Below are positions 1 through 64,000 of a DNA stretch of 64,000 bases, one piece after another. The stretch is from Spraguea lophii (taxonomy: Eukaryota > Microsporidia > Spragueidae), in assembly GCA_001887945.1 (NCBI GenBank), contig LDOQ01000071.1:1-64000 (forward strand), in the 5' to 3' direction. The notes below the pieces were generated by a model. It saw only the letters and a program-made list of their open reading frames with translations. It did no database searches and had not been told where the DNA came from. Made by a program: the position numbers and the translations under genes. Positions within the stretch are counted from its first letter, which is position 1. Every line of letters starts with the position of its first letter.

Positions 1-2
1 TA

Positions 3-575
3 CAAGCGAAATGTAAAGAATATGACGATTTTATCGATAAATTATATAATCAAATTTTAAGTGGATTGGGGGAAAAAGAAAAGGCTTTAGAAGATAATTT
101 CAAAGAGTCATTAAAGGCATTAGAAGATTGTAAGTCTGATACACAAAAACTTTTGGACGAATTTCTTAATAGTATCAAAAAGAAAAGTATGCGTAGAATA
201 GTCTGTAAAACCTTTAATATCAATTTCGATACTTATGATAATCGTATCAATAAATTAAAGAGTACCCTTGATTTACATTTAAGTGAGATGTCAAAAAAAG
301 TAAATGGCCACCAATTATTATTTGAGATAAAACATATAATATCAGAATATATAATTTTTAATAAAATAGGAAATTTAAAGGATGATAAGGAGATAAAAGA
401 AAATAGTATCATTGTTCAAAAGATAGGAAACGTTTTTAAATCTCTTCATGAATATGCTAAAGGCGCCATAGAAGAATATCCAATTGACGATTATAAAGAG
501 ATATTTGACGATAAAGGATTAGACGATTTAAAAGGTTTACTTGTGAGAATTGATGGTAAGAAAAGTAAGAAATAA
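3..575 (+). CDS. Unknown protein, 5' end cut by the window
   Basis: The reading frame is open from the first bases of the window to a TAA at 573-575, so the gene begins upstream; about 190 residues are visible. The visible part is charged, Lys-, Glu- and Asp-rich and mostly helical in character, with no membrane segment or motif that I recognise. It ends in a basic tail (KKSKK). An in-frame TTG at 66 could be mistaken for a start, but the frame runs straight through it. Function unknown. The codon pattern and even amino-acid use make it a credible gene. Confidence 0.6.
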   Translation, partial: QAKCKEYDDFIDKLYNQILSGLGEKEKALEDNFKESLKALEDCKSDTQKLLDEFLNSIKKKSMRRIVCKTFNINFDTYDNRINKLKSTLDLHLSEMSKKVNGHQLLFEIKHIISEYIIFNKIGNLKDDKEIKENSIIVQKIGNVFKSLHEYAKGAIEEYPIDDYKEIFDDKGLDDLKGLLVRIDGKKSKK

Positions 576-2448
576 TAATTTACGGGGAATAGGTTAAAAT
601 TAAATTTTAATCTGATGATTTTTTACCTTATAAATTTATATTTATTTATATTTAAGCTTGTTTGAATTCAATGACATAACTTTTGAATATTTATAATATT
701 TTATCTAATCTTTTTAAAAAATTTAAAAATTAATGATTTGACAGTGTTTTTGTAATTATATAAGATGAATATAAAAATCTATTCTTTATACCAAGATAAT
801 ATCTATTAATTTTAATTGTTTATCATTAAAACTTATTTTTACATGGCATAAGTAACTAATAAAACAATCTTGGTTGTTCTTTTTATTTTTTTCTATGTTC
901 GTGATATGCTTTGTTTATATCAATAATATATTTTTTTAATTTTATTGTTAATATTACATATTTATTCAAATTCATTGCCAATTGTAGGGTACGATAATAT
1001 ATCCTGTCTAAAATAAGGAAAAAATATACGATGGAAATTGAAAATAACATATACTGAAGATACTAATCAAAAGCAATGTATCAAAAAAATTAGACATTGG
1101 CAATTAATGATCACCAGTTAGTTAAAGAAGTTAAAATATAGAATTTACACAGCCCCTGTTGGTTGTATAAATAGGTGTATTGACTAAAAAAAATATTTTT
1201 TAGACTCTCTTTTCTAATATCTATAATGGAAGATATTTCAAGACCAATACATAATTAATAGATCATTTGTCTAATATATTATTAATTCGAATTATAATTA
1301 ATTATGAATACATTTATTTTTACTTTAACAAACGTTAAGTATATATTAAAGGAATATTATATTGAATCAAACAATATGCAACAATTAGAGACTGTAACCA
1401 ATTAAAAAAATAAAACATAATGGTTTTTCTGGTGGTATTTATTATATTATTGATTTTATTTAGTCGTTTTCTTTTCTAATATTAAAGTATTTTAAAGAAT
1501 AAATTATCAAATAAATATGGATTTTAAAAAAAAGTAATTTTCTATGTATAAAACTCTCTATTTGATTATGGTTAGACATGATCTAGGATATTTGGTTTCT
1601 TGAAGCATAGGTAAACTTCAACTAATTGATTCTGCCTTTTATAATTATCTAACTCGGATACATCGTGTTAAAACATTATGAGGTCATTTATAATTTTGTT
1701 GTATTCTGTTCTTATTTTGATATAGTTATATTTTACCTTGGGAATAATATTAGCCCAGCCGTAATTGAGGCTGGAATTTTAACTACTTTATATGAGTGTT
1801 ACTTATTTTAAAAATGAAATATTTATGCAATGTAAGTTATGTTATTAAACTTGACTCATTCAACTTGCCTTTACTTTCTCTTTTTATATCAATTTCTTTT
1901 TTTGATAACTTTTTTAAATGAAATATTCAAATTAGCATGTTTAGGATTTAGTCATTACCACAACCATTGAATCAAGAAATATGCTTCAATGCGATAAAAA
2001 AGTTGGGAATGTTATATGTTAATAAATAAATGGATATGCCCCGAATACATATTTTTTTTTACTTTTTTGGAATATGAAATATGTTGATATTGATGCATTT
2101 GCCGTAATATTCAATAAGTAAATTCAAAATGTATCAATAAATAATGATTGTGACCATCCGATAAGTTTTTTAAAAACATTTTAATTAATATTGCATTTGT
2201 CTATGATATGATAGCAAAATTTTAAAATAAGGTTGAAAGCTGTTATGAGTTATAAGATATCAGGATTATAGAAACGAGTCACTGATATTTTGAAAATTTT
2301 TAATATCCTTAAAATGTAAGATATTAAATCGTTAACATCTTGCTGTAAAAATATATTAATTACTTGGATATCTCATAATTTAAAAACTATTTAAATATTC
2401 TTTACAATATCAATAATAAAATAATTTATTTGTTGTGCTTAATTAATG
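576..2448. other. Gene-poor stretch of about 1.9 kb
   Basis: No reading frame of useful length on either strand and no conserved gene recognised. A few less AT-rich patches (around 1030-1170, 1560-1800 and 1960-2110) may be decayed genes or transposons, but I could not identify them. A perfect 6-bp GC stem, CCAGCC/GGCTGG with an 8-base loop, lies near 1755-1775 and stands out in such AT-rich DNA. Confidence 0.5.
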
Positions 2449-4287
2449 TTAACTCATTAATTCGATATTTTTATTTTTCACTCGATATATTTTATCAACC
2501 ATTTTTAGGTGTTCTTTATTATGAGTTATTAAAATCACTGTCTTATCTTTCATCTTTTCATTTTTAAAGATATATCCCAATATAGACTTTTGAGTATCTA
2601 TATCTAAGTTAGAAGTGGGTTCATCTAACACATATATATCAGATTTTTTAAGTAAACATCTTAACAACATAATTTTTTGTTTAGTACCCTCACTAACATT
2701 GTTTCCAGTCTCACCTACTATGGTTTCAAACCCATTTTCTAATGTTAATAAAGAGTCATAAATGCCCAATTCTTTTGATATTTCTATAGCTTCGTCGTCT
2801 GTTTTTTGTTTTTCTATTACGTTTAAAATTTTTTTATGTATTTTTTTCTTTTTCACTTTATTATTTTTATCGGTCTCAGAATAATTTATTTTTCTATTTT
2901 TAATATTTTCTTTATCAAAATCTTCATCAAATATTTTTTCATCTTCATTATAATAAGTATTTTGTGAACCGTATTTAATATTATACATTACGCTGTTATT
3001 AAATAACCTTAGTTCTTGAGATGTATATGAAAATATACTTAAATATTTTTCATATGCTATATTTTTAATATCATCTCCGTCTAAAAGTATATCTCCTTCA
3101 TAATCATTAAATCTAAATAAAGATTTTATCAGACTACTTTTACCACATCCATTATTTCCCGTAATAACTATTTTATCCCCCTTATTTATTTTTAAAGATA
3201 TATTTTCTAAAATAATATTATTAGAGAATTTCACAGTAACTTTATTAAATGTAATATTATTAGAAAATCCTTTAAAGGGAACAACCATTTCAGTATTAAA
3301 TTTTTTTATATCCTTTTTTCTCTTATCTTCTATTTCTCTTTTATATTTCAGAACTTGATTAAGTGTGACTAGCCTGGATTTTAATAAAACAATTATTTGA
3401 GGAAGACTATTTAAAGATCTTTCTATTTTATTATATAACATAACAATAAAAGCTACTTTTATTATTCGATGAAAACCAGTATTGTTATAAATCCCATAAT
3501 ACAATGATAACACTAAATATGATTTAGATATTATGTCTTGAATAAAATATAACAGAGTATAAAAATTTAGAATAATAATTTTTTGTCTGAATAATTTTTT
3601 GTAAATAGTTTTTAAGCTGATAAACTCATATTCATTTGAATGTGCAAATAATATAGATTCATAATTTTCTAATATATTTACTATATTACTAAATTTCGTA
3701 TTTTCTATTTCATATACTTTTCTTACCATCTTGGAAATATTGAAATAAAATACCAGCAATGAAATTATATTAAAAAAAATATTAATCAGAAGCAATATGT
3801 TAAGTATTTTGTTATTCAATTTTAGAAGGACTATCAAATGAATTATTATATTAAAAATCTTATCCGGGATACTTTCCAAAACATATTTTAATGCAGCAGA
3901 GGTGGCTTCAGAATAAATTTTTATTCTTGTATATTTTTGTCCCATATCAGTTTTTTTAAATTCATTATTATTTAATGACGTATAAAATTTAGATATATCT
4001 ATTTCAGATACTTGTGTTGTGTATCTTTCTATATAACAAGAACAATAAGCATGTAGGCTATGTAATACAGCCGATAACATCTTTTGAAGAAAAAAAATCC
4101 AAAGAATTTTTTTTATTTGTTCGGTTACTTTTTCGGGTGCGGGGAGTGTAATCGTTTGATAAAGCAAAGTTTTACTAAGATATATTTTAGATATTAATAA
4201 ACATAAGAATATAATGTATTGTAAAGTTGTAAAATAAGATGTTAGTAAATATTTTCTAATTAAATAAAATATAATAAACTCTTTCAT
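2449..4287 (-). CDS. ABC half-transporter, ATM1/ABCB-like
   Basis: A half-size ABC exporter of 612 residues: hydrophobic membrane domain (residues about 1-310) followed by one nucleotide-binding domain. Visible motifs are Walker A GNNGCGKSS near 377, a Q-loop Q near 424, a weak signature VSEGTKQ in place of LSGGQKQ near 531, Walker B IYVLDEP near 551 and the H-loop His near 589. About 50 charged residues rich in Lys, Asp and Asn are inserted between the Q-loop and the signature. I place the start at the ATG at 4287, because five C's precede it immediately; a TTG start at 4308 would add seven residues. Microsporidia carry several ATM1-type half transporters, some linked to the mitosome. No clear mitosomal presequence is visible, so membrane and substrate are open. 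It probably works as a homodimer. Confidence 0.88.
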   Translation of the reverse strand: MKEFIIFYLIRKYLLTSYFTTLQYIIFLCLLISKIYLSKTLLYQTITLPAPEKVTEQIKKILWIFFLQKMLSAVLHSLHAYCSCYIERYTTQVSEIDISKFYTSLNNNEFKKTDMGQKYTRIKIYSEATSAALKYVLESIPDKIFNIIIHLIVLLKLNNKILNILLLINIFFNIISLLVFYFNISKMVRKVYEIENTKFSNIVNILENYESILFAHSNEYEFISLKTIYKKLFRQKIIILNFYTLLYFIQDIISKSYLVLSLYYGIYNNTGFHRIIKVAFIVMLYNKIERSLNSLPQIIVLLKSRLVTLNQVLKYKREIEDKRKKDIKKFNTEMVVPFKGFSNNITFNKVTVKFSNNIILENISLKINKGDKIVITGNNGCGKSSLIKSLFRFNDYEGDILLDGDDIKNIAYEKYLSIFSYTSQELRLFNNSVMYNIKYGSQNTYYNEDEKIFDEDFDKENIKNRKINYSETDKNNKVKKKKIHKKILNVIEKQKTDDEAIEISKELGIYDSLLTLENGFETIVGETGNNVSEGTKQKIMLLRCLLKKSDIYVLDEPTSNLDIDTQKSILGYIFKNEKMKDKTVILITHNKEHLKMVDKIYRVKNKNIELMS

Positions 4288-4783
4288 GGGGGATGGTGAG
4301 TAATTCAATATTTAAGCTTTTTTGATCATTTTTTTTAAAATTCAAAATCTTATATTTTGTTGTAAAACAATGAAAATATATTTGAATAAACGATCCATAG
4401 ATATACATATTTTATTATTAAATGATTTTCATAATAAAATTTTCTATAATTTTTGTTAAATAAATATTTTTATATTCTTATTGTAAAATAAAAAAATCAC
4501 TTGAATTTTTTATTTTTTTTTTATTTATAAAAAGAATAGAAGATAAAATAAAAATAATCAATTAAAAAAATAAATATTAGTAATTTTCATGTAGTAATTT
4601 ATATTCCAAGTAATGAGATTTATATTATGAATTCAGTTACATTTAATATTTAATGTAAATTTAAAAATTATTAAGAAGTTAAAGTATCTAAATTAATAAA
4701 TATAGTAGATAATGTAATTAACACGATTTTTTTAATAAATCTTATTTTAATGATATATTTATAAATAATTTACAAATTTAGGA
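4288..4783. other. AT-rich intergenic DNA
   Basis: Upstream region of the ABC transporter gene. Almost entirely A and T, with no gene or repeat recognised before the SINE tail begins. Confidence 0.5.
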
Positions 4784-5272
4784 TTTTTTTTTTACGAATG
4801 AAACTTTTATTTATCAAAGCTTCCTGGCCGGTTGCGGCCTACCATGGTCTGTGACCTTCGGTTCCTCGAGCGAAATTAAACTTGTACTAACTAGTTTCGC
4901 TACAGATATGCATTAATCTCATCTTACCTTATGCTCCAGAGTGTTAGGATTTTGCGTATGGTGCGCGTCGCCGCCCCCACTTCCAGCTCTTAAGGAATTC
5001 CCAGCCTCTTTCGTTGCATAGTATTGGCCGAGTCACAAATCAATACAGGGATTGCAACTACATCAGCTAAACACTACTTTAATCTAGTAGCGGGGCCGTC
5101 ATACAAGGCACAGCTATGCTGCACTATCGAAACCTCACCCACTCAACAACCTTTTTCTTCTCTTCTGCGTTTATTATTATTTTTTTTTTGAAAATTTTTT
5201 CTGGATGAGGGATTCGAACCCGCCAGGCTTGGGGTTTGGTTACCACCCCACGACCACTGGGCCAGACGGGAC
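4784..5272 (-). mobile_element. tRNA-derived SINE, nearly intact copy 1
   Basis: Read on the minus strand, the element starts at 5272 with GTCCCG and a tRNA-like head. It carries an A box TGGCCCAGTGG (5254-5264) and a B box GGTTCGAATCC (5210-5220), both good matches to the RNA polymerase III internal promoter. Next come an A-rich spacer, an unrelated body of about 330 bp and a tail with AATAAAAGTTTCAT, ending in 10 A's (T run at 4784-4793). It is almost identical to the copy at 53524-54028 and clearly more GC-rich than its surroundings. No clean target-site duplication was seen. A short open frame across the head is an accident of the SINE, not a gene. It needs an outside reverse transcriptase to move; none is visible here. 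Confidence 0.88.
5210..5264 (-). promoter_or_regulatory. Internal Pol III promoter (A and B boxes) of SINE copy 1
   Basis: A box TGGCCCAGTGG at 5254-5264 and B box GGTTCGAATCC at 5210-5220 on the minus strand, 33 bp apart as in a tRNA gene. The same boxes are exact in copy 2 (54009-54019 and 53965-53975). Confidence 0.75.
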
Positions 5273-5912
5273 TTTGTTTTTTCACAAGAGGAAGGAAACC
5301 CCTTTTAATTATTGGTTTTTTACAATTATTATATTCCACGGACAGTAATAATCAATGGTCTTAAATAGAGATACTGAGGTCTTCACATGATATTGTGCGA
5401 TTATTGTCCTTTTTTATATTTAAGAGATTCCTAAGCCATAACTTAAATATTTTTTTAATTGATAATTTACTTTTTTATTTTGTTAAAATTTTATTTTAAT
5501 CAACAGAGAAAGTTTACTTATTAAAGGACCAGGTTTATTTTTATTTTTAAATCCATTCTATCTTGTTACTTTTTTTACATACATTTTTCAAAATTTTAAA
5601 ATAAAAATACTTATAATTATCCTCCTTCTTTCCGTGTATCCTCACAGCTAAAAATCGATTAATTATTTCTGCAGCAATAATTTCCATTATCTTTTAGAAA
5701 TTTATTTTACAATAAAAATCATTTCATATTATTATTATTCGTATAAAATATTTAATAACCATTGAACTATATATACACAATTTTAAATATTACAAAAACT
5801 ATTTTTACAACTTAACTATATTATTCCTTTTCCTCTGTAAATTATATGTAACTGGTTGGTTAAAATATAAAATAAAAGAATATATATTATAAATTTTTAT
5901 TATTTTTTTTAA
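5273..5912. other. Intergenic DNA between SINE and RPABC4 gene
   Basis: AT-rich, with somewhat GC-richer patches at 5285-5310 and 5620-5690. The second patch overlaps the doubtful short frame listed separately. No other feature recognised. Confidence 0.4.
5547..5687 (-). CDS. Possible short protein of 46 residues (doubtful)
   Basis: ATG at 5687 to a stop at 5547-5549 on the minus strand. The product begins MEIIAAEIINRFLAVRIHG and has a balanced composition that is unusual for random AT-rich sequence, but there is no CCC signal, no recognised domain and no family support. It could equally be a fragment of a decayed gene. Confidence 0.2.
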   Translation of the reverse strand: MEIIAAEIINRFLAVRIHGKKEDNYKYFYFKILKNVCKKSNKIEWI

Positions 5913-6068
5913 TCATCTTGCTAAATATTGAACACTTTTATCGGTTCTTATTTTTGTAAATATCCTATATCCACATTCTGAGCATCGTATTGGATCTTTA
6001 GCTCTTATAACATTTTGTTTCTTACATTCTTTACATTGATAATTAAAAAACTTTTCTTCTTCCTCCAT
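5913..6068 (-). CDS. RPC10: RNA polymerases I/II/III shared subunit RPABC4
   Basis: A 51-residue protein that is the smallest zinc-binding subunit shared by the three nuclear RNA polymerases (ABC10-alpha, RPB12). It carries CKEC near residues 12-15 and CSEC near 29-32, followed by GYRIFTKIRT and the typical C-terminal LAR. The four cysteines bind one zinc ion. Length is at the low end for the family but complete. The start is set by AACCC directly before the ATG. A 61-residue frame on the same strand just upstream (6005-6190) is a frame shadow. The gene is divergent from TAF7, with 175 bp between the two starts, so the two probably share a promoter region. Confidence 0.9.
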   Translation of the reverse strand: MEEEEKFFNYQCKECKKQNVIRAKDPIRCSECGYRIFTKIRTDKSVQYLAR

Positions 6069-6243
6069 GGGTTATATAAATTTTTATTTTTTAGTAGTAA
6101 ACGAAAATTCACATTTTTACAATGTCGTATTTTCCAAATATTCTTTAAAAAATATTTTGGTGATTGATGAATTGAAAGTTTCCTTTTCATTTAATGAAAA
6201 ATAGAATAACAATTATTGATTACAAAAAACACATTTCTAGCCC

Positions 6244-6942
6244 ATGGAAGAACAACTAATTTTAGATCCTACTGATGATATCAAAGAAATATTAACAACA
6301 ATTTTACATTCTGATAAAATATCCGATATAAAACTTGAAGCTTTTGAAGAAAATGAATTTTATTTTTTATTCCAAGATAAAAAATACAGAGCATCAATAA
6401 TAAAGCTTCCTACGATAATAGAATCTTATAAAACAGCAGATACTAAACAAATGCACAAAATAACTGATATATCCAATAGACTTAAAATATGGCCTCTGGA
6501 TTATTCAGAAGAAAAAATTAATGAGGAAAAGAAAAAACTTGTCTTATCTGGAATAACACCTCCTATGAAATATGTAAAAACCAGAAGATTTAAAAAAAGA
6601 ACAAAAAATGTTATTGATGATAATGTAGAACAGAAAGTATATGAGCTTCTTAAAAAAGAACATGATGCAATTAAAACCACGGTAGAAATGATTGAAGAAA
6701 AAAATATAATAGAAGAACTTAAAATAGAAAGAAAAGAAGAAATAGAAAAGGTTGAAGAATCAGAAGAGGCTAAAATGTTTAAACAGAAACTTAAAGATCT
6801 TAATGAAAAATTAGAACAGAAAAAATTATTCTTAGCTAAGGCACCAAATATAATTATTAAAAAAAGATTTGAAGCAATGATTGATGAATTAAATAAAGAA
6901 ATAGATGAAGTTAAAGAAAATATAAAAAAGGTAAATAATTAA
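6244..6942 (+). CDS. TAF7: TFIID subunit TAF7
   Basis: A 232-residue protein with the TAFII55 N-terminal domain: LPTIIESYKTADTKQ near residues 55-69, DISNRL near 75-80, then GITPPMK (103-109) and the basic RRFKKR (114-119), all in the usual order. The C-terminal half is a charged, Glu/Lys-rich coiled coil. TAF7 is part of TFIID, where it binds TAF1 and helps control pre-initiation complex assembly. GCCC immediately precedes the ATG. It is divergent from the RPABC4 gene and followed at 200 bp by SEC24. Family assignment is firm from the ordered motifs. Confidence 0.9.
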   Translation: MEEQLILDPTDDIKEILTTILHSDKISDIKLEAFEENEFYFLFQDKKYRASIIKLPTIIESYKTADTKQMHKITDISNRLKIWPLDYSEEKINEEKKKLVLSGITPPMKYVKTRRFKKRTKNVIDDNVEQKVYELLKKEHDAIKTTVEMIEEKNIIEELKIERKEEIEKVEESEEAKMFKQKLKDLNEKLEQKKLFLAKAPNIIIKKRFEAMIDELNKEIDEVKENIKKVNN

Positions 6943-7143
6943 ATCTTTAAATTAAAAATAAATTAAATAATTAAAAAGTTAATCATAATAAATAAAAGTT
7001 TTGAATTGTTTTTTTGAAGTTTAAAAATATTTATAAATTACATTTGAATAAAAAATCTATAAATCCAATGAATCAGATGCTTTGAATATAATCAATGCAT
7101 ATAAAAAATATTTATAATTTTTGTTTTATTAAAGATATCCCTT

Positions 7144-9207
7144 ATGCAAAAAATGAATTTTTCTAAAGAAAAAACAAAACCTTATGAAATAGGACATTTA
7201 CCATCTCATCGTTTTTCACATATCAGATCATCAATAAAAATACTTCCTTCAACAGAAGAAATGTATAACCAATCAAAAATTCCTTTAGTTTTGAATATTT
7301 CAATGATAAATTATGAAAATGATAATGTTGCTATGAGTAATGAAGAAATAATAAGATGTGAGAAATGTAAATCTTATATTAATCCATACGTGGAAATAAT
7401 ACCACCAGGATTACAATGGAAATGTAATCTTTGTTTTGCAATTAATAAAGTAGAAAATAGTTTTAGATCCAAACACATTCTTAATACAGTAACAGGTAAA
7501 TTTAAACCGGAAGAAAATAAAAGAATAAATGAAAGATATGAAGAGATAGAATTAAAAGAAGATATAATAGATATTAAAGCACCACAAAGTTATGTATTGA
7601 GAGGTGCATCGGATCCTGTAATATTGGTATTAATAGAAGCTACGTATGATTCAATTAAGAAAGGGGTATTAGATTCTACTGTAGAAACTATTTTAGAAAA
7701 TAGAAATCTTATAAAAGATTTTAAAAATAGAACAAAAATTATATTTGCATTCTTTCACCATAGTCTCTTTATTTTAAAAAGAGATTTTTCTTTTTATGTT
7801 CTTTCTGATCTTTCAAATATCCCCTTTTTGAATTATGAAGAATTTACCTTTGGATTGAAAGATGAAATTAAAATAAATTTAGAAATTTTTAAAGAAAATA
7901 AAAATATTCTAAATAATTTAGGTGGTGCACTTAATGTTGCAGAAAAAATCTTAGAAAGAAGTGGAGGTAAAATTCTTACATTTTTATCAACATTACCAAA
8001 TGAAGGAGAAGGTGTTATTGAGAACCAAGAACTTATTCTAAAATGTAAAAGTGATTTTTATAAGAAAAAATCCTATGTATTTTCAATGAGAAATATTTCA
8101 TTCAATATTTTTACATTTCCATCAACAAAAATAGAATTACCAACCCTTTCCATCTTAAGCAAACTAACCGGTGGTTCTATTTTTTATTATCCTAATTTTA
8201 CATCGAATGAAATTACCCTCCTTTCAAAATTTACTAATGATCTCATAAAATTTTTAGAATTAGATTTTGGTTATGAAGCAGTTAGTAGAATACGAGTAAC
8301 TACAGGGTGTAAAGTATCAGAGTATTATGGAAATATACATCTTAAGACTAATGACTTAATATCTTTTAGTAATTATAATCCTACACACTCTCTTACTGTT
8401 AGATTAGAAATAAACAATGATATTAAAGCTACAGCATTATCATTTCAGATTGCTATGCTTAGAAGTACATCCAAAGGAGAAAAAAGAATAAGAATTCTAA
8501 ATTTTATAATTCCAATAAGAAAAATTACGTATAAAAATTTTTATGAAAATATTGATGTTATGGCTTTAAGCAGATATTTATTTTTAAAATCCTGTAATGA
8601 AGAAATAAAAACAAAAGGAAAAGGGTTAGAATTTTTAAATAATCAATTAAGAGAAATAAAAAATACACTTCAGACAAATACAGAAAGAAATAAAATGATA
8701 AATGAACTTAAATACCTACCTCAGTTTGTATTTGCTATGTTAAAATCTATCCCTTTACGTAATTCTCCTTTAGATTATAAATCCTTCTACATTTATCTTT
8801 TAAATACTCAATATCAAATATTTACAGAAAAAATAATATATCCTGAATTATACGCACTTCATTATGAAGAATTTGAAAGAGTAAATCTATCTTTAGATTA
8901 TTTAGAATTAGATGGATTATATTTATTAGATACGGGTGTTAATGTATTTTTCTTTGCTGGTAGTGAATGTGATGAAGAAATTGTTAATATGATATCAGAA
9001 GATAGAGGAAGAATTATATTTGAAGGAAAAAATAATGATCTTAGTAAAAAAATAATAGATTTTATAATAAAAAGAAGAAAAGATATTTATTTATCACCAA
9101 ATTATTTTATGGTAAAAGATGATGAAGAAGATGATATTTATAAAGAAATATTCTTTTCATATTTTGTAGAAGATGGAATAGAAGAATATCTTAAGAAATT
9201 ACAGTAA
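7144..9207 (+). CDS. SEC24: COPII coat subunit Sec24
   Basis: The cargo-binding subunit of the inner COPII coat, acting at ER exit sites with Sec23 and Sar1. At 687 residues it is shorter than yeast Sec24 because the long disordered N-terminus is reduced. The zinc finger is clear: RCEKCKSYINPY (C72, C75) and WKCNLC (C94, C97). The conserved SYINPYVE context distinguishes Sec24 from Sec23. The trunk (about 150-390), beta-sandwich, helical domain and a C-terminal gelsolin-like segment (VFFFAGSECDEE near 625-637) follow in order. CCC lies a few bases before the ATG. SEC31, coding for the outer coat, lies 8 kb downstream on the same strand. Confidence 0.9.
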   Translation: MQKMNFSKEKTKPYEIGHLPSHRFSHIRSSIKILPSTEEMYNQSKIPLVLNISMINYENDNVAMSNEEIIRCEKCKSYINPYVEIIPPGLQWKCNLCFAINKVENSFRSKHILNTVTGKFKPEENKRINERYEEIELKEDIIDIKAPQSYVLRGASDPVILVLIEATYDSIKKGVLDSTVETILENRNLIKDFKNRTKIIFAFFHHSLFILKRDFSFYVLSDLSNIPFLNYEEFTFGLKDEIKINLEIFKENKNILNNLGGALNVAEKILERSGGKILTFLSTLPNEGEGVIENQELILKCKSDFYKKKSYVFSMRNISFNIFTFPSTKIELPTLSILSKLTGGSIFYYPNFTSNEITLLSKFTNDLIKFLELDFGYEAVSRIRVTTGCKVSEYYGNIHLKTNDLISFSNYNPTHSLTVRLEINNDIKATALSFQIAMLRSTSKGEKRIRILNFIIPIRKITYKNFYENIDVMALSRYLFLKSCNEEIKTKGKGLEFLNNQLREIKNTLQTNTERNKMINELKYLPQFVFAMLKSIPLRNSPLDYKSFYIYLLNTQYQIFTEKIIYPELYALHYEEFERVNLSLDYLELDGLYLLDTGVNVFFFAGSECDEEIVNMISEDRGRIIFEGKNNDLSKKIIDFIIKRRKDIYLSPNYFMVKDDEEDDIYKEIFFSYFVEDGIEEYLKKLQ

Positions 9208-9729
9208 ATAATGATGTTATATGAATATTGATAAAATATTGTTTTTTATTTAGGAATAAAAATTACATAGGTTATCTAATAAAATTTATTTTATATTTTT
9301 TATTTATACATCTTTAGATTTTATATTTATAATTTTTATTTTAAAAAAAATATGAAATATTTCTTCTCTTAAATAATTTTTATTTTTAAATTTATTCCAG
9401 AGAATAAAAAGTATTTTATTTATCTTTTTTAAAATAAGAAAATTTATTTAAGATACATTACTAATATTTTATTTATTTATTATTGAAATTATGTTTCATA
9501 GAAAAATATAAATATGTATAAAATAAAATAAATAAGTATTTTAAAAAGATTGAAAAATATTTTTTTGTTTTTCGTTCATTTATTATTAAATTCTGTGGTA
9601 TATAAAATTATTATTATTATAATATTATAAATATTTAATATTATTGATTTTATATTTTGTTTGTTATAATTTCTATATTTAATTATATGCATAAATTTCT
9701 ATTTAAAAATAAAATTAATTGCATAATCT
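9208..9729. other. AT-rich intergenic DNA
   Basis: About 520 bp of nearly pure A/T between SEC24 and the tyrosinase gene. No start signal of the CCC type lies before the tyrosinase start. Nothing else recognised. Confidence 0.5.
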
Positions 9730-10623
9730 ATGTTTTTATTTATACAAATTAGTTTTCAAGTGCTCATAAGAAAAGAAATAAGAGATTTAACTGATAATGA
9801 ATGGATAGAATACAAGAATGGTGTTTTGGAATTAAGAAAAAGAGGTATGTTAGATGATATTGCAAAGTTTCACCAGGAATTAGAAAAATATGCTCATAAT
9901 CATGACAGGTTTCTTCCTTGGCATAGAATGCTTCTTTTATTTTTTGAACATAGATTACAATTTGTAACAAAAAATAATAAAATAACAATTCCATATTGGA
10001 ATTGGGCTTTAGATGCAGAAGATCCTTCAAATTCTTTTATTTTCACTGAAAAATATTGGGGAAATAAAAAATGTTTTGAAGTAAATTATCCAACTAAACA
10101 TTGCATAAAAAGAAATCAAAATCCAATGGATTCATTTTATTCCCTCTCCCAATTAAAAAATTTCCTCAAAAAAAATTTATCATATTCAAAATTTAGAGAA
10201 ATGTTAGAAACAGTACCACATGCAATAATACATATGAATGTTGGAGGTAAAGATGGAGATATGGCTACACTCTATAGTTGTACAGATCCTATATTTTGGC
10301 ATCATCACTCTTTTATAGATTATTTATGGTCATTAAAAAAAGATTTAAAAGGACAATATCCTACAAACACTGAAGAAGTTTTATATCCATTTAATAAAAA
10401 AATATCAGAAATAATTAACTTAGAAGATACAAATATAAAATATAAAAAATATCAACCTATGATAAAATCTATAAAAAATATTAATGCTGGAAAACTTTCT
10501 GAAGAATTTATAAATTTTCATCATTATGACATAAAGAAGATAAGAGAATATGAAAAAATTTTCAGAAATAAAAAAGATAATTCAATAATAAACAGAATTA
10601 TATCTCTGTTACTATGCCAATAA
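9730..10623 (+). CDS. Tyrosinase (type-3 copper enzyme), probably secreted
   Basis: A 297-residue tyrosinase or catechol oxidase. The CuA signature is complete: His56, then FLPWHR with His65, and Glu73 eight residues on; His48 is the likely first ligand. The CuB region has VPHAIIH (His164, His168) and DPIFWHHHSFID (residues 186-197), an exact match to the family signature. The IRKEIRDLTDNEW opening is also typical. The first 13 residues are hydrophobic and could be a short signal peptide, so secretion or delivery to the spore surface is likely but inferred. The start has no CCC motif. Tyrosinases oxidise phenols to quinones in melanin or cross-linking chemistry. Whether the gene came by transfer cannot be judged here; its base composition matches its neighbours. 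Confidence 0.9.
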   Translation: MFLFIQISFQVLIRKEIRDLTDNEWIEYKNGVLELRKRGMLDDIAKFHQELEKYAHNHDRFLPWHRMLLLFFEHRLQFVTKNNKITIPYWNWALDAEDPSNSFIFTEKYWGNKKCFEVNYPTKHCIKRNQNPMDSFYSLSQLKNFLKKNLSYSKFREMLETVPHAIIHMNVGGKDGDMATLYSCTDPIFWHHHSFIDYLWSLKKDLKGQYPTNTEEVLYPFNKKISEIINLEDTNIKYKKYQPMIKSIKNINAGKLSEEFINFHHYDIKKIREYEKIFRNKKDNSIINRIISLLLCQ

Positions 10624-11099
10624 AAAAATATAAAAGAAATAAGAATATCATAATTTAATTTTTATTTTATTCTTTTAATTGTTATTACATTTAAAAATAA
10701 TATAATAACCAATTAAATACATTTACGTTTAAGTATTCCAATTACATTTAAAAATAATTTAAATTACTTTTATTTATCATAAATTAATATTTAATTAATA
10801 ATATTGTAATAATTACAAAGCCATATGATCTGGAATTACAACAAATACAAAAGGAATTTAAAAAGGAGAAGAAATAAATCATTGATCATTACAATTATAT
10901 TTAAAACAAATAAGAGATTATTCAAGGTCCTCAAAATCCTTTAATCATAAGCACTCATATAGATACAGTGTATTATAATTACATATAAAATAAATATGTG
11001 AAAAAATCCTATTAGAATTACCAATCATTTCAAATTATATCCAATACAATATTATAATTTTTATTCATTGGGATAAAATATATAATTATTTTAAATTAT
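10624..11099. other. Intergenic DNA with a possible gene relic
   Basis: Mostly A/T. Between about 10820 and 10950 the plus strand reads as short protein-like pieces interrupted by stops. This could be a decayed gene, but I cannot name it. Confidence 0.3.
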
Positions 11100-11537
11100 T
11101 TACCAAGGTCTATCAAATTTATTATTTTTCATATTAGGATTTCTATAATAAATTCTTCTATAAGCTTCGTGTATATGTGATGGTAATAACGGACCTTTAT
11201 CATCCCATTGTTTCTGTATTTTTAAAGCCTCATCTACCATCTCACCTACAAATATCTTAGAAATACCAGATACTGATATTAAAAAGTTGGGATTACATGC
11301 TTGATTGAGTATCTCACTTACAATTTTTCTTGTAATATTCTTACCAAATCCACTTCTTCTAAAACTTTCATATCTAGCTTCTTCTTCAGTTGACATATTA
11401 GTAACTAGTTTTTGTATTATTTGTTGTCTTTCATCTTTGTTTATTTCAGCAATATCAGAAGATGTACTGTCTATAGAAGAATCAGAAAATACTTCTTTTT
11501 CTTTTCCTTTTTGTTTCGTGTCTTCAGTTTTATCCAT
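11100..11537 (-). CDS. TAF11: TFIID subunit TAF11
   Basis: A 145-residue TAF11 (TAFII28) with the histone-fold domain in its C-terminal two thirds: EEEARYESFRRSGF near 51-64, and the hallmark SGISKIFVGEMVDEAL near 90-105, followed by PLLPSHIHEAYRR. It pairs with TAF13 in TFIID and contacts TBP. The acidic, Ser-rich N-terminus is poorly conserved, as usual. I place the start at the ATG at 11537, because CCCT directly precedes it; an upstream in-frame ATG at 11606 would add 23 hydrophobic residues that do not fit a nuclear protein. The gene is divergent from the B-box protein gene. Confidence 0.9.
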   Translation of the reverse strand: MDKTEDTKQKGKEKEVFSDSSIDSTSSDIAEINKDERQQIIQKLVTNMSTEEEARYESFRRSGFGKNITRKIVSEILNQACNPNFLISVSGISKIFVGEMVDEALKIQKQWDDKGPLLPSHIHEAYRRIYYRNPNMKNNKFDRPW

Positions 11538-11925
11538 AGGGATAAAATAACAGAATAATAATATAGTTATAATATAATAATTAAAATAACAGTAAGAGTA
11601 TTGCATTATTATTTCATTATTTAAATATAATATAATATTTATTTTTAATTATAATATTTTCAGCTTATTATTATTTTTGATTTAAACCAAAAAAGGAAAG
11701 GTTAAAAATATATTATAACAGAATAAACAAATTCCTTTATTGGTATAAAATAAAGTATATTTTAATATTTATTATCGGTATAAAATAAAGTATATTTTAT
11801 TATTTATAATATTATATTTATCTAACCAATATTCCATAATTTATCATTTTATTTCTTAATTTATCATATTTTTCTTTATTCAATTTACTATAAATCAGTG
11901 TAATTTAGATTTTTTCTTCTACCCT
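11538..11925. repeat. Divergent promoter region with a 35-bp direct repeat
   Basis: This stretch separates two divergent starts. The 24-base segment beginning GGTATAAAATAAAG occurs at about 11742 and again at 11777, a 35-bp period. The repeat includes TATAAAATA-like sequence but is too far from either start to be called a promoter element with confidence. Confidence 0.4.
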
Positions 11926-13185
11926 ATGCAGAGTTTAGAATATCAATTACGTACTCTGCTTTCTAGTAGAACATTGAAGGTTTTAAATGTGAAAGAGTTA
12001 ACTGATGGTTTTGCACTTTCTAATTTTAGGAAGAAATTTAGTAATGTAGAAAAAAATTTATTGTTTTGTAGATTGGATGATGTAGCGAAGGAGAGTGTGG
12101 AAATACCGTGTTATGGAATAGATATAGATGAGAATGAGACTATTCATAAAATTTTTTATTGTGAAGTGGCAGTTGGTAATGCATATTTTGTTTCTAAAGA
12201 ATATGCGCTTTCTTTTAAACCTCCTGTGGGTTTTGATACTTTTGTTATTGGGAAATATAAAGAAATGGATAGAGTATGGGAATATGGGGCTATAGAAGAA
12301 TATAGTTATGTTATAAAAGATAGAAATAGAATTGTCCCGTTATATGAGGTGGAATTTGAATATGATATTGAATTGGAGAAGAAATTCGGAGATGGAAATT
12401 GTGAGAGTTGTTTAAAAGAAAAATCTATAATGTTTTGTTTGGCAGAGAGGGCAGGATTTTGTAAAAATTGTGATGATAAAATTCATTGTACTCCACTTTT
12501 CCTCAGGCATAAAAGAATATATTTTGATAAAGTGGGAGAGAATTCATTTATTAACTGTCCCTCGCATGAAGATACTATTGTGGATTTTTTCTGTAAAGAA
12601 TGTCAAATACCAATATGTACACAATGTAGATTATCTGGTGATCACTCTTATTATCCTAATATCAATCATACTCTTTTTACATATCTTGAAGCTTGTAATG
12701 AATTGAAAAAGGAAATAAATATAAAGGATTTTGAAAGTAAGGAAGAAAAAATAGAAAACGAAATAAAAGAATTTAAAGCTGAAATAGAAAAATTAAATAA
12801 TAACAATAAAAAAGTGAGAAGTCAAATAGATGATGAATACAAAGCCATAATAAATGAATTAAATTTGGAAATAAGTAAAAGATATCAAATATTCATTCCT
12901 AAATATCTCAATCTTTTAAAATATAAAAAATCTATGATAAAAACAAAAGAACAATTAAAAGAAATAAATTCAGCAGAAATAATAAAAAATATAAAGGTGA
13001 TTAAAGATGTACAATCACAAGAATATCCTAAGAAGCCTAATATAATACACCAGGAGATACATTTAAGTGGAAGATTGGGTTTGAATAACAATAAAGAAAA
13101 TAAAGAAGAAAGGAAAACAAAAAAGGATAGAATGAGAAAAAGTACTGATTTCTTTGTAGAATCTACGTGTGAAATAAAAAAATAA
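11926..13185 (+). CDS. Tandem B-box zinc-finger protein with a PARP-like segment
   Basis: Three parts can be seen in 419 residues. Residues about 75-150 read like the end of a poly(ADP-ribose) polymerase catalytic fold: IFYCEVAVGNAY, PPVGFDTFVIGK and then VIKDRNRIVPLYEVEFEYD, resembling the family's EVALG, GYDS and final YLVxF strands. Residues 159-195 and 211-248 are two B-box fingers (CxxC...CxxC...H; CPSHE...CKEC...CTQC...H). Residues 265-360 are a charged coiled coil, followed by a basic tail. There is no RING, so it is TRIM-like only in part. The NAD-binding His and Tyr of active PARPs are not recognisable, so catalysis is doubtful. ACCCT precedes the ATG. Role unknown; B-box plus coiled coil suggests a multimeric scaffold. 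Confidence 0.75.
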   Translation: MQSLEYQLRTLLSSRTLKVLNVKELTDGFALSNFRKKFSNVEKNLLFCRLDDVAKESVEIPCYGIDIDENETIHKIFYCEVAVGNAYFVSKEYALSFKPPVGFDTFVIGKYKEMDRVWEYGAIEEYSYVIKDRNRIVPLYEVEFEYDIELEKKFGDGNCESCLKEKSIMFCLAERAGFCKNCDDKIHCTPLFLRHKRIYFDKVGENSFINCPSHEDTIVDFFCKECQIPICTQCRLSGDHSYYPNINHTLFTYLEACNELKKEINIKDFESKEEKIENEIKEFKAEIEKLNNNNKKVRSQIDDEYKAIINELNLEISKRYQIFIPKYLNLLKYKKSMIKTKEQLKEINSAEIIKNIKVIKDVQSQEYPKKPNIIHQEIHLSGRLGLNNNKENKEERKTKKDRMRKSTDFFVESTCEIKK

Positions 13186-13959
13186 AAATATAATAAATAT
13201 TTTTATGTAAGAAGTTAAATATTAAAATACGAGTTTATTTTATATGCTACACAAAATAAAATTATTATTTTAACTGGATATTGCTCATTGGTGTTATGGA
13301 TTTATTGACATCATACATAATGAGTTATAACAGTCTTTCATTTTTATAACAAAAAAAGTTTTAAAAAGAATTTAAATCGGATTATAAATTATATTTATTC
13401 AAATAAATATGTATATTTACCGGAGATGGACAATTTCTTTTTAAAATAAAAATGAATTAAAACCGATTTTAATTCTTTAAATTTTGTTTTTTTTTATTTT
13501 ATTATAAAAATCTTTACATAAATAATTGATTAAATACATTTATTAAAATACTCATCTTATTTAAATTTTTGAAACATTCTTGATTTTGACCATGTTTTAT
13601 GTTTATAAATGTTTTTTTAATATATTTTTATTGTCAATCTATAAATTAACTTTTGTTAATTGTGATTTATCATTTTAAAGGGAAACATAGTAATAATTGG
13701 TTTAACTTTCTGTCTGTCTATAGAATTTTTGTTTTGTTGTTCTTGTAATAACTTATAAAATATTTATAACGTTTATGATATGTTTTAAGCAAATAAAATG
13801 TTTTATTTATATTTTTAACTTGATATAAAATATTCTAATAACAAACAAAAATAGGCAATAATGGGTATTAATTATTCAAAAAAACAATATTAAATTCAAA
13901 TAAAAAAGTATTTTAATTATTTTTTGAAATCTTTAAAAACAATATTATGAAATCGCTCC
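13186..13959. other. Gene-poor AT-rich DNA
   Basis: No supported gene. The right-hand edge runs into the decayed Merlin-type transposase. Confidence 0.5.
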
Positions 13960-14640
13960 AAAAATACTCTGTTTAATTTCTGTTTTTCTTACTGTTATAT
14001 AATATTTTAGCCATCGACGATTTGCTTCGATTATTTGGATGTTTATTTTTTTATTTGTTGGTCTAAAAGGTTTCTCGGATGATTTTTATATCTTTTCCAA
14101 CAATTTATTATTATTGTTAGACTCGTTTTAATATGTTTTGTAATAGTGTATTTCAGAAATTTTATATTCCTTGTAATTGTTACATCAAAAAGTATTTCTT
14201 TAATTATTTTATCAGTATCTTCAATAATACATACTTGTTTATTAAGTCTTCCAACATTATACCTTCTTTTTGAAATATCTGATTCGTTTATTTTGAATTA
14301 TTTGTCTTCATTACCTATCTTTTTATTGTGATTTTTTATTATATACGACTTAGGAATTGATATTACGGATTCCATACTATTGAATGATGTTTTATTTCCT
14401 TTACTATATTCTTAAATACTCTATTTTGAGTTCATTCATATATGATTCAAATTATAATAATTAAAAATAATTTAATATTACTTAATACATTGTTATTCTT
14501 ACAGAAAATATCTTTTTATTTCATTTTTTGGCTATATCATGTTAAAATAAAACCATCACTACACTTACTTCATATCATTTTCATATACTTTCTACATAAA
14601 GGGCATCTATGATTTTGTTTGATAATTTTTAAATTGTAGA
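13960..14640 (-). pseudogene. Decayed Merlin/IS1595-type DDE transposase
   Basis: Read on the minus strand, pieces of one protein appear in order across several frames. First comes a zinc-ribbon start (CPLCRKYMKMI near 14620-14585). Then comes a block near 14295-14080 with YNVGRLNKQVCIIED and later INCWKRYKN, matching the family's RKYNxGRxVEG and DCWKAY segments. A frame-shifted block near 14070-13985 has INIQIIEANRRWLKYY, matching the HTQTIExxWRxxK segment. Stops and frameshifts break it throughout, so no intact protein is encoded. Merlin elements are known in microsporidia. No terminal inverted repeats were found by eye. Confidence 0.65.
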
Positions 14641-15303
14641 AAAAAAAAGAAATAATTACTTGAACAATTTTTTTTGTAAATCGATTCTGCTTTTTATTGT
14701 TATGTTCATATTTAAGGCTTATTTTTACTGTAATTGATATTCTCATTATTATTTTAAAATATTTGAATTTGTAAAAAATTAATTTTTTTCAGTGTATATC
14801 TATTTTTGTTGATTCTGTACTTTACAGAAAATTTGATTTTTTTTAGTTAATTTAAAAAGTATTTATTAAAACCATCTTCTATAAGTCATAATTGCTTTAT
14901 TGCATTTTAACAAAGCACATTATATACGTCAACCGAATAAAATCTTCTTATATGTATTATAAAACTTATAAATTTTTCAATTTCAAAACGGGGGTTTTCA
15001 ATATAAAATTAAGTGTATTTTTTATCAATTTTTATTCTATTTCTTGATGTTAAATTTAAATAAAAAATTATTCAAATTTACGTGTAAATATTATATAATT
15101 CATATTCTGATTTTTTTTTTCGGAAATTACTATGATATCATTTAAGAAATTTCTTAACAGTAGATCACATTTGACATTGACAACATAACAAATTACTTTT
15201 TTCGTTTTTATTTCTTATCTATAATTTTGTTTTTTTCATAATTTTTCATCCGTTTTTTATTTATCAAAAAACGAAAAACCCTTTTTTGATAAATATTATT
15301 TTA
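14641..15303. other. AT-rich intergenic DNA
   Basis: Between the transposase relic and the first family G gene. An imperfect inverted pair, CGTTTTTTATTTATC / GATAAATATT, near 15250-15300 is visible, but no gene is. Confidence 0.4.
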
Positions 15304-15345
15304 GTGATCTTTTTAGTTTAAAAGTCGAGAATTTATATTCCCTTA
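15304..15345 (+). promoter_or_regulatory. Conserved start-proximal block of family G gene 1
   Basis: GTGATCTTTTT, then GTCGA and AATTTATA, then CCCTTA run up to the ATG. The same ordered elements precede the genes at 22672 and, weakly, 58910. CCC next to the start is the usual microsporidian signal; the rest is specific to this family. Confidence 0.6.
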
Positions 15346-16290
15346 ATGCAAATAACCGGAATATTATGCTTAACTTTGAATGTTTTATTAATGCCTAATG
15401 AATTTTCTATTAAAGGAAGTCAAGCTGGTAATGTTATGAAATTCAACGACGAGACCTTAGACATGACAGAAAACAGTCTAACAGGTTATAATAACAGAAA
15501 AATTATGAAAATGAATGGTGAAATTACATTTAAAATAACTGATGGGAAACCAAAAGGAGCATTAAGAAAAATAGATGTTGAATATGATTTAGAATTGAAT
15601 GGCTTTTTTATACAAAAATTACCGGATAATATTGACGATCAATTATCAATTGGATCAATGCTTTGTAAGGCTACAAAAAAAAGTGAAACGATTGATAGCA
15701 AATTATATAATAAAGCTGTCAACAACTATTGGGTAGTTTTTCGTTTGTTTGCTAACAATTTCTATGAAGATAAGAATCATTTTATTATAAGCTTTGAAAC
15801 TTTTAATGCTAGTGTTTATGATTATGGTGCTACCGATTCTGAAATAAAAAATACACCTGCAACAATAGATGTTAATACTATGCCTGGTGGTGTACCTAAC
15901 TTAACACAGTTGAAAATAGATGAGAAAAATTATCAAACAAGAATTAGTAAAAAAACTTTTTTTCTACAAATACCAAAATCTGAATTTGATTCATATCACA
16001 TACAAAAATTCGAATTAAAAATCGATGATAATTTACTTGCTAAAAAAATAGAAAATAAATTATTAGCGAACTTGTTTAAAATTAAAGTCGAATATAATAA
16101 TCAGGAAATACAGACGCTTAGTAAAGGAAAGCATGACAAAATATCAAATTTAGATAGCAAATCAAAAGATACGACAATAGATGTGCAGGATAACAACAAA
16201 GATTCCCAAGAAAAAAACGGATTTAAAAGTATTCTATCTCTTATGTTATGCTTTCAGGCCGTTTTATCCTCAATATTGATTTTCGTGTAA
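15346..16290 (+). CDS. Family G secreted or surface protein, copy 1
   Basis: A 314-residue member of a paralogous family also found at 22672 and 58910. It starts with a signal peptide (ITGILCLTLNVLL) and ends in a hydrophobic segment after a conserved NGFKSILSL, finishing ILIFV at the C-terminus. That end fits a GPI-anchor signal or a tail anchor. The core holds family motifs ITFKITDG, KIDVEYDLEL, MLCKATKK and the NNYWVVF region; a charged linker precedes the end. There is no known domain and no catalytic motif. It is probably displayed on the parasite surface or secreted. Paralogue similarity is about half of positions, with insertions. CCC lies three bases before the ATG. Confidence 0.8.
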   Translation: MQITGILCLTLNVLLMPNEFSIKGSQAGNVMKFNDETLDMTENSLTGYNNRKIMKMNGEITFKITDGKPKGALRKIDVEYDLELNGFFIQKLPDNIDDQLSIGSMLCKATKKSETIDSKLYNKAVNNYWVVFRLFANNFYEDKNHFIISFETFNASVYDYGATDSEIKNTPATIDVNTMPGGVPNLTQLKIDEKNYQTRISKKTFFLQIPKSEFDSYHIQKFELKIDDNLLAKKIENKLLANLFKIKVEYNNQEIQTLSKGKHDKISNLDSKSKDTTIDVQDNNKDSQEKNGFKSILSLMLCFQAVLSSILIFV

Positions 16291-16500
16291 ATAAAAAAAA
16301 TTGATAACGTGAATCTTATTTTTTTCTTTCACTTATTTTTATGTTCTTTAAAATAATTACAGTAAGGTTTAAATTTAATCCTTAACAAAAAAACTAATAT
16401 TAATTTTTCGATTCGGTTTTAATCGTATTTAAAATATTTTAATTGAAATTTATCTTTAAAACAAGATTTATCATTGATCGTGCTTGTTAAATATGATTTT
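16291..16500 (+). repeat. Conserved 3' flank of family G gene 1
   Basis: About 210 bp after the stop codon match 23593-23804 closely, with long identical stretches (for example TAATCCTTAACAAAAAAAC and GTATTTAAAATATTTTAATT). No frame is shared, so the conservation is at the DNA or RNA level. This is either a recent segmental duplication or a constrained 3' UTR. Confidence 0.7.
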
Positions 16501-16904
16501 AAAAAGATATTATTTTTTTATTTATTCAATATATTTTATTTATAAGATTTCTTGAATATTCAGACGCATATGTTTTTATATTCCTTTCCCTATATTTATA
16601 TTTTAATATTATATTTTCTTATGTTGAGAAGAACAAAAGCTTGTATATTGTTCATATAAACTTTTTTAAATTATAATAAAATTTTAACATAACATACATT
16701 ACTTTATATTATCTTATAATAATAAATATAATAATCATAATTAATTCATCAAAGCACATATTTATTTAATATTTCAATATAACATATAATTAACATATTT
16801 AAATTTATAATATTTTTATATTGAAAGTTATCTTATAATAATGAATTTATCTTAAACAATATTATAAAATTATTTATTATAAATAATATATTTCTTAAGA
16901 GAGA
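16501..16904. other. AT-rich intergenic DNA
   Basis: Some residual similarity to 23805-23900 just after the conserved flank, then plain A/T sequence. No gene seen. Confidence 0.4.
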
Positions 16905-17087
16905 AACGGTGACATCTATCATACGTGAAATATCAGGTTTTTGAACATATGATAAAATGAAATTAATGTATATATAGAATAGAGCCAGTTAATATAAGTT
17001 TAGATATGTTTTATGAACAAAGTATCATAGACCACAACAAGTGCAACCTGTCAGGAAATCGTTATAAATAAAAGTTTTATTATAAAA
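16905..17087 (+). mobile_element. 5'-truncated SINE copy
   Basis: Matches only the 3' half of the SINE on the plus strand: a degenerate ATGAAATTAATGTATAT block, the ACCACAACAAGTGCAACCTGTCAGGAA region and the tail ATAAATAAAAGTTTTAT followed by short A runs. No tRNA-like head is present, which fits 5' truncation during reverse transcription or later loss. Confidence 0.65.
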
Positions 17088-17653
17088 ATTAACATAATAA
17101 CTACTTTTATTAAAACGTATTACATGTAAGTATTATTTGAAATTAAGAATATTTTATTTAACCAATTATAATATTACATGTCATTAAAAAAATAAAACAG
17201 TCATATTTCTAGAAGCTTCCATTTTGTTAAATAATATATTATGCTCGGAAACCTTTGATTCTTAAATCTTTTGATTAATATATTCTGAATGTTAGAATAA
17301 ACATATTAATATTATTTTATTTTATTCTTTAAAATATCAGAATTTTAAGTATAATTGCATTATCTCGTTCTTCTCTTTTCTACAAAATTCTACACCTTTT
17401 ATGAGAATGTATTAAAAGGTCAGTACAAAAACATAGAGACATTTTATGGCTTAATCAAACCTTATTCTAATCTAACAACAAAATTGTATATAAACATATA
17501 TTTATTGATATTTTTTATATTATGGTTTATCTCATAATTTAAGGATATCTTTACATTTTGATGACCATTGTAATATAAACTCTTATTATTATTTTTTTTG
17601 AATTAATAAATCACCTAACAAAAAAATTTATAACAAAAATAATATTTTACCCC
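17088..17653. other. AT-rich DNA upstream of SEC31
   Basis: A 60-codon hydrophobic frame beginning with TTG at 17355 is present, but it has no start signal or family support. Nothing else recognised. Confidence 0.4.
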
Positions 17654-20170
17654 ATGGTAATTTCTGCACGTATGCTTTCTTCTTTTCACCCTACTCTACC
17701 ATTGGTAGTATTTGCTACGAAAGCTAAACTTTTTGATCCTACATTTTCATCTGAGAGTGAATTGGTGTTATATAATTATATCACTGAAAAATTCTATCCT
17801 AAGATAGAATTGGAATATAGGTGTAATAGGATAGAATGGTGTGGTAATTATATTGTGATAGGAATGGAGAATGGGAAGATTTCTGTTTTTGAATGTGTAA
17901 AAGAAAATAATGATGAAAATAGTTATTTTTTAAAGGAAATATATTCTAATGATACTTTATTGCATGGTGATATTATGGGAATATCGTATAATGCAAATAA
18001 AAATATGATTGCTATAGGAAGTAATAGTTTGATATTATTGAGTACTAAACAATTGGATAAACCTTATAATTCTGGAATAAAAACGGATCTTAATGGAATT
18101 AATTATATCCAATGGAATAGTAGAATATCGCATATAATGGTTGTAGGTACTCTTAGAGGTGTATTGATTTTAGATTTAAAGCAGAAGAAAGAAATATTGA
18201 GAATAGTCATGGAGCGTTTTAATGAAGGAAGAAAAATAGTACAGGTGGAATTTCATCCATTGAAAAATACTTGTTTGCTTATAGCTACTGAGAGTAAATT
18301 ATTTAACTATGATCTCAGTAATGATAATTTAGAAGAAATTTATTCTGTTGAAAATATTTTTAATTTTAATATCGTAGGTAAAAATTTACTTTTGGGCTCA
18401 AAGAATAAATTGGTGTTGTTATCAATGGAACATAATAAAATATTAGGAGAAGTAGATTTTGAAGGTATTTTTGATTGTAGGGTATCTATGAGAGATTCAT
18501 TGATTTCTATTTCTTATTTAGACAATGGTACTAAATTAGTTTCTATGAATTCTATTTTTAACTTGAGAAGAAAATGCGGTAGTTTCTTTGTTTTAAAAAA
18601 CGAGAAAATATTTACTGGTGAGAATATTTTTAAAGTAAAATATTTTTTACCTGAGGTTAGGAAAGGTTTCGAAGATGAAAAAATAACTAAAATTTATGAG
18701 AATTCTTTAAATTTTGAAGAAATTGAGTTTACGCAAGATGATATAAAAAGTTTTTATATGGATGATAATTTGATGAAAGCAATATTTGCTAAGAATAGAG
18801 AATTGACTTTAGAAGAAGCTAAAAAAGAGAAAGTAGAGGTCAATCTTAGTTATTTTTTAGAGAAGGAAGAAATAGATAATTGTAAGGTTAATGTATTAGA
18901 AGCTATAAAAAATAATAATTATGATGAAATAATCAAAAAGGTTGCTCTTGGAGATTGGTATTTGGTAATAAGATTAATATTAATTTATAATAAAAATGAA
19001 GAAAATAAAATAGAATTGGATGAAAAAATATTAAAATCAATATCTTTATTGGGTGATAGATTAAAAGATAATAAAAAATACCAGGAAGCTAAATATGCAT
19101 ATTTTATCGCAAGAAATTACAAAGAATATTTTAAATTAAGAGCAAATGATTATCGGTTAAGATTATTTTCTTATGATAAATTTATTAAAGAATCCACTGC
19201 ATTAGCAGGAGAATATTTTTTATTGAAAGAAATATCAGATGTAGAAGAAAATAAATATTTAAAAGAATATTTTAAATATATGGATATGGTAGGATTAAAT
19301 ATAGACAAGAAAAATACGAAAACAGAAAATGTATTAGATAATAAAGTAGAAAGAATGAATATTACAGAAAAAAGAAATATTATACAAAATAAAGAAAATC
19401 AAACAATCAAAGAACCTAAAAAACCTGAATATAAAAGAGGACTGGAACCTAGAAAGATCGAACAAAGAAAACCAATAAAATCACCTGAAATAAAACCTAA
19501 ACCAATGCCTTTGCAAAAACAACAATTGGAAAATAATAATGAAAGAAAAATGATACCTACACCTAAAAAATCAATAGAAAAAAATATTATAGAAAAAACA
19601 GAAGAAATAAAGAAAGAAGAAAAGAAACCTAGAACATACGGTAGTTTACGAAATAAATCAGTAGAAAAAACAATACCAAAAAAAGATAATTTACCTGAAA
19701 AAAAGAATATTCTTCCACAGAAAAAAGATAATACAGACGATATAACTAAAAAAAATATTCTTCCACAAAAGAAAGAATCACATATTGAAGAAAAAAATGA
19801 AGTAGAATCAATAGAAAAATTTATGGATTTAAAAAATAAAATAGATTTCATTTGTGAAAAATCCAAAGATATAAAAAAATTAGTATTTAAAGGAAGGATA
19901 AAAGATTCACTTAAAAGAATAAAATATTTTTACGACAATGAAAAAAATATTATGTCCAATGAAAATAAATATTTAGATGATATATCAGATATTTTATCTT
20001 TTGACATAGAAGAATTAAAGAAAGAAATAGAAAATAAAAATAAGGGATTTAAGGATAAAATAATGTCAGAAATGAAGATGAAGCTAGAACATCGTGATGG
20101 TGATAAATATAACGAAAAAATATGGTTACCAGGAGTAATGAATTTAATAGGTATGATTTTTAGTGAATAA
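17654..20170 (+). CDS. SEC31: COPII outer coat subunit Sec31
   Basis: An 838-residue protein with the Sec31 plan. Residues 1-330 form a WD40-like beta propeller (SSFHPTLPLVVFATKAK at the start; HGDIMGISYN and a GSN repeat near 105-125). A helical segment follows (about 390-530). A Lys/Pro/Glu-rich disordered linker (about 550-725) holds two copies of KNILPQKK and replaces the usual proline-rich region. A conserved C-terminal helical domain ends WLPGVMNLIGMIFSE. With Sec13 it forms the outer cage on ER-derived vesicles and stimulates Sar1 GTP hydrolysis through the linker. CCCC lies directly before the ATG. SEC24 lies upstream on the same strand. Confidence 0.88.
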   Translation: MVISARMLSSFHPTLPLVVFATKAKLFDPTFSSESELVLYNYITEKFYPKIELEYRCNRIEWCGNYIVIGMENGKISVFECVKENNDENSYFLKEIYSNDTLLHGDIMGISYNANKNMIAIGSNSLILLSTKQLDKPYNSGIKTDLNGINYIQWNSRISHIMVVGTLRGVLILDLKQKKEILRIVMERFNEGRKIVQVEFHPLKNTCLLIATESKLFNYDLSNDNLEEIYSVENIFNFNIVGKNLLLGSKNKLVLLSMEHNKILGEVDFEGIFDCRVSMRDSLISISYLDNGTKLVSMNSIFNLRRKCGSFFVLKNEKIFTGENIFKVKYFLPEVRKGFEDEKITKIYENSLNFEEIEFTQDDIKSFYMDDNLMKAIFAKNRELTLEEAKKEKVEVNLSYFLEKEEIDNCKVNVLEAIKNNNYDEIIKKVALGDWYLVIRLILIYNKNEENKIELDEKILKSISLLGDRLKDNKKYQEAKYAYFIARNYKEYFKLRANDYRLRLFSYDKFIKESTALAGEYFLLKEISDVEENKYLKEYFKYMDMVGLNIDKKNTKTENVLDNKVERMNITEKRNIIQNKENQTIKEPKKPEYKRGLEPRKIEQRKPIKSPEIKPKPMPLQKQQLENNNERKMIPTPKKSIEKNIIEKTEEIKKEEKKPRTYGSLRNKSVEKTIPKKDNLPEKKNILPQKKDNTDDITKKNILPQKKESHIEEKNEVESIEKFMDLKNKIDFICEKSKDIKKLVFKGRIKDSLKRIKYFYDNEKNIMSNENKYLDDISDILSFDIEELKKEIENKNKGFKDKIMSEMKMKLEHRDGDKYNEKIWLPGVMNLIGMIFSE

Positions 20171-20389
20171 ATGTTTAATGAAAATGTCGAAGTATCTTTT
20201 TTACTATTTTTTAAATATTGCTACGGGTTAGGCTAGGCTAGTTATTATAATTAATTTAATTATATACTAAGTTCTATGGTTAGGACATAGCCATTGTTTA
20301 TTATAATTATTATTGTATGCTTAATACTTATACCGTACTTCTTCGATCATCTATCATTTATTGTTATCGTTTATTATTATAAATAATAA

Positions 20390-21799
20390 TTATTTTTTTC
20401 TGTTCTTTTCTTTAAGTAATCTATAAGAATACATCTTTAACTCTGATACATCATGGCCTCTATTCTCTAACCTATAGATTACATCCAATATTTTAACACC
20501 AGGTATATTATTAAGTTTAATAGAATATTTTACCATTTCTTCTATGTATTTATATTTATCCTTTAAATAATTCATATAAAATTCTATTTCAAAATTTATT
20601 TTCTTTTTATTTCTTATTTTCTTCATTGTTGTAATAAATTCTTTAAAATATTCATAATTGTTTTTATGATTCTTTTTTTCATTTATTTCTGATTGTATTT
20701 CTGTAAATTCACTATGACAACTATCCATGACCATTTCTTTTATTCCTTTGATTTTTATATGTTTTATAAAATATTCTATTATTTCTTCTGTTACCAATCT
20801 CATATCAATTATTTTATATTTTTTTATATATTTGTATATTTCTTTATAATTTTTATTTTTTATTATAAATCTCAGAAGAATGTATTTCATTTTTGTAGTC
20901 AAAATAAAATTTTCTTTAATAAATTTATAAACCTTTAAATTATCATTCTTCTTTAAAATATAATTGAAATATTTATGATTCTTAGTTGTATAATAATAAT
21001 ATTTTAAAGATGTTTTATACGTTGTACATTGCTTTGCTATATTTTTTAATATTCTATTAAATTCATTTTTATCTATCTTTATCCTATTAACTATTATGTA
21101 TATCAATTTTATAAAATCATCTTTGTATTTAAGAATATTTTTTATATCTTTTTTTATTATGAAAAAATAAATTAATTCATTTTTATTTTCTTCTTTTATT
21201 TTTATTGCTGAATTATCATTATTTATTTTTTTATGAATAATATTTTCTAAGAGTGTTTTATTCCTGCTTTGTACTTCTTCTTTTATTTCTGTTTTTATTT
21301 TTGTTATTAAATCTCTTTTTATGAGGAGTTCTAATTCTTTTGTATTGTAATTCATATTCAAATATTTTGAAAGAGATTTATTATTTTCTAAGCTTTCTAT
21401 AAAATGTATTATTCTATGATAAGTTTTTAATTTTTTTAATATGCGTTTGTTATCTCCTTTATACGATATTTCATCTGTAAAATATGTTTTCATATTTTTA
21501 TATAAATATGAATTTATCTTATCTGTCGATTCTTTTGTTTTTATATCTTTTTCTTTAATATTATTCTCTTTTTCTATATTCTCTTTGATATTATTATCTA
21601 TTTCATTATTTTGTAATATTGATATATGTTTTAATATTATTAGACGTGTATTTCTTAAGAATTCTTTTATAGTTCTACTTATATTTTTATCTGATAACTT
21701 AGATTCTTCTTCTATGAAATCATATAATGCATTACTTCTCTTTGTCTTTAGTAAATTTTGTAATACCAGTAAAAAATCATTATAGAAACAATCTATCAT
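20390..21799 (-). CDS. Unknown basic helical protein
   Basis: A 469-residue protein very rich in Lys, Ile and Asn. It is helical throughout, with no signal peptide, membrane span or recognised motif. The N-terminal part (about 1-60) and C-terminal part (about 370-469) look best conserved in composition (NIPGVKILDVIYRLENRGH near the end). The middle has an Asp/Asn/Lys-rich stretch near 65-95. The start ATG at 21799 follows CTCC. It is convergent with SEC31, with 219 bp between the stops. It could be a helical-repeat scaffold of the nuclear pore, ribosome assembly or splicing, but I cannot choose. Confidence 0.6.
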   Translation of the reverse strand: MIDCFYNDFLLVLQNLLKTKRSNALYDFIEEESKLSDKNISRTIKEFLRNTRLIILKHISILQNNEIDNNIKENIEKENNIKEKDIKTKESTDKINSYLYKNMKTYFTDEISYKGDNKRILKKLKTYHRIIHFIESLENNKSLSKYLNMNYNTKELELLIKRDLITKIKTEIKEEVQSRNKTLLENIIHKKINNDNSAIKIKEENKNELIYFFIIKKDIKNILKYKDDFIKLIYIIVNRIKIDKNEFNRILKNIAKQCTTYKTSLKYYYYTTKNHKYFNYILKKNDNLKVYKFIKENFILTTKMKYILLRFIIKNKNYKEIYKYIKKYKIIDMRLVTEEIIEYFIKHIKIKGIKEMVMDSCHSEFTEIQSEINEKKNHKNNYEYFKEFITTMKKIRNKKKINFEIEFYMNYLKDKYKYIEEMVKYSIKLNNIPGVKILDVIYRLENRGHDVSELKMYSYRLLKEKNRKK

Positions 21800-22251
21800 G
21801 GAGTATCTTTTGTTAAATAAAAAAAAGATAAAATATATTTGACAGCTTGTAATTGATCTTTTTCGAAAAAAATTAATTTTTATAAAATATTTTTTTTCAA
21901 AGTAATTTCAATATTAGAAAAATATATTCGTTATTAATAATGAGATTATCTATATTTCTTTGTAATATTTTATAAAAATAAAAAGTTAAACAATAAGATA
22001 AAGAATTTTACAATATTATTTTTTTATAAAAATAATAAAAGAAATAAAAAATGGAAAAAATATAACTATTCATAATAGAAGATAAAAAGAGATGCAAAGT
22101 AATTGGTTGTTTGTAATCTATTTTATAATTGTATTTTTAAATTATAAATATTGGATTATTATTATAATTCAATTAATATAGTATTTGAGTTAATAGCACA
22201 TTATTGTATGGAAATGGATGGGAGAAAAAATTAGAAGAAAAAAATAAAATT
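21800..22251. other. AT-rich intergenic DNA
   Basis: Upstream of the unknown basic protein gene. No feature seen before the composite SINE. Confidence 0.4.
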
Positions 22252-22628
22252 TGACCCATTTAGTCAAATGGTCGTGGAATGATATCCAAATTCTAAATCT
22301 AACGGGTTCGAACCCTCATTCAGAAGAATTTTCAAAAAAAAAGAATAAAAGATTGGTGAATGGGTGAGGGTTCGATAGCGTGACATTAATCGTGTCTTGT
22401 ATAATGGCCCACTCAACAGTTTTTTTCTCTTCTCTTCTGCTTTTTATTATTATTTTTGCGTTTTGAAAATTCTTCTAGGTGAGGGATTCGAACCCGTTAG
22501 ACTTAGTATTTGGATATCATCCCACAACCACTTGGTCAAACGGACAATATGCTTTAGGAACCAAAAATCATAATCTACCGTAATCAACTAGTTAGGAAAT
22601 TTTTATAAATAAAAGTCTCAGTAAAAAA
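22252..22628. mobile_element. Composite of two SINEs, heads facing each other
   Basis: 22252-22410 is a plus-strand SINE head: A-box-like region with ATGGTCGTGG, then GGGTTCGAACCCTC as B box, then the body up to AATGGCCC. 22411-22545 is a second head in minus orientation (GGATTCGAACC on the plus strand, TTGGTCAAACGG at its end). 22546-22627 is a plus-strand tail (GGAACCAAAAATC ... ATAAATAAAAGTCTCA plus A's). This order fits a second SINE or a partial copy landing inside an older one, with the middle of the older copy lost. It ends only 44 bp before the start of a family G gene. Confidence 0.75.
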
Positions 22629-22671
22629 GTGATCTTTTTCTGTAGAAAGGTCGAAAATTTATAACCCCCTA
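22629..22671 (+). promoter_or_regulatory. Conserved start-proximal block of family G gene 2
   Basis: GTGATCTTTTT, GGTCGAAAATTTATA and CCCCC lead to the ATG, matching the block before the gene at 15346 over its whole length. The SINE tail abuts it directly. Confidence 0.65.
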
Positions 22672-23592
22672 ATGAAATTCGCCGGAATACTATGTTTAAC
22701 TTTTAATATTTTATTAAATCTCAATGAAGTTTATACTAAAAGATGTCAATGTAATAGTGTTATAAAATTCAGTAATGAAACTTTAAACATGATAGAAAGC
22801 AGCGTAGTGGTTTATGATAACAATAAAATCGTGAAAAAGAATAAAGATGAAATTACATTTAAAATAACTGATGGAAATATAAAAGGAATAGCTAGACGTA
22901 TTGATGTTGAATATGATATGGAATTGAGTGGCTTTGCTATAGAAAAATTATCTGACGACAACGGTGATCAGTTAGCAATTAGAGGAATGGTTTGTAAAGC
23001 TACTAAAAGAATAGTAACAGATAAAAACACGTCTAAAGGTTATGATTGTCTTAAAGACAACTATTGGATAATTTTTCCATTAGAAAGCCAGAATATTCAA
23101 GAAAATGAGGAAAATTTTAATATAATTTGGTCGACTTCGAACGCTAAAGTTTATGATTATATTAACGACAATACTACTTTAATAACAATCCCTGCTAGAA
23201 CCGAGGATAACGACTTAAAAGTAGACGAGAAAAATTATCAGACGGTATTTGCGTCCAAAAAGTTTTCCCTAGAGATACCAAAATCTAAGTTTTATTCATA
23301 TTGCATACACGCATTCGAATTAACATTTAATAATGCAGGGGAAAATATTAAAAAAATAATAAAGAATAATGATTCCACCTTAGAAGAAATACATAAATCT
23401 ACCCTTGAAACAGTAGAAAATAAATTATTAACGATGTTATGTGAAAAAAACTTACGAGATGAAGACTCGGCTTCAGATAGCAACCCGAAAACTACAGCAG
23501 TAGATGTCCAAGAAAAAAACGGATTTAAAAGTATTTTATCTCTCGTGTTATGTTTCCAGGCAATTTTGTCCTCGATATTGATTTTCTTCTGA
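22672..23592 (+). CDS. Family G secreted or surface protein, copy 2
   Basis: 306 residues, the closest relative of the gene at 15346. Signal peptide (FAGILCLTFNILL), then ITFKITDG, RIDVEYDMEL, MVCKATKR and DNYWIIF in the same order, then a variable linker. The C-terminal 25 residues are nearly the same as copy 1 (EKNGFKSILSLVLCF and the final LSSILIF). Both ends and both flanks are better conserved than the middle of the protein. Probably exported and anchored through its C-terminus. No known domain. Five C's sit just before the start. Confidence 0.8.
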   Translation: MKFAGILCLTFNILLNLNEVYTKRCQCNSVIKFSNETLNMIESSVVVYDNNKIVKKNKDEITFKITDGNIKGIARRIDVEYDMELSGFAIEKLSDDNGDQLAIRGMVCKATKRIVTDKNTSKGYDCLKDNYWIIFPLESQNIQENEENFNIIWSTSNAKVYDYINDNTTLITIPARTEDNDLKVDEKNYQTVFASKKFSLEIPKSKFYSYCIHAFELTFNNAGENIKKIIKNNDSTLEEIHKSTLETVENKLLTMLCEKNLRDEDSASDSNPKTTAVDVQEKNGFKSILSLVLCFQAILSSILIFF

Positions 23593-23804
23593 ATAAAGAA
23601 ATTTGATAACGCGAATCTTCTTTTTCTCTTTCGTTTATTTTTACATTTTTTAAAACAATTACAGTAAGTTTTAAATTTAATCCTTAACAAAAAAACTAAT
23701 ATTAATTCTTTGGATTCTGTTTTAATCGTATTTAAAATATTTTAATTGAAATTTATCTTTAAAACAGAACTTATCATTGATCATACTGTTAATTATGATT
23801 TTTA
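23593..23804 (+). repeat. Conserved 3' flank of family G gene 2
   Basis: Counterpart of 16291-16500; see there. The two match at roughly nine of ten positions by eye, more than the coding parts do. Confidence 0.7.
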
Positions 23805-25283
23805 AAACTACAGTTTTTTTAATTATTCAATATATTTTCTTTTGCAAAAGTTCCTATGTGAGTATATTGAATTTTATATTTATTGAATTAAATTTTCTTA
23901 TAAAATATATCCTGTTCTATTTCTTATATTCGGGGTATTACATATTTAGATATGATACATATTTTAGTAACACTTTGGATTTAATAAGATATAAATCTAA
24001 TATATTTTATGATGTATTGGATAAGACGATAATAAGTATAACAATCCGATCAAAGTAATTAAGTATTTTCTATTTAATATCTCAATACAACAATAGTTAA
24101 AATATAATATTTAACTTATAACATATAATTAGTATATTCAAATAAAGATTATATCTTGGTATTTCTTTCAAATGAGAAAATAACTCCATACTTTAATAAT
24201 TATCTTAAACGTAATTATTACTACAATCCAAAATTATAGACGCGCTGTAATTTTTTTTAAAAAAATAACATCATTGAAGTTTATCATAAAATACATAACC
24301 ATTAGATGTATGTTTCATATACTCTTAAAAGTATAATCTAAATATAGAGCGAGATGTAAAATGTTCTTAAAGAAATAAGAAATTTACATAAAATTAAAAA
24401 ATGCAATAAAAATATATTTGTTTACGACTTCTAATTTCAGTGTATTTAAAATCGTTATAAAGTGCATTTCGTCCTTAACAAAATTTCAGAAAAATAAATT
24501 ATATAATAATATTGTAATATTTCAAATAATTATAAATAAAGAGTATATATATATGTAAGAATGTTTTTAGTATCATAATTTTATATAAAATCTATCTTTG
24601 TTATTTTTTTACTATATTGAGATTTTGAATTAAAGTGTAATTATTTTAAAAGCTGATGAACTTTTTTCTAGAAAGATTCTTTATTTAACTTGTATAATAT
24701 TTTTATTCATTCTGAAACAAAATATTATACATTTTAACCTTTATTTTCTTTTAAATTTTTGTGGTTTTTTGTTATTAATTTAAAAAAGAAATTTCATTTA
24801 TAACATATTTTTAAACCCAAATATTTTTAAATTCCTATGTTTAGTGTCTATACCTCGGATATACATCTTTATATTAGTATGATTTTTAATAAATGAGAAT
24901 GTTAACATATAATTGTTTATATATAAACACATATTCAAATGGTAAATATCTACGTTATTAAATAATTAACTTTGATACTTGTAAATTATCATTATAAATT
25001 CCAATATTGGCAGGAATTATCCGTTTCTTTAAGATAAATTATAAAGTTTTTCTAGATCTTATAACAAATGGTATATTTTAAAATAGATTTACTGATATAT
25101 TATCTTTTTGATAGATAATGATATAATTATTCGACAGTGTTAGAATACAAATAAAACGAATATTACATAATATTATAAATAATTATTATTTCTATTCTGA
25201 TAAATTATTATGATTTTTTTATCAATCAATATTTTCTTATATGTTTCACATCTTCTATTAAACAAGTATTATATACAATATTT
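23805..25283. other. Gene-poor stretch of about 1.5 kb
   Basis: A 93-codon frame at 23777-24058 runs on from the duplicated flank and is hydrophobic, without family support; I do not call it a gene. The rest is A/T-rich with no recognised element. Confidence 0.4.
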
Positions 25284-25685
25284 ATGATAGAACACATTCA
25301 CATATACAACCAAGACCATCAAACCCGTCTCACTCGCGCCTACTCTGATATTACGCATCTTAAAAATATAGAAGAAAACTATAATCTTTACAGAGATATT
25401 GTTTATACAGAAAAAAATATTTTAATAAGACAAAGATTTGCAGGAATATCCGTATTATTCGTAGTTTCATCAGATGAAAATGAATTTTATATAATTGAAC
25501 TTATAAAAAAATATATTCTTATATTAAATTTATATTTTCATAGAGTTTGTGAATTACATTTAAAACTTAATGTAAGAGAATGTTATTTACTTTTAGATCA
25601 TTTTATATTGGGTGGATTCTGTATAGAAACAGATGAAAATGTTGTTGTTGAGAGAGTTAAGGAAATATACAATCTAAAAGCTTAA
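25284..25685 (+). CDS. Clathrin-adaptor small (sigma) subunit
   Basis: A complete 133-residue sigma chain of an adaptor complex with the longin-type fold. IEHIHIYNQDHQTRLTRAY opens the protein, FAGISVLFVVSSDENEF and LNLYFHRVCELHLKLNV fill the middle, and LLDHFILGGFCIET closes the core. The DHFILGG segment is nearer to AP-1/AP-2 sigma (DEFLLGG) than to AP-3. Sigma chains stabilise the large subunits and help bind dileucine sorting signals at the trans-Golgi or endosome. No CCC motif precedes the ATG. AP-1 is the best guess; AP-2 cannot be excluded. Confidence 0.85.
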   Translation: MIEHIHIYNQDHQTRLTRAYSDITHLKNIEENYNLYRDIVYTEKNILIRQRFAGISVLFVVSSDENEFYIIELIKKYILILNLYFHRVCELHLKLNVRECYLLLDHFILGGFCIETDENVVVERVKEIYNLKA

Positions 25686-26033
25686 TAATAATAAAATAAA
25701 AAAATAATAACTATTTTATTTAATATTTTATAAATATTTATTACAATATTCTATGAGTAAAAGAAAGAATATTTATTTTAATATTTAAAATTATTATTTT
25801 TATAAATATATCCTTCAGAAATATTATTTAAATTAACATAATTTTTATAAAAGACAAACGTAACGTTTCAATGTATAGGATTATTATTTTTATTAATATA
25901 TCTTTTAAAAATATTATTAAATTAACATAATTTTTATTTACTTTCATTCATGAATTATATAATTAATTATTGTTTATGTATTTTTATTCTTGTAAATTAA
26001 TATTTTAACCAAACAATTTATAAAGCCCTCTTT
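25686..26033. other. AT-rich intergenic DNA
   Basis: Contains a loose direct repeat: ATTATTATTTTTAT followed by AATATATC recurs at about 25790 and 25880. No gene seen. Confidence 0.4.
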
Positions 26034-26460
26034 ACTTAATGAATTTGAATTCCTCATCCAGAAGAATTTTCAAAAAAATAGAATGATAAATAAAAGTTTC
26101 ATTAATAAAAAAAGTGGGTGAATTCAATAATGTAACATTAGTTATGCTTCGTACAATAACCCACTACTATTGGACAGAAATAGTATCGATCTAATATAAT
26201 TACAATCCCTGTCTTGATTTGTGATTCACCCAATACCATACCAATAAAAAGGTTAAAATCTCGTTAAGTATTATAGAATGTTTATTATAATATACACAAA
26301 ATTTTAACATTTTAAAGTATAATGTAAAACGATGTTAATGTATATCTGTAACGAACTCAATTAGTACAAGTTATTCGTATTTTAAAGAACCAATAATTTT
26401 AGATAACAGTGAATTGAACCCAACCAGAAAATCTCTATAAATAAAAGTTTCATAAAAAAG
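26034..26460 (+). mobile_element. Degenerate SINE with a second tail inserted
   Basis: Plus-strand copy lacking most of the tRNA-like head. It begins near the B-box end (CCTCATCCAGAAGAATTTTC) and follows the body (TACAATCCCTGTCTTGATTTG; GTAACGAACTCAATTAGTAC) to a tail AATAAAAGTTTCATAAAAAA at 26441-26459. A second tail, AAATAAAAGTTTCATTAAT plus A's, sits at about 26088-26113 inside it, so one SINE has inserted or recombined into another. Confidence 0.7.
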
Positions 26461-26973
26461 TATCCAAACAATTATTATAAATCATAATTAAAATAAATTA
26501 TAATCTATAATTGTATATTCCTAATATACAACAAAAATAATATTCATTTATTTTTATTAACAAATATATTCATGTATGACAATCTAATGTATAATATAAC
26601 AAAATATTATAATATTTTTCTTTATTATAATGGAATATTCTTTATATTTTAAATAACCTAAAAAGAAAAATATATTATAATATTACCATACAATCTAATT
26701 AAACATATTTTTATATTAAATCTCATAAGAATAAAAATATAACATTATTCTTTAATATTGCTTATTCCACTTCAATTATCTGTAATATTTGTATTATAAT
26801 ACTCCATTTCAATTAGTTCGTAATATTTATTATTCCTATTATGATATTCCATTTAAATTATCTTATAAAATATGTGTTATTTAATAACTACATTTAAATT
26901 ATATTATAAAACATTTGTATTATAATAACTATATTTAAATTATCTTGTAAAATATTTTTTATGAACATAATTT
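26461..26973. other. AT-rich intergenic DNA with short repeats
   Basis: Around 26760-26960 the motif TCCATTT(C/A)AATTATCT...GTAATATTTGTATTATAAT recurs several times with a period of roughly 55-65 bp, suggesting a decayed tandem repeat. No gene seen. Confidence 0.4.
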
Positions 26974-27156
26974 TTATTTACTTTCATTGTCTTCATGTAT
27001 TTCATTTTCTTTACCTTCTCTTGCTATCAACTCTTTTAGTTTCTGTTTAAAATTCTTGACTTTAAATACATGTTTCCTCAATGCTTTCTTTCGTGGTGAT
27101 ATTCCTATTTTATTAGACGGAGATTCATAATCTAGGAATGATTTTTTTTCTGACAT
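26974..27156 (-). CDS. Small basic protein of unknown function
   Basis: 60 residues from the ATG at 27156, preceded by AGCC. The product is hydrophilic and basic (SPRKKALRKHVFKVKNFKQK) with an acidic tail, and its composition is far less Asn/Ile-biased than random frames here. It is divergent from the SmG gene with a 437-bp gap. I do not recognise the family. Being basic and free of membrane segments, it would suit a small nuclear or ribonucleoprotein factor, but that is a guess. Confidence 0.45.
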   Translation of the reverse strand: MSEKKSFLDYESPSNKIGISPRKKALRKHVFKVKNFKQKLKELIAREGKENEIHEDNESK

Positions 27157-27593
27157 GGCTAAAAATTAAAAAATATATTTGTGTTTTAAAAAAATGGTAA
27201 AAATCAAAAGCGTTTATATTAGAATAAAAGATATGTATTTTATTACATAGAAATATTGTTATAAAATATTATGTGTTTATATTAAAATACTATAACCATA
27301 TTTTAATTGATTTCAATACTTTTACTTTTCAATTGAAATATATTATTTCTAATTACAGCACGAAATAATATTTTTATTATGAGAAAATTATTTATGTTTC
27401 CTTTCATTATCAATTATAAGATTACATCTTAAATCTATTATGAAAATTATAATAAACTCCTTGACATAATATAACCCGAGAATACTCAGAACATATTTTA
27501 CTTTATTATATATATATATTACTTTATTTTGTTTTAAAGCTATTTCATAATCATTAATAAGAATATATTTTTATTTTATTAACAATACTACCC
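27157..27593. other. Divergent intergenic region
   Basis: Between the small basic protein gene and the SmG gene. A/T-rich, with a TATATATATATA run at about 27510. No other feature. Confidence 0.4.
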
Positions 27594-27803
27594 ATGCCCA
27601 AAGAACATCTTAAATCACTTGAAAATAAACATATTATGATTCATTTAAAAAAAGAAAAGACATTTTCTGGTATACTAGAAGAATTTGATGATCATATGAA
27701 TATATCATTAAAAAATGCTATAGAACATGCAGAAGAAGATATAAAATTAGGGAAAGTTATCGTTAATGGTGGTTTTATAGCTTTTATAGAAAATATGGAA
27801 TAA
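27594..27803 (+). CDS. Sm-like protein, probably SmG
   Basis: 69 residues forming a single Sm fold. Sm1 motif: KHIMIHLKKEKTFSGILEEFDDHMNISLKNA; Sm2 motif: GKVIVNGGFIAFIE, in place of the usual IRGN. The short N-terminus (MPKEHLKSLENK) and the end IENME fit SmG best, although LSM7 is close. SmG is one of seven proteins in the ring on spliceosomal snRNAs, so it hints that splicing is retained. The Sm2 Arg-Gly is replaced by Asn-Gly-Gly, which is unusual because the Arg contacts RNA. ACCC directly precedes the ATG. Confidence 0.8.
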   Translation: MPKEHLKSLENKHIMIHLKKEKTFSGILEEFDDHMNISLKNAIEHAEEDIKLGKVIVNGGFIAFIENME

Positions 27804-29294
27804 ATAAAATTATAATTTAATTATGAATAAGTTAACAATAATTTAATTATGAATAAATAAAAAAATATACTGGTTTTTTATAAATAATATTTTTTTTTAA
27901 TAAATTAAAATATACATTTATTATTCTATTATCCAGATATATTATTTATTTTCTAATTTTATTTATATAATAAATAAATTTATTAAATAAAATATTTATT
28001 ATTTTTAAGGTTTATTTATTATATAAATAAAATATACGTATAAATCATTGATTGTTATTAAATTAAATATATGTATAATTATCATATTTAAATTATTTGA
28101 ATCTTTATTTTTAATGGTATTCTGTTGTTATTGTTATGATTAAATATATATTATATTCTTTAAACATAAACACAAAAATATTGTACAGTATTTTTTTAAA
28201 CTACTACATTTATTGTTCAGATATGAAGATTTAATTTATTTTTATTGTTTATATTCATATATCTATGTGGATATTGATATATTTACAATTTATTGTTTTC
28301 TTCATTAATATTTATAATACTATAATAGAATTTTATTACCCAATTTTAATATTTTTTTTGTAATCTCAATTGATATAATAATATTTATTTCTATTATTAT
28401 TTTCTATCCTATTTCAGATAAAATTATACCCCGATAAAATTTAATTATATTTTCTATTATTCTAATATTTTCATTCTCTCCACATTTTTTATTTTCATTT
28501 TCTCTATTATTCTAATATTTTCATTCTCTCCATATTTTTTATTTTCATTTTCTCTATTATTCTAATATTTCCATAGAATATATTATGCAATTAGAGAATA
28601 ATTTTAGAAATTATAAAATCTATGAACACGAACTTAGAAAACATTTCTTTTTCCATCAAATATTTTAATAATATTTTTATTATTGTTAATAATTAAACAT
28701 ATATTACTCGTGTATATGATTTAAAAAAGATAATATATGCAATTTGCAAAAAAACTTTTAAAGAATATTGTAATACGTTTATATGTTATATATATATATT
28801 ACTGTTACATATTATTTTTATATAAGATTATTATTGTTTTATTTTTATAATTAACTATATAAATATAAATGATATCTTTTTCTGTTTATAAAGAATATTT
28901 TTTTTCTTTTTCAAAAAAATACATTATTTTAAAAGGGTAAAAAAAATTAATTTATTTAAAATATATATTTTATATCTGTCAACTTGAAAAAATATATGAC
29001 CATTAAAAATAATTAATATTTTATATATTTTAAATTAAATATAGTAATTATATTCTTTTTAAATCTTATTTTTCTATTTAGATCATTTAGATCATTTTTA
29101 TTCTTGTATTCTTTTTAAATTCTTATTTTGTTTTAATCCGTATTTTTATCTTTTGTATTCTTTTTTAATACTTATTTTATTTTCTATTACTATTTATTTT
29201 CTAACCCCAATTTTTATTCTTATTTTGTTTTAATCTTATTTTTTTATCTGTATCATTTTTTTTTGTTTTTAAATATTTTTTCAAAAAGGGGCTT
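27804..29294. other. Gene-poor stretch of about 1.5 kb
   Basis: Very A/T-rich, with only the 50-bp tandem repeat at 28452-28573 and T-rich tracts near 29050-29290 before the next gene. No coding frame supported. Confidence 0.5.
28452..28573. repeat. Tandem repeat, 50-bp unit, about 2.4 copies
   Basis: Units start at about 28451, 28501 and 28551, each holding CTATTATTCTAATATTTTCA then TTCTCTCCA. The copies are almost identical, so the array is young. A lone minisatellite with no coding role seen. Confidence 0.85.
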
Positions 29295-30524
29295 ATGTCG
29301 ACAGAAAAAAATACTGAACCCGAAGTAGTTTCGAATGATCAACAACCAAGAAAAATATCAATAGTGAAGATAATATTTTATATTGGTTTAGTCATTTTAC
29401 CAATATTTATTGTTACGCATGCTGTTTGTACTTATTTGTATAAGTATAGATGGGTGAGTGATAAAGATTATGCTGATGTGTTTTTTACATGGAGATCAAA
29501 CGAGGCGGATAATATCATGGTAACTTCAAGATGGAAATCGATTAAGAAGAATTCTTTTGATGATAGCAAAAAGGAGTTGAGTAAGTGGTTTGAGGAGAGT
29601 AATAAAAATAAGGAATTGGCAGGAACTAAGTATCCAGAGCATCTTCCAAGAGAATCTTTGAATTATTTTACACATAATTTTGCTTATAATAGTAAGATTT
29701 ATCTTCCTTTCAGAAAAGAGTTGAATCGTATAAATGATGATAAATTTAAAGAAACATTTAAAGAAAAAAATACATATTTTAAGAAGCCTATTAATTTTTA
29801 TAGTCCTTATTTTTTCAAGGATGTTCAATTCGATAATGATGTAAAAGAATATTCAACCATAAAACCAATAGCTGATGAATTTTTTAAGATTCTTAAAAAA
29901 GTTTACAATGGAGAATACAAAAATGAACATTTAATTTCTGAAGATAAGGATTTGGCAAAGGAAAGTGAGTTAGTACAAGATATTTCCGAATTAATATCCG
30001 AACCAAAAATTTTGAGTGTTGAGGATCTTCAAAAGATTGTTGCCGCCAATACTTCTGATAAAAAAGAAAAAGAAAATGTGATGAAAAACACAGATCATGC
30101 TGATCTTTTGAAGAAAGCAAATATTCCCAACCTAGTTGTTGAAAGTTTAAAAGATTTGGGTAAGGCATCCGCCTCAATATTCGTATCATTCGCATATTCC
30201 AGAGGTTTCTATCTATTTTATACCATGAATCTTAATAAACCACTCCCAGAAGAAAAAGAAGCTTTCTCTAAGATTGATGAGGATAAAAAAGTTTTATTAG
30301 GAGAAAATGATATTGGAGAAAAAAGAATTAAGAAAATGGCTAAGATCTATAAAGAAATTATTGTTAAAATGTTTAGATACGAACGTGGTAATAAAAATAA
30401 AAGATTTGAGAAGACAATCCATAAGCCATTTTATACCGTTTATGGACCATCAACCAAAGTGCGTAATGAGAAAATGAAAGAGTTAGAAAATAAGGATGTC
30501 GTTAATAAACTTTTAACGATATAA
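29295..30524 (+). CDS. Unknown single-span membrane protein
   Basis: 409 residues with a hydrophilic N-terminus (about 1-22) and one strong membrane segment (about 24-46, IVKIIFYIGLVILPIFIV), followed by about 360 residues of charged, mainly helical sequence, so a type II membrane protein is likely. The remainder is rich in Lys and Glu, contains DKDYADVFFTWRS near 56-68 and a better conserved-looking stretch ASASIFVSFAYSRGFYLFYT near 290-310. No known domain. AAGGGG lies just before the start; this is the only GGG-type start signal in the window. It might be an ER or parasite-surface protein. Confidence 0.7.
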   Translation: MSTEKNTEPEVVSNDQQPRKISIVKIIFYIGLVILPIFIVTHAVCTYLYKYRWVSDKDYADVFFTWRSNEADNIMVTSRWKSIKKNSFDDSKKELSKWFEESNKNKELAGTKYPEHLPRESLNYFTHNFAYNSKIYLPFRKELNRINDDKFKETFKEKNTYFKKPINFYSPYFFKDVQFDNDVKEYSTIKPIADEFFKILKKVYNGEYKNEHLISEDKDLAKESELVQDISELISEPKILSVEDLQKIVAANTSDKKEKENVMKNTDHADLLKKANIPNLVVESLKDLGKASASIFVSFAYSRGFYLFYTMNLNKPLPEEKEAFSKIDEDKKVLLGENDIGEKRIKKMAKIYKEIIVKMFRYERGNKNKRFEKTIHKPFYTVYGPSTKVRNEKMKELENKDVVNKLLTI

Positions 30525-30779
30525 TAAATATTGGAGAAGATAAAATATGAAAAGGAATAAAGATTGATTACAATAATAATTTTTATGTCTTTTTTTAAAA
30601 CATTATTTCTAAGATCTATTAAAATAATAATATTCAATAAAACATAATTGGATATACAGAAAATTTGTATTATCTTTTAAATTTAATTATAGGATTTCTC
30701 GTTTATTTTTAACAATTTCCTATTCATTTTAATAAAAATGCTTTTTGATATGAATTTAATTCAATAATGCTATTCTTTA
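30525..30779. other. Intergenic DNA
   Basis: Short A/T-rich stretch leading into the transposase relic. No separate feature. Confidence 0.4.
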
Positions 30780-31430
30780 TCTGATTCTTGATGTGCAACA
30801 TAATGCTTACATCTATTAAAATAATTTTTGTTAATGTTTTGTTCGTTTCTCAAATAATAATCTATTTCGGAATAATGGTATATTTGAATATTATCCATAT
30901 TTATATGAATTGTATTATTTTAATTTCACCATATTTTTTTATAAGCTTTAAAAAATAATCTTTAAAATCAATACCATCCATCGGGATTCATGAATATAGA
31001 AATATATTTTCTGGTATCTGTTCACTGAAACTATTACTGATATATTTTTTTCTTATATTGGTTATTGTATAAATTTTTCTCGGAATAAAGGTGAATGCTG
31101 CCAGAATACGATTTACAGTGGATTTTCTGGTACCGGTATTGTGAATGTCATTCATATGTCTAATAAACTTTTTAAGATAATTGTTGCAAATTTCCTTATT
31201 TTCGATACTAAACTTTCTTTTTGAATTTTTCCAATTTAGTAACTTTACACGCGTCAATTACCTTCTTTTAAAGTCTTCTCTCATTCGTATAAATTCTTAA
31301 AATGCTATATATTGTAGGACTTTTATGTCTAATACTTTCATTGATTTTCGGAATATTCCCAGTCTTCTATAGAAATAATATTTTTTCTGGGTTCATCTGA
31401 AAATGTTTTATTTTTTCCTTTAATAGAGAG
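30780..31430 (-). pseudogene. Decayed Tc1/mariner (IS630-like) transposase
   Basis: Minus-strand pieces appear in the family's order but in shifting frames. First comes a helix-turn-helix start near 31380-31270, reading like RKSMKVLDI and SPTIYSILRIYTNE. Then comes a block at 31257-30988 with the second helix-turn-helix, KSTVNRILAAFTFIPRK. Then comes a segment near 30905-30855 with MDNIQIYHYSEI, matching the DDE-domain MDNxxFHxxxxI. Stops and frameshifts break it, and the catalytic core is incomplete. It sits between two genes and looks old. Confidence 0.6.
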
Positions 31431-31729
31431 AGTTGTTTGAAATAAAGTTATAGTTGGGATACACATAGTATAATAAATTTTCATGTTTATATATTTTAAT
31501 TTATGATATATATTTTGTTAATTTTCTAAAATTTTTTACATTATTTAAAACTGAAATTTTATTGAAAAATATTTATTTTATTAAAATGAATGTTTAAAAA
31601 TAAATTGAAAACCCTATATTCTTTTTTTTATATTCTTCTAACAAAAACAATTTTATAATAAATTTCTTCAATTCTTTCTTATTACAAGTTATATTTATTA
31701 TTTTTCCAAATTTTATTTTCTATACCCAA
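31431..31729. other. Intergenic DNA
   Basis: A/T-rich, ending in the promoter region of the next gene (CTATACCC before the start). Nothing else recognised. Confidence 0.4.
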
Positions 31730-32347
31730 ATGTTTAAAAGAATAAAACTTAAAAGATTAAAAAAAGATAAAGAAAAACAACCATACATATCCAAGACAAT
31801 TAGTAATACATTTAAAGATAAACCCCAACCAACTACACAATTAGATATTATAAAACAACAGTTATCCAATCCATTCAAAATATCTTCTGCATTATCATAT
31901 TTACAAAAAAATCCGTTATTTATAAAAGAAAATATTTATTTTTCTTTAAATTCTGTAATGCCTATGATTCTTAACAGAAATTACAATAAAAATAGTTATA
32001 AGAAAATTATACAAGTAATAAAAATGATATGTAGAAATGAGAATTTTTATAAAATAGAAGATATTGCATTTAATTATTTTTTATCTATTATTTTAAGTGA
32101 TATAGAATGTAGAGATGAAGATATTACGTCTTTGTTTATTAGATATTGTAGAAATTCTATTATAAAGAATAAAAATGTGTTGATAAATGCAGGTAAAAAA
32201 GAATTATTGGATAAATGTTATAAAAATAATATAGATGATAAATTTAGAATATATTCTGGTAAAAATGATATGGTAATAAAATATAATGAAAATATATTTT
32301 TGGGATATAATTATGTTTATAATAGAAATAAATATTTTTATTTTTAA
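31730..32347 (+). CDS. Unknown small basic protein
   Basis: 205 residues with a strongly basic N-terminus (FKRIKLKRLKKDKEKQ), then a helical body (about 40-165) and an Asn/Tyr-rich end. No signal peptide or membrane span. There are several conserved-looking hydrophobic helices (ISSALSYLQKNPLF; ISKTISNTF) but no motif I know. ACCCAA before the ATG supports the start. The basic head suggests nucleic acid or ribosome binding, without proof. Confidence 0.6.
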   Translation: MFKRIKLKRLKKDKEKQPYISKTISNTFKDKPQPTTQLDIIKQQLSNPFKISSALSYLQKNPLFIKENIYFSLNSVMPMILNRNYNKNSYKKIIQVIKMICRNENFYKIEDIAFNYFLSIILSDIECRDEDITSLFIRYCRNSIIKNKNVLINAGKKELLDKCYKNNIDDKFRIYSGKNDMVIKYNENIFLGYNYVYNRNKYFYF

Positions 32348-32925
32348 AAACAAAAATAAATAATCAGATAAATAAACATTATTTTTTATAAAAATAGTAC
32401 GATCGTTCATAAAACTATCTATCTATCTAATATAATATTTATTTGGTTTTTATTTAACTAATAATATAATATTTCATAATAATGAATATTTTTATTTTAA
32501 ATTTTAGTATATGATGGATAAAAGGATTTGAAAATCTAATACAGTAATTTTTTTATAATAATCAAATATAAAAATAATTCAAATTGTTTATTTCATAAAT
32601 TACTTTCCAATAAAATAATCGGTAATTGTTCATTTGAAATAAATTTTAACAATAGCTTTAATTTATCCAACTTTAAAAGTTATAATGGATTTTCTCTGGT
32701 CGAAAAAAATATATTTGGGCAATTTAATAAACAATTTGAATAAACCTTTTCTTTTCAACCCTTTATTAATTTCATGTTTGGCTCTTTCCGTCATTCTTGT
32801 CATTCTTTGGTATTGGTTTTCTTTTATAAAACCTTTAAAAACTTGTTTTTTTCATTTTCTAAGTATCTTGTATTAAAAACCTTTTTATCTGTTTTATTAT
32901 CTCATTTCATGTTTTTTTAACAAAT
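32348..32925. other. Intergenic DNA with one doubtful frame
   Basis: A 63-codon hydrophobic frame at 32685-32876 starts with ATG and could encode a tiny membrane protein, but no start signal or family supports it. The rest is A/T-rich. Confidence 0.35.
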
Positions 32926-32990
32926 CCCGTGAACCTGTTTAGCTGAATTATCATGGGATGGTAGCCAAACACCAAACCAGACAAGCACCT
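32926..32990 (+). mobile_element. Degenerate SINE head
   Basis: The stretch from CCCGTG through GGGATGGTAGCCAAACACC matches the tRNA-like head of the SINE on the plus strand, including the region after the A box. The B box and body are not recognisable. Fragment only. Confidence 0.4.
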
Positions 32991-33352
32991 GTTTTATATA
33001 ATAAAACCGATTGACATCTTTAGCAGTTTAAATAAGCCTACAGAAACAGTTTGTGAGGCTATCTCAATAATTTACAAGCTTTTTCTTTTATGAAAAAATA
33101 ATATAATAATTTTTTCTTTTTATTTTTTTCACGTTCATTATTGGAAAAAATTATTAAAAAGTCATTATAGAAAATACTACAGTTCATTAAAATTATAAGA
33201 AAAATTTTCGAATTTTCAAGTCACGATAATTATAAAATACTATATTTACTTAGTATTTACTTAATAGAAAGTTATATTTTTAAATGTGAACAATTAAATC
33301 ATTACAGAAAATAAAGTAATTATAAATAAATTTATTATCTTATATAAAATAT
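32991..33352. other. AT-rich intergenic DNA
   Basis: Downstream of the SINE head fragment; may include decayed SINE body, but I cannot align it. No gene. Confidence 0.35.
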
Positions 33353-34759
33353 TTAATGAATATATTTCCTTTTATATTTTTCACAGATCTCTATTATTTT
33401 ATTTCTATCTCTTGTTAAATGTTTACTTATATCTTTATACTTTTGATATTTATTATAATTATTTTTGATTGTCGATAAACATTCTATTTTCATATTTTCA
33501 TTTATTCTCTTTTCTTTTAATGATGAACTTCCTTTAGGTGTGATATATCTAAATTCCGATAAAATCAAGTTTTTTACCACATAATAATAATTTTTGAGTT
33601 CATCGTGATATATTAACGTAGAAAATAAATCGAAAATTTTATAATCATTTTCTCTGCTTCTTTGTGGAATAGATATATAACTTTTTAATAGTATCTGAAT
33701 ACTATCACCACATAAAGATTGTGTTAAGCGTATATATACTTTTATAAAATTAATTATAAGTTCTACATATGTTATCTTATGTTTTATAATCATAAGTAAA
33801 TTATTGAGATATGCTCCCATAGAAATATCGGTGTCATTGTTTAAATCTTGTGCAAGTGACAGAATATGTAATTTTAAAGATTCTATTTCTTGATAAGTTG
33901 TATGAAGCTTGTCATTAGTTGATATATCTGTGATATTATCATCAGAAAAAATAAATCTATCATTTTCATCAAAGAATATACCTTTTATATTTAAGATTAT
34001 TTCATCTCCAATTATAATGTATTCCATATCCAGATTATTATCTAATAGATAATCTTGAGCTGAAATGACAGTACCATTGGATGGTTTTTTCTTTTTTGGT
34101 TTACATGATAAAATTTTTCTTTTTTCTGAAGATACGTGAGTGTATGATGATTCAGCTATAGCGCTATTAGCATTTTGTTGTAAAGAATAATTTTCCGGAT
34201 TATATATACTACTAGAACACTCTGCTGATAATGTACTGGATGAAAATGGGATATGATTGGAATTCACCGGTGGAATATATGCCGGTTCTAAATTAAAATA
34301 ATTTGAATTACTAGTTTCCCTACCAGACTCAATAATAGATGTACTGTCATTTCCCGAAGTCATTGTTATTTCTTCTGTTTGTCCTCTATTATATAATTCT
34401 CTTTCTGAAGATCCCGGACTTTGTCCCCATTCTCTTCTTTCGAAATATTCTTCTGGAACAATGCCCAATGTCTGTTCTAAAGACTCTTTTGTATGGTTTT
34501 GTTTGTATATTGGTGTTAACCTTCCATGAACAAAGTCATCTTCTCCTTCTCTTAAATAATTAACTCTTCTTTCTCGTATATTTTCTATTTCTGAATTTTC
34601 GGAATTTTCTAATAACATGCTATCTAATAATACATTTATTGCACTAAGATCAAATACAGAATTGTTAGTATTGTTATTAGATGTATCTAAACTACCATCG
34701 AGATCATTTATTATTCTACGTTCACTACAAAATATCAAAGGAAATATAAAAATATTCAT
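33353..34759 (-). CDS. Unknown, probably secreted Ser/Asn-rich protein
   Basis: 468 residues from the first ATG at 34759; a TTG at 34807 would add 16. The N-terminus MNIFIFPLIFCSERR is a plausible signal peptide. Residues about 15-240 are acidic and Ser-, Asn- and Glu-rich, with little order expected, and end in a basic patch KPKKKKP. The C-terminal half (about 270-468) is folded-looking and helical, with IILNIKGIFFDENDRF near 275. Unlike most genes here it uses a broad range of residues. No known domain. It may be a secreted parasite factor; the basic patch after a disordered stretch could also be a nuclear signal. Confidence 0.65.
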   Translation of the reverse strand: MNIFIFPLIFCSERRIINDLDGSLDTSNNNTNNSVFDLSAINVLLDSMLLENSENSEIENIRERRVNYLREGEDDFVHGRLTPIYKQNHTKESLEQTLGIVPEEYFERREWGQSPGSSERELYNRGQTEEITMTSGNDSTSIIESGRETSNSNYFNLEPAYIPPVNSNHIPFSSSTLSAECSSSIYNPENYSLQQNANSAIAESSYTHVSSEKRKILSCKPKKKKPSNGTVISAQDYLLDNNLDMEYIIIGDEIILNIKGIFFDENDRFIFSDDNITDISTNDKLHTTYQEIESLKLHILSLAQDLNNDTDISMGAYLNNLLMIIKHKITYVELIINFIKVYIRLTQSLCGDSIQILLKSYISIPQRSRENDYKIFDLFSTLIYHDELKNYYYVVKNLILSEFRYITPKGSSSLKEKRINENMKIECLSTIKNNYNKYQKYKDISKHLTRDRNKIIEICEKYKRKYIH

Positions 34760-35834
34760 AAAATAATTGTTGTTAATAATATTTATACTTGTAAAAATGA
34801 CACTCAACTGTCATTACTATCACTTTTACAAAAATCTGTTTAATTTTTTTTCATAAATTAAAAGACAAAAGAATAGCAAAATATAGTATCATCATCCTCA
34901 AAGTATTAATTATTATTTTGAAAGTTTAAATTAAGAGTATAAATTTATAACTGTCATAACAAAATGTTTATTTTATTTTTGAATGTGTTATATACATAAC
35001 AAAAAGATGTGAGAAAGTAAATAACTGATATATTAGACAACATTCGTCAAAGAATGACTTTCTTCTTTGAAATATTTAACGTAATAAATAAAATGGGTTT
35101 TTATTATAAATTTTTCAAGTACAATTTATTAATTACATTCGATTCTCAATAAAACTTCATAATTCAGTAATTTTGCGATCAATGTATTACCAACACCTAA
35201 TAAGATATCCCCCCTCAGGAACATTACATAACAATCCAACTAAATTGTTTAAAATTAAATGATTATTCATATAAAAGTGATTTAAATAAATGTTCGATTC
35301 TTTATACAAATTCAAACAAACCCATTATATTAATATTCTTTTTCTTTTATAGGTCATAATATTCATTTGTATTTATTATTTTATTAAATAAACAACAACC
35401 ATTTTATAAACATTTCATCTATGTTATAAATATTTTTAAGTTTATTTGATAAAACAACAAATATAAATATAGCAGTAATTATTGAAATATTAATCTTTAT
35501 TATTCAGATAACCCGTGATAGAACATATAAAATTAAAAATAATTAAATTTAACATAATAAATAATCTTATTACAATGATAATGATTTTTATTATTAATTT
35601 TTATCGTTAAAACAATTATTTTAATATATAAGTATACCCCCTTAAATTATAATCTTGAGATGACAATCAAATTCTTAAGATAGTAAGTTTAAATTACATA
35701 ATAAAAACAATGATGGAACACCCTATATACAATAATTCAAGTATATCTTTCATATGGAATTTAAACTTACTTCTTAAGATCCTAATTAGTTTGTGTGGTT
35801 ATAATTAATAAATTGAATATATAAAAAGATCAGC
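34760..35834. other. Gene-poor AT-rich stretch
   Basis: No coding frame or repeat that I can support over about 1.1 kb. Confidence 0.5.
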
Positions 35835-35879
35835 AAGATTAAATGTATGATTGGAAACCTGGACCATACACTTAATCTT
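35835..35879. repeat. 15-bp inverted repeat (hairpin)
   Basis: Arms AAGATTAAATGTATG (35835-35849) and CATACACTTAATCTT (35865-35879) pair with one mismatch around a 15-base loop. It abuts a SINE fragment and may be part of the element or its insertion site. Confidence 0.6.
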
Positions 35880-36045
35880 GGTGATTTAGCTTATAAGGTA
35901 AAATGAGATTAATGCATATATGTAGCGAAACAAATTAATACGAGTATATTACATGTTATAATGAATTAAATATCATATGTTAGGGTGAACCATAATCATT
36001 TACCATGCTAAAATTATCATCAGAGAATTATAAAAATAGAATTCA
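35880..36045 (+). mobile_element. SINE 3' fragment
   Basis: Plus-strand match to the SINE's central-to-3' part: TAAGGTAAAATGAGATTAAT, then GTAGCGAAAC and GGGTGAACCATAATCATTTACCATG. No head; the usual AATAAA tail has decayed. Confidence 0.6.
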
Positions 36046-36199
36046 CCGATCTATCTTCCGAAACAAATCTTATATAAAATAAATATAAGATTATATTATA
36101 TCAATTCTATATAAATAAATATAATACTTTGTTATTAAATATCTTGGATGTATTCTATTTTTATAATTCCCTAAAAAATAAACAAAATATTACCCTCAA

Positions 36200-38098
36200 A
36201 TGAAAAATTTCTTTTTTAATCAACCTGCTGATACAAGCACCGTTAAAGATATTTTATATTATCTATGCGGTATAAATTATATCAATACACCATATAAATC
36301 TATAAACGATACAATTGACAATTATATAAAATTACAAGAATATGTATATCATAATGAATATGCTACTGATATAATAAAAAGAATATTTGCATCATTAATA
36401 AATAATATATTGAAAGAATATCTTCAATTGATAAGTAATTTACATTTTAATAATACTGAGATAGAAAATAATTCTTTTGTAAATAATCAATGTATAGATT
36501 TAAATATAGAAGAGGTATTGATTAAAATAGAGCCTTATAATCATATGTTTGGTGAGTTGATTAAAATATTATCATCAACAGATAATTTATCGTGTATTAA
36601 TTTGTTAAATAATATATTTTATAATTCTAAATATACATCTGTGGATCTTCAACAATTTTTTTTCAGATGCAAAAAATATGTAGATGAAGAAATATTTTTA
36701 TGGGTGGATAGAGGGAAAATAGGATATTTAAATATTATTGGTTGTTATAAAAATATAGATAATATATTGGATGAATTGGATTATGATAAAATACCTTATA
36801 AACATATGTTTTATATAAGTAATGATAATATACCGTATTTTTATGTTATGGGTAGAAATGATAGTATAACCCATACTAACCCCCATAAAAATATTTTAGA
36901 ATTAATTTTAGATATTGGAAGTATTGAATATTTTTTAAACGTAATAAAGAAAGAAGATATGATATTAAATATTGAAAAAGATAAAATGGTCAGTGATATT
37001 AAAAATCCAAACGTAGTTAATAACATAACAACAAAAATCAATGAAAGAAGTATATTAAATGACTCAATTATTTCAAACGATAGCACAATAACCACGGCCA
37101 ACCTTTTGAATAAAAATATAGAAATTAATATGAAAAACCTATCTAAAATATATTACAATAAACTTATAAATCTATATAATATATATTATCATAATATAAT
37201 AGAAGAATATAATACAATAAGAAATTATTTATTATTATTCAATATATCGTATTTAGAAGATTTATTCCGAGAAATAGAAAATAAACGTAATCCCGTACTT
37301 AACAACAATCTACCGAATATTTTAAAATATAAAATATTTAAAAATAGAATAGAAAAAGATGTTAGATTGATTTTAAGTATTGAGAAATTTGATAGAACAA
37401 ATAAAAATAATAAAAATAATGATAATACACATAATGAAAATAAAAATAACGCTACAATTATTTCTATTAACGATTATGATAAATCTAAATCTTTAGACCA
37501 TATTTATAAATTAGGTATAAAATACACACCAAAACATCTTAAATATTTTATTTCCAAGAAAACGAAGAATGAATATGAATTAATATTTAGATTTTTATAT
37601 ATTTTAAATTTCATAAAATATAAATACAATATTTTAAACAAAGAAAAAAATATATTTGTAGCGAATGTAATAAATTTTAATAATAAATTGTTATCATCTT
37701 TTTATATGAATATATCATCTGATACGATGGAATATAATTATGAAGAAGATATTGATGAGAATGAAAAATATATCAGAATGTTAAAAATATTGGATAAATT
37801 GAACAATGATACAAAATATATTTTAAGAATGTTATATCTTACTTCAACATCTATATTTGAACCACTTAGTGAATATATAATGTTAACTACAGAGTATATA
37901 GATATTACATCTAAATACATGGTGAATGTAATAGATAAAGATATTTCTACAAATAATAAAAACAATCAGGAAATGATAAACAGTAATTTTAATAAAAAAT
38001 TATTTAAAATATTAAGAGAGTTGAGAGATGCAATGAAGAAAGATAATATTAATTTATATCTTTTATATTATTTAGAAAGTATGGATAAAAGAATATAA
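36200..38098 (+). CDS. Gamma-tubulin complex component (GCP2/GCP3-like)
   Basis: 632 residues resembling the GCP (Spc97/Spc98) family. The N-terminal VKDILYYLCGINYINTPY matches the family opening. RIFASLINNILKEYLQLISNL near 61-81 and a CKKYVDEEIFLWVDRGKIG block near 157-175 match the grip-1 region. Asn-rich inserts interrupt the middle (about 400-430), and the C-terminal part is helical. GCP proteins bind gamma-tubulin and nucleate microtubules at the spindle pole plaque. Whether it is GCP2 or GCP3 cannot be said. CCCTCAA precedes the ATG. Confidence 0.72.
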   Translation: MKNFFFNQPADTSTVKDILYYLCGINYINTPYKSINDTIDNYIKLQEYVYHNEYATDIIKRIFASLINNILKEYLQLISNLHFNNTEIENNSFVNNQCIDLNIEEVLIKIEPYNHMFGELIKILSSTDNLSCINLLNNIFYNSKYTSVDLQQFFFRCKKYVDEEIFLWVDRGKIGYLNIIGCYKNIDNILDELDYDKIPYKHMFYISNDNIPYFYVMGRNDSITHTNPHKNILELILDIGSIEYFLNVIKKEDMILNIEKDKMVSDIKNPNVVNNITTKINERSILNDSIISNDSTITTANLLNKNIEINMKNLSKIYYNKLINLYNIYYHNIIEEYNTIRNYLLLFNISYLEDLFREIENKRNPVLNNNLPNILKYKIFKNRIEKDVRLILSIEKFDRTNKNNKNNDNTHNENKNNATIISINDYDKSKSLDHIYKLGIKYTPKHLKYFISKKTKNEYELIFRFLYILNFIKYKYNILNKEKNIFVANVINFNNKLLSSFYMNISSDTMEYNYEEDIDENEKYIRMLKILDKLNNDTKYILRMLYLTSTSIFEPLSEYIMLTTEYIDITSKYMVNVIDKDISTNNKNNQEMINSNFNKKLFKILRELRDAMKKDNINLYLLYYLESMDKRI

Positions 38099-38852
38099 AT
38101 AAAGATTTATGTTATATAAAATTTTATTTGATAATAATTTTTATTGTGTTATTGTGTTATAAATGTTTTACATAGTGTTTATTGATGTTTTACATAGTGT
38201 TTATAAATGTTTTACATAATTGTATAATATATAGTTATATATATATATTATACAATTATATTTTAGGAATTGATGGTATATTATTTAATATATAAATCTT
38301 TTGAATTCTAATATAAAATATAAAATGAAATTAATGTAACCATTGTAGCATATAATAAATATAAATCAAAATATTAAAGATAATAAAGAAAAAAGATTAT
38401 CATGATTCAAATCATTATAAACTTCTACAAATAGAATTTAATCTTATTTGTAATAATCAATTTCATTAAATCATAATAATGTACACTGTTATTTTCATTG
38501 GTAATTCAAGTAACTGTAAAACGGTCATTACTGTTAATTTTATATTAAAATGTCTAACGTTTGTATGCCTGTAAGGTTTGAAAAATTAATGTGAAGAAAA
38601 ATATAAGTTATTTGAAGGTTTTGGGAATAAACAAGTTTCATCTAAAAATAATCATTTTGTTATAATCCTTTGAGATAGTTATTAACTATTGATAAATCTT
38701 ATAACTTTTATTCATTAAAGCTAATATAAGACAGTAAATACAAAATTAACGAATAAAAAAATATTATTTACAAGATAAAAATAATTTAAAAAAGTTGTTG
38801 TTGTTTCCGGATTCATGATTTAATAAATTTCGCATTTTTTTTATTTTGTTTA
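38099..38852. other. Intergenic DNA with tandem repeat and a SINE scrap
   Basis: Apart from the 22-bp tandem repeat listed separately, a short stretch near 38322-38352 (AAAATGAAATTAATG then TTGTAGC) resembles the SINE body. No gene. Confidence 0.4.
38163..38220. repeat. Tandem repeat, 22-bp unit, about 2.6 copies
   Basis: ATGTTTTACATAGTGTTTAT starts at 38163 and 38185, and a partial copy at 38207. It lies just after the gamma-tubulin complex gene. Confidence 0.85.
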
Positions 38853-39818
38853 TTATACCAACTTTTCATCATTATTTAATCTATCAGTCCATTCTTTTGA
38901 TAATTCGATACTTTTTTCTATACATTCTAAAAAGCTTAAATTCTTATTCATACCAAATAAAAATCCTGAGATTAAAAGACCTTCTCTAGAAAATGATTTC
39001 ATGTTTTTTAATTTTATTTCATCGATATTAATTTGATAACTGTTGGTTTCATCTGAACAAATTAATGATTCTTCCCCATTTATACATACCACTTTCTTTT
39101 TTCCAGAAGCAAGTTCAACAACAATATCTGTAATATTCTCACATTTTGTTCCGTAAATATATTCATAAAGATTTTTTATTTCTGTTAAACTTCCGAATAT
39201 AATATCTGCCCTGTCGTAAAATTTTATAAATAAATCATCATATAATTCCTTTTTACATTGATAAAGTAAATCAAACAAAAGAATTTGATCGTTTTTTATA
39301 TTTTTAAGAATAAATTCAGAAAGCTCGCGTGTATATACCAATGAATAATTCGAATGAATAATTATTTTACTTGTAGTTATACTAAGTATATGTTTTTGTA
39401 AAAAATCCAAAGAAAAAGAATAAAGTTTCGGACCGGCAAATAAAGTGTAAGTTTCGTCATCATATTCACATATATATTTTAAAAGATTTTCATGCTCCTT
39501 TAACACTTCCAATGTAAAAGGAATATTTTCCATAAATAAACTTTCTTTTATAAAATCCGCCTCGTCAGCACCTACATCACCAAAAAAATGAACAGGAATA
39601 TCATACTGGCTTAATATTTTTATCGGAATAAACGATGAATTACTAATATTTTTTATATGCGTTATCTGTGTTTTTAAAAATCTTTGAAGCTCATTATTTA
39701 TATGCACACTATTACCAGGCTTGATTTTTAATTCTTTTAACTTTTTTAATATATTTTCTAAATTCCCTGGAACTATTGAAACAAGAATATGTGAAATTCC
39801 TATTACAAAATTTGACAT
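38853..39818 (-). CDS. PfkB-family sugar/adenosine kinase homologue, probably inactive
   Basis: 321 residues with a ribokinase-like plan: GDVGADEAD near 80-88, LFAGPKLYSF near 126-135, ADIIFGSLTEIKNL near 204-216 (usually ADIIxxNxxE), and a GFLFGM ending near 285-290. The best match is adenosine kinase. The key DTxGAGD motif, whose Asp is the catalytic base, is replaced by KSFSREGLLISGF (about 274-286), with no Asp in place. The N-terminal GNxxxD substrate segment is also lost. Kinase activity is therefore doubtful. The frame is intact, so the protein may have a binding or structural role. No CCC motif before the ATG. Confidence 0.7.
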   Translation of the reverse strand: MSNFVIGISHILVSIVPGNLENILKKLKELKIKPGNSVHINNELQRFLKTQITHIKNISNSSFIPIKILSQYDIPVHFFGDVGADEADFIKESLFMENIPFTLEVLKEHENLLKYICEYDDETYTLFAGPKLYSFSLDFLQKHILSITTSKIIIHSNYSLVYTRELSEFILKNIKNDQILLFDLLYQCKKELYDDLFIKFYDRADIIFGSLTEIKNLYEYIYGTKCENITDIVVELASGKKKVVCINGEESLICSDETNSYQINIDEIKLKNMKSFSREGLLISGFLFGMNKNLSFLECIEKSIELSKEWTDRLNNDEKLV

Positions 39819-40624
39819 ATTTTTATTGTATAAAATATTTATATATTCAAAATAGTAACAAATTAATTTATACGGTTTAAACCTAGAACAAAAAATTTGA
39901 AGAAAAAATATCAGTTATAAAATTATTTATAATTTAATAAGAACATAGATCTTTTTAAATATCAAATTTTAAATGATTAACAAATTATAAATTATAAATA
40001 ATTTAAAAATCTATTACACCAATATCTTTATATATTATCATAAGAATATAAAAAACTATATTTATTTTCTCTCTTTTTAAAATAAGATAATTGTTATAGT
40101 TAAATCTTTAATTGTTAAAAATACAATTTCTATTAAATATATTAAATATTTGATTAATACAGTAAATCTAGTAATATAAATAAAAGATTTGTTTCTCCTC
40201 TAATAGAAAATAAAAAACTGAATAAAAATGAAATTATCAAATTGGTAATATATTTTAATATATTGATTCACATTAAATTTCTCTATATTAAATCTATATT
40301 TAACTATTTATTTCATATTTATTATTACTGTTTAATACCTATTCTTTAAAAACATATATACCCAAAACATTAACAATAAAACCTTTATTTTTATACATTC
40401 CAAATAAAAACCCTGTAATAAAAATTGATACTTTCTCAATTCATTTGCATATATAATATAATTATTTCTATTTATACATATAATTTTTATATTAAAAGCA
40501 TATTTAAATTAAGATGTGAAATAAAATAACAAATATCAATCATATTAAAATATGAAATAATAAAATAAAATAAAAATAATATCAATTTACATTTACATTT
40601 TTAAAAAAAGATTTTATTTCTTCT
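39819..40624. other. AT-rich intergenic DNA
   Basis: About 800 bp with no supported gene or repeat. Confidence 0.5.
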
Positions 40625-42514
40625 TTATTCATCTTTTACAAACTTATTTATCTTCAACCACACTTCCGGATTATTTAAAATACTTTTATGATCATCATTA
40701 TGAGCTCTATATATTTTACATCCTACAGTATTAGCAACATCTAATCCATTATCAAAAGGTATTGTAATATCAGCTGTACCATGAAACACTAATAATTCTT
40801 TATCCAGAGAAACTATATTATCTTTTTTATCCAGAGAAATTATACCATTATTCACTTCTCTATTACATTCCATAATCTTCTTAAGATTATTAATGTTATC
40901 ATAATTAAATTCTTCTGTTATATCTTTTTTCACAGAACTAAATAATCTGTTAAGAATCTTATACATTCTATATTCTTCCAATACCTCTAATATTCTTCTA
41001 AATGGACTTATAAGAATAATCTTATATATTATTTTTTTATGGTTTTTATCAATCATGTTTATATTTCTAAGTGTAGAGGCTATAGAATCAGTAGATAGAT
41101 TATTTGATATATTCGTGTTTAGATTTATACTGTTACTTGAATTATTATTAATACTCACAAATAATTTGTTATCTTTATTTTTATTATTGGTGTTGTTAAT
41201 ATCTTTAGTAATATCTTGTTTATTATTTTCTTCGTTATTATTATCTTCTTTACTTTCTTCGGTATTACTATCCTCCTTATCAGTATTATTACCATCCACC
41301 TTATCATCATTATCAACTTCCTTAGCATTACTACCATCCACCTTATCATTCTCATCTATACATTCTTCACATAATCGTTTATAATAATCCAATATAATTG
41401 CACATCCTATAGAATGTGCTACTATATTTATTTGCTTATTTTCTATTTGATATTTATCTTTTAAATAATTAATTGCTATTTTTATATTATCTGCTATCTC
41501 ATCAACGATAAACTCTCCACTACTATCTCCAAAAGATTGATAATCCACTATAAATACTACATTATTCATTTCCACAATATTTTCAATATCTATTGCATTC
41601 GCAAAAGTTTCTCTATCATCCTGTATTCCATGCAATGCTAACATAAACGTAGTTTCTCCATTTATAACTTTCGGTGTAAATAAATACGCACCTAATATAG
41701 CACGCGTATCCGTCTGCAGATATACATTCTTAAAATTATATATTCTACTATTCTTAAATTCAAAGGTATTGTAATTTTTGTTCTTTTTTAAATTATTCTT
41801 TAAAAATACATTTTTTACCAATTTTGTAAAAAATTTCTCTTTCTTCTTCATTTTATATTCTTTCTTTAAATTCTCCAATAAATTACCTTTAGCATTCATA
41901 TTCTCAGTATCAACACTATCATTTCCCATAGAATTTAATTCATTATTTATCTCAATTATTGCTTTATAATTCACAGATATATCAGATATATTATCTTCAT
42001 TCTTATTTATATTTGATATATCATTGCTATGTATATTTTTATGATCATTGCTATTATTACTATGTTCTTGATCATTTTTATCTACATCCATATAATCTTT
42101 ATTATCATCCATATAATCTTTATCCTTATTATCGCCATTATTAGTATTATTCTTATCTACACCCATATAATCATTACTATCATCTTCTTTATAAATACCC
42201 TTTATTTCCTTATCAATAACAACTCCTTTATTCTCTCCAATATTCATATGTTTTATATTTTGCATAAATTCAGAATTTATATTTTTAGTATTATAATCTA
42301 TTTTATTATGCGTATCATCTTCTTTAAATAAACCATGCTTATTATTTTTATTACCATTATTATCTTTTAAACCATGCTTATTACCATTATTATCTTTTAA
42401 ACTATCTTTACCATCATACTTTCTTTTATTTACCTTATTATCTTTATTTTGTATCTTAGATTGATTATCATCATTAACATCTATTTTATTTGTCTCTATT
42501 GATTGTTTCTTCAT
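40625..42514 (-). CDS. Alpha/beta hydrolase with Asn/Asp-rich inserts
   Basis: 629 residues. The N-terminal about 250 are low-complexity Asn, Asp and Lys, with imperfect repeats such as DNNGNKHGLK. The hydrolase domain follows: LALHGIQDD (oxyanion HG near 295), DYQSFGDSSG, then AHSIGCA with the nucleophile Ser368 (Ala-x-Ser-x-Gly rather than Gly-x-Ser-x-Gly), Asp582 in HGTADITIPF and His609 in DDHKS. About 100 Asn/Asp/Glu-rich residues are inserted between strand 5 and the rest. The layout is like ABHD13/Bem46-type serine hydrolases, but substrate and location are unknown. No clear signal peptide. CCCC precedes the start closely. Confidence 0.78.
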   Translation of the reverse strand: MKKQSIETNKIDVNDDNQSKIQNKDNKVNKRKYDGKDSLKDNNGNKHGLKDNNGNKNNKHGLFKEDDTHNKIDYNTKNINSEFMQNIKHMNIGENKGVVIDKEIKGIYKEDDSNDYMGVDKNNTNNGDNKDKDYMDDNKDYMDVDKNDQEHSNNSNDHKNIHSNDISNINKNEDNISDISVNYKAIIEINNELNSMGNDSVDTENMNAKGNLLENLKKEYKMKKKEKFFTKLVKNVFLKNNLKKNKNYNTFEFKNSRIYNFKNVYLQTDTRAILGAYLFTPKVINGETTFMLALHGIQDDRETFANAIDIENIVEMNNVVFIVDYQSFGDSSGEFIVDEIADNIKIAINYLKDKYQIENKQINIVAHSIGCAIILDYYKRLCEECIDENDKVDGSNAKEVDNDDKVDGNNTDKEDSNTEESKEDNNNEENNKQDITKDINNTNNKNKDNKLFVSINNNSSNSINLNTNISNNLSTDSIASTLRNINMIDKNHKKIIYKIILISPFRRILEVLEEYRMYKILNRLFSSVKKDITEEFNYDNINNLKKIMECNREVNNGIISLDKKDNIVSLDKELLVFHGTADITIPFDNGLDVANTVGCKIYRAHNDDHKSILNNPEVWLKINKFVKDE

Positions 42515-42872
42515 AAGGGGTAAAATTTACTAAATTAATTATAACATAAATAATAATTTATATGTAATGTTTGTTAATGAGTAGGTAAAGTATAAGTAGT
42601 GAGTAGTGATGGGTAGTAGTAATAATGAGTATAAATGAGTATAAATGATATTATGATAATAGTAATATAATTAAATTAAAAAAACTTTAATTAAATATTA
42701 TAATAACATATATATATTATTACTACTACCTACTACCACTATAACATATAGATACTACCATTATAACAGTATTATCACTATAACATATATATATATTAAT
42801 ACTACCTACATACACTATAACAATACCATTATACAACATATATTAAATATTACTAATAAAATAATATTTTAA
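42515..42872. repeat. Intergenic DNA with an imperfect inverted repeat
   Basis: Purine-rich GTAGTGAGTAGTGATGGGTA (about 42595-42615) faces pyrimidine-rich ACTACTACCTACTACCACTA near 42722-42742. The second half also has TATAACATATATA repeats every 20-35 bp. The fold would be a long, imperfect hairpin. No gene. Confidence 0.45.
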
Positions 42873-45800
42873 TTATAATTCAACAATATCAATACCAACA
42901 TCAGGTACTTTTCTATATCTATCTTTCTTACACTTCTTTAATAACATATCCTTAAATTTACTATCTACAACCATTTCTTCAAGAACTATAGCTTCTCTAT
43001 GATTTATAATAGGTATTAGATGTATAAATATATTATTTAATAATACCTTATAATTATTTATAATATTATTAGTATTATTAGTGATAGTATTATTGTTATA
43101 TGTATTGTTAGTGTTACTATGTATAATAGTATTGTTACTATCTTTTACATTATCTATCTTCTTAATATCATTATTATTATCATTATCATCATAATAATAT
43201 CTATTAAATATTTTTATTATATTTCTTAGTTTATTAAAGAAATAAGATATCTTTAATTTATTATTTATTTTCTTAGTTAATTCTATTAAATATTTTATAT
43301 CTTTATTAACAATAGTATATGTAATAGTAGTATTGTTAGTAATAGTAGTATTGTTAGTAATATTGTTATAAGTATTATTTATATAACTATTATTATTATA
43401 ATTATTATAACCATTACCATCTCTATCTCTATAACAATTATTATTATAAATATAATGTATAATATTATTAATATAATAATCTATAATAATATTTCTATTC
43501 TTTATCTTTAAAATATATTCTATAGGTAATAAATATATTTTATATATCATTATATTATTATCTATTAATTCTATTATAATATTATTAGTAATAGTGATAA
43601 TATTTATATTGTTGGTAGTAGTATTGTTAGTATTACTATCATTGTTGTTATTATTGTTATAATTATTATCTATATCATTATTCTTATTATTATTACTCTT
43701 ACCACCATCAATATCATTACCATCATTATCATTAGTATCTAAATTATAATTATTATTTATATTACTGCTTATAGTATAATATAATCTACCATATAATATT
43801 TTAAATATATCATCTACTGTGTATAATAGAATATCTATATCTGTATTATATATAAATTTATTATCTAAATTATTATTAGTAATATTATCTTTTATACTGT
43901 TATTATTATCTCTTATACCGTTACTATTATCTCTTATACCGTTACTATTACTTATACTACCTATACTCTTATCACTCTCATGCTTATTCTTATTAATATT
44001 ATTATAGATATTATTATAATTATTATATTCTATCTCTTCTATCTCTTTAATATAATTATTATTAAGCTTAGATTTATAATACAATAAGAAATATGATAGT
44101 TTATCTATATTATCTATATCATTAAATATTATATTCTTTATAGAAATATAATCTTCTTCTATTATCTTCCATAATGAATAATAACAATTATACAATGAAT
44201 TATTATTATTGTTAATATTGGTATTATTAGTATTGATATGGTTGTTAGTAATAGTATTATTATTGTTGTTAGTATCTTTTATATCTCCTAGATTATTATC
44301 ACTCATATCACACTTATTATTATTATTGGTATAATTAAAATACTTTATTACCTCATTCTTATCTAATAATTCTAATATAGAATATATCATAGGCTTATAA
44401 TCATTTTCTATCTTTTTAAAAAATAATAATAAATTCATTATTATATTTATTTTATCTTTACTTTCTTCTATATTATTATATTTATATTCTATGTTATTAT
44501 TATTACATTCTATGTTATTATATTTATATTTATATTCTATATTATAAATGTTATTATTATTATATTCTATATTATTATATTTATATTCTATGGTATAAAT
44601 AATATCTAATAATTCTATAACTATATCAGAATATTTCTTATATTCATAATCTTCTATCTTAGATAATATAGAATATATTATATTTATTTTATATCTATCT
44701 TCTTTTATTATAGATAATATATCTTTTATCATAGATATATTAGATATTGTAGATATAGCATAGAATATATATAACATACAATTATTTGTTGAGGTTGTGA
44801 TATTAGTATTAATAGTATTATTAGTAGTAAGGTTAGTAGTATTATTAATGTTATTATTGTTATCTCTATCGTTGTTATTACTATTATTATTGTTATCATT
44901 ACTACTTTCATCATCATTATCTCTCTCACTACTACCTTCATCATTATCTTTATTATTATTATTATCATAACAACATATATATGAACTATCTTTATAATAT
45001 TTATAAATATCTTCGACTACCTCTTTATTTTCTTCTTCTGTTAATGGTATATTCTTTATTACATCTGTATTAGTATTTTTATATAGATTATGTATTCTAT
45101 ACAATAATTTATTATTATTAATATTATTCTGATTTGTAATAGTATGGTTAATAATGTGGTTATTAATAATATTGGTATTATTATTGTAATTATAACTATT
45201 ACCTTCATTACAATTATTACCACCACTATAACTATAACTACCATCACAACTATCACCGTAATCTAAGATATCTCTTATGATATTCTTATTAGGATATATT
45301 TTTATTATATCATAGATATCATTTATAGAATATATTTTACTTTTAAATAAATAAAATATTGCATTAGCTGCTTCTTCTCTTATATTTGTATTTCTATCTT
45401 TTATACTTATTTCTTTTATTCTATTGATAATTTTATTAAATATAATATTTGTATTACGGTTATTATCTTCTATTTTGTTATTAAAATAATGGTATAAAAT
45501 ATATTTACTATTTTTTATGGCTGTTTTTCTTACGGTATCATTTTTATCATTTAATGCTATCGTATTATATTCTATTAATTCTTTATCTATTGTATATTTT
45601 AATATTATATTTATCTTTTCTAATACCAATGTTCTTATATTATAATCTATATCTCTTATTCTAGGTTCTATTATATTATCTTTTATATAATTATAATCTG
45701 TGTTATTTTTATTGTTATTTATATTCTTTATGGTATTTTGATTGGTATTCATATAATATTCTATATTATTATTACTATTGTTATTATTGTTGTTGTTGTT

Positions 45801-46607
45801 GTTATTATTGTTGTTATCGTTATCTTCTATTGCTGTATCTTTTTTAAGATTTTTTATTAGTCCATCTAATATGCATGTAGTAGATACTATTCTTATAATC
45901 CTATTCTTATTTTTAGTATATGGATATAATATTAGATTATCTATATTTAATATTAAATATAGGTTAGATATTTTATTTATTACTTTTTTAGATATTTTAT
46001 TGTCTATGGAATTTATTAATGTTATAAAATTTATATTATGGTTTTTATCTTTCGTATTATCTTTATTATTTTTATTTGTGTTGAATAATTTTATTAATGA
46101 TTTTATAGGTAATTTAGATATTGTTGTTATATTTATGCTAGCTTCTTTTTTTTCTGTGTTGTAATTTATTATTTCGTTATCATTGTTGTTATTGGTTGTT
46201 TCGTTATTATTCATAATTATTTCATTGTTATTTATATTAGAATGTGATATTTCTTCTTTATTCATAATTATTTCATCTTCTTTATTTATAATTATTTCAT
46301 TGTCATTATCTATTATGTATGTATCAAGCGTATTATTTATACTCGATAAATGTATATTTCCGTATTCTGTGTTTATTAAACCATTGGATGTATTATTTTC
46401 ATTTGTAATACTAGTATTTAATGTGTTATTTGTATCGTTTTCTTTATGAATATCATTAGATTGTTTGAAGTTATGTTCTTCTATGTTATCTGTATCTGCA
46501 AGTATATTATGTTTTGTTGTTGTAGTATTTATCATTTCGTTTGTATTTGAAGTTGTATTTTTTGTTGGTGTATTGTTTTTTTTCTGTCTTCTGTGTTTTG
46601 TTTTCAT
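42873..46607 (-). CDS. Large Asn-rich HEAT-repeat protein resembling cohesin Scc3/STAG
   Basis: 1244 residues in which Asn, Asp, Ile and Tyr dominate. Conserved islands stand out from long Asn runs. RIVSTTCILDGLIKNL (about 240-260) recalls the STAG-domain region. RDIDYNIRTLVLEKINIIL, ALNDKNDTVRKTAIKNSKYIL and ISIKDRNTNIREEAANAIFYLF match the Scc3 series of helical repeats in order. The C-terminus (EAIVLEEMVVDSKFKDMLL) is again Asn-free. Scc3 binds the Scc1 kleisin and is needed for cohesin loading. Asn runs cover perhaps a third of the protein and are probably surface loops. TCC precedes the ATG. Another HEAT protein, such as a condensin subunit, remains possible. Confidence 0.55.
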   Translation of the reverse strand: MKTKHRRQKKNNTPTKNTTSNTNEMINTTTTKHNILADTDNIEEHNFKQSNDIHKENDTNNTLNTSITNENNTSNGLINTEYGNIHLSSINNTLDTYIIDNDNEIIINKEDEIIMNKEEISHSNINNNEIIMNNNETTNNNNDNEIINYNTEKKEASINITTISKLPIKSLIKLFNTNKNNKDNTKDKNHNINFITLINSIDNKISKKVINKISNLYLILNIDNLILYPYTKNKNRIIRIVSTTCILDGLIKNLKKDTAIEDNDNNNNNNNNNNNNNSNNNIEYYMNTNQNTIKNINNNKNNTDYNYIKDNIIEPRIRDIDYNIRTLVLEKINIILKYTIDKELIEYNTIALNDKNDTVRKTAIKNSKYILYHYFNNKIEDNNRNTNIIFNKIINRIKEISIKDRNTNIREEAANAIFYLFKSKIYSINDIYDIIKIYPNKNIIRDILDYGDSCDGSYSYSGGNNCNEGNSYNYNNNTNIINNHIINHTITNQNNINNNKLLYRIHNLYKNTNTDVIKNIPLTEEENKEVVEDIYKYYKDSSYICCYDNNNNKDNDEGSSERDNDDESSNDNNNNSNNNDRDNNNNINNTTNLTTNNTINTNITTSTNNCMLYIFYAISTISNISMIKDILSIIKEDRYKINIIYSILSKIEDYEYKKYSDIVIELLDIIYTIEYKYNNIEYNNNNIYNIEYKYKYNNIECNNNNIEYKYNNIEESKDKINIIMNLLLFFKKIENDYKPMIYSILELLDKNEVIKYFNYTNNNNKCDMSDNNLGDIKDTNNNNNTITNNHINTNNTNINNNNNSLYNCYYSLWKIIEEDYISIKNIIFNDIDNIDKLSYFLLYYKSKLNNNYIKEIEEIEYNNYNNIYNNINKNKHESDKSIGSISNSNGIRDNSNGIRDNNNSIKDNITNNNLDNKFIYNTDIDILLYTVDDIFKILYGRLYYTISSNINNNYNLDTNDNDGNDIDGGKSNNNKNNDIDNNYNNNNNNDSNTNNTTTNNINIITITNNIIIELIDNNIMIYKIYLLPIEYILKIKNRNIIIDYYINNIIHYIYNNNCYRDRDGNGYNNYNNNSYINNTYNNITNNTTITNNTTITYTIVNKDIKYLIELTKKINNKLKISYFFNKLRNIIKIFNRYYYDDNDNNNDIKKIDNVKDSNNTIIHSNTNNTYNNNTITNNTNNIINNYKVLLNNIFIHLIPIINHREAIVLEEMVVDSKFKDMLLKKCKKDRYRKVPDVGIDIVEL

Positions 46608-46750
46608 GGATTAAAAAATATTAAAATTTTTATATAGTTGCATAAATAATTAATATTTTATTTATAATAAATAAATTTTTGCATAAAAAATTAAAATGGT
46701 ATGTTCGTGTTGAGTATAATTGTTGGTTATTTATAAAAGTTAAATTATTT

Positions 46751-47246
46751 AAAATGAAACTTTTATTTACAGGCGTTTCTTGATTTATCATTGTTATGAT
46801 TTTTGATTCAGGAAATATATTTATATTTGTATTGGCTGATTTCGTTATATACATGTGTTAAAAATATATTTATATTTACAGTAACTGATTTTGTTATATA
46901 TATACGTTAATCTCGACTTATGTTCCAAAGCGTTAGGAGTTTTCGGATAATAATTCATCATTCTAACATTCTTAATGATATTCTTAGCTTCTTCGTTGGC
47001 CTAATATTGACCAGATCACAAATCAATACAGAAATTGCAATTACACTAACTAAACATTACTTTAATCTGGTAATAAGATCATCGCATAAGACATCGCTAA
47101 TGTTTCACTGTCAGATATTCACTCACTCAATTGTCTCTTTCTTCGTTTTCTCTTTTATATTTTTTGTTAATTTTTCAGAATGGGAAATTCGAATCAGCTA
47201 GACTTGGGATTTGGTTACCATTCCATGACCATTCAGATAAGCAGAC
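46751..47246 (-). mobile_element. SINE, full-length but diverged
   Basis: Minus-strand copy. The tail ATGAAACTTTTATTTAC (46754-46770) is followed by a 3' part carrying a roughly 60-bp internal duplication (TGATTTCGTTATATACATG and TGATTTTGTTATATATATACG). The body ends in CACTCACTCAATTG, and the tRNA-like head closes with a decayed B box (GAAATTCGAATC) and GTTACCATTCCATGACCATT. Many differences from the two young copies imply greater age. It lies just upstream of the HEAT-protein gene. Confidence 0.8.
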
Positions 47247-48257
47247 TTGGAATTTTTAACCTCAAAAGTAAAAATATAACTTTATCTACATTTATTATAT
47301 CTATTATTATGTTATTAATATTTATACTTTCTTTAATAAGATAATATATTTTTTTGTTTTCTATCATGATGTTATATGTTTTTAGAAGAGATATTCCATT
47401 TTTCAGTTTTTGCTCAATATTTTCAATTTCATTAACATATTTTAGTATATTATTTTTTTAATTGTTATTAAAACCAGTCCAAAGAGATATGTTTCAAATT
47501 TGGTTTTCAAACTCTTGAAATATTTCATTTTGTTTATAACTTTATTTTCCACAAAATTTCTTTTACTTCATTTCCCAATATACATCTTATATTTTTTTGT
47601 ATATTGAAATAATATCTTCAACTTTCTTTGCATAGTATCAACTTACCTGCAATAAAAAAATCATAAGATATTAATTTGCAGGATTTTTTTTCAATTAATT
47701 TTTCATTAATTTCCGGAAACCAATTGTAGACTTTCTTAATTGTATTAAGAAATCCTTTCTTTTGATGTTATAATGGTTTATTATAATGGTTCAAATATTA
47801 TATTTATTTTTGATTGTTTCCAATATAAGTTTCTGTTATATATCTTAGTTCCTTTTTCTTGATTATTAAGAACTTTTATTATTTAGCAATGTATGATGTG
47901 ATATACTAATGTCCCTGTTTAAACCCTATTCCAATCTTCAGTATTATTAACAACTTTATGTATCAAATTTTGAATATTATTAAAAACGGTAAATTGATAC
48001 ACTGATCAAAAAACATAAAGGGCTTTTAGAATAAAGGTTTGTCGAGTACATATTTTTTACCGGATATCTACACAGGATATAGCCTAAATATATTACAATA
48101 ATATTATATTTAAAATTGTTAAATATTATTCGTGTTTAAAAATAATAAAGATTTATCAAAAATTATAAATTAACATTTAAACAAAAAGATATATAAATAG
48201 AAACTTTTAAATTAAAATTCGTAAATAATTGTTATTTTTTTCTACATTGTCTTATAT
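47247..48257. other. Gene-poor stretch
   Basis: About 1 kb without a supported gene. A segment near 47490-47520 (ATGTTTCAAATTTGG) recurs near 52415-52435, so the DNA around family S genes may share old duplicated or transposon-derived pieces. Confidence 0.4.
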
Positions 48258-49799
48258 TTAAATCGAAAGAAAATTTTCAATAGATTTAGAAAGAGATTCT
48301 ATACTTTTCAAATATAAGCAAAAATCTTCACTTTCAAAATATGAATACATACTACCGACATAATCTGCTAAATGATAATTTTCTATAGAAATTAAATACT
48401 CCTTTAAGAGTCTCAATGATGGTGCAATTTTAGGCATAAATTTAGCTGATGATAGTAATTTTTGTAGAATCGGTTTTACTTTATTTATACATATCAATTG
48501 GGAAGCCATGGTTGAAGATTCTGATATAAACATTTCATTATAAAACGCGGCTAAATCTGCACGAAATGAAAAAATATATTTTAAATATTCGGGTGATAAA
48601 CCATTTACATTTGGTAAATCTTTAAATACATTTGATTCATTTAACAACATTACAGACATGAATTCTATTCTTTTTACCAAAAAACACGGGCCTTCAAAGG
48701 AAGAGTAAATAGCAAAACTAAATTTATCAATATATTCCAGCATTTTTGTAATTTTAGATTCTCCCCTTTTATACATAAATATTTCATTTGAATCAATACA
48801 TTTACATAATAAACTTTCTTTGGCTAATAGGACATTTAAATTAGGTAGAAGAATTTTCAATCTATATAATGATTCTATAAATATTTTTGTAGCATATTTA
48901 TCTGAATAAAGAAATATATTTCTGCGGACTTTTTTATGTTTTGATAATGGTTTCATATCAAGAAGTACAAATAGAATATGTCTATCATTCACTAATATTT
49001 TTAATATCTTAATAAGTTTTTTACTTATTGTTCTCATTTCTTCAATAATATTATTTATTTCATGATTTTCTAACATTTGCCCGTATGTCTTAATAAAATT
49101 TACAAAATTTGTCATTTTTTGATTTAAACTTTGCAAACCATTAACAGACTGTAATACGTTCTCACGCATAACCACATTCTTAACGTTAAATAGTAGATCT
49201 TCAAAAAAATATGCTTTGAAAATTTTATTTTTAAAATGTAAAAATTTTTCATATTTTTCTTTATCATCTATTGCAATTTTTATTTCTTTTTTACATCTTT
49301 TAACCGCTTCTTTTAAATCTTTTTTTAAAGATAAATCTTTTATTTTTGTATATTTTGAAAAAATATCATTAATTTCTTTACAATCCTCATCGTTAGAAAT
49401 ATTGTCATTGGTTATTATATTATTCAACAACGTAAAACATATGCTTGGGTTGAATACTTTTTCCGTCTCATTTGATACCAAATGATATTTTGTTGTTAAA
49501 AGCTCACTTAAATATTCTTCATTCGATTTCAAAGTATCTGTTTCTTCAGGAATATTTTCGTTTGTCATAGAATATTCATCAGCAACTTGTAAAAGAGGTT
49601 TATTTAAACCTTCGATTATTTCATCAATTTCATCTTGTCTTTCATTTTCATCGATAATAGTATAATCATCAGTAATTTTCATTAATGCCGTATTAGAACC
49701 ACTGTTCTTGACTTTTACTATAAGAAGCGAAGTTTCTTTTTTTATTATTTTGTAACGAAATAAGAAATATAATACACCAAAAGTATTTAACATAAACAT
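48258..49799 (-). CDS. Family S secreted protein, copy 1 (divergent)
   Basis: 513 residues, paralogous to the genes at 50458 and 54872. I choose the ATG at 49799 because it lines up with the starts of the other two copies; an upstream TTG at 49829 would add ten residues. A hydrophobic head (MLNTFGVLYFLFRY) reads as a signal peptide or anchor and is followed by the family motif VKNSGS. An acidic linker (to about 110) precedes a helical body with family landmarks such as EYLKYIFSFRADLAAFYNE near 400 and a C-terminal IESLSKSIENFL. About 25-30% like the other copies. No known domain. A lineage-specific secreted family is the best description. Confidence 0.75.
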   Translation of the reverse strand: MFMLNTFGVLYFLFRYKIIKKETSLLIVKVKNSGSNTALMKITDDYTIIDENERQDEIDEIIEGLNKPLLQVADEYSMTNENIPEETDTLKSNEEYLSELLTTKYHLVSNETEKVFNPSICFTLLNNIITNDNISNDEDCKEINDIFSKYTKIKDLSLKKDLKEAVKRCKKEIKIAIDDKEKYEKFLHFKNKIFKAYFFEDLLFNVKNVVMRENVLQSVNGLQSLNQKMTNFVNFIKTYGQMLENHEINNIIEEMRTISKKLIKILKILVNDRHILFVLLDMKPLSKHKKVRRNIFLYSDKYATKIFIESLYRLKILLPNLNVLLAKESLLCKCIDSNEIFMYKRGESKITKMLEYIDKFSFAIYSSFEGPCFLVKRIEFMSVMLLNESNVFKDLPNVNGLSPEYLKYIFSFRADLAAFYNEMFISESSTMASQLICINKVKPILQKLLSSAKFMPKIAPSLRLLKEYLISIENYHLADYVGSMYSYFESEDFCLYLKSIESLSKSIENFLSI

Positions 49800-50457
49800 A
49801 TACAATCGCAAAAATATTTTGTTTATCAATTAATTTATACAATTATCTCAAAAAAAGGATATTGTTTTTAAAAACTGTTTTTATTAACTTTATTTTCTCT
49901 GTTAATAAAATTCGTATCATACATTTATATAAACACAGAAATATATATAACTTTACAGTAACAAATTTTTGAAACGTATAATAACTATATTAATAATCTG
50001 TGTACAGTAAATTTGTCATTATGATTAAAACAATAAACTTGTTAATAAATACAATATAAGATTTTGTAAGAAAAACTTTGATTTTCAATAAATTTTACAT
50101 TTTCTTTATAATTTAAAACAATTCAAATTTATTGACGCAATTTTTAATAAATGACTTTGAAATAAACATCAAGGAAAATTAATCAATTATTTATATAAAT
50201 CATCATATTTTACAAGATCTGTTTAAATTTGATTTGTTTTAGTTAAAAGCATAATTTTTATATAGTAATATATATATTTAATAATTTTAAATGTGATAAA
50301 TAAAGTTAATACACAAATTAAACATTAGCAATTAGAATAAGATTAATATGTTTAAGAAATAACCATCTCGTATTATAATAAACCATATAATTGCTGTAAA
50401 CTTGATTATAATTAAAATATTTAAATTTAAAAAAAATCAATCGTTACATTTTTATTT
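49800..50457. other. AT-rich spacer between family S genes
   Basis: No gene or clear repeat. Confidence 0.5.
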
Positions 50458-51993
50458 TTACTCAGTTTCTATTTTAGAAGACGATAAAAGATCTTCTATA
50501 GCTTGAGAAAGTACTTTTATACTCTCTGAATATTGAGAATATATTGCGCCTTGAAAAAATGAATTTATTCCACTAATATAATCAGCCAAACGATAACTTT
50601 CCTGGTTAATAGCAGCTTCATATAAACTTTTTATTCCCGGTTCAATTTTAAGTATTAAAATCGATGATGTCAATATTTTTTGTAAAATAGGTATAAAATT
50701 ATTCAGAGATTTTAAATGTGTTTCTGTGGTGTTTGATTCCGATCTAAATATATCATGGTATAAAACTGATAAATCTGTACGAAACGTAAAAAAAAATTTT
50801 AAATATTCAGCAGAAAAATCGCATCCAATGTCTAGGATTTTAATTCTATATGAATGTCTCAGCAAATAAAGAAATATATATTCTAATGTTTGTATCATAA
50901 GACACGGACCTCCTAAGGAAGAACAATGAGAATCGTAAAATATATTCATGAAGCCTATCATTTCATTAAGCTTATGCTCTCCTCGGGTGTACATAAATTC
51001 TTTATATGATTTTTTGGATTTACTAATAAGTCCTTCTCTTTTTATTATTGTATATAATTCATTCAGGTTATTTTTAAAACTATCAAACGACTTTAAAAAT
51101 TTAGAAGTCATCAATTCATCCATATATAAGTTCTTATTTATTGGGGGGTCTTGGTCATCTGCCGATTGATTATACATTTCTAATGGTAAATACAAAATAC
51201 TTTGATTCTCAATGGTTGTGTCGATAACTTCTTTAAGGTGTTTCTCATCTTTTAATAATTTCTCCATTATTTCTTTCATTTCGTTATTATCAAATACACG
51301 AACATATTTTTTTAAAAAAAGCATTATATTTTCGAACTTTTGATTGAAACTCACGATACCATTAATTAAGTGTAACATAGATTCTGATAAAACCACTTCT
51401 TTAACAGCACATGCCATATTCTCAAAATAAAATGTTTTGTATATTTTATTTTTAAAATTATAAAATATATATTTTTTTATTTCTTCATTTTCTGCTGATA
51501 ACATTTCTGTTTTACAAATTTTGGCTTTTTCATGTAATAATCCTTTTGAAATACCATCTTTTATATTTTTATATGTTGAAATAATATTTCTTGCTTCTTT
51601 ATGTTCTTCTAGAATGCAATCACTATGATCATTTATAATTTCATCCAATATCATAAAAGCAATGGCTGTATTGATTTTATCCACGCTTCTTGATAATGGA
51701 CAGTCACACGATGGGGTTAATGGTTTATGTAATATCTGATCCGAAGATTTATTTGTTTCTTCATGTTGGTTGTTAGAGTCTACAACACTACATGCACCAA
51801 CATCCTCGGGTTTATCGGTTTTTGATTCTATATGTATTTTATCGTTACTTATGCTGTCGTTATCAACTAGATCTACAGTTGAAATATCCGAACCACTATT
51901 TTTTACATTACAAACATAATATTTAAAATCGTTTTTCATTATATTGTAACATAATAAAAATTTCATCGCAGCAAATATTTTTAAAAAAATCAT
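50458..51993 (-). CDS. Family S secreted protein, copy 2
   Basis: 511 residues starting MIFLKIFAAMKFLLCYN, a likely signal peptide. The VKNSGSD motif, then an acidic linker (to about 105) and a helical body follow. It shares a practically identical first 95 residues and a second identical island (about 315-350, around KSYKEFMYTRGEHKLNE) with the gene at 54872, while the sequence between differs. EYLKFFFTFRTDLSVLYHDIF marks the C-terminal third. Eight cysteines or so are scattered through the body. No known domain; no CCC motif at the start. Likely exported and possibly host-facing. Confidence 0.78.
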   Translation of the reverse strand: MIFLKIFAAMKFLLCYNIMKNDFKYYVCNVKNSGSDISTVDLVDNDSISNDKIHIESKTDKPEDVGACSVVDSNNQHEETNKSSDQILHKPLTPSCDCPLSRSVDKINTAIAFMILDEIINDHSDCILEEHKEARNIISTYKNIKDGISKGLLHEKAKICKTEMLSAENEEIKKYIFYNFKNKIYKTFYFENMACAVKEVVLSESMLHLINGIVSFNQKFENIMLFLKKYVRVFDNNEMKEIMEKLLKDEKHLKEVIDTTIENQSILYLPLEMYNQSADDQDPPINKNLYMDELMTSKFLKSFDSFKNNLNELYTIIKREGLISKSKKSYKEFMYTRGEHKLNEMIGFMNIFYDSHCSSLGGPCLMIQTLEYIFLYLLRHSYRIKILDIGCDFSAEYLKFFFTFRTDLSVLYHDIFRSESNTTETHLKSLNNFIPILQKILTSSILILKIEPGIKSLYEAAINQESYRLADYISGINSFFQGAIYSQYSESIKVLSQAIEDLLSSSKIETE

Positions 51994-53512
51994 GTTATGT
52001 TTACATAAAACTTTATTTATATTTATGAAATAACCCTTTATATCCCATTTTTTATTATATTCCCAAAATAGAAAATTACTGTTTTTATTTTTGTCGTTTA
52101 TAAAAATATTTTTATTCCATTCTAAATATTTTATTTCAAATAATATACATATCTATATTACATTATAATTCATATTTGTAATATTTTCCAATAAAGTCTT
52201 TTTTATTGTTTATTGGTTCAAAAATGCTATAAACTTCCAAAATTGTCTTAGTAATTGTTGTTGCTAAGGATTATAATTCTGAAATTGAAATCCTAAAGAA
52301 CATTGTATTTTATTGGATATTTTAATAAATAAAAGAAAACTAAAACTACTCAAAAATCTAGCAAAATAATAATGACATTTAAGTTTTTTTTGATATGAGA
52401 TTAAATGAAAAATAATATATTTCAAATTTGGTTGTGAGTCTTTATAATTAATATTATTTCCTAAAAAAACAATATTGTTTGTTTAATAATCATCTATTTA
52501 TATATTTATGTATCTTTTCTATTGATAACACAAATATTCAATCACTTTTATCATTAATTTACTAAAATAAATAATTACCATATGAAAAACATATATTAAG
52601 TTTCAATATATGTATTATTTCCTTTTTATTATTGACATCTAATAGTTCATATACTTTCCCAAGTCAATTCCATAGTTTTTGTTTTAAGTATTATTTAATT
52701 GAAATCGGATGTCAAACATAAAAATATATTGGCATGTAAATTTTAGAATTAAAAGTAAATGACTATATATATAATTTTTTCTTTTCTTTCTTTGTTTTTT
52801 GTAATGTTACGTTATGGACAATCAAATTTTTTTAAAAAGAATTATTGCAGGAACCATCTTAAACCTTGATATTCTGATTATAATTGGTCGTTATATTTCT
52901 ATATATAATTGGAATCTGCTTGATTTTTAAAATAAATATTAAATGATTTTTTATATATTTTTTTCGTCATTAAATTTTAGTTTTTCTATAAATCGAATGT
53001 TATTTTAACATTATACTTCCAAATTATGAACCGATTTTGTTTCGTTTGGTGTTTTATTAATATTAAACCCCATCTTCAAATAAAATGTCAATATCAAAAG
53101 CTCGTTATATATATTATAAATAAAATATTTTATCATTGTCTTTTTGTTTTTTCGTTAAATATGTTTAATTTAAATAGTTAAACTAATAACAACTTTTTAT
53201 ATTATAAAAATTCGGTTATATTAATGTTATCAAAAATTGATAACATTGAATATAATCTTTATCGACTTTTCTATATTCTATCGTTTGTAACAAAACAAAG
53301 TTTGTTTATATATATAGTTGAATATAAATATCTTCTTTAAATAAATATTTTTTACAATTAAAAAATATATAATAAAATGTTTAAATATCTATAAATAAGA
53401 ATTTTATAAAATAATAAATTTATAAATTAACAAAATAATATTTTCTAAGATATTTAAAACGGATTTTGTAATTGTAATTATAAAATATAGAATTAATTAT
53501 ATATTTTATAGA
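51994..53512. other. Gene-poor stretch of about 1.5 kb
   Basis: The first 25-30 bases upstream of the family S start match those of copy 3 (ATAAATAAAGTTTTATG). The rest is A/T-rich; no coding frame or element recognised up to the SINE. Confidence 0.45.
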
Positions 53513-54042
53513 ATGAATAAAACTTTTTTTTTTTTTTTTTTACGAATGAAACTTTTATTTATCAAAGCTTCCTGGCCGGTTGCGGCCTATCATGGTCTGT
53601 GACCTTCGGTTCCTCGAGCGAAATTAAACTTGTATTAACTGGTTTCGCTACAGATATGCATTAATCTCATCTTACCTTATGCTCCAGAGTGTTAGGATTT
53701 TGCGTCTGGTGCGCGTCGCCGCCCCCACTTCCAGCTCTTAAGGAATTCCCAGCCTCTTTCGTTGCATAGTATTGGCCGAGTCACAAATCAATACAGGGAT
53801 TGCAACTACATCAGCTGAACACTACTTTAATCTAGTAGCGGGGCCGTCATACAAGGCACAGCTATGCTGCGCTATCGAAACCTCACCCACTCAACAACCT
53901 TTTTCTTCTCTTCTGCGTTTATTATTATTATTTTTTTTTGTTTTGAAAATTTTTTCTGGATGAGGGATTCGAACCCGCCAGGCTTGGGGTTTGGTTACCA
54001 CCCCACGACCACTGGGCCAGGCGGGACTATGAATAAAACTTT
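53513..54042 (-). mobile_element. tRNA-derived SINE, intact copy 2, with target-site duplication
   Basis: The element runs from GTCCCG at 54028 to the oligo(A) end (an 18-T run on the plus strand, 53524-53541). The A box is at 54009-54019 and the B box at 53965-53975, both exact. It is nearly identical to copy 1 throughout. ATGAATAAAACTTT occurs at 53513-53526 and again at 54029-54042 directly outside the head, a 14-bp target-site duplication. Together with the exact tRNA-like 5' end this shows insertion by target-primed reverse transcription. It lies between two family S genes. Confidence 0.92.
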
Positions 54043-54314
54043 GTATGAAATGTTGATTTATTTATGTCCATCTTGTTATTTTGTAAAATATAGATTTCGA
54101 CACAAATTTATATTTGCATACAACTGTTAACGCCGGGTTAAAACAATTTTATTTTTAGCAAAAAGTTGAAAAGTTATTTTGTATATTTATTTAAAATTTT
54201 TCATATTAAATTAAATATAAAAAAATGTTAATATTATTAATATTGAAAATTTAAGAAAATATCTTCCCTCGTAATATTAAATATAATTAAAGTTTCTTCT
54301 AAAGAAGAAAAAAA

Positions 54315-54780
54315 CCGCTTAGTTAAATAGTTATGTGGTGGTAGCCAAATTTTAAACTTAACGGATTCGAATCCCTTTTCAAAAAGAATTTTCAAAATAA
54401 AAAAAAAAAAAGGTAATTGCGATAAAAGAAGAGAAAAGATAATTGGGTGTTAAAAATCCGATATTATAAATATACTATGTTTTGTATTACAGTTCAAATA
54501 CCGATTAAAAAAATGTTTAATTGGGTGTAATTACAATCCTGCATTGACTAGTGATTCGGCCAATATTATGTTAAAAAAAGATTAAAATCTTATTGATATT
54601 GAAAGAGGGCCGCGATAAACATCATACGTAAAAATCTAATGCCTAGATCATAAAGTAAGGTGAGATTAAAACATATGCATGGAACCATATTAGTATAAGT
54701 TACTCCTGTTTTAAGGCATCAACAATCTTAAATAATAACGAGTATAACCAATTAGAACGTTTTAATTATCATTAAAACGT
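54315..54780 (+). mobile_element. SINE, old full-length copy
   Basis: Plus strand. A head with TGGTGGTAGCCAAATT and B box GGATTCGAATCCC, an A run, then the body (TTACAATCCTGCATTGACTA; GTAAGGTGAGATTAAAAC) and a decayed tail near ACCAATTAGAACG. Many substitutions. It lies next to and opposite in direction to young copy 2, and ends about 90 bp from the third family S gene's 3' end. Confidence 0.78.
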
Positions 54781-54871
54781 TGTTTAAAAAACTTTATATT
54801 TCTAACTAAAATATCTAAGAAATTATTCGAATATAAAATTAAAGAATAAGATAATATTTACATTTTTATTT

Positions 54872-56404
54872 TTATAGAGATTTTGATTCAGAAAATGATA
54901 AAAAGTCTTCTATAGCTTGAGAAAGTATTTTTATATTTTCTGAATATTGAAAATACATTGAGCTTTGAAAAAAAGAATTTATTCCACTAACAGAATCAAC
55001 CAAATGATAGCTTTTACTTTTTAAAGCGGATTCATATAAATCATTTATTCCTGGTTTAATTTTAAGTATTAAACATGATGACACCAATATTTTTTGTAAA
55101 ATAGGTATAAAGTTATTAATAGATCTTAAATATGCTGTCATGGTATTCGATTTAGATTTAAATATATCATAATATAAAACTGATAAATCTGTACGAAACG
55201 TAAAAAAATATTTTAAATATTCGGTAGAAAACCCGTTTGCAATGTCGAGGTTTTCATACCGATGTGGATATCTTATCGTCTTTAAAATCATATATTCTAT
55301 TCTTTGTACCATAAGACACGGACCTCCTAAAGAGGAACAGTGAGAATCGTAAAATATATTCATGAAGCCTATCATTTCATTAAGCTTATGCTCTCCTCGG
55401 GTGTACATAAATTCTTTATATGATTTTTTGGATTTACTAATAAGTCCTTCTCTTTTTATTATTGTATGTAATTCATTCAGGTTATTCTCAAAATTAACAA
55501 ACAACACTAAAAATTTAAAAGTCATCAATTCATCCGTATATAAGTTCTTATTTATTAGGTGATCTTCGTCGTTTGATTGATTATACATTTCTAATGGTAA
55601 ATACAAAATATTTCGATCATCAATGGCTATTTCGATAACATTTTTAAGGTGTTTCTCATCTTCTAATAATTCTACCATTATTTCTTTCATTTCGCTATTA
55701 TCAAATACAGTAATATATTTTTTTAAAAAAAGCATTATATTTTCTAACTTTTGAGTAAAACTTCCAATACCATTAATTAATTGTAACATTGATTCCGATA
55801 AAACCACTTCTTTAACAGCATATGCCATATTCTCAAAATAAAACGTTTTGTATATTTTATCTTTAAAATTAGAAAATATATCTTTTTTCATCTCTTCATT
55901 TTCTGTTGATAACATTTCCGCCTTACAAATTTCGGCTTTTTCTTGTAATAATTCTTTTGAAATAACATCTTTTATATTTTTATATGTTGAAACAATATTT
56001 TTTGCTTCTTTATATTCTTCTAAAATATAATCATCACGATTATTTATAATTTCATCTAATATCATAAGAGCAATGTCTATATTGATTTTATCCATATTTT
56101 TTGATAATGGATAATCAAACGATGGGGTTAATGGTTTATGTAATATCTGATCCGAAGATTTATTTGTTTCTTCATGTTGGTTGTTAGAGTCTACAACACT
56201 ACATGCACCAACATCCTCGGGTTTATCGGTTTTTGATTCTATATGTATTTTATCGTTACTTATGCTGTCGTTATCAACTAGATCTACAGTTGAAATATCC
56301 GAACCACTATTTTTTACATTTAAAACATAATATTTAAAATCGTTTTTCATTATATTGTAACATAATAAAAATTTCATCGCAGCAAATATTTTTAAAAAAA
56401 TCAT
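54872..56404 (-). CDS. Family S secreted protein, copy 3
   Basis: 510 residues from the ATG at 56404, chosen because it aligns with copy 2; an in-frame ATG at 56449 would add 15 residues (MNCFKNINKVLCKHN). The signal peptide, VKNSGSD motif and acidic linker are the same as in copy 2, residue for residue, up to about position 95. After that the two differ at roughly a quarter to a third of positions except in the island around KSYKEFMYTRGEHKLNE. EYLKYFFTFRTDLSVLYYD marks the C-terminal third. Function unknown; probably exported. Confidence 0.78.
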   Translation of the reverse strand: MIFLKIFAAMKFLLCYNIMKNDFKYYVLNVKNSGSDISTVDLVDNDSISNDKIHIESKTDKPEDVGACSVVDSNNQHEETNKSSDQILHKPLTPSFDYPLSKNMDKINIDIALMILDEIINNRDDYILEEYKEAKNIVSTYKNIKDVISKELLQEKAEICKAEMLSTENEEMKKDIFSNFKDKIYKTFYFENMAYAVKEVVLSESMLQLINGIGSFTQKLENIMLFLKKYITVFDNSEMKEIMVELLEDEKHLKNVIEIAIDDRNILYLPLEMYNQSNDEDHLINKNLYTDELMTFKFLVLFVNFENNLNELHTIIKREGLISKSKKSYKEFMYTRGEHKLNEMIGFMNIFYDSHCSSLGGPCLMVQRIEYMILKTIRYPHRYENLDIANGFSTEYLKYFFTFRTDLSVLYYDIFKSKSNTMTAYLRSINNFIPILQKILVSSCLILKIKPGINDLYESALKSKSYHLVDSVSGINSFFQSSMYFQYSENIKILSQAIEDFLSFSESKSL

Positions 56405-57084
56405 GTTATGTTTACATAAAACTTTATTTATATTTTTAAAGCAATTCATTTCTAGCTTATCATTTACAATTTTCTATTATTAGAAAATTATATATTCTCA
56501 GAAATAAACTATTTTTTAAAGCTTTAGAGATTTTAAGTAGGTAAAAAAGTGTTAAACTTTATATCATTAAAACCGCACAAATATGTATAATAGACAAAAA
56601 AACGAATTTATAAATATTTAAGTTAAGTATTTATTAAAATAGACATTAATCCATAATAAAACTATTAAAATTCCAATAATAGCTTATGGGCCTATATTAA
56701 TGATCTTTATTTATTATATTACATATAATAACTATTGTTAAAATTAACTTGAAATATATAATTGTTAATCATTGGCAAATTAGTAAATGATTGAACCGAT
56801 TTAGTTAATATTGGGTTCGATTACAACATTTTTAGTTAATAGATATAATCAATGATTCCTTTAATGTTACAAACGTGTAAAAACAAAAATATATAGTTTT
56901 TTTAAACATTTCACGTACTTGTTTTAAATCCTTTTATGGGTATATAAATAACGAAAATAGGTGTTATGCAATCGATATAGTAAACATCACTTCTTGCTCA
57001 TACTATAAATTTTTAGATACCAAAGTATTTTGCTCTATCTTTCTGCTTTTTATAATATTTTTTAAATTATTATTAAAGCAAATC
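56405..57084. other. AT-rich intergenic DNA
   Basis: Upstream of family S copy 3. No gene or element recognised except the start-proximal bases shared with copy 2. Confidence 0.4.
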
Positions 57085-57360
57085 GACCCAATACAGCTCC
57101 TTATAGTCTAAGACTGTTAGTTCTTTAAAGCACACTTAAATTTATATTAAATTGTTTCATTAGATATATGTATTATCCTCATATTATCTTATGTCTAATA
57201 CCATTTTATTTATATATGATGTACATAATTATATATCGATACTTACGTATAATTTCTAATCTTTTTTCTAATACAATATTGACAGAGTCGCAATCACCAC
57301 TACGATTATAATCAATATTACTTAATCATTACTCCAATTTAATTGTTGAATAAAATTGAA
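57085..57360 (-). mobile_element. Strongly decayed SINE fragment
   Basis: Minus-strand match to the 3' two thirds of the SINE: TTAGTTCTTTAAAGCACAC, ATTAGATATATGTATTATCCTCATATTATCTTATG, then ACAATATTGACAGAGTCGCAATC and AATATTACTTAATCATTACTCCAATTTA. No head. Confidence 0.55.
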
Positions 57361-57799
57361 ACCCAATAAACAAATATATATAAAAAATGAAAAATATTCA
57401 GATTAAAATATTATATGGCATATTATTTTTTCTTAATTTTTAATAGATTCTATATATTAACATATAAAAATGATAATACTTTTTCGAATGGTTCTTGGTT
57501 TAAAATTAAAGCTCACATTGTTTATAACGTAAAAAATAAAAAAATGTCAATCGTGAAATTAAAGCTTCAATAGTAAAAATAAATATTAAATAAATATATA
57601 AATATAAATATGTTTATTATAAAAAATAAGAATGCTTATAAAACTTAACCCTTTTTTTAAAATGATTTTTTTTTATTTATTCTGGTTATGACTGTTAATA
57701 TCGTTGGGGGTATTATAATCTTTCCTTCTGTTTGTTGTTTTATTTATGTTAACTATTCCATTAAAATATCACATTCTATATTCTTCTATGACGAGTATT
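57361..57799. other. AT-rich intergenic DNA
   Basis: Nothing recognised apart from possible further decay of the integrase relic at the right edge. Confidence 0.35.
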
Positions 57800-58260
57800 T
57801 CATATTAATTCAATAATATTTGGGAATTATATCCATTTATATTATAGATGCTACCGCTGTTATTAACTCCTGTCGCTTTTGGAAATGATATGATTGGTGT
57901 TCGTTTTACAGCTTTATGTTTTTTTGCGCTATACTGGTGTGTTGATTCGTCAATAATATTCACCAGTTTTCTTATATTCCAGTATAACATTACAAATATT
58001 AAACCTTTTTTGATTGTAAATTATAAAAATTTTCAATTTGTCCTCGAGATTCCGAGTGATGCAAACGGCTAAATATGCGTTTTACTTTATATTTATCACA
58101 TAAAGAATTTACTAATTTATTGTTAAATTCATTACCATTATCAGTGTATATTTCTTTAGGAATAATGCATCCCAAAAACAAGTTTTTTTAATGGATATGC
58201 ACCCCTCAGTCGTTTTGTCAATACCTGAAGAACACCATGAAAAATTTATTGCACAATCAA
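57800..58260 (-). pseudogene. Retroelement-type integrase core, broken
   Basis: Minus-strand relic of a DDE integrase of the retrotransposon type. A block at about 58181-58000 holds the diagnostic IYTDNGNEFNNKLVNSLC and the later QIENFYN, matching the DNGxEF and GQxExxN segments with the second acidic residue and Glu. The upstream part (IDCAINFSWC, near 58258-58200) is in another frame, and the downstream part (about 57990-57805) is in a third. At least two frameshifts break it, and no reverse transcriptase or long terminal repeat was found nearby. A SINE tail adjoins its upstream edge. Confidence 0.65.
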
Positions 58261-58263
58261 TCA

Positions 58264-58731
58264 TTTTTTTATTAATGAGACTTTTGTTTATAGAAATTTC
58301 CTGGTCGGTTACGACTATCATGGTCTACAACCTTTGGTTCCTAAAACACATTTAAACTTGTATTAAAGGGCTTCAATGTAAATATGCATTAATCTCATCT
58401 TATACACCAAAATGTTGAATTTTGCGTATGGTGCACATCGCCACCCTCAATTTTTTTAGATATTCCAACCTTTTTCTTGACATAATATTGACAAAACACA
58501 AATTAATACAGGGAATGTAATTACACCAATTAAACATTATTTTAATCTAAATTGGGCCGTCATGCAAGGCACAACTAATGCTATGCTATTGAACGCTCGC
58601 TCATTCAATAACCTCTCTTCTCTTTTGCCTTTTATTGTTATTTATTTTTTTCTGATAATTTTTCTGCAGGGGGAATTCGACCCGCCAAATCTGGGATTTG
58701 CTTACCACCCCCGACCACTGAACCAAGCAGC
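58264..58731 (-). mobile_element. SINE, full-length, moderately diverged
   Basis: Minus strand. Tail with T run at 58264-58270 and AATGAGACTTTTGTTTATAG, then GGTCGGTTACGACTATCATG, the body (AATACAGGGAATGTAATTAC) and a head with a damaged B box (GAATTCGACCCG) and TTACCACCCCCGACCACTG. It abuts the integrase relic, probably inserted into it. No clean target-site duplication. Confidence 0.82.
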
Positions 58732-58869
58732 TATCAAATAATATATTACCATTGAAAATTGTAATAGATATTATCGTTAAGGGGCCATTGATAATTATAC
58801 ATAATCAACTATCATATACAGAATGTTGAATCAAATATTTATAATTTTACAAAAAAAGAAATTTTTTTT

Positions 58870-58909
58870 TGATCTTTTTAACCTTTTATAATTTTAAATT
58901 TCATAACCC
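58870..58909 (+). promoter_or_regulatory. Start-proximal block of family G gene 3
   Basis: TGATCTTTTT followed by AATTTCATAACCC up to the ATG; a weaker version of the block at the other two family G genes. Confidence 0.45.
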
Positions 58910-59872
58910 ATGATGAGAATCGCTAGAATATTATACTATATTTTAAATGTTTTATTGGTATCAAATAGATATTATATTAAAAGTAGTGGTTTAATGCTGG
59001 ATAGAACAAATATGATCATTGACACCAGAGAAAATATAGCCTTCCGATCAACAACAATCGATATGGATAAAGAAGTTAACTTTATTTTAAATGATAATGG
59101 GTGGTGGCCTATAAGCGATAAAGAAATTGCTTCATGTGATTTGGAACTGGTTAGCTTTGTTGTACAACAAGAAACAGAGTTACCAACAATTAAAGGAATG
59201 CTGTGCAAAGTAACTACAAAAGATTGTCAAATTGACGAAATCAGTTCTCCTTGTGCTCAACATTATTATGCATATTTTATTTTAGGAGACAAAGATATAT
59301 TAGAAGAAGAAGATTTTTTTAAAATAGCAATTATTCTAGAAAATGTTAAATTTTATTTTTTCGATGAAGACCAAATTGATATAAACGAAGTAGTTAAAAT
59401 AAATAATCGTGAATTAGAGTTAAAAGAAAAAAATTATGCTTCATGGGTTCAAAGTAATGATTATTTTTTAAAAATCTCAAAATCAAATAAGATATTTAAT
59501 AAAATATCGGTTATGGTTCAAGAAAATTCTGATTTAATGTTGAAATGTAAAGGTGATATTGATTATTGGATTAGTTTAGATAGGCGGCACGATTCACCTG
59601 CATTGAATTTAATAAAAATGGTATTTCGACCTGAACCAAATGAAACTGAAGATTCTGTCAACAAAGAAACAACTGAGAAATCTGATAATACGGTCATAAA
59701 AAATTCCGGTGAGCAACCAATTAAAATTAAAGAATCTGACAACAAAAAGGAAACTGAAAATTCTGATGATGGGAACATAAAAAAGTCCGAAAAAGAAAAC
59801 GGATTTAAAAACATCATATCTCTTATGTCGTACCCGCAAATTGTTTTGTCATTAATATTGATTTTTTCTTAA
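58910..59872 (+). CDS. Family G secreted or surface protein, copy 3 (divergent)
   Basis: 320 residues. Signal peptide (IARILYYILNVLLV), a core with weak counterparts of the family motifs (LELVSFVVQ; GMLCKVTTK, YYAYFIL), an acidic, Ser/Asn/Lys-rich linker with repeats of KxSDNxxxKxxE type (about 245-295), and the family ending ENGFKNIISL plus a hydrophobic tail (VLSLILIF). The similarity to the other two copies is low in the core but clear at both ends. ATAACCC directly precedes two adjacent ATGs; I use the first. Likely anchored or exported like its relatives. Confidence 0.75.
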   Translation: MMRIARILYYILNVLLVSNRYYIKSSGLMLDRTNMIIDTRENIAFRSTTIDMDKEVNFILNDNGWWPISDKEIASCDLELVSFVVQQETELPTIKGMLCKVTTKDCQIDEISSPCAQHYYAYFILGDKDILEEEDFFKIAIILENVKFYFFDEDQIDINEVVKINNRELELKEKNYASWVQSNDYFLKISKSNKIFNKISVMVQENSDLMLKCKGDIDYWISLDRRHDSPALNLIKMVFRPEPNETEDSVNKETTEKSDNTVIKNSGEQPIKIKESDNKKETENSDDGNIKKSEKENGFKNIISLMSYPQIVLSLILIFS

Positions 59873-60721
59873 ATAAAGAAGATTAATATTTATTTTTTTT
59901 TAAAATTAAATAATTTATAAGTTTGACTCTAAACCGGAAAACCTAATTTTAAATTCTTGAAGATGCTTTCATAGATCTTATTGAAAGTTGTTGAAGGATA
60001 AATAATATTCATTTATTTACTATTTTCTTTTTTGATATTCAAAGATCTCATGAATCACATTTAAATACTTAATATTTGACATATTTTGATACTTTACTTC
60101 TCTGTATATGGATTTAAAAATTCTTTTTATAATAATATTATCTCTTTATTTTTTATAACATTTGATAATCTATTACATATGTTTATTTATCTGAGATTCC
60201 CTTTTAAATTAGTATATACCTAATTTTTAAGCATGAAGTGTACAACAAAAACCATATAAAAATTTTAAAATTATATTTCGTCATTATATCGAAATATCTC
60301 ATTTCTGAAATAAAATAATTAACAAATCATATAATACATATAAGAAGATTTTATACAATTAAGATATATAGCATTTTTAACAAGAACGTAGTAAACTAAT
60401 TACGAATTCATAGATGATGATTTACATAGATAATTTAATACTCATGAAAAAAATTAAATTTTTGGTAATATATAAATTTATACATAATACATAGTATATA
60501 TGACATTTGTAATAAATGTATTCAATATGTTTATATAAATAAACTTACTAAAAAATATGATTAAAAGCATATACATAAAAATATCAACAAAACAGAAATA
60601 AATAGAATAATGAAAACTTTGTATGAAATAAAAGGTGGATTAAAACGTAATCATATTGTGTATAATTTATATAACAGTTTTTCGGTGTTCAAAAGTGAGT
60701 TATTTTCACATACGATTAAGC
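59873..60721. other. Gene-poor AT-rich stretch
   Basis: Unlike the other two family G genes, this one is not followed by the conserved 3' flank. Nothing else recognised over about 850 bp. Confidence 0.45.
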
Positions 60722-61194
60722 TTTTTTTATTAATGAGACTTTTGTTTATAGAAGTTTTCTAGTCTGCTTCCATTGTGGTTTATGACTTATGATTTCTGAA
60801 ACACACTTAACTTCATCGTAACTGGTTTACGGGAGATATACATTAACTTCATCTTACATTATGTTCCTAAGTATTGGTATTTAACGCATAACGTACGTCA
60901 CTGACATCTCCTAGTTTCTTAGAGATTCGCAATTTCGTTCTTGGTCTAGTATTATCCAAATCCTAAAATTAGTATAGAAATGGTAACAACATCCGTTAAA
61001 TATTATTTTTATCTAGTTGATATCATCCTACAAGACATAATTGAAACTATGTTATTAAATTCTCACCAACCTAACAACATTTTGCTTCTTCCCTTCTAAT
61101 TTTTAATTTTTTTTGAAAATCCACCTGGACAAGTGATTCAACCCCGCTAGACTTGGGTTTGGTTACCACTCCACGACCATTCAATCAAACGGGT
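60722..61194 (-). mobile_element. SINE, full-length, diverged
   Basis: Minus strand. Tail with T run at 60722-60728 and AATGAGACTTTTGTTTATAG (like the copy at 58264, suggesting a subfamily), the body and a tRNA-like head ending GGTTACCACTCCACGACC; the B box is decayed (GTGATTCAACC). Confidence 0.8.
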
Positions 61195-61868
61195 TCAATA
61201 CAAATTGATATAAGCCTTTTGCACATCCCGTATTTGACTTTTATATATATTTAAATCAGATACAGGAATAGATTATTTTATTTTATTCATAATCTTGACA
61301 ATTTGTTATTATAAAAGGATTTGATTTTTTCATAGGTATTATCTCCTTTTACAAGATATAAAATATATCAATTTATATCTATACATGTATTTGTTTAATT
61401 TCATTACGACAATATATAGTTTATAAACATCATATACCACTTATTATATATAATTCCATACTTGATTATAAATTAAATCGTGAGATCATAAGTTGTAGTT
61501 TTTTAATTAAAAAATCATTAAAATTGTGCAAATCTTTAATTTCCGAGTTTGTATAAAAATATCTTTCTTCGACAATAAAAAATCTTATATTTTACTCATC
61601 TTAAGACGTTTTAATTTTTAAAGTGACTTATTATTAAAGAATGTCTTTAGTTTTGATTTGTAACTCACCATAGTTATTTTTGATCTGTAACATTATTTTA
61701 TTGTCACAGAGAAATTATAAAAATATTATTCTTCATATCAATATAAAACAATAATAATATAAAGAAGAATCATTATTAATCTCCTATAATTACATCCTAA
61801 TTACATTTTACACTTACATTCTGTTTCACATTTTACATTTATTTTTTTTAAAATTTTTTCACCCCTCA
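61195..61868. other. AT-rich DNA upstream of V-ATPase gene
   Basis: No gene seen. The last 20 bases carry TTCACCCCTCA before the start codon, a clear CCC-type signal. Confidence 0.45.
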
Positions 61869-63239
61869 ATGTTTCCATACCTAACGCATTTAGAATCCGA
61901 TCTAATATCATCATTTAGTACATTAAACATCAACGATACAACAGATATAGATTTAAACTCCATACAAAATAAAATACATACAGTAGACATACCTTCATTA
62001 CAACACATACTCTATAAATATGGCAACATATTAAAAGTGTATGACACCGAGAAAAATTACATACCATTTTTAATCGGATTGATAGAACATGAAGATAAAT
62101 ATATAAAATATAAAAGTTTAGTAATATTAACAGAAATATATTCTGAACAAGAAATATTACAGAGTAATAATGAAATATCCAATACATTTAATACAACACC
62201 TACTATCCCCCATAGAAATATTTTCATAAATATAAAACCTTCAAAAAAATATATTAATGCATTAATATCTGCTATCCTATACACAGATGATTACGACGAA
62301 GCAAATTTCTTACTCTCATTAATTAATAAATTACTTAGTAGTTTTAATAAATACGTAGAAGAATTAAAAGTATACATAGTATTAACATGCAGTGATCAAG
62401 TAGAACGTATAATAGGATATGTTAATATAAGGGAATTACAATATAATACACTTATATTCATATGGATATTAACATATAGTAAACATACCATACATGTAAT
62501 AGAGGATAAGATAGAAATAATAGTAAATAGTCTTCAACAAAAATATAAAGAAAAGATATTGAGAGTATGTTATGGTATAATAAAGAATATAATAGATTAC
62601 AATGAAAAATTAGATTATAATAGAAATGTAAAAAGAAGTGATAGCAGAGATATTAATAATGATAAAGAGATTAATACTATTGCTGATAACAATATTACTG
62701 CTACTGACAATAAACCAGTAAAATCTTATAAAAAAATATTTATATCAATTATCAACTGTAATAAAATAATAGATATTTCTAAAACAATTACCAATGAATA
62801 TAAAGACGTGGATATGTTAAATGATATAAATTACATAGTAGACAAATTATCATTACTTCTTAAAAACACATCCTCTATTAATAATTATATTTCAGAATTA
62901 TTTTCAGGAAGATTAGAAGATGCCCCATATCATTATGATAATTCATTCTGGGAAAATAATATTCATGTATTATTAAACAATGGTAATTATAGTACCATAC
63001 AAGGTATATTTAAAGCATTAAAAAAATATTTATATAGAACTGATGATATTAGATCAGTATGCGTAGCAGCTAATGATTTATACAGAATTATTAAAATAGC
63101 ACCAGAAATATATCCAGTAGTAGATAAATTAAATATAAAACAAACATTAGTTAAATTAAGTGATAACAATAATGAAGATATAAGATTTCATGCACTACAA
63201 ACACTATCTACATGTATATTTACTGAATGGAGTTTATAA
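61869..63239 (+). CDS. VMA13: V-type ATPase subunit H
   Basis: 456 residues of helical repeats. The diagnostic C-terminal domain is clear: SGRLEDAPYHYDNSFWENN (about 344-362; family GxLxxSPxHxxxxFWxEN), VCVAANDLYRIIKIAPE and the closing NEDIRFHALQTLSTC. Subunit H couples the V1 and V0 parts of the proton pump and stops ATP hydrolysis in free V1. An insert of about 40 Asn/Asp-rich residues lies near 253-292. CCCCTCA precedes the ATG. The gene faces the convergent partial gene at the window's end. Confidence 0.88.
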   Translation: MFPYLTHLESDLISSFSTLNINDTTDIDLNSIQNKIHTVDIPSLQHILYKYGNILKVYDTEKNYIPFLIGLIEHEDKYIKYKSLVILTEIYSEQEILQSNNEISNTFNTTPTIPHRNIFINIKPSKKYINALISAILYTDDYDEANFLLSLINKLLSSFNKYVEELKVYIVLTCSDQVERIIGYVNIRELQYNTLIFIWILTYSKHTIHVIEDKIEIIVNSLQQKYKEKILRVCYGIIKNIIDYNEKLDYNRNVKRSDSRDINNDKEINTIADNNITATDNKPVKSYKKIFISIINCNKIIDISKTITNEYKDVDMLNDINYIVDKLSLLLKNTSSINNYISELFSGRLEDAPYHYDNSFWENNIHVLLNNGNYSTIQGIFKALKKYLYRTDDIRSVCVAANDLYRIIKIAPEIYPVVDKLNIKQTLVKLSDNNNEDIRFHALQTLSTCIFTEWSL

Positions 63240-63573
63240 GATAGAATAATAATAAAATAAAATGATTATGAAGTAATAACGATAGCATAATTATCGTGAT
63301 GGTATAATGAATGGAGTAATAAATTATTATTACTAAAATAAATAAAATATTTATTTATTTCTTAATGTTATTCATATAATTATTTTATTACTTATATTTT
63401 ATTATTTCTTAATGTTATTCATATAATTATTTTATTATTCTATTACGTTATTCTTTGTAATATAATTATTCTATTGCTTATATTTTATTATTAATAATAT
63501 AATTATCCTTATACGTTATTTTCTGTAATATAATTATTTATTATTACTCTTATTATTTTTATCGTTAATATAA
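63240..63573. repeat. Intergenic DNA with short tandem repeats
   Basis: A 48-bp direct repeat (CTTAATGTTATTCATATAAT starting near 63361 and 63409) is followed by a 40-bp repeat listed separately. Almost pure A/T; no gene. Confidence 0.6.
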
Positions 63574-63620
63574 TTATTTATTATTACTCTTATTGTTTTT
63601 ATCGTTAATATAATTATTTA
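63531..63620. repeat. Tandem repeat, 40-bp unit, 2.25 copies, reaching into a gene end
   Basis: TAATTATTTATTATTACTCT begins at 63531 and 63571, with a partial third copy at 63611. The repeat spans the stop codon of the partial minus-strand gene at 63574, so the last codons of that gene derive from the repeat. Confidence 0.8.
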
Positions 63621-64000
63621 TAATATCTTTATACCTATGAATATATTTTTTAATAAATGTAGATACTTTAAGAAACTTAGATGTACTGTATTTCTTATTG
63701 ATATATTCATATTCTATATCTTTCATTAATATTCTTAATAAATCTTTTATACATTCTTTATAATCTATATCTTTATATCCTATATAATAATATAATAGAT
63801 TATTTATAGATATATTATTGTTATTATTATTAGTATGTTTATTATTATTTTTATTATTCTCTATGGTTTTGCTATTACCTTTATTATTGTTATCATTATC
63901 TATGTCTTTATTATTATTGGTAATATTGGATAACGGAATATTACCTTTGTTCTCTATACCTTTATTGTCGTTATTATTTTTATTATTATTATTGTTCTCT
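63574..64000 (-). CDS. Unknown Asn-rich protein, 5' end outside the window
   Basis: The minus strand is open from the window's end to a stop at 63574-63576, about 142 residues, with no ATG needed. The visible N-terminal half is a run of Asn, Asp and Lys; the C-terminal half (ISINNLLYYYIGYKDIDYK and CIKDLLRILMKDIEYEYI) is a tidy helical segment, so this is a real C-terminus. The ending KNNKSNNK is basic. Function unknown. It converges on the V-ATPase H gene. Confidence 0.6.
   Translation of the reverse strand, partial: ENNNNNKNNNDNKGIENKGNIPLSNITNNNKDIDNDNNNKGNSKTIENNKNNNKHTNNNNNNISINNLLYYYIGYKDIDYKECIKDLLRILMKDIEYEYINKKYSTSKFLKVSTFIKKYIHRYKDIINNYINDKNNKSNNK

Follow-up and report, generated by a model that had tools for sequence, protein, structure and literature searches.

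A recently active tRNA-related SINE family in the genome of the microsporidian Spraguea lophii

The window, a stretch of 64,000 nucleotides from Spraguea lophii, belongs to a microsporidian genome of 5.27 Mb in 73 contigs. ARAGORN found no tRNA in the window, and the same window holds some 12 copies of a SINE. A profile was built from the element copies and run against 704 kb of decoys, made up of ten Markov shuffles and the window in reverse, among which the best score was 3.1 bits. Twelve members had been listed in the original prediction as one family, and 11 of them scored 40-527 bits in the profile search (pieces of one member pooled), confirming that they belong together. The remaining member, at 32926-32990, reached only 9.4 bits over profile positions 4-43 (E 0.03) and is probable rather than proven. 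One additional copy was found at 1577-1971 on the minus strand (27.9 bits, E 7e-8). The copies and the landmarks of the young copy used as query were as follows.

1577..1971, minus strand: old SINE copy, profile 4-424 (27.9 bits, E 7e-8; K 0.45 over 225 sites)
4784..5272, minus strand: young full-length copy, no exact TSD (527 bits; K 0.017)
16900..17088, plus strand: old 5'-truncated copy, profile 287-469 (82 bits; K 0.44)
22252..22628, plus strand: rearranged copy, plus 3-177, inverted 2-130 at 22407-22537, plus 392-468 (101, 79 and 30 bits)
26034..26460, plus strand: old copy without the 5' part of the head, 30-nt tail fragment inside at 26084-26113 (227 bits)
32926..32990, plus strand: probable isolated head fragment (9.4 bits, E 0.03: weak)
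35853..36045, plus strand: 5'-truncated copy, profile 295-432 (41 bits)
46751..47246, minus strand: old copy, detected as two hits side by side, profile 7-396 and profile 351-470 (253 + 17 bits)
53513..54042, minus strand: young full-length copy with both 14-bp TSDs, query used throughout (526 bits)
54029..54042, minus strand: 5' TSD of the copy 53513..54042, sequence identical to 53513-53526
53513..53526, minus strand: 3' TSD of the same copy, right after the A-tail, sequence identical to 54029-54042
54009..54019, minus strand: A box of the same copy, TGGCCCAGTGG, consensus 10-20
53965..53975, minus strand: B box of the same copy, GGTTCGAATCC, consensus 54-64
53554..53559, minus strand: AATAAA of the same copy, consensus 470-475, 12 nt before the A-tail
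54315..54780, plus strand: old near full-length copy, profile 8-451 (236 bits)
57072..57360, minus strand: old 5'-truncated copy, profile 215-454 (50 bits)
58264..58731, minus strand: old full-length copy (364 bits)
60722..61194, minus strand: old full-length copy (304 bits)

Two copies had been described as almost identical, and 4784-5272 and 53513-54042 indeed agreed at 481 of 489 aligned bases, although an exact TSD was present only in the latter. The segment at 22252-22628, predicted to be nested, does belong to the family but is a rearranged copy rather than a plain nest; no duplication flanking it was seen by eye. Within the copy at 26034-26460, a stray 30-nt piece of tail (93% match) lies between head and body.

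The consensus of the copies was 487 bp without the tail. From 5' to 3' it comprised a tRNA-like head bearing the A and B boxes, an A-rich spacer, a body, AATAAA and an A-tail. The two boxes, of RNA polymerase III (Pol III) type 2 and separated by 33 nt, were assigned by sequence, the A box by the consensus pattern TRGYNNARNNG and the B box by its own consensus pattern. The longest stop-free frame, 73 aa, equalled the shuffle median, indicating that the element has no coding capacity. Body and head both aligned between copies; two of the findings named beforehand as fatal to a SINE family, a body that fails to align and a coding gene, were thus not encountered. When the body was compared with Rfam, only four chance-level hits were obtained (E 0.09-8.5, all far under the gathering scores), and an origin of the body from a known small RNA was therefore rejected.

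The head was aligned to 57 tRNAs. The best match was tRNA-Arg(TCG) with z 8.7, followed by Ser(GCT) and Met at 7.4 each. The head resembles a tRNA in its promoter boxes and in this alignment, but the Rfam tRNA model did not report it at E up to 10. The head also contains TTTT at consensus 80-83, a run that could stop Pol III early and counts against full-length Pol III transcription, although behind 27 of 30 tRNA genes the first T-run was at least 5 long.

Retroposition of the element is shown directly by its TSDs. Exact TSDs of 10-16 bp, mostly 12-16 bp, flanked 29 of 38 separate young copies (30 of 40 before two doubles were removed), compared with 12 of 1560 mismatched flank pairs used as control. 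Among the nine young copies without an exact TSD of at least 10 bp, two form an inverted pair (L027), and inspection by eye showed a near-match at a third (L030). The 5' end fell at consensus 1-4 in 36 of the 38, the other two being truncated at 115 and 328; since most of the young copies were selected because they best matched a query of full length, truncated copies are under-represented among them. In the 30 rows with TSDs, the tails measured 7-19 nt and consisted almost entirely of A. These rows revealed no preference for an L1-like TT/AAAA nick site, and the way the duplication is defined dictates that A is absent at -1. One young copy (L021) has inserted into an older SINE and is flanked by a 15-bp duplication, and L019 is also a nested insertion as judged from its flanks.

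Could the repeat instead be a multicopy coding gene, a satellite or an assembly artefact? The tail pattern occurs at bases 96-123 of six contigs (C15, C25, C54, C56, C58 and C60), so several contigs begin inside a copy and the element is a place where the assembly breaks. However, the 30 fetched young loci have different flanks and most carry their own TSD, K spans 0 to 0.48 among the copies, and no ORF is present in the consensus. The distinct flanks and TSDs refute these explanations, to which we assign next to no probability.

The fixed 5' end, A-tail, TSDs, occasional 5' truncation, A and B boxes, lack of coding capacity and the young set all support the predicted SINE family, and we put the probability that the element is a tRNA-related SINE family at roughly 94%. 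In such a family, Pol III would start at the first bases of the element and the transcript would gain or keep a 3' oligo(A). At a nick in the chromosome, a reverse transcriptase supplied by a LINE of the same genome would then prime on this tail and insert the copy by target-primed reverse transcription. A candidate helper is an endonuclease/reverse transcriptase LINE with a reading frame that is cut off by the start of one contig (C72). The 3' end of the LINE was sought at contigs C48 and C1 and through stray tails in the fetched loci (most of the listed rows being chance matches), and was not found there. The SINE profile was also run on the loci of reverse-transcriptase hits. Ty3/gypsy elements were rejected as the source of the SINE: at two long LTR-type loci the profile found one SINE copy, at locus L071, which had its own duplication and was not a part in common with them.

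In the consensus, AATAAA precedes the A-tail by 12 nt, which raises the possibility that the tail is added instead of copied, either by cleavage and polyadenylation of the RNA at AATAAA or by polyadenylation after Pol III termination as in the mammalian T+ SINEs (B2, Dip, Ves), which likewise have a tRNA-related head and AATAAA close to the A-tail. In agreement with this, 12 of the 16 old copies whose tail could be aligned retained AATAAA, and the AT sites of the motif were kept at 0.85 compared with 0.75 in the body. However, AT sites of the head in old copies were also kept (0.88-0.90), and a template-encoded A-tail gives the same pattern. Unlike the T+ SINEs, the Spraguea element lacks a Pol III terminator in the interval from AATAAA to the A-tail: of the minimal terminators T4, TCTTT and TATTT given for T+ SINEs in the pertinent part of PMC8466645, none is present in this stretch, which holds only TTT. 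Overall, we consider an added tail possible, with the odds leaning against it.

The copies are scattered over many contigs. In 155 kb, 26 profile segments were found, equal to about 23 copies, and patterns allowing up to two mismatches detected 146 little-decayed heads and 132 little-decayed tails genome-wide (controls 0 and 0). We estimate the family at about 600-1,000 copies, or 5-7% of bases. An exact 25-base head pattern, used to look for relatives, had 0 matches in viral contigs. The predicted recent activity was evident, as the young copies mostly differed by 0.4-3% from their own consensus and stood alongside older ones; a recent burst lies atop long-standing older copies. Old copies drift toward AT. 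Their heads changed less than their bodies, with GC sites kept at 0.50-0.63 in the head versus 0.42-0.44 in the body. RIP-like hypermutation of old copies was unsupported: C-to-T change by context was 0.41 for CG, 0.34 for CA, 0.45 for CT and 0.41 for CC, and 46% of changes were not C:G-to-T:A transitions.

Microsporidia are a model of genome reduction, and the fungi Magnaporthe, Fusarium and Aspergillus have much larger genomes. The tRNA-derived SINEs of such fungi (MgSINE, Foxy, AfuSINE2 and others), as described in the relevant sections of PMC5063351, resemble the Spraguea element in having a tRNA-related head, Pol III boxes, a length of several hundred bp (472 bp for MgSINE) and TSDs. By description, they number 11 to about 160 copies each (same sections of PMC5063351), compared with some 600-1,000 here in 5.27 Mb. 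The expectation that no SINE family had been well described from microsporidia held among the literature matches listed, where a single table line was found. This line, in a repeat table of the microsporidian Nosema bombycis, assigns 28,669 bp or 0.18% of the genome to 'SINE', a word that occurs once in the text of the relevant excerpt (PMC3614468). In the excerpts of PMC4202319 and PMC13174016, the microsporidian retrotransposons named are LTR elements and LINEs; a recently active family of SINEs, with several hundred copies in a genome of 5.27 Mb, adds a class to them. Its copies offer presence/absence markers for parasite populations and a record of the parasite's AT-biased mutation, and the element lends itself to studies of how Pol III transcription works in a reduced genome.

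A same-orientation SINE was found directly behind the terminator T-run of seven of the 57 tRNA genes, with 0.13 expected (P 1e-10), at a distance of 9-27 nt from the end of the tRNA. This excess recurred in the 27 tRNAs that were retrieved once the idea had been framed, with 3 junctions against 0.06 expected (P 4e-5). One of nine 5S genes probably has a same-orientation SINE behind its terminator as well (10.1 bits; best of 500 shuffles -0.6). All seven junction tRNAs were among the 26 genes that share their anticodon with at least one other gene (P 0.0025, with the two Met genes counted as different), and six of the seven matched the tRNA model end to end. The SINEs were 5'-truncated at two of the seven tRNA junctions and in the 5S case.

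Two explanations were weighed. The reverse transcriptase copying SINE RNA may jump onto a pre-tRNA or 5S transcript at its 3' U-tail and copy this transcript as well, yielding a new gene copy fused to the SINE. The junction excess in one orientation, its recurrence in the later-fetched tRNAs, the restriction to multi-gene anticodons and the truncated SINEs all favour such jumping, although insertions may simply do less harm at tRNA genes that are present in duplicate. Alternatively, the machinery may insert right behind Pol III terminators, as the identical position and orientation at eight Pol III genes would suggest. The duplications bear on both. An anchored test for a TSD around the whole tRNA+SINE unit, run second, after the flank of L137 had been seen, gave a combined P of 0.03, mainly from L137 (12 of 13 bases; 0 of 52 controls as good), which by itself would favour jumping. 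However, a looser test on the seven units gave a combined P of 0.32, in which only L137 beat all its 32 controls, and L041 yielded nothing. TSDs flanking the SINE alone, as terminator-directed insertion predicts, gave a combined P of 0.54; L054 had a short candidate of 8 of 9 bases (equalled by 11 of 56 controls), and L069 ranked 2 of 56 with 7 of 10 bases. Nor was a general attraction to T-runs seen, since T5 lay within 25 nt upstream in 7 of 73 sampled segments, four of them at tRNA genes, compared with 17% of random windows. We therefore rate template jumping just short of an even chance, and insertion directed to terminators as the less probable of the two, though a serious contender.

Published chimeras of cellular RNAs are mostly pseudogenes, unlike the six tRNAs matched end to end here, which also speaks against jumping. 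Template switching by LINE machinery is published for mammals and Magnaporthe in the relevant passages of PMC2104539 and PMC4476161; the U6-LINE/SINE and WEIRD-SINE-LINE chimeric retrogenes described there likewise join a cellular RNA to the 5' side of a retroelement, but the partners here are tRNA and probably 5S rRNA genes and the mechanism is only a candidate. The stronger proposal, that the SINE machinery jumps onto Pol III transcripts and writes mostly intact tRNA (probably also 5S) genes fused to SINEs, which would make roughly every eighth tRNA gene a retrocopy, appears unlikely on balance. If true, it would make a retrotransposon a source of tRNA genes, and the junctions make it testable whether LINE template jumping can create working tRNA genes. 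In Dictyostelium, the autonomous retroelements TRE3 (in the same orientation) and Skipper-2 also lie downstream of tRNA genes, at 40-150 bp and 8-23 bp, respectively. In Spraguea the junctions are a small part of the SINE sites, and insertions are not concentrated at tRNA genes, with seven junctions at 57 tRNAs versus hundreds of copies elsewhere.

The SINE family is real, tRNA-related and recently active. A profile was built from the query copy (53513-54042, minus strand) together with 15 diverged and 8 young copies. Eleven of the twelve members predicted from the sequence alone were matched at 40-527 bits, the pieces of one member being pooled, and only the member at 32926-32990 fell outside this range, at 9.4 bits. 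An additional copy absent from the prediction was found at 1577-1971 (27.9 bits), and truncated old copies were common in the window. The profile gave a single match of 3.1 bits in 704 kb of decoys, and BLAST gave 76 matches in the sample and 0 in decoys.

The element measures 487 bp without its tail, as determined on the copy at 53513-54042. As predicted, it carries the two boxes, judged against the consensus patterns of A and B boxes, as well as AATAAA and an A-tail.

Features of the SINE (consensus positions)
10-20: A box, zero mismatches to the consensus pattern
54-64: B box, zero mismatches to the consensus pattern
470-475: AATAAA, followed by 12 bases and then the A-tail

When the head was aligned to the 57 tRNA genes from the genome search, the best alignment was to tRNA-Arg(TCG) (z 8.7 compared to shuffles), with Ser(GCT) and Met(CAT) as runners-up (z 7.4 each). 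On these alignment scores the head is related to tRNA, with more than one candidate parent. In 26 old copies, GC sites were kept at 0.50 in the A box, 0.57 between the boxes and 0.63 in the B box, and at 0.44 and 0.42 in the body; AT sites were kept at 0.88-0.90 in the head compared to 0.75 in the body. Such stronger retention is the pattern expected if the head matters for copies that breed. No stop-free frame in the SINE exceeded the shuffle median. Rfam returned nothing credible for the SINE (4 matches, E 0.09-8.5, all well under gathering scores) and, with E allowed up to 1, no match anywhere in the window.

Behind the 30 tRNA genes whose flanks were fetched, the first run of four or more T had 5 or more bases in 27 cases and exactly 4 in the other 3. 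The SINE contains one T4 at 80-83 and elsewhere TTT at most. Because of this T4, full-length Pol III transcription of the SINE would need read-through, which is plausible here. T+ SINEs resemble the element in having AATAAA near the tail, whereas their defining terminator is absent from it.

Among the separate young copies whose two ends could be seen, 29 of 38 were flanked by exact target-site duplications of 10-16 bp, numbers reduced from 40 rows (30 with duplication) since two rows were the same copies in a second locus. In the 40-row count the commonest length was 14 and the duplication started directly after the A-tail. Mismatched flank pairs, used as a control, gave a duplication in 12 of 1560. 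The nine young copies without exact duplication include the window copy 4784-5272, both members of an inverted pair at locus L027, and L030, where a near-match was seen by eye. The L027 pair lies at 763-1248 (plus strand) and 1502-1988 (counted on the minus strand); by eye, its flanking duplications look swapped, as if mutual recombination had inverted the intervening DNA. The 5' end fell at consensus 1-4 in 36 of the 38 young copies, the other two being truncated at 115 and 328; as most young copies were picked as best matches to the full-length query, truncation is under-counted. No nick-site consensus stood out among the young insertions. Nested copies, also predicted, were found at L021, where a young SINE sits inside an older one, with 15 bp of the older sequence duplicated at the insertion point, and at L019, where a SINE separates two portions of an older copy. 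The young copies differed by 0.2-5.4% from their own consensus (median pairwise difference 2.2%, doubles counted), which together with the duplications agrees with the recent activity originally proposed.

Copy number was estimated from three samples, in which SINE segments made up 5-7% of the bases.

SINE copies in sampled sequence, scaled genome-wide
The window, 64 kb: 14 profile segments, 1153 ± 308; after merging 12 copies, about 990
Surroundings of 30 tRNA genes, 91 kb: 12 profile segments, 694 ± 200; after merging 11 copies, about 640
Flanks of 29 young copies, 85 kb: 15 profile segments, 926 ± 239; after merging 14 copies, about 860

Merging concerned single copies counted as two segments (46753/46865 and 22263/22407 in the window, L046 and L019), and 4 of the 11 copies in the tRNA-gene sample sit at the tRNA terminators themselves. 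An honest range from these samples is 600-1,000 copies genome-wide, and older copies reach K 0.48. When up to 2 mismatches were allowed, the head pattern matched 146 times and the tail pattern 132 times in the genome, and the reversed patterns 0 times each; these matches are mostly the young set, the middle-aged L046 head being included.

The query copy has 45% GC compared to a mean of 29% in old copies, and 84 of the 105 differences between young and old consensus were G-to-A and C-to-T. Since the C-to-T context in old copies showed no CpA excess, their decay looks ordinary and AT-biased. Certain sites differ in nearly all old copies (position 9 in 15 of 16, for example), so part of the young-old difference is subfamily history, which may have run in either direction.

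What surprised most was that SINEs are joined to tRNA genes and probably to a 5S gene. A SINE directly followed the tRNA terminator in the same orientation in 4 of the first 30 tRNA genes looked at, and the sequence downstream of the remaining 27 gave 3 more (0.06 expected, P 4e-5), making 7 of 57 compared to 0.13 expected from SINE density.

tRNA-SINE junctions
tRNA genes: one each for Lys, Asn, Ala and Leu, three for Ile
Loci: L041, L046, L054, L069, L123, L136 and L137; same orientation, SINE from the terminator T-run

At these junctions the profile match started 9-27 nt behind the tRNA end. The nearest opposite-orientation SINE downstream of a tRNA gene was at 81 nt; upstream, where the view of at least 75 nt covers mainly the first 30 genes, the nearest were at 77 and 87 nt, both in opposite orientation. 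All seven junction tRNAs have a further gene with the same anticodon, and the linked SINEs are middle-aged or old (K 0.09-0.40). One of nine 5S genes (L151) had a 5'-truncated SINE behind it, scoring 10.1 bits where 500 shuffles reached -0.6 at most, probably a 5S-SINE junction from the terminator T-run in the same orientation. Six other fetched 5S genes had no SINE within 70 nt, and those in L025 and L030 had none close downstream.

We lean slightly towards template jumping as the origin of the junctions (probability roughly 0.45). An anchored test for duplications around the whole tRNA+SINE unit gave P 0.03, chiefly from L137, where the 13 bases behind the A-tail are repeated, 12 of them identically, just before the tRNA. 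That test was framed once the L137 flank was already known, and a looser one gave P 0.32. Targeted insertion, a somewhat less probable origin, found no support in duplications around the SINE alone (combined P 0.54).

A genome search for reverse transcriptase gave nine matches. L031/L070 carried LTR-type aspartyl-protease and RNase H domains; L033/L071, L032 and L036 were alike by eye; L035 and L038 formed a single 1239-aa frame, TERT-like by eye; and L037 was a weak relic. Two were LINEs. L034 (contig C48) is a decayed remnant; within it or next to it lies a young SINE that has a 14-bp duplication. L039, the candidate helper, at the extreme start of contig C72, holds a 479-aa LINE frame cut by the contig end, with an endonuclease-like part and a reverse-transcriptase start, both below Pfam cut-offs; by eye, an 83-aa endonuclease piece precedes it in a different frame. 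The frame matched LINE-1 ORF2 protein chains (E ~1e-9) and twenty database proteins, one, from Smittium culicis, being named LINE-1 reverse transcriptase-like. Its locus has 43% GC, similar to the SINE. No continuation of L039 was found in the genome: DNA search with the available piece gave fragments only, and the only other LINE-type reverse-transcriptase core recognised was the decayed L034. Since the SINE tail lies at bases 96-123 of at least six contigs (C15, C25, C54, C56, C58, C60), we infer that repeats break this assembly (73 contigs, 5,273,041 bases) and that the rest of the LINE is missing through a gap in it. An 820-aa open frame contains an Argonaute-type (Piwi) match.

Other elements were noticed by eye. 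In L046 a SINE is interrupted, at about 1690-2960, by a DNA transposon whose terminal inverted repeats match each other (TAGGGTTTCCCG...). L110 (C48:20400-22700) is a decayed element that has long terminal inverted repeats together with a stretch resembling an integrase; positions 57300-57580 of the window may hold similar repeat ends.

SINE families were previously hardly known in microsporidia. As originally supposed, none was described among the top-ranked literature matches, which were mostly without subscription papers. In the accessible part of PMC3614468 a repeat table gives SINE 28,669 bp; the accessible text of PMC7313128 and PMC13174016 has no word starting with "sine", and that of PMC4202319 lacks the whole word SINE in its singular form.

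Protein similarity and Pfam domains mark the window (contig C45, 1-64000) as microsporidian DNA. Its Sec23/Sec24 protein shares 41% identity with an Astathelohania contejeani protein named SEC24, the next named match among the 10 proteins returned (its own included) being Nosema bombycis SEC24; Pfam recognised Sec23 domains and V-ATPase subunit H. GC per 2-kb step was 17-28%. Two sets of similar frames were seen by eye, and the three of six scanned (at 15346, 50458 and 58910) had no Pfam match.

Look-alike frames in the window
15346-16290, 22672-23592 and 58910-59872, plus strand: first set, with a common hydrophobic C-terminus
48258-49799, 50458-51993 and 54872-56449, minus strand: second set

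A 297-aa frame at 9730-10623 (plus strand) carries a tyrosinase domain (Pfam, E 1.2e-29), which is unexpected for a microsporidian.
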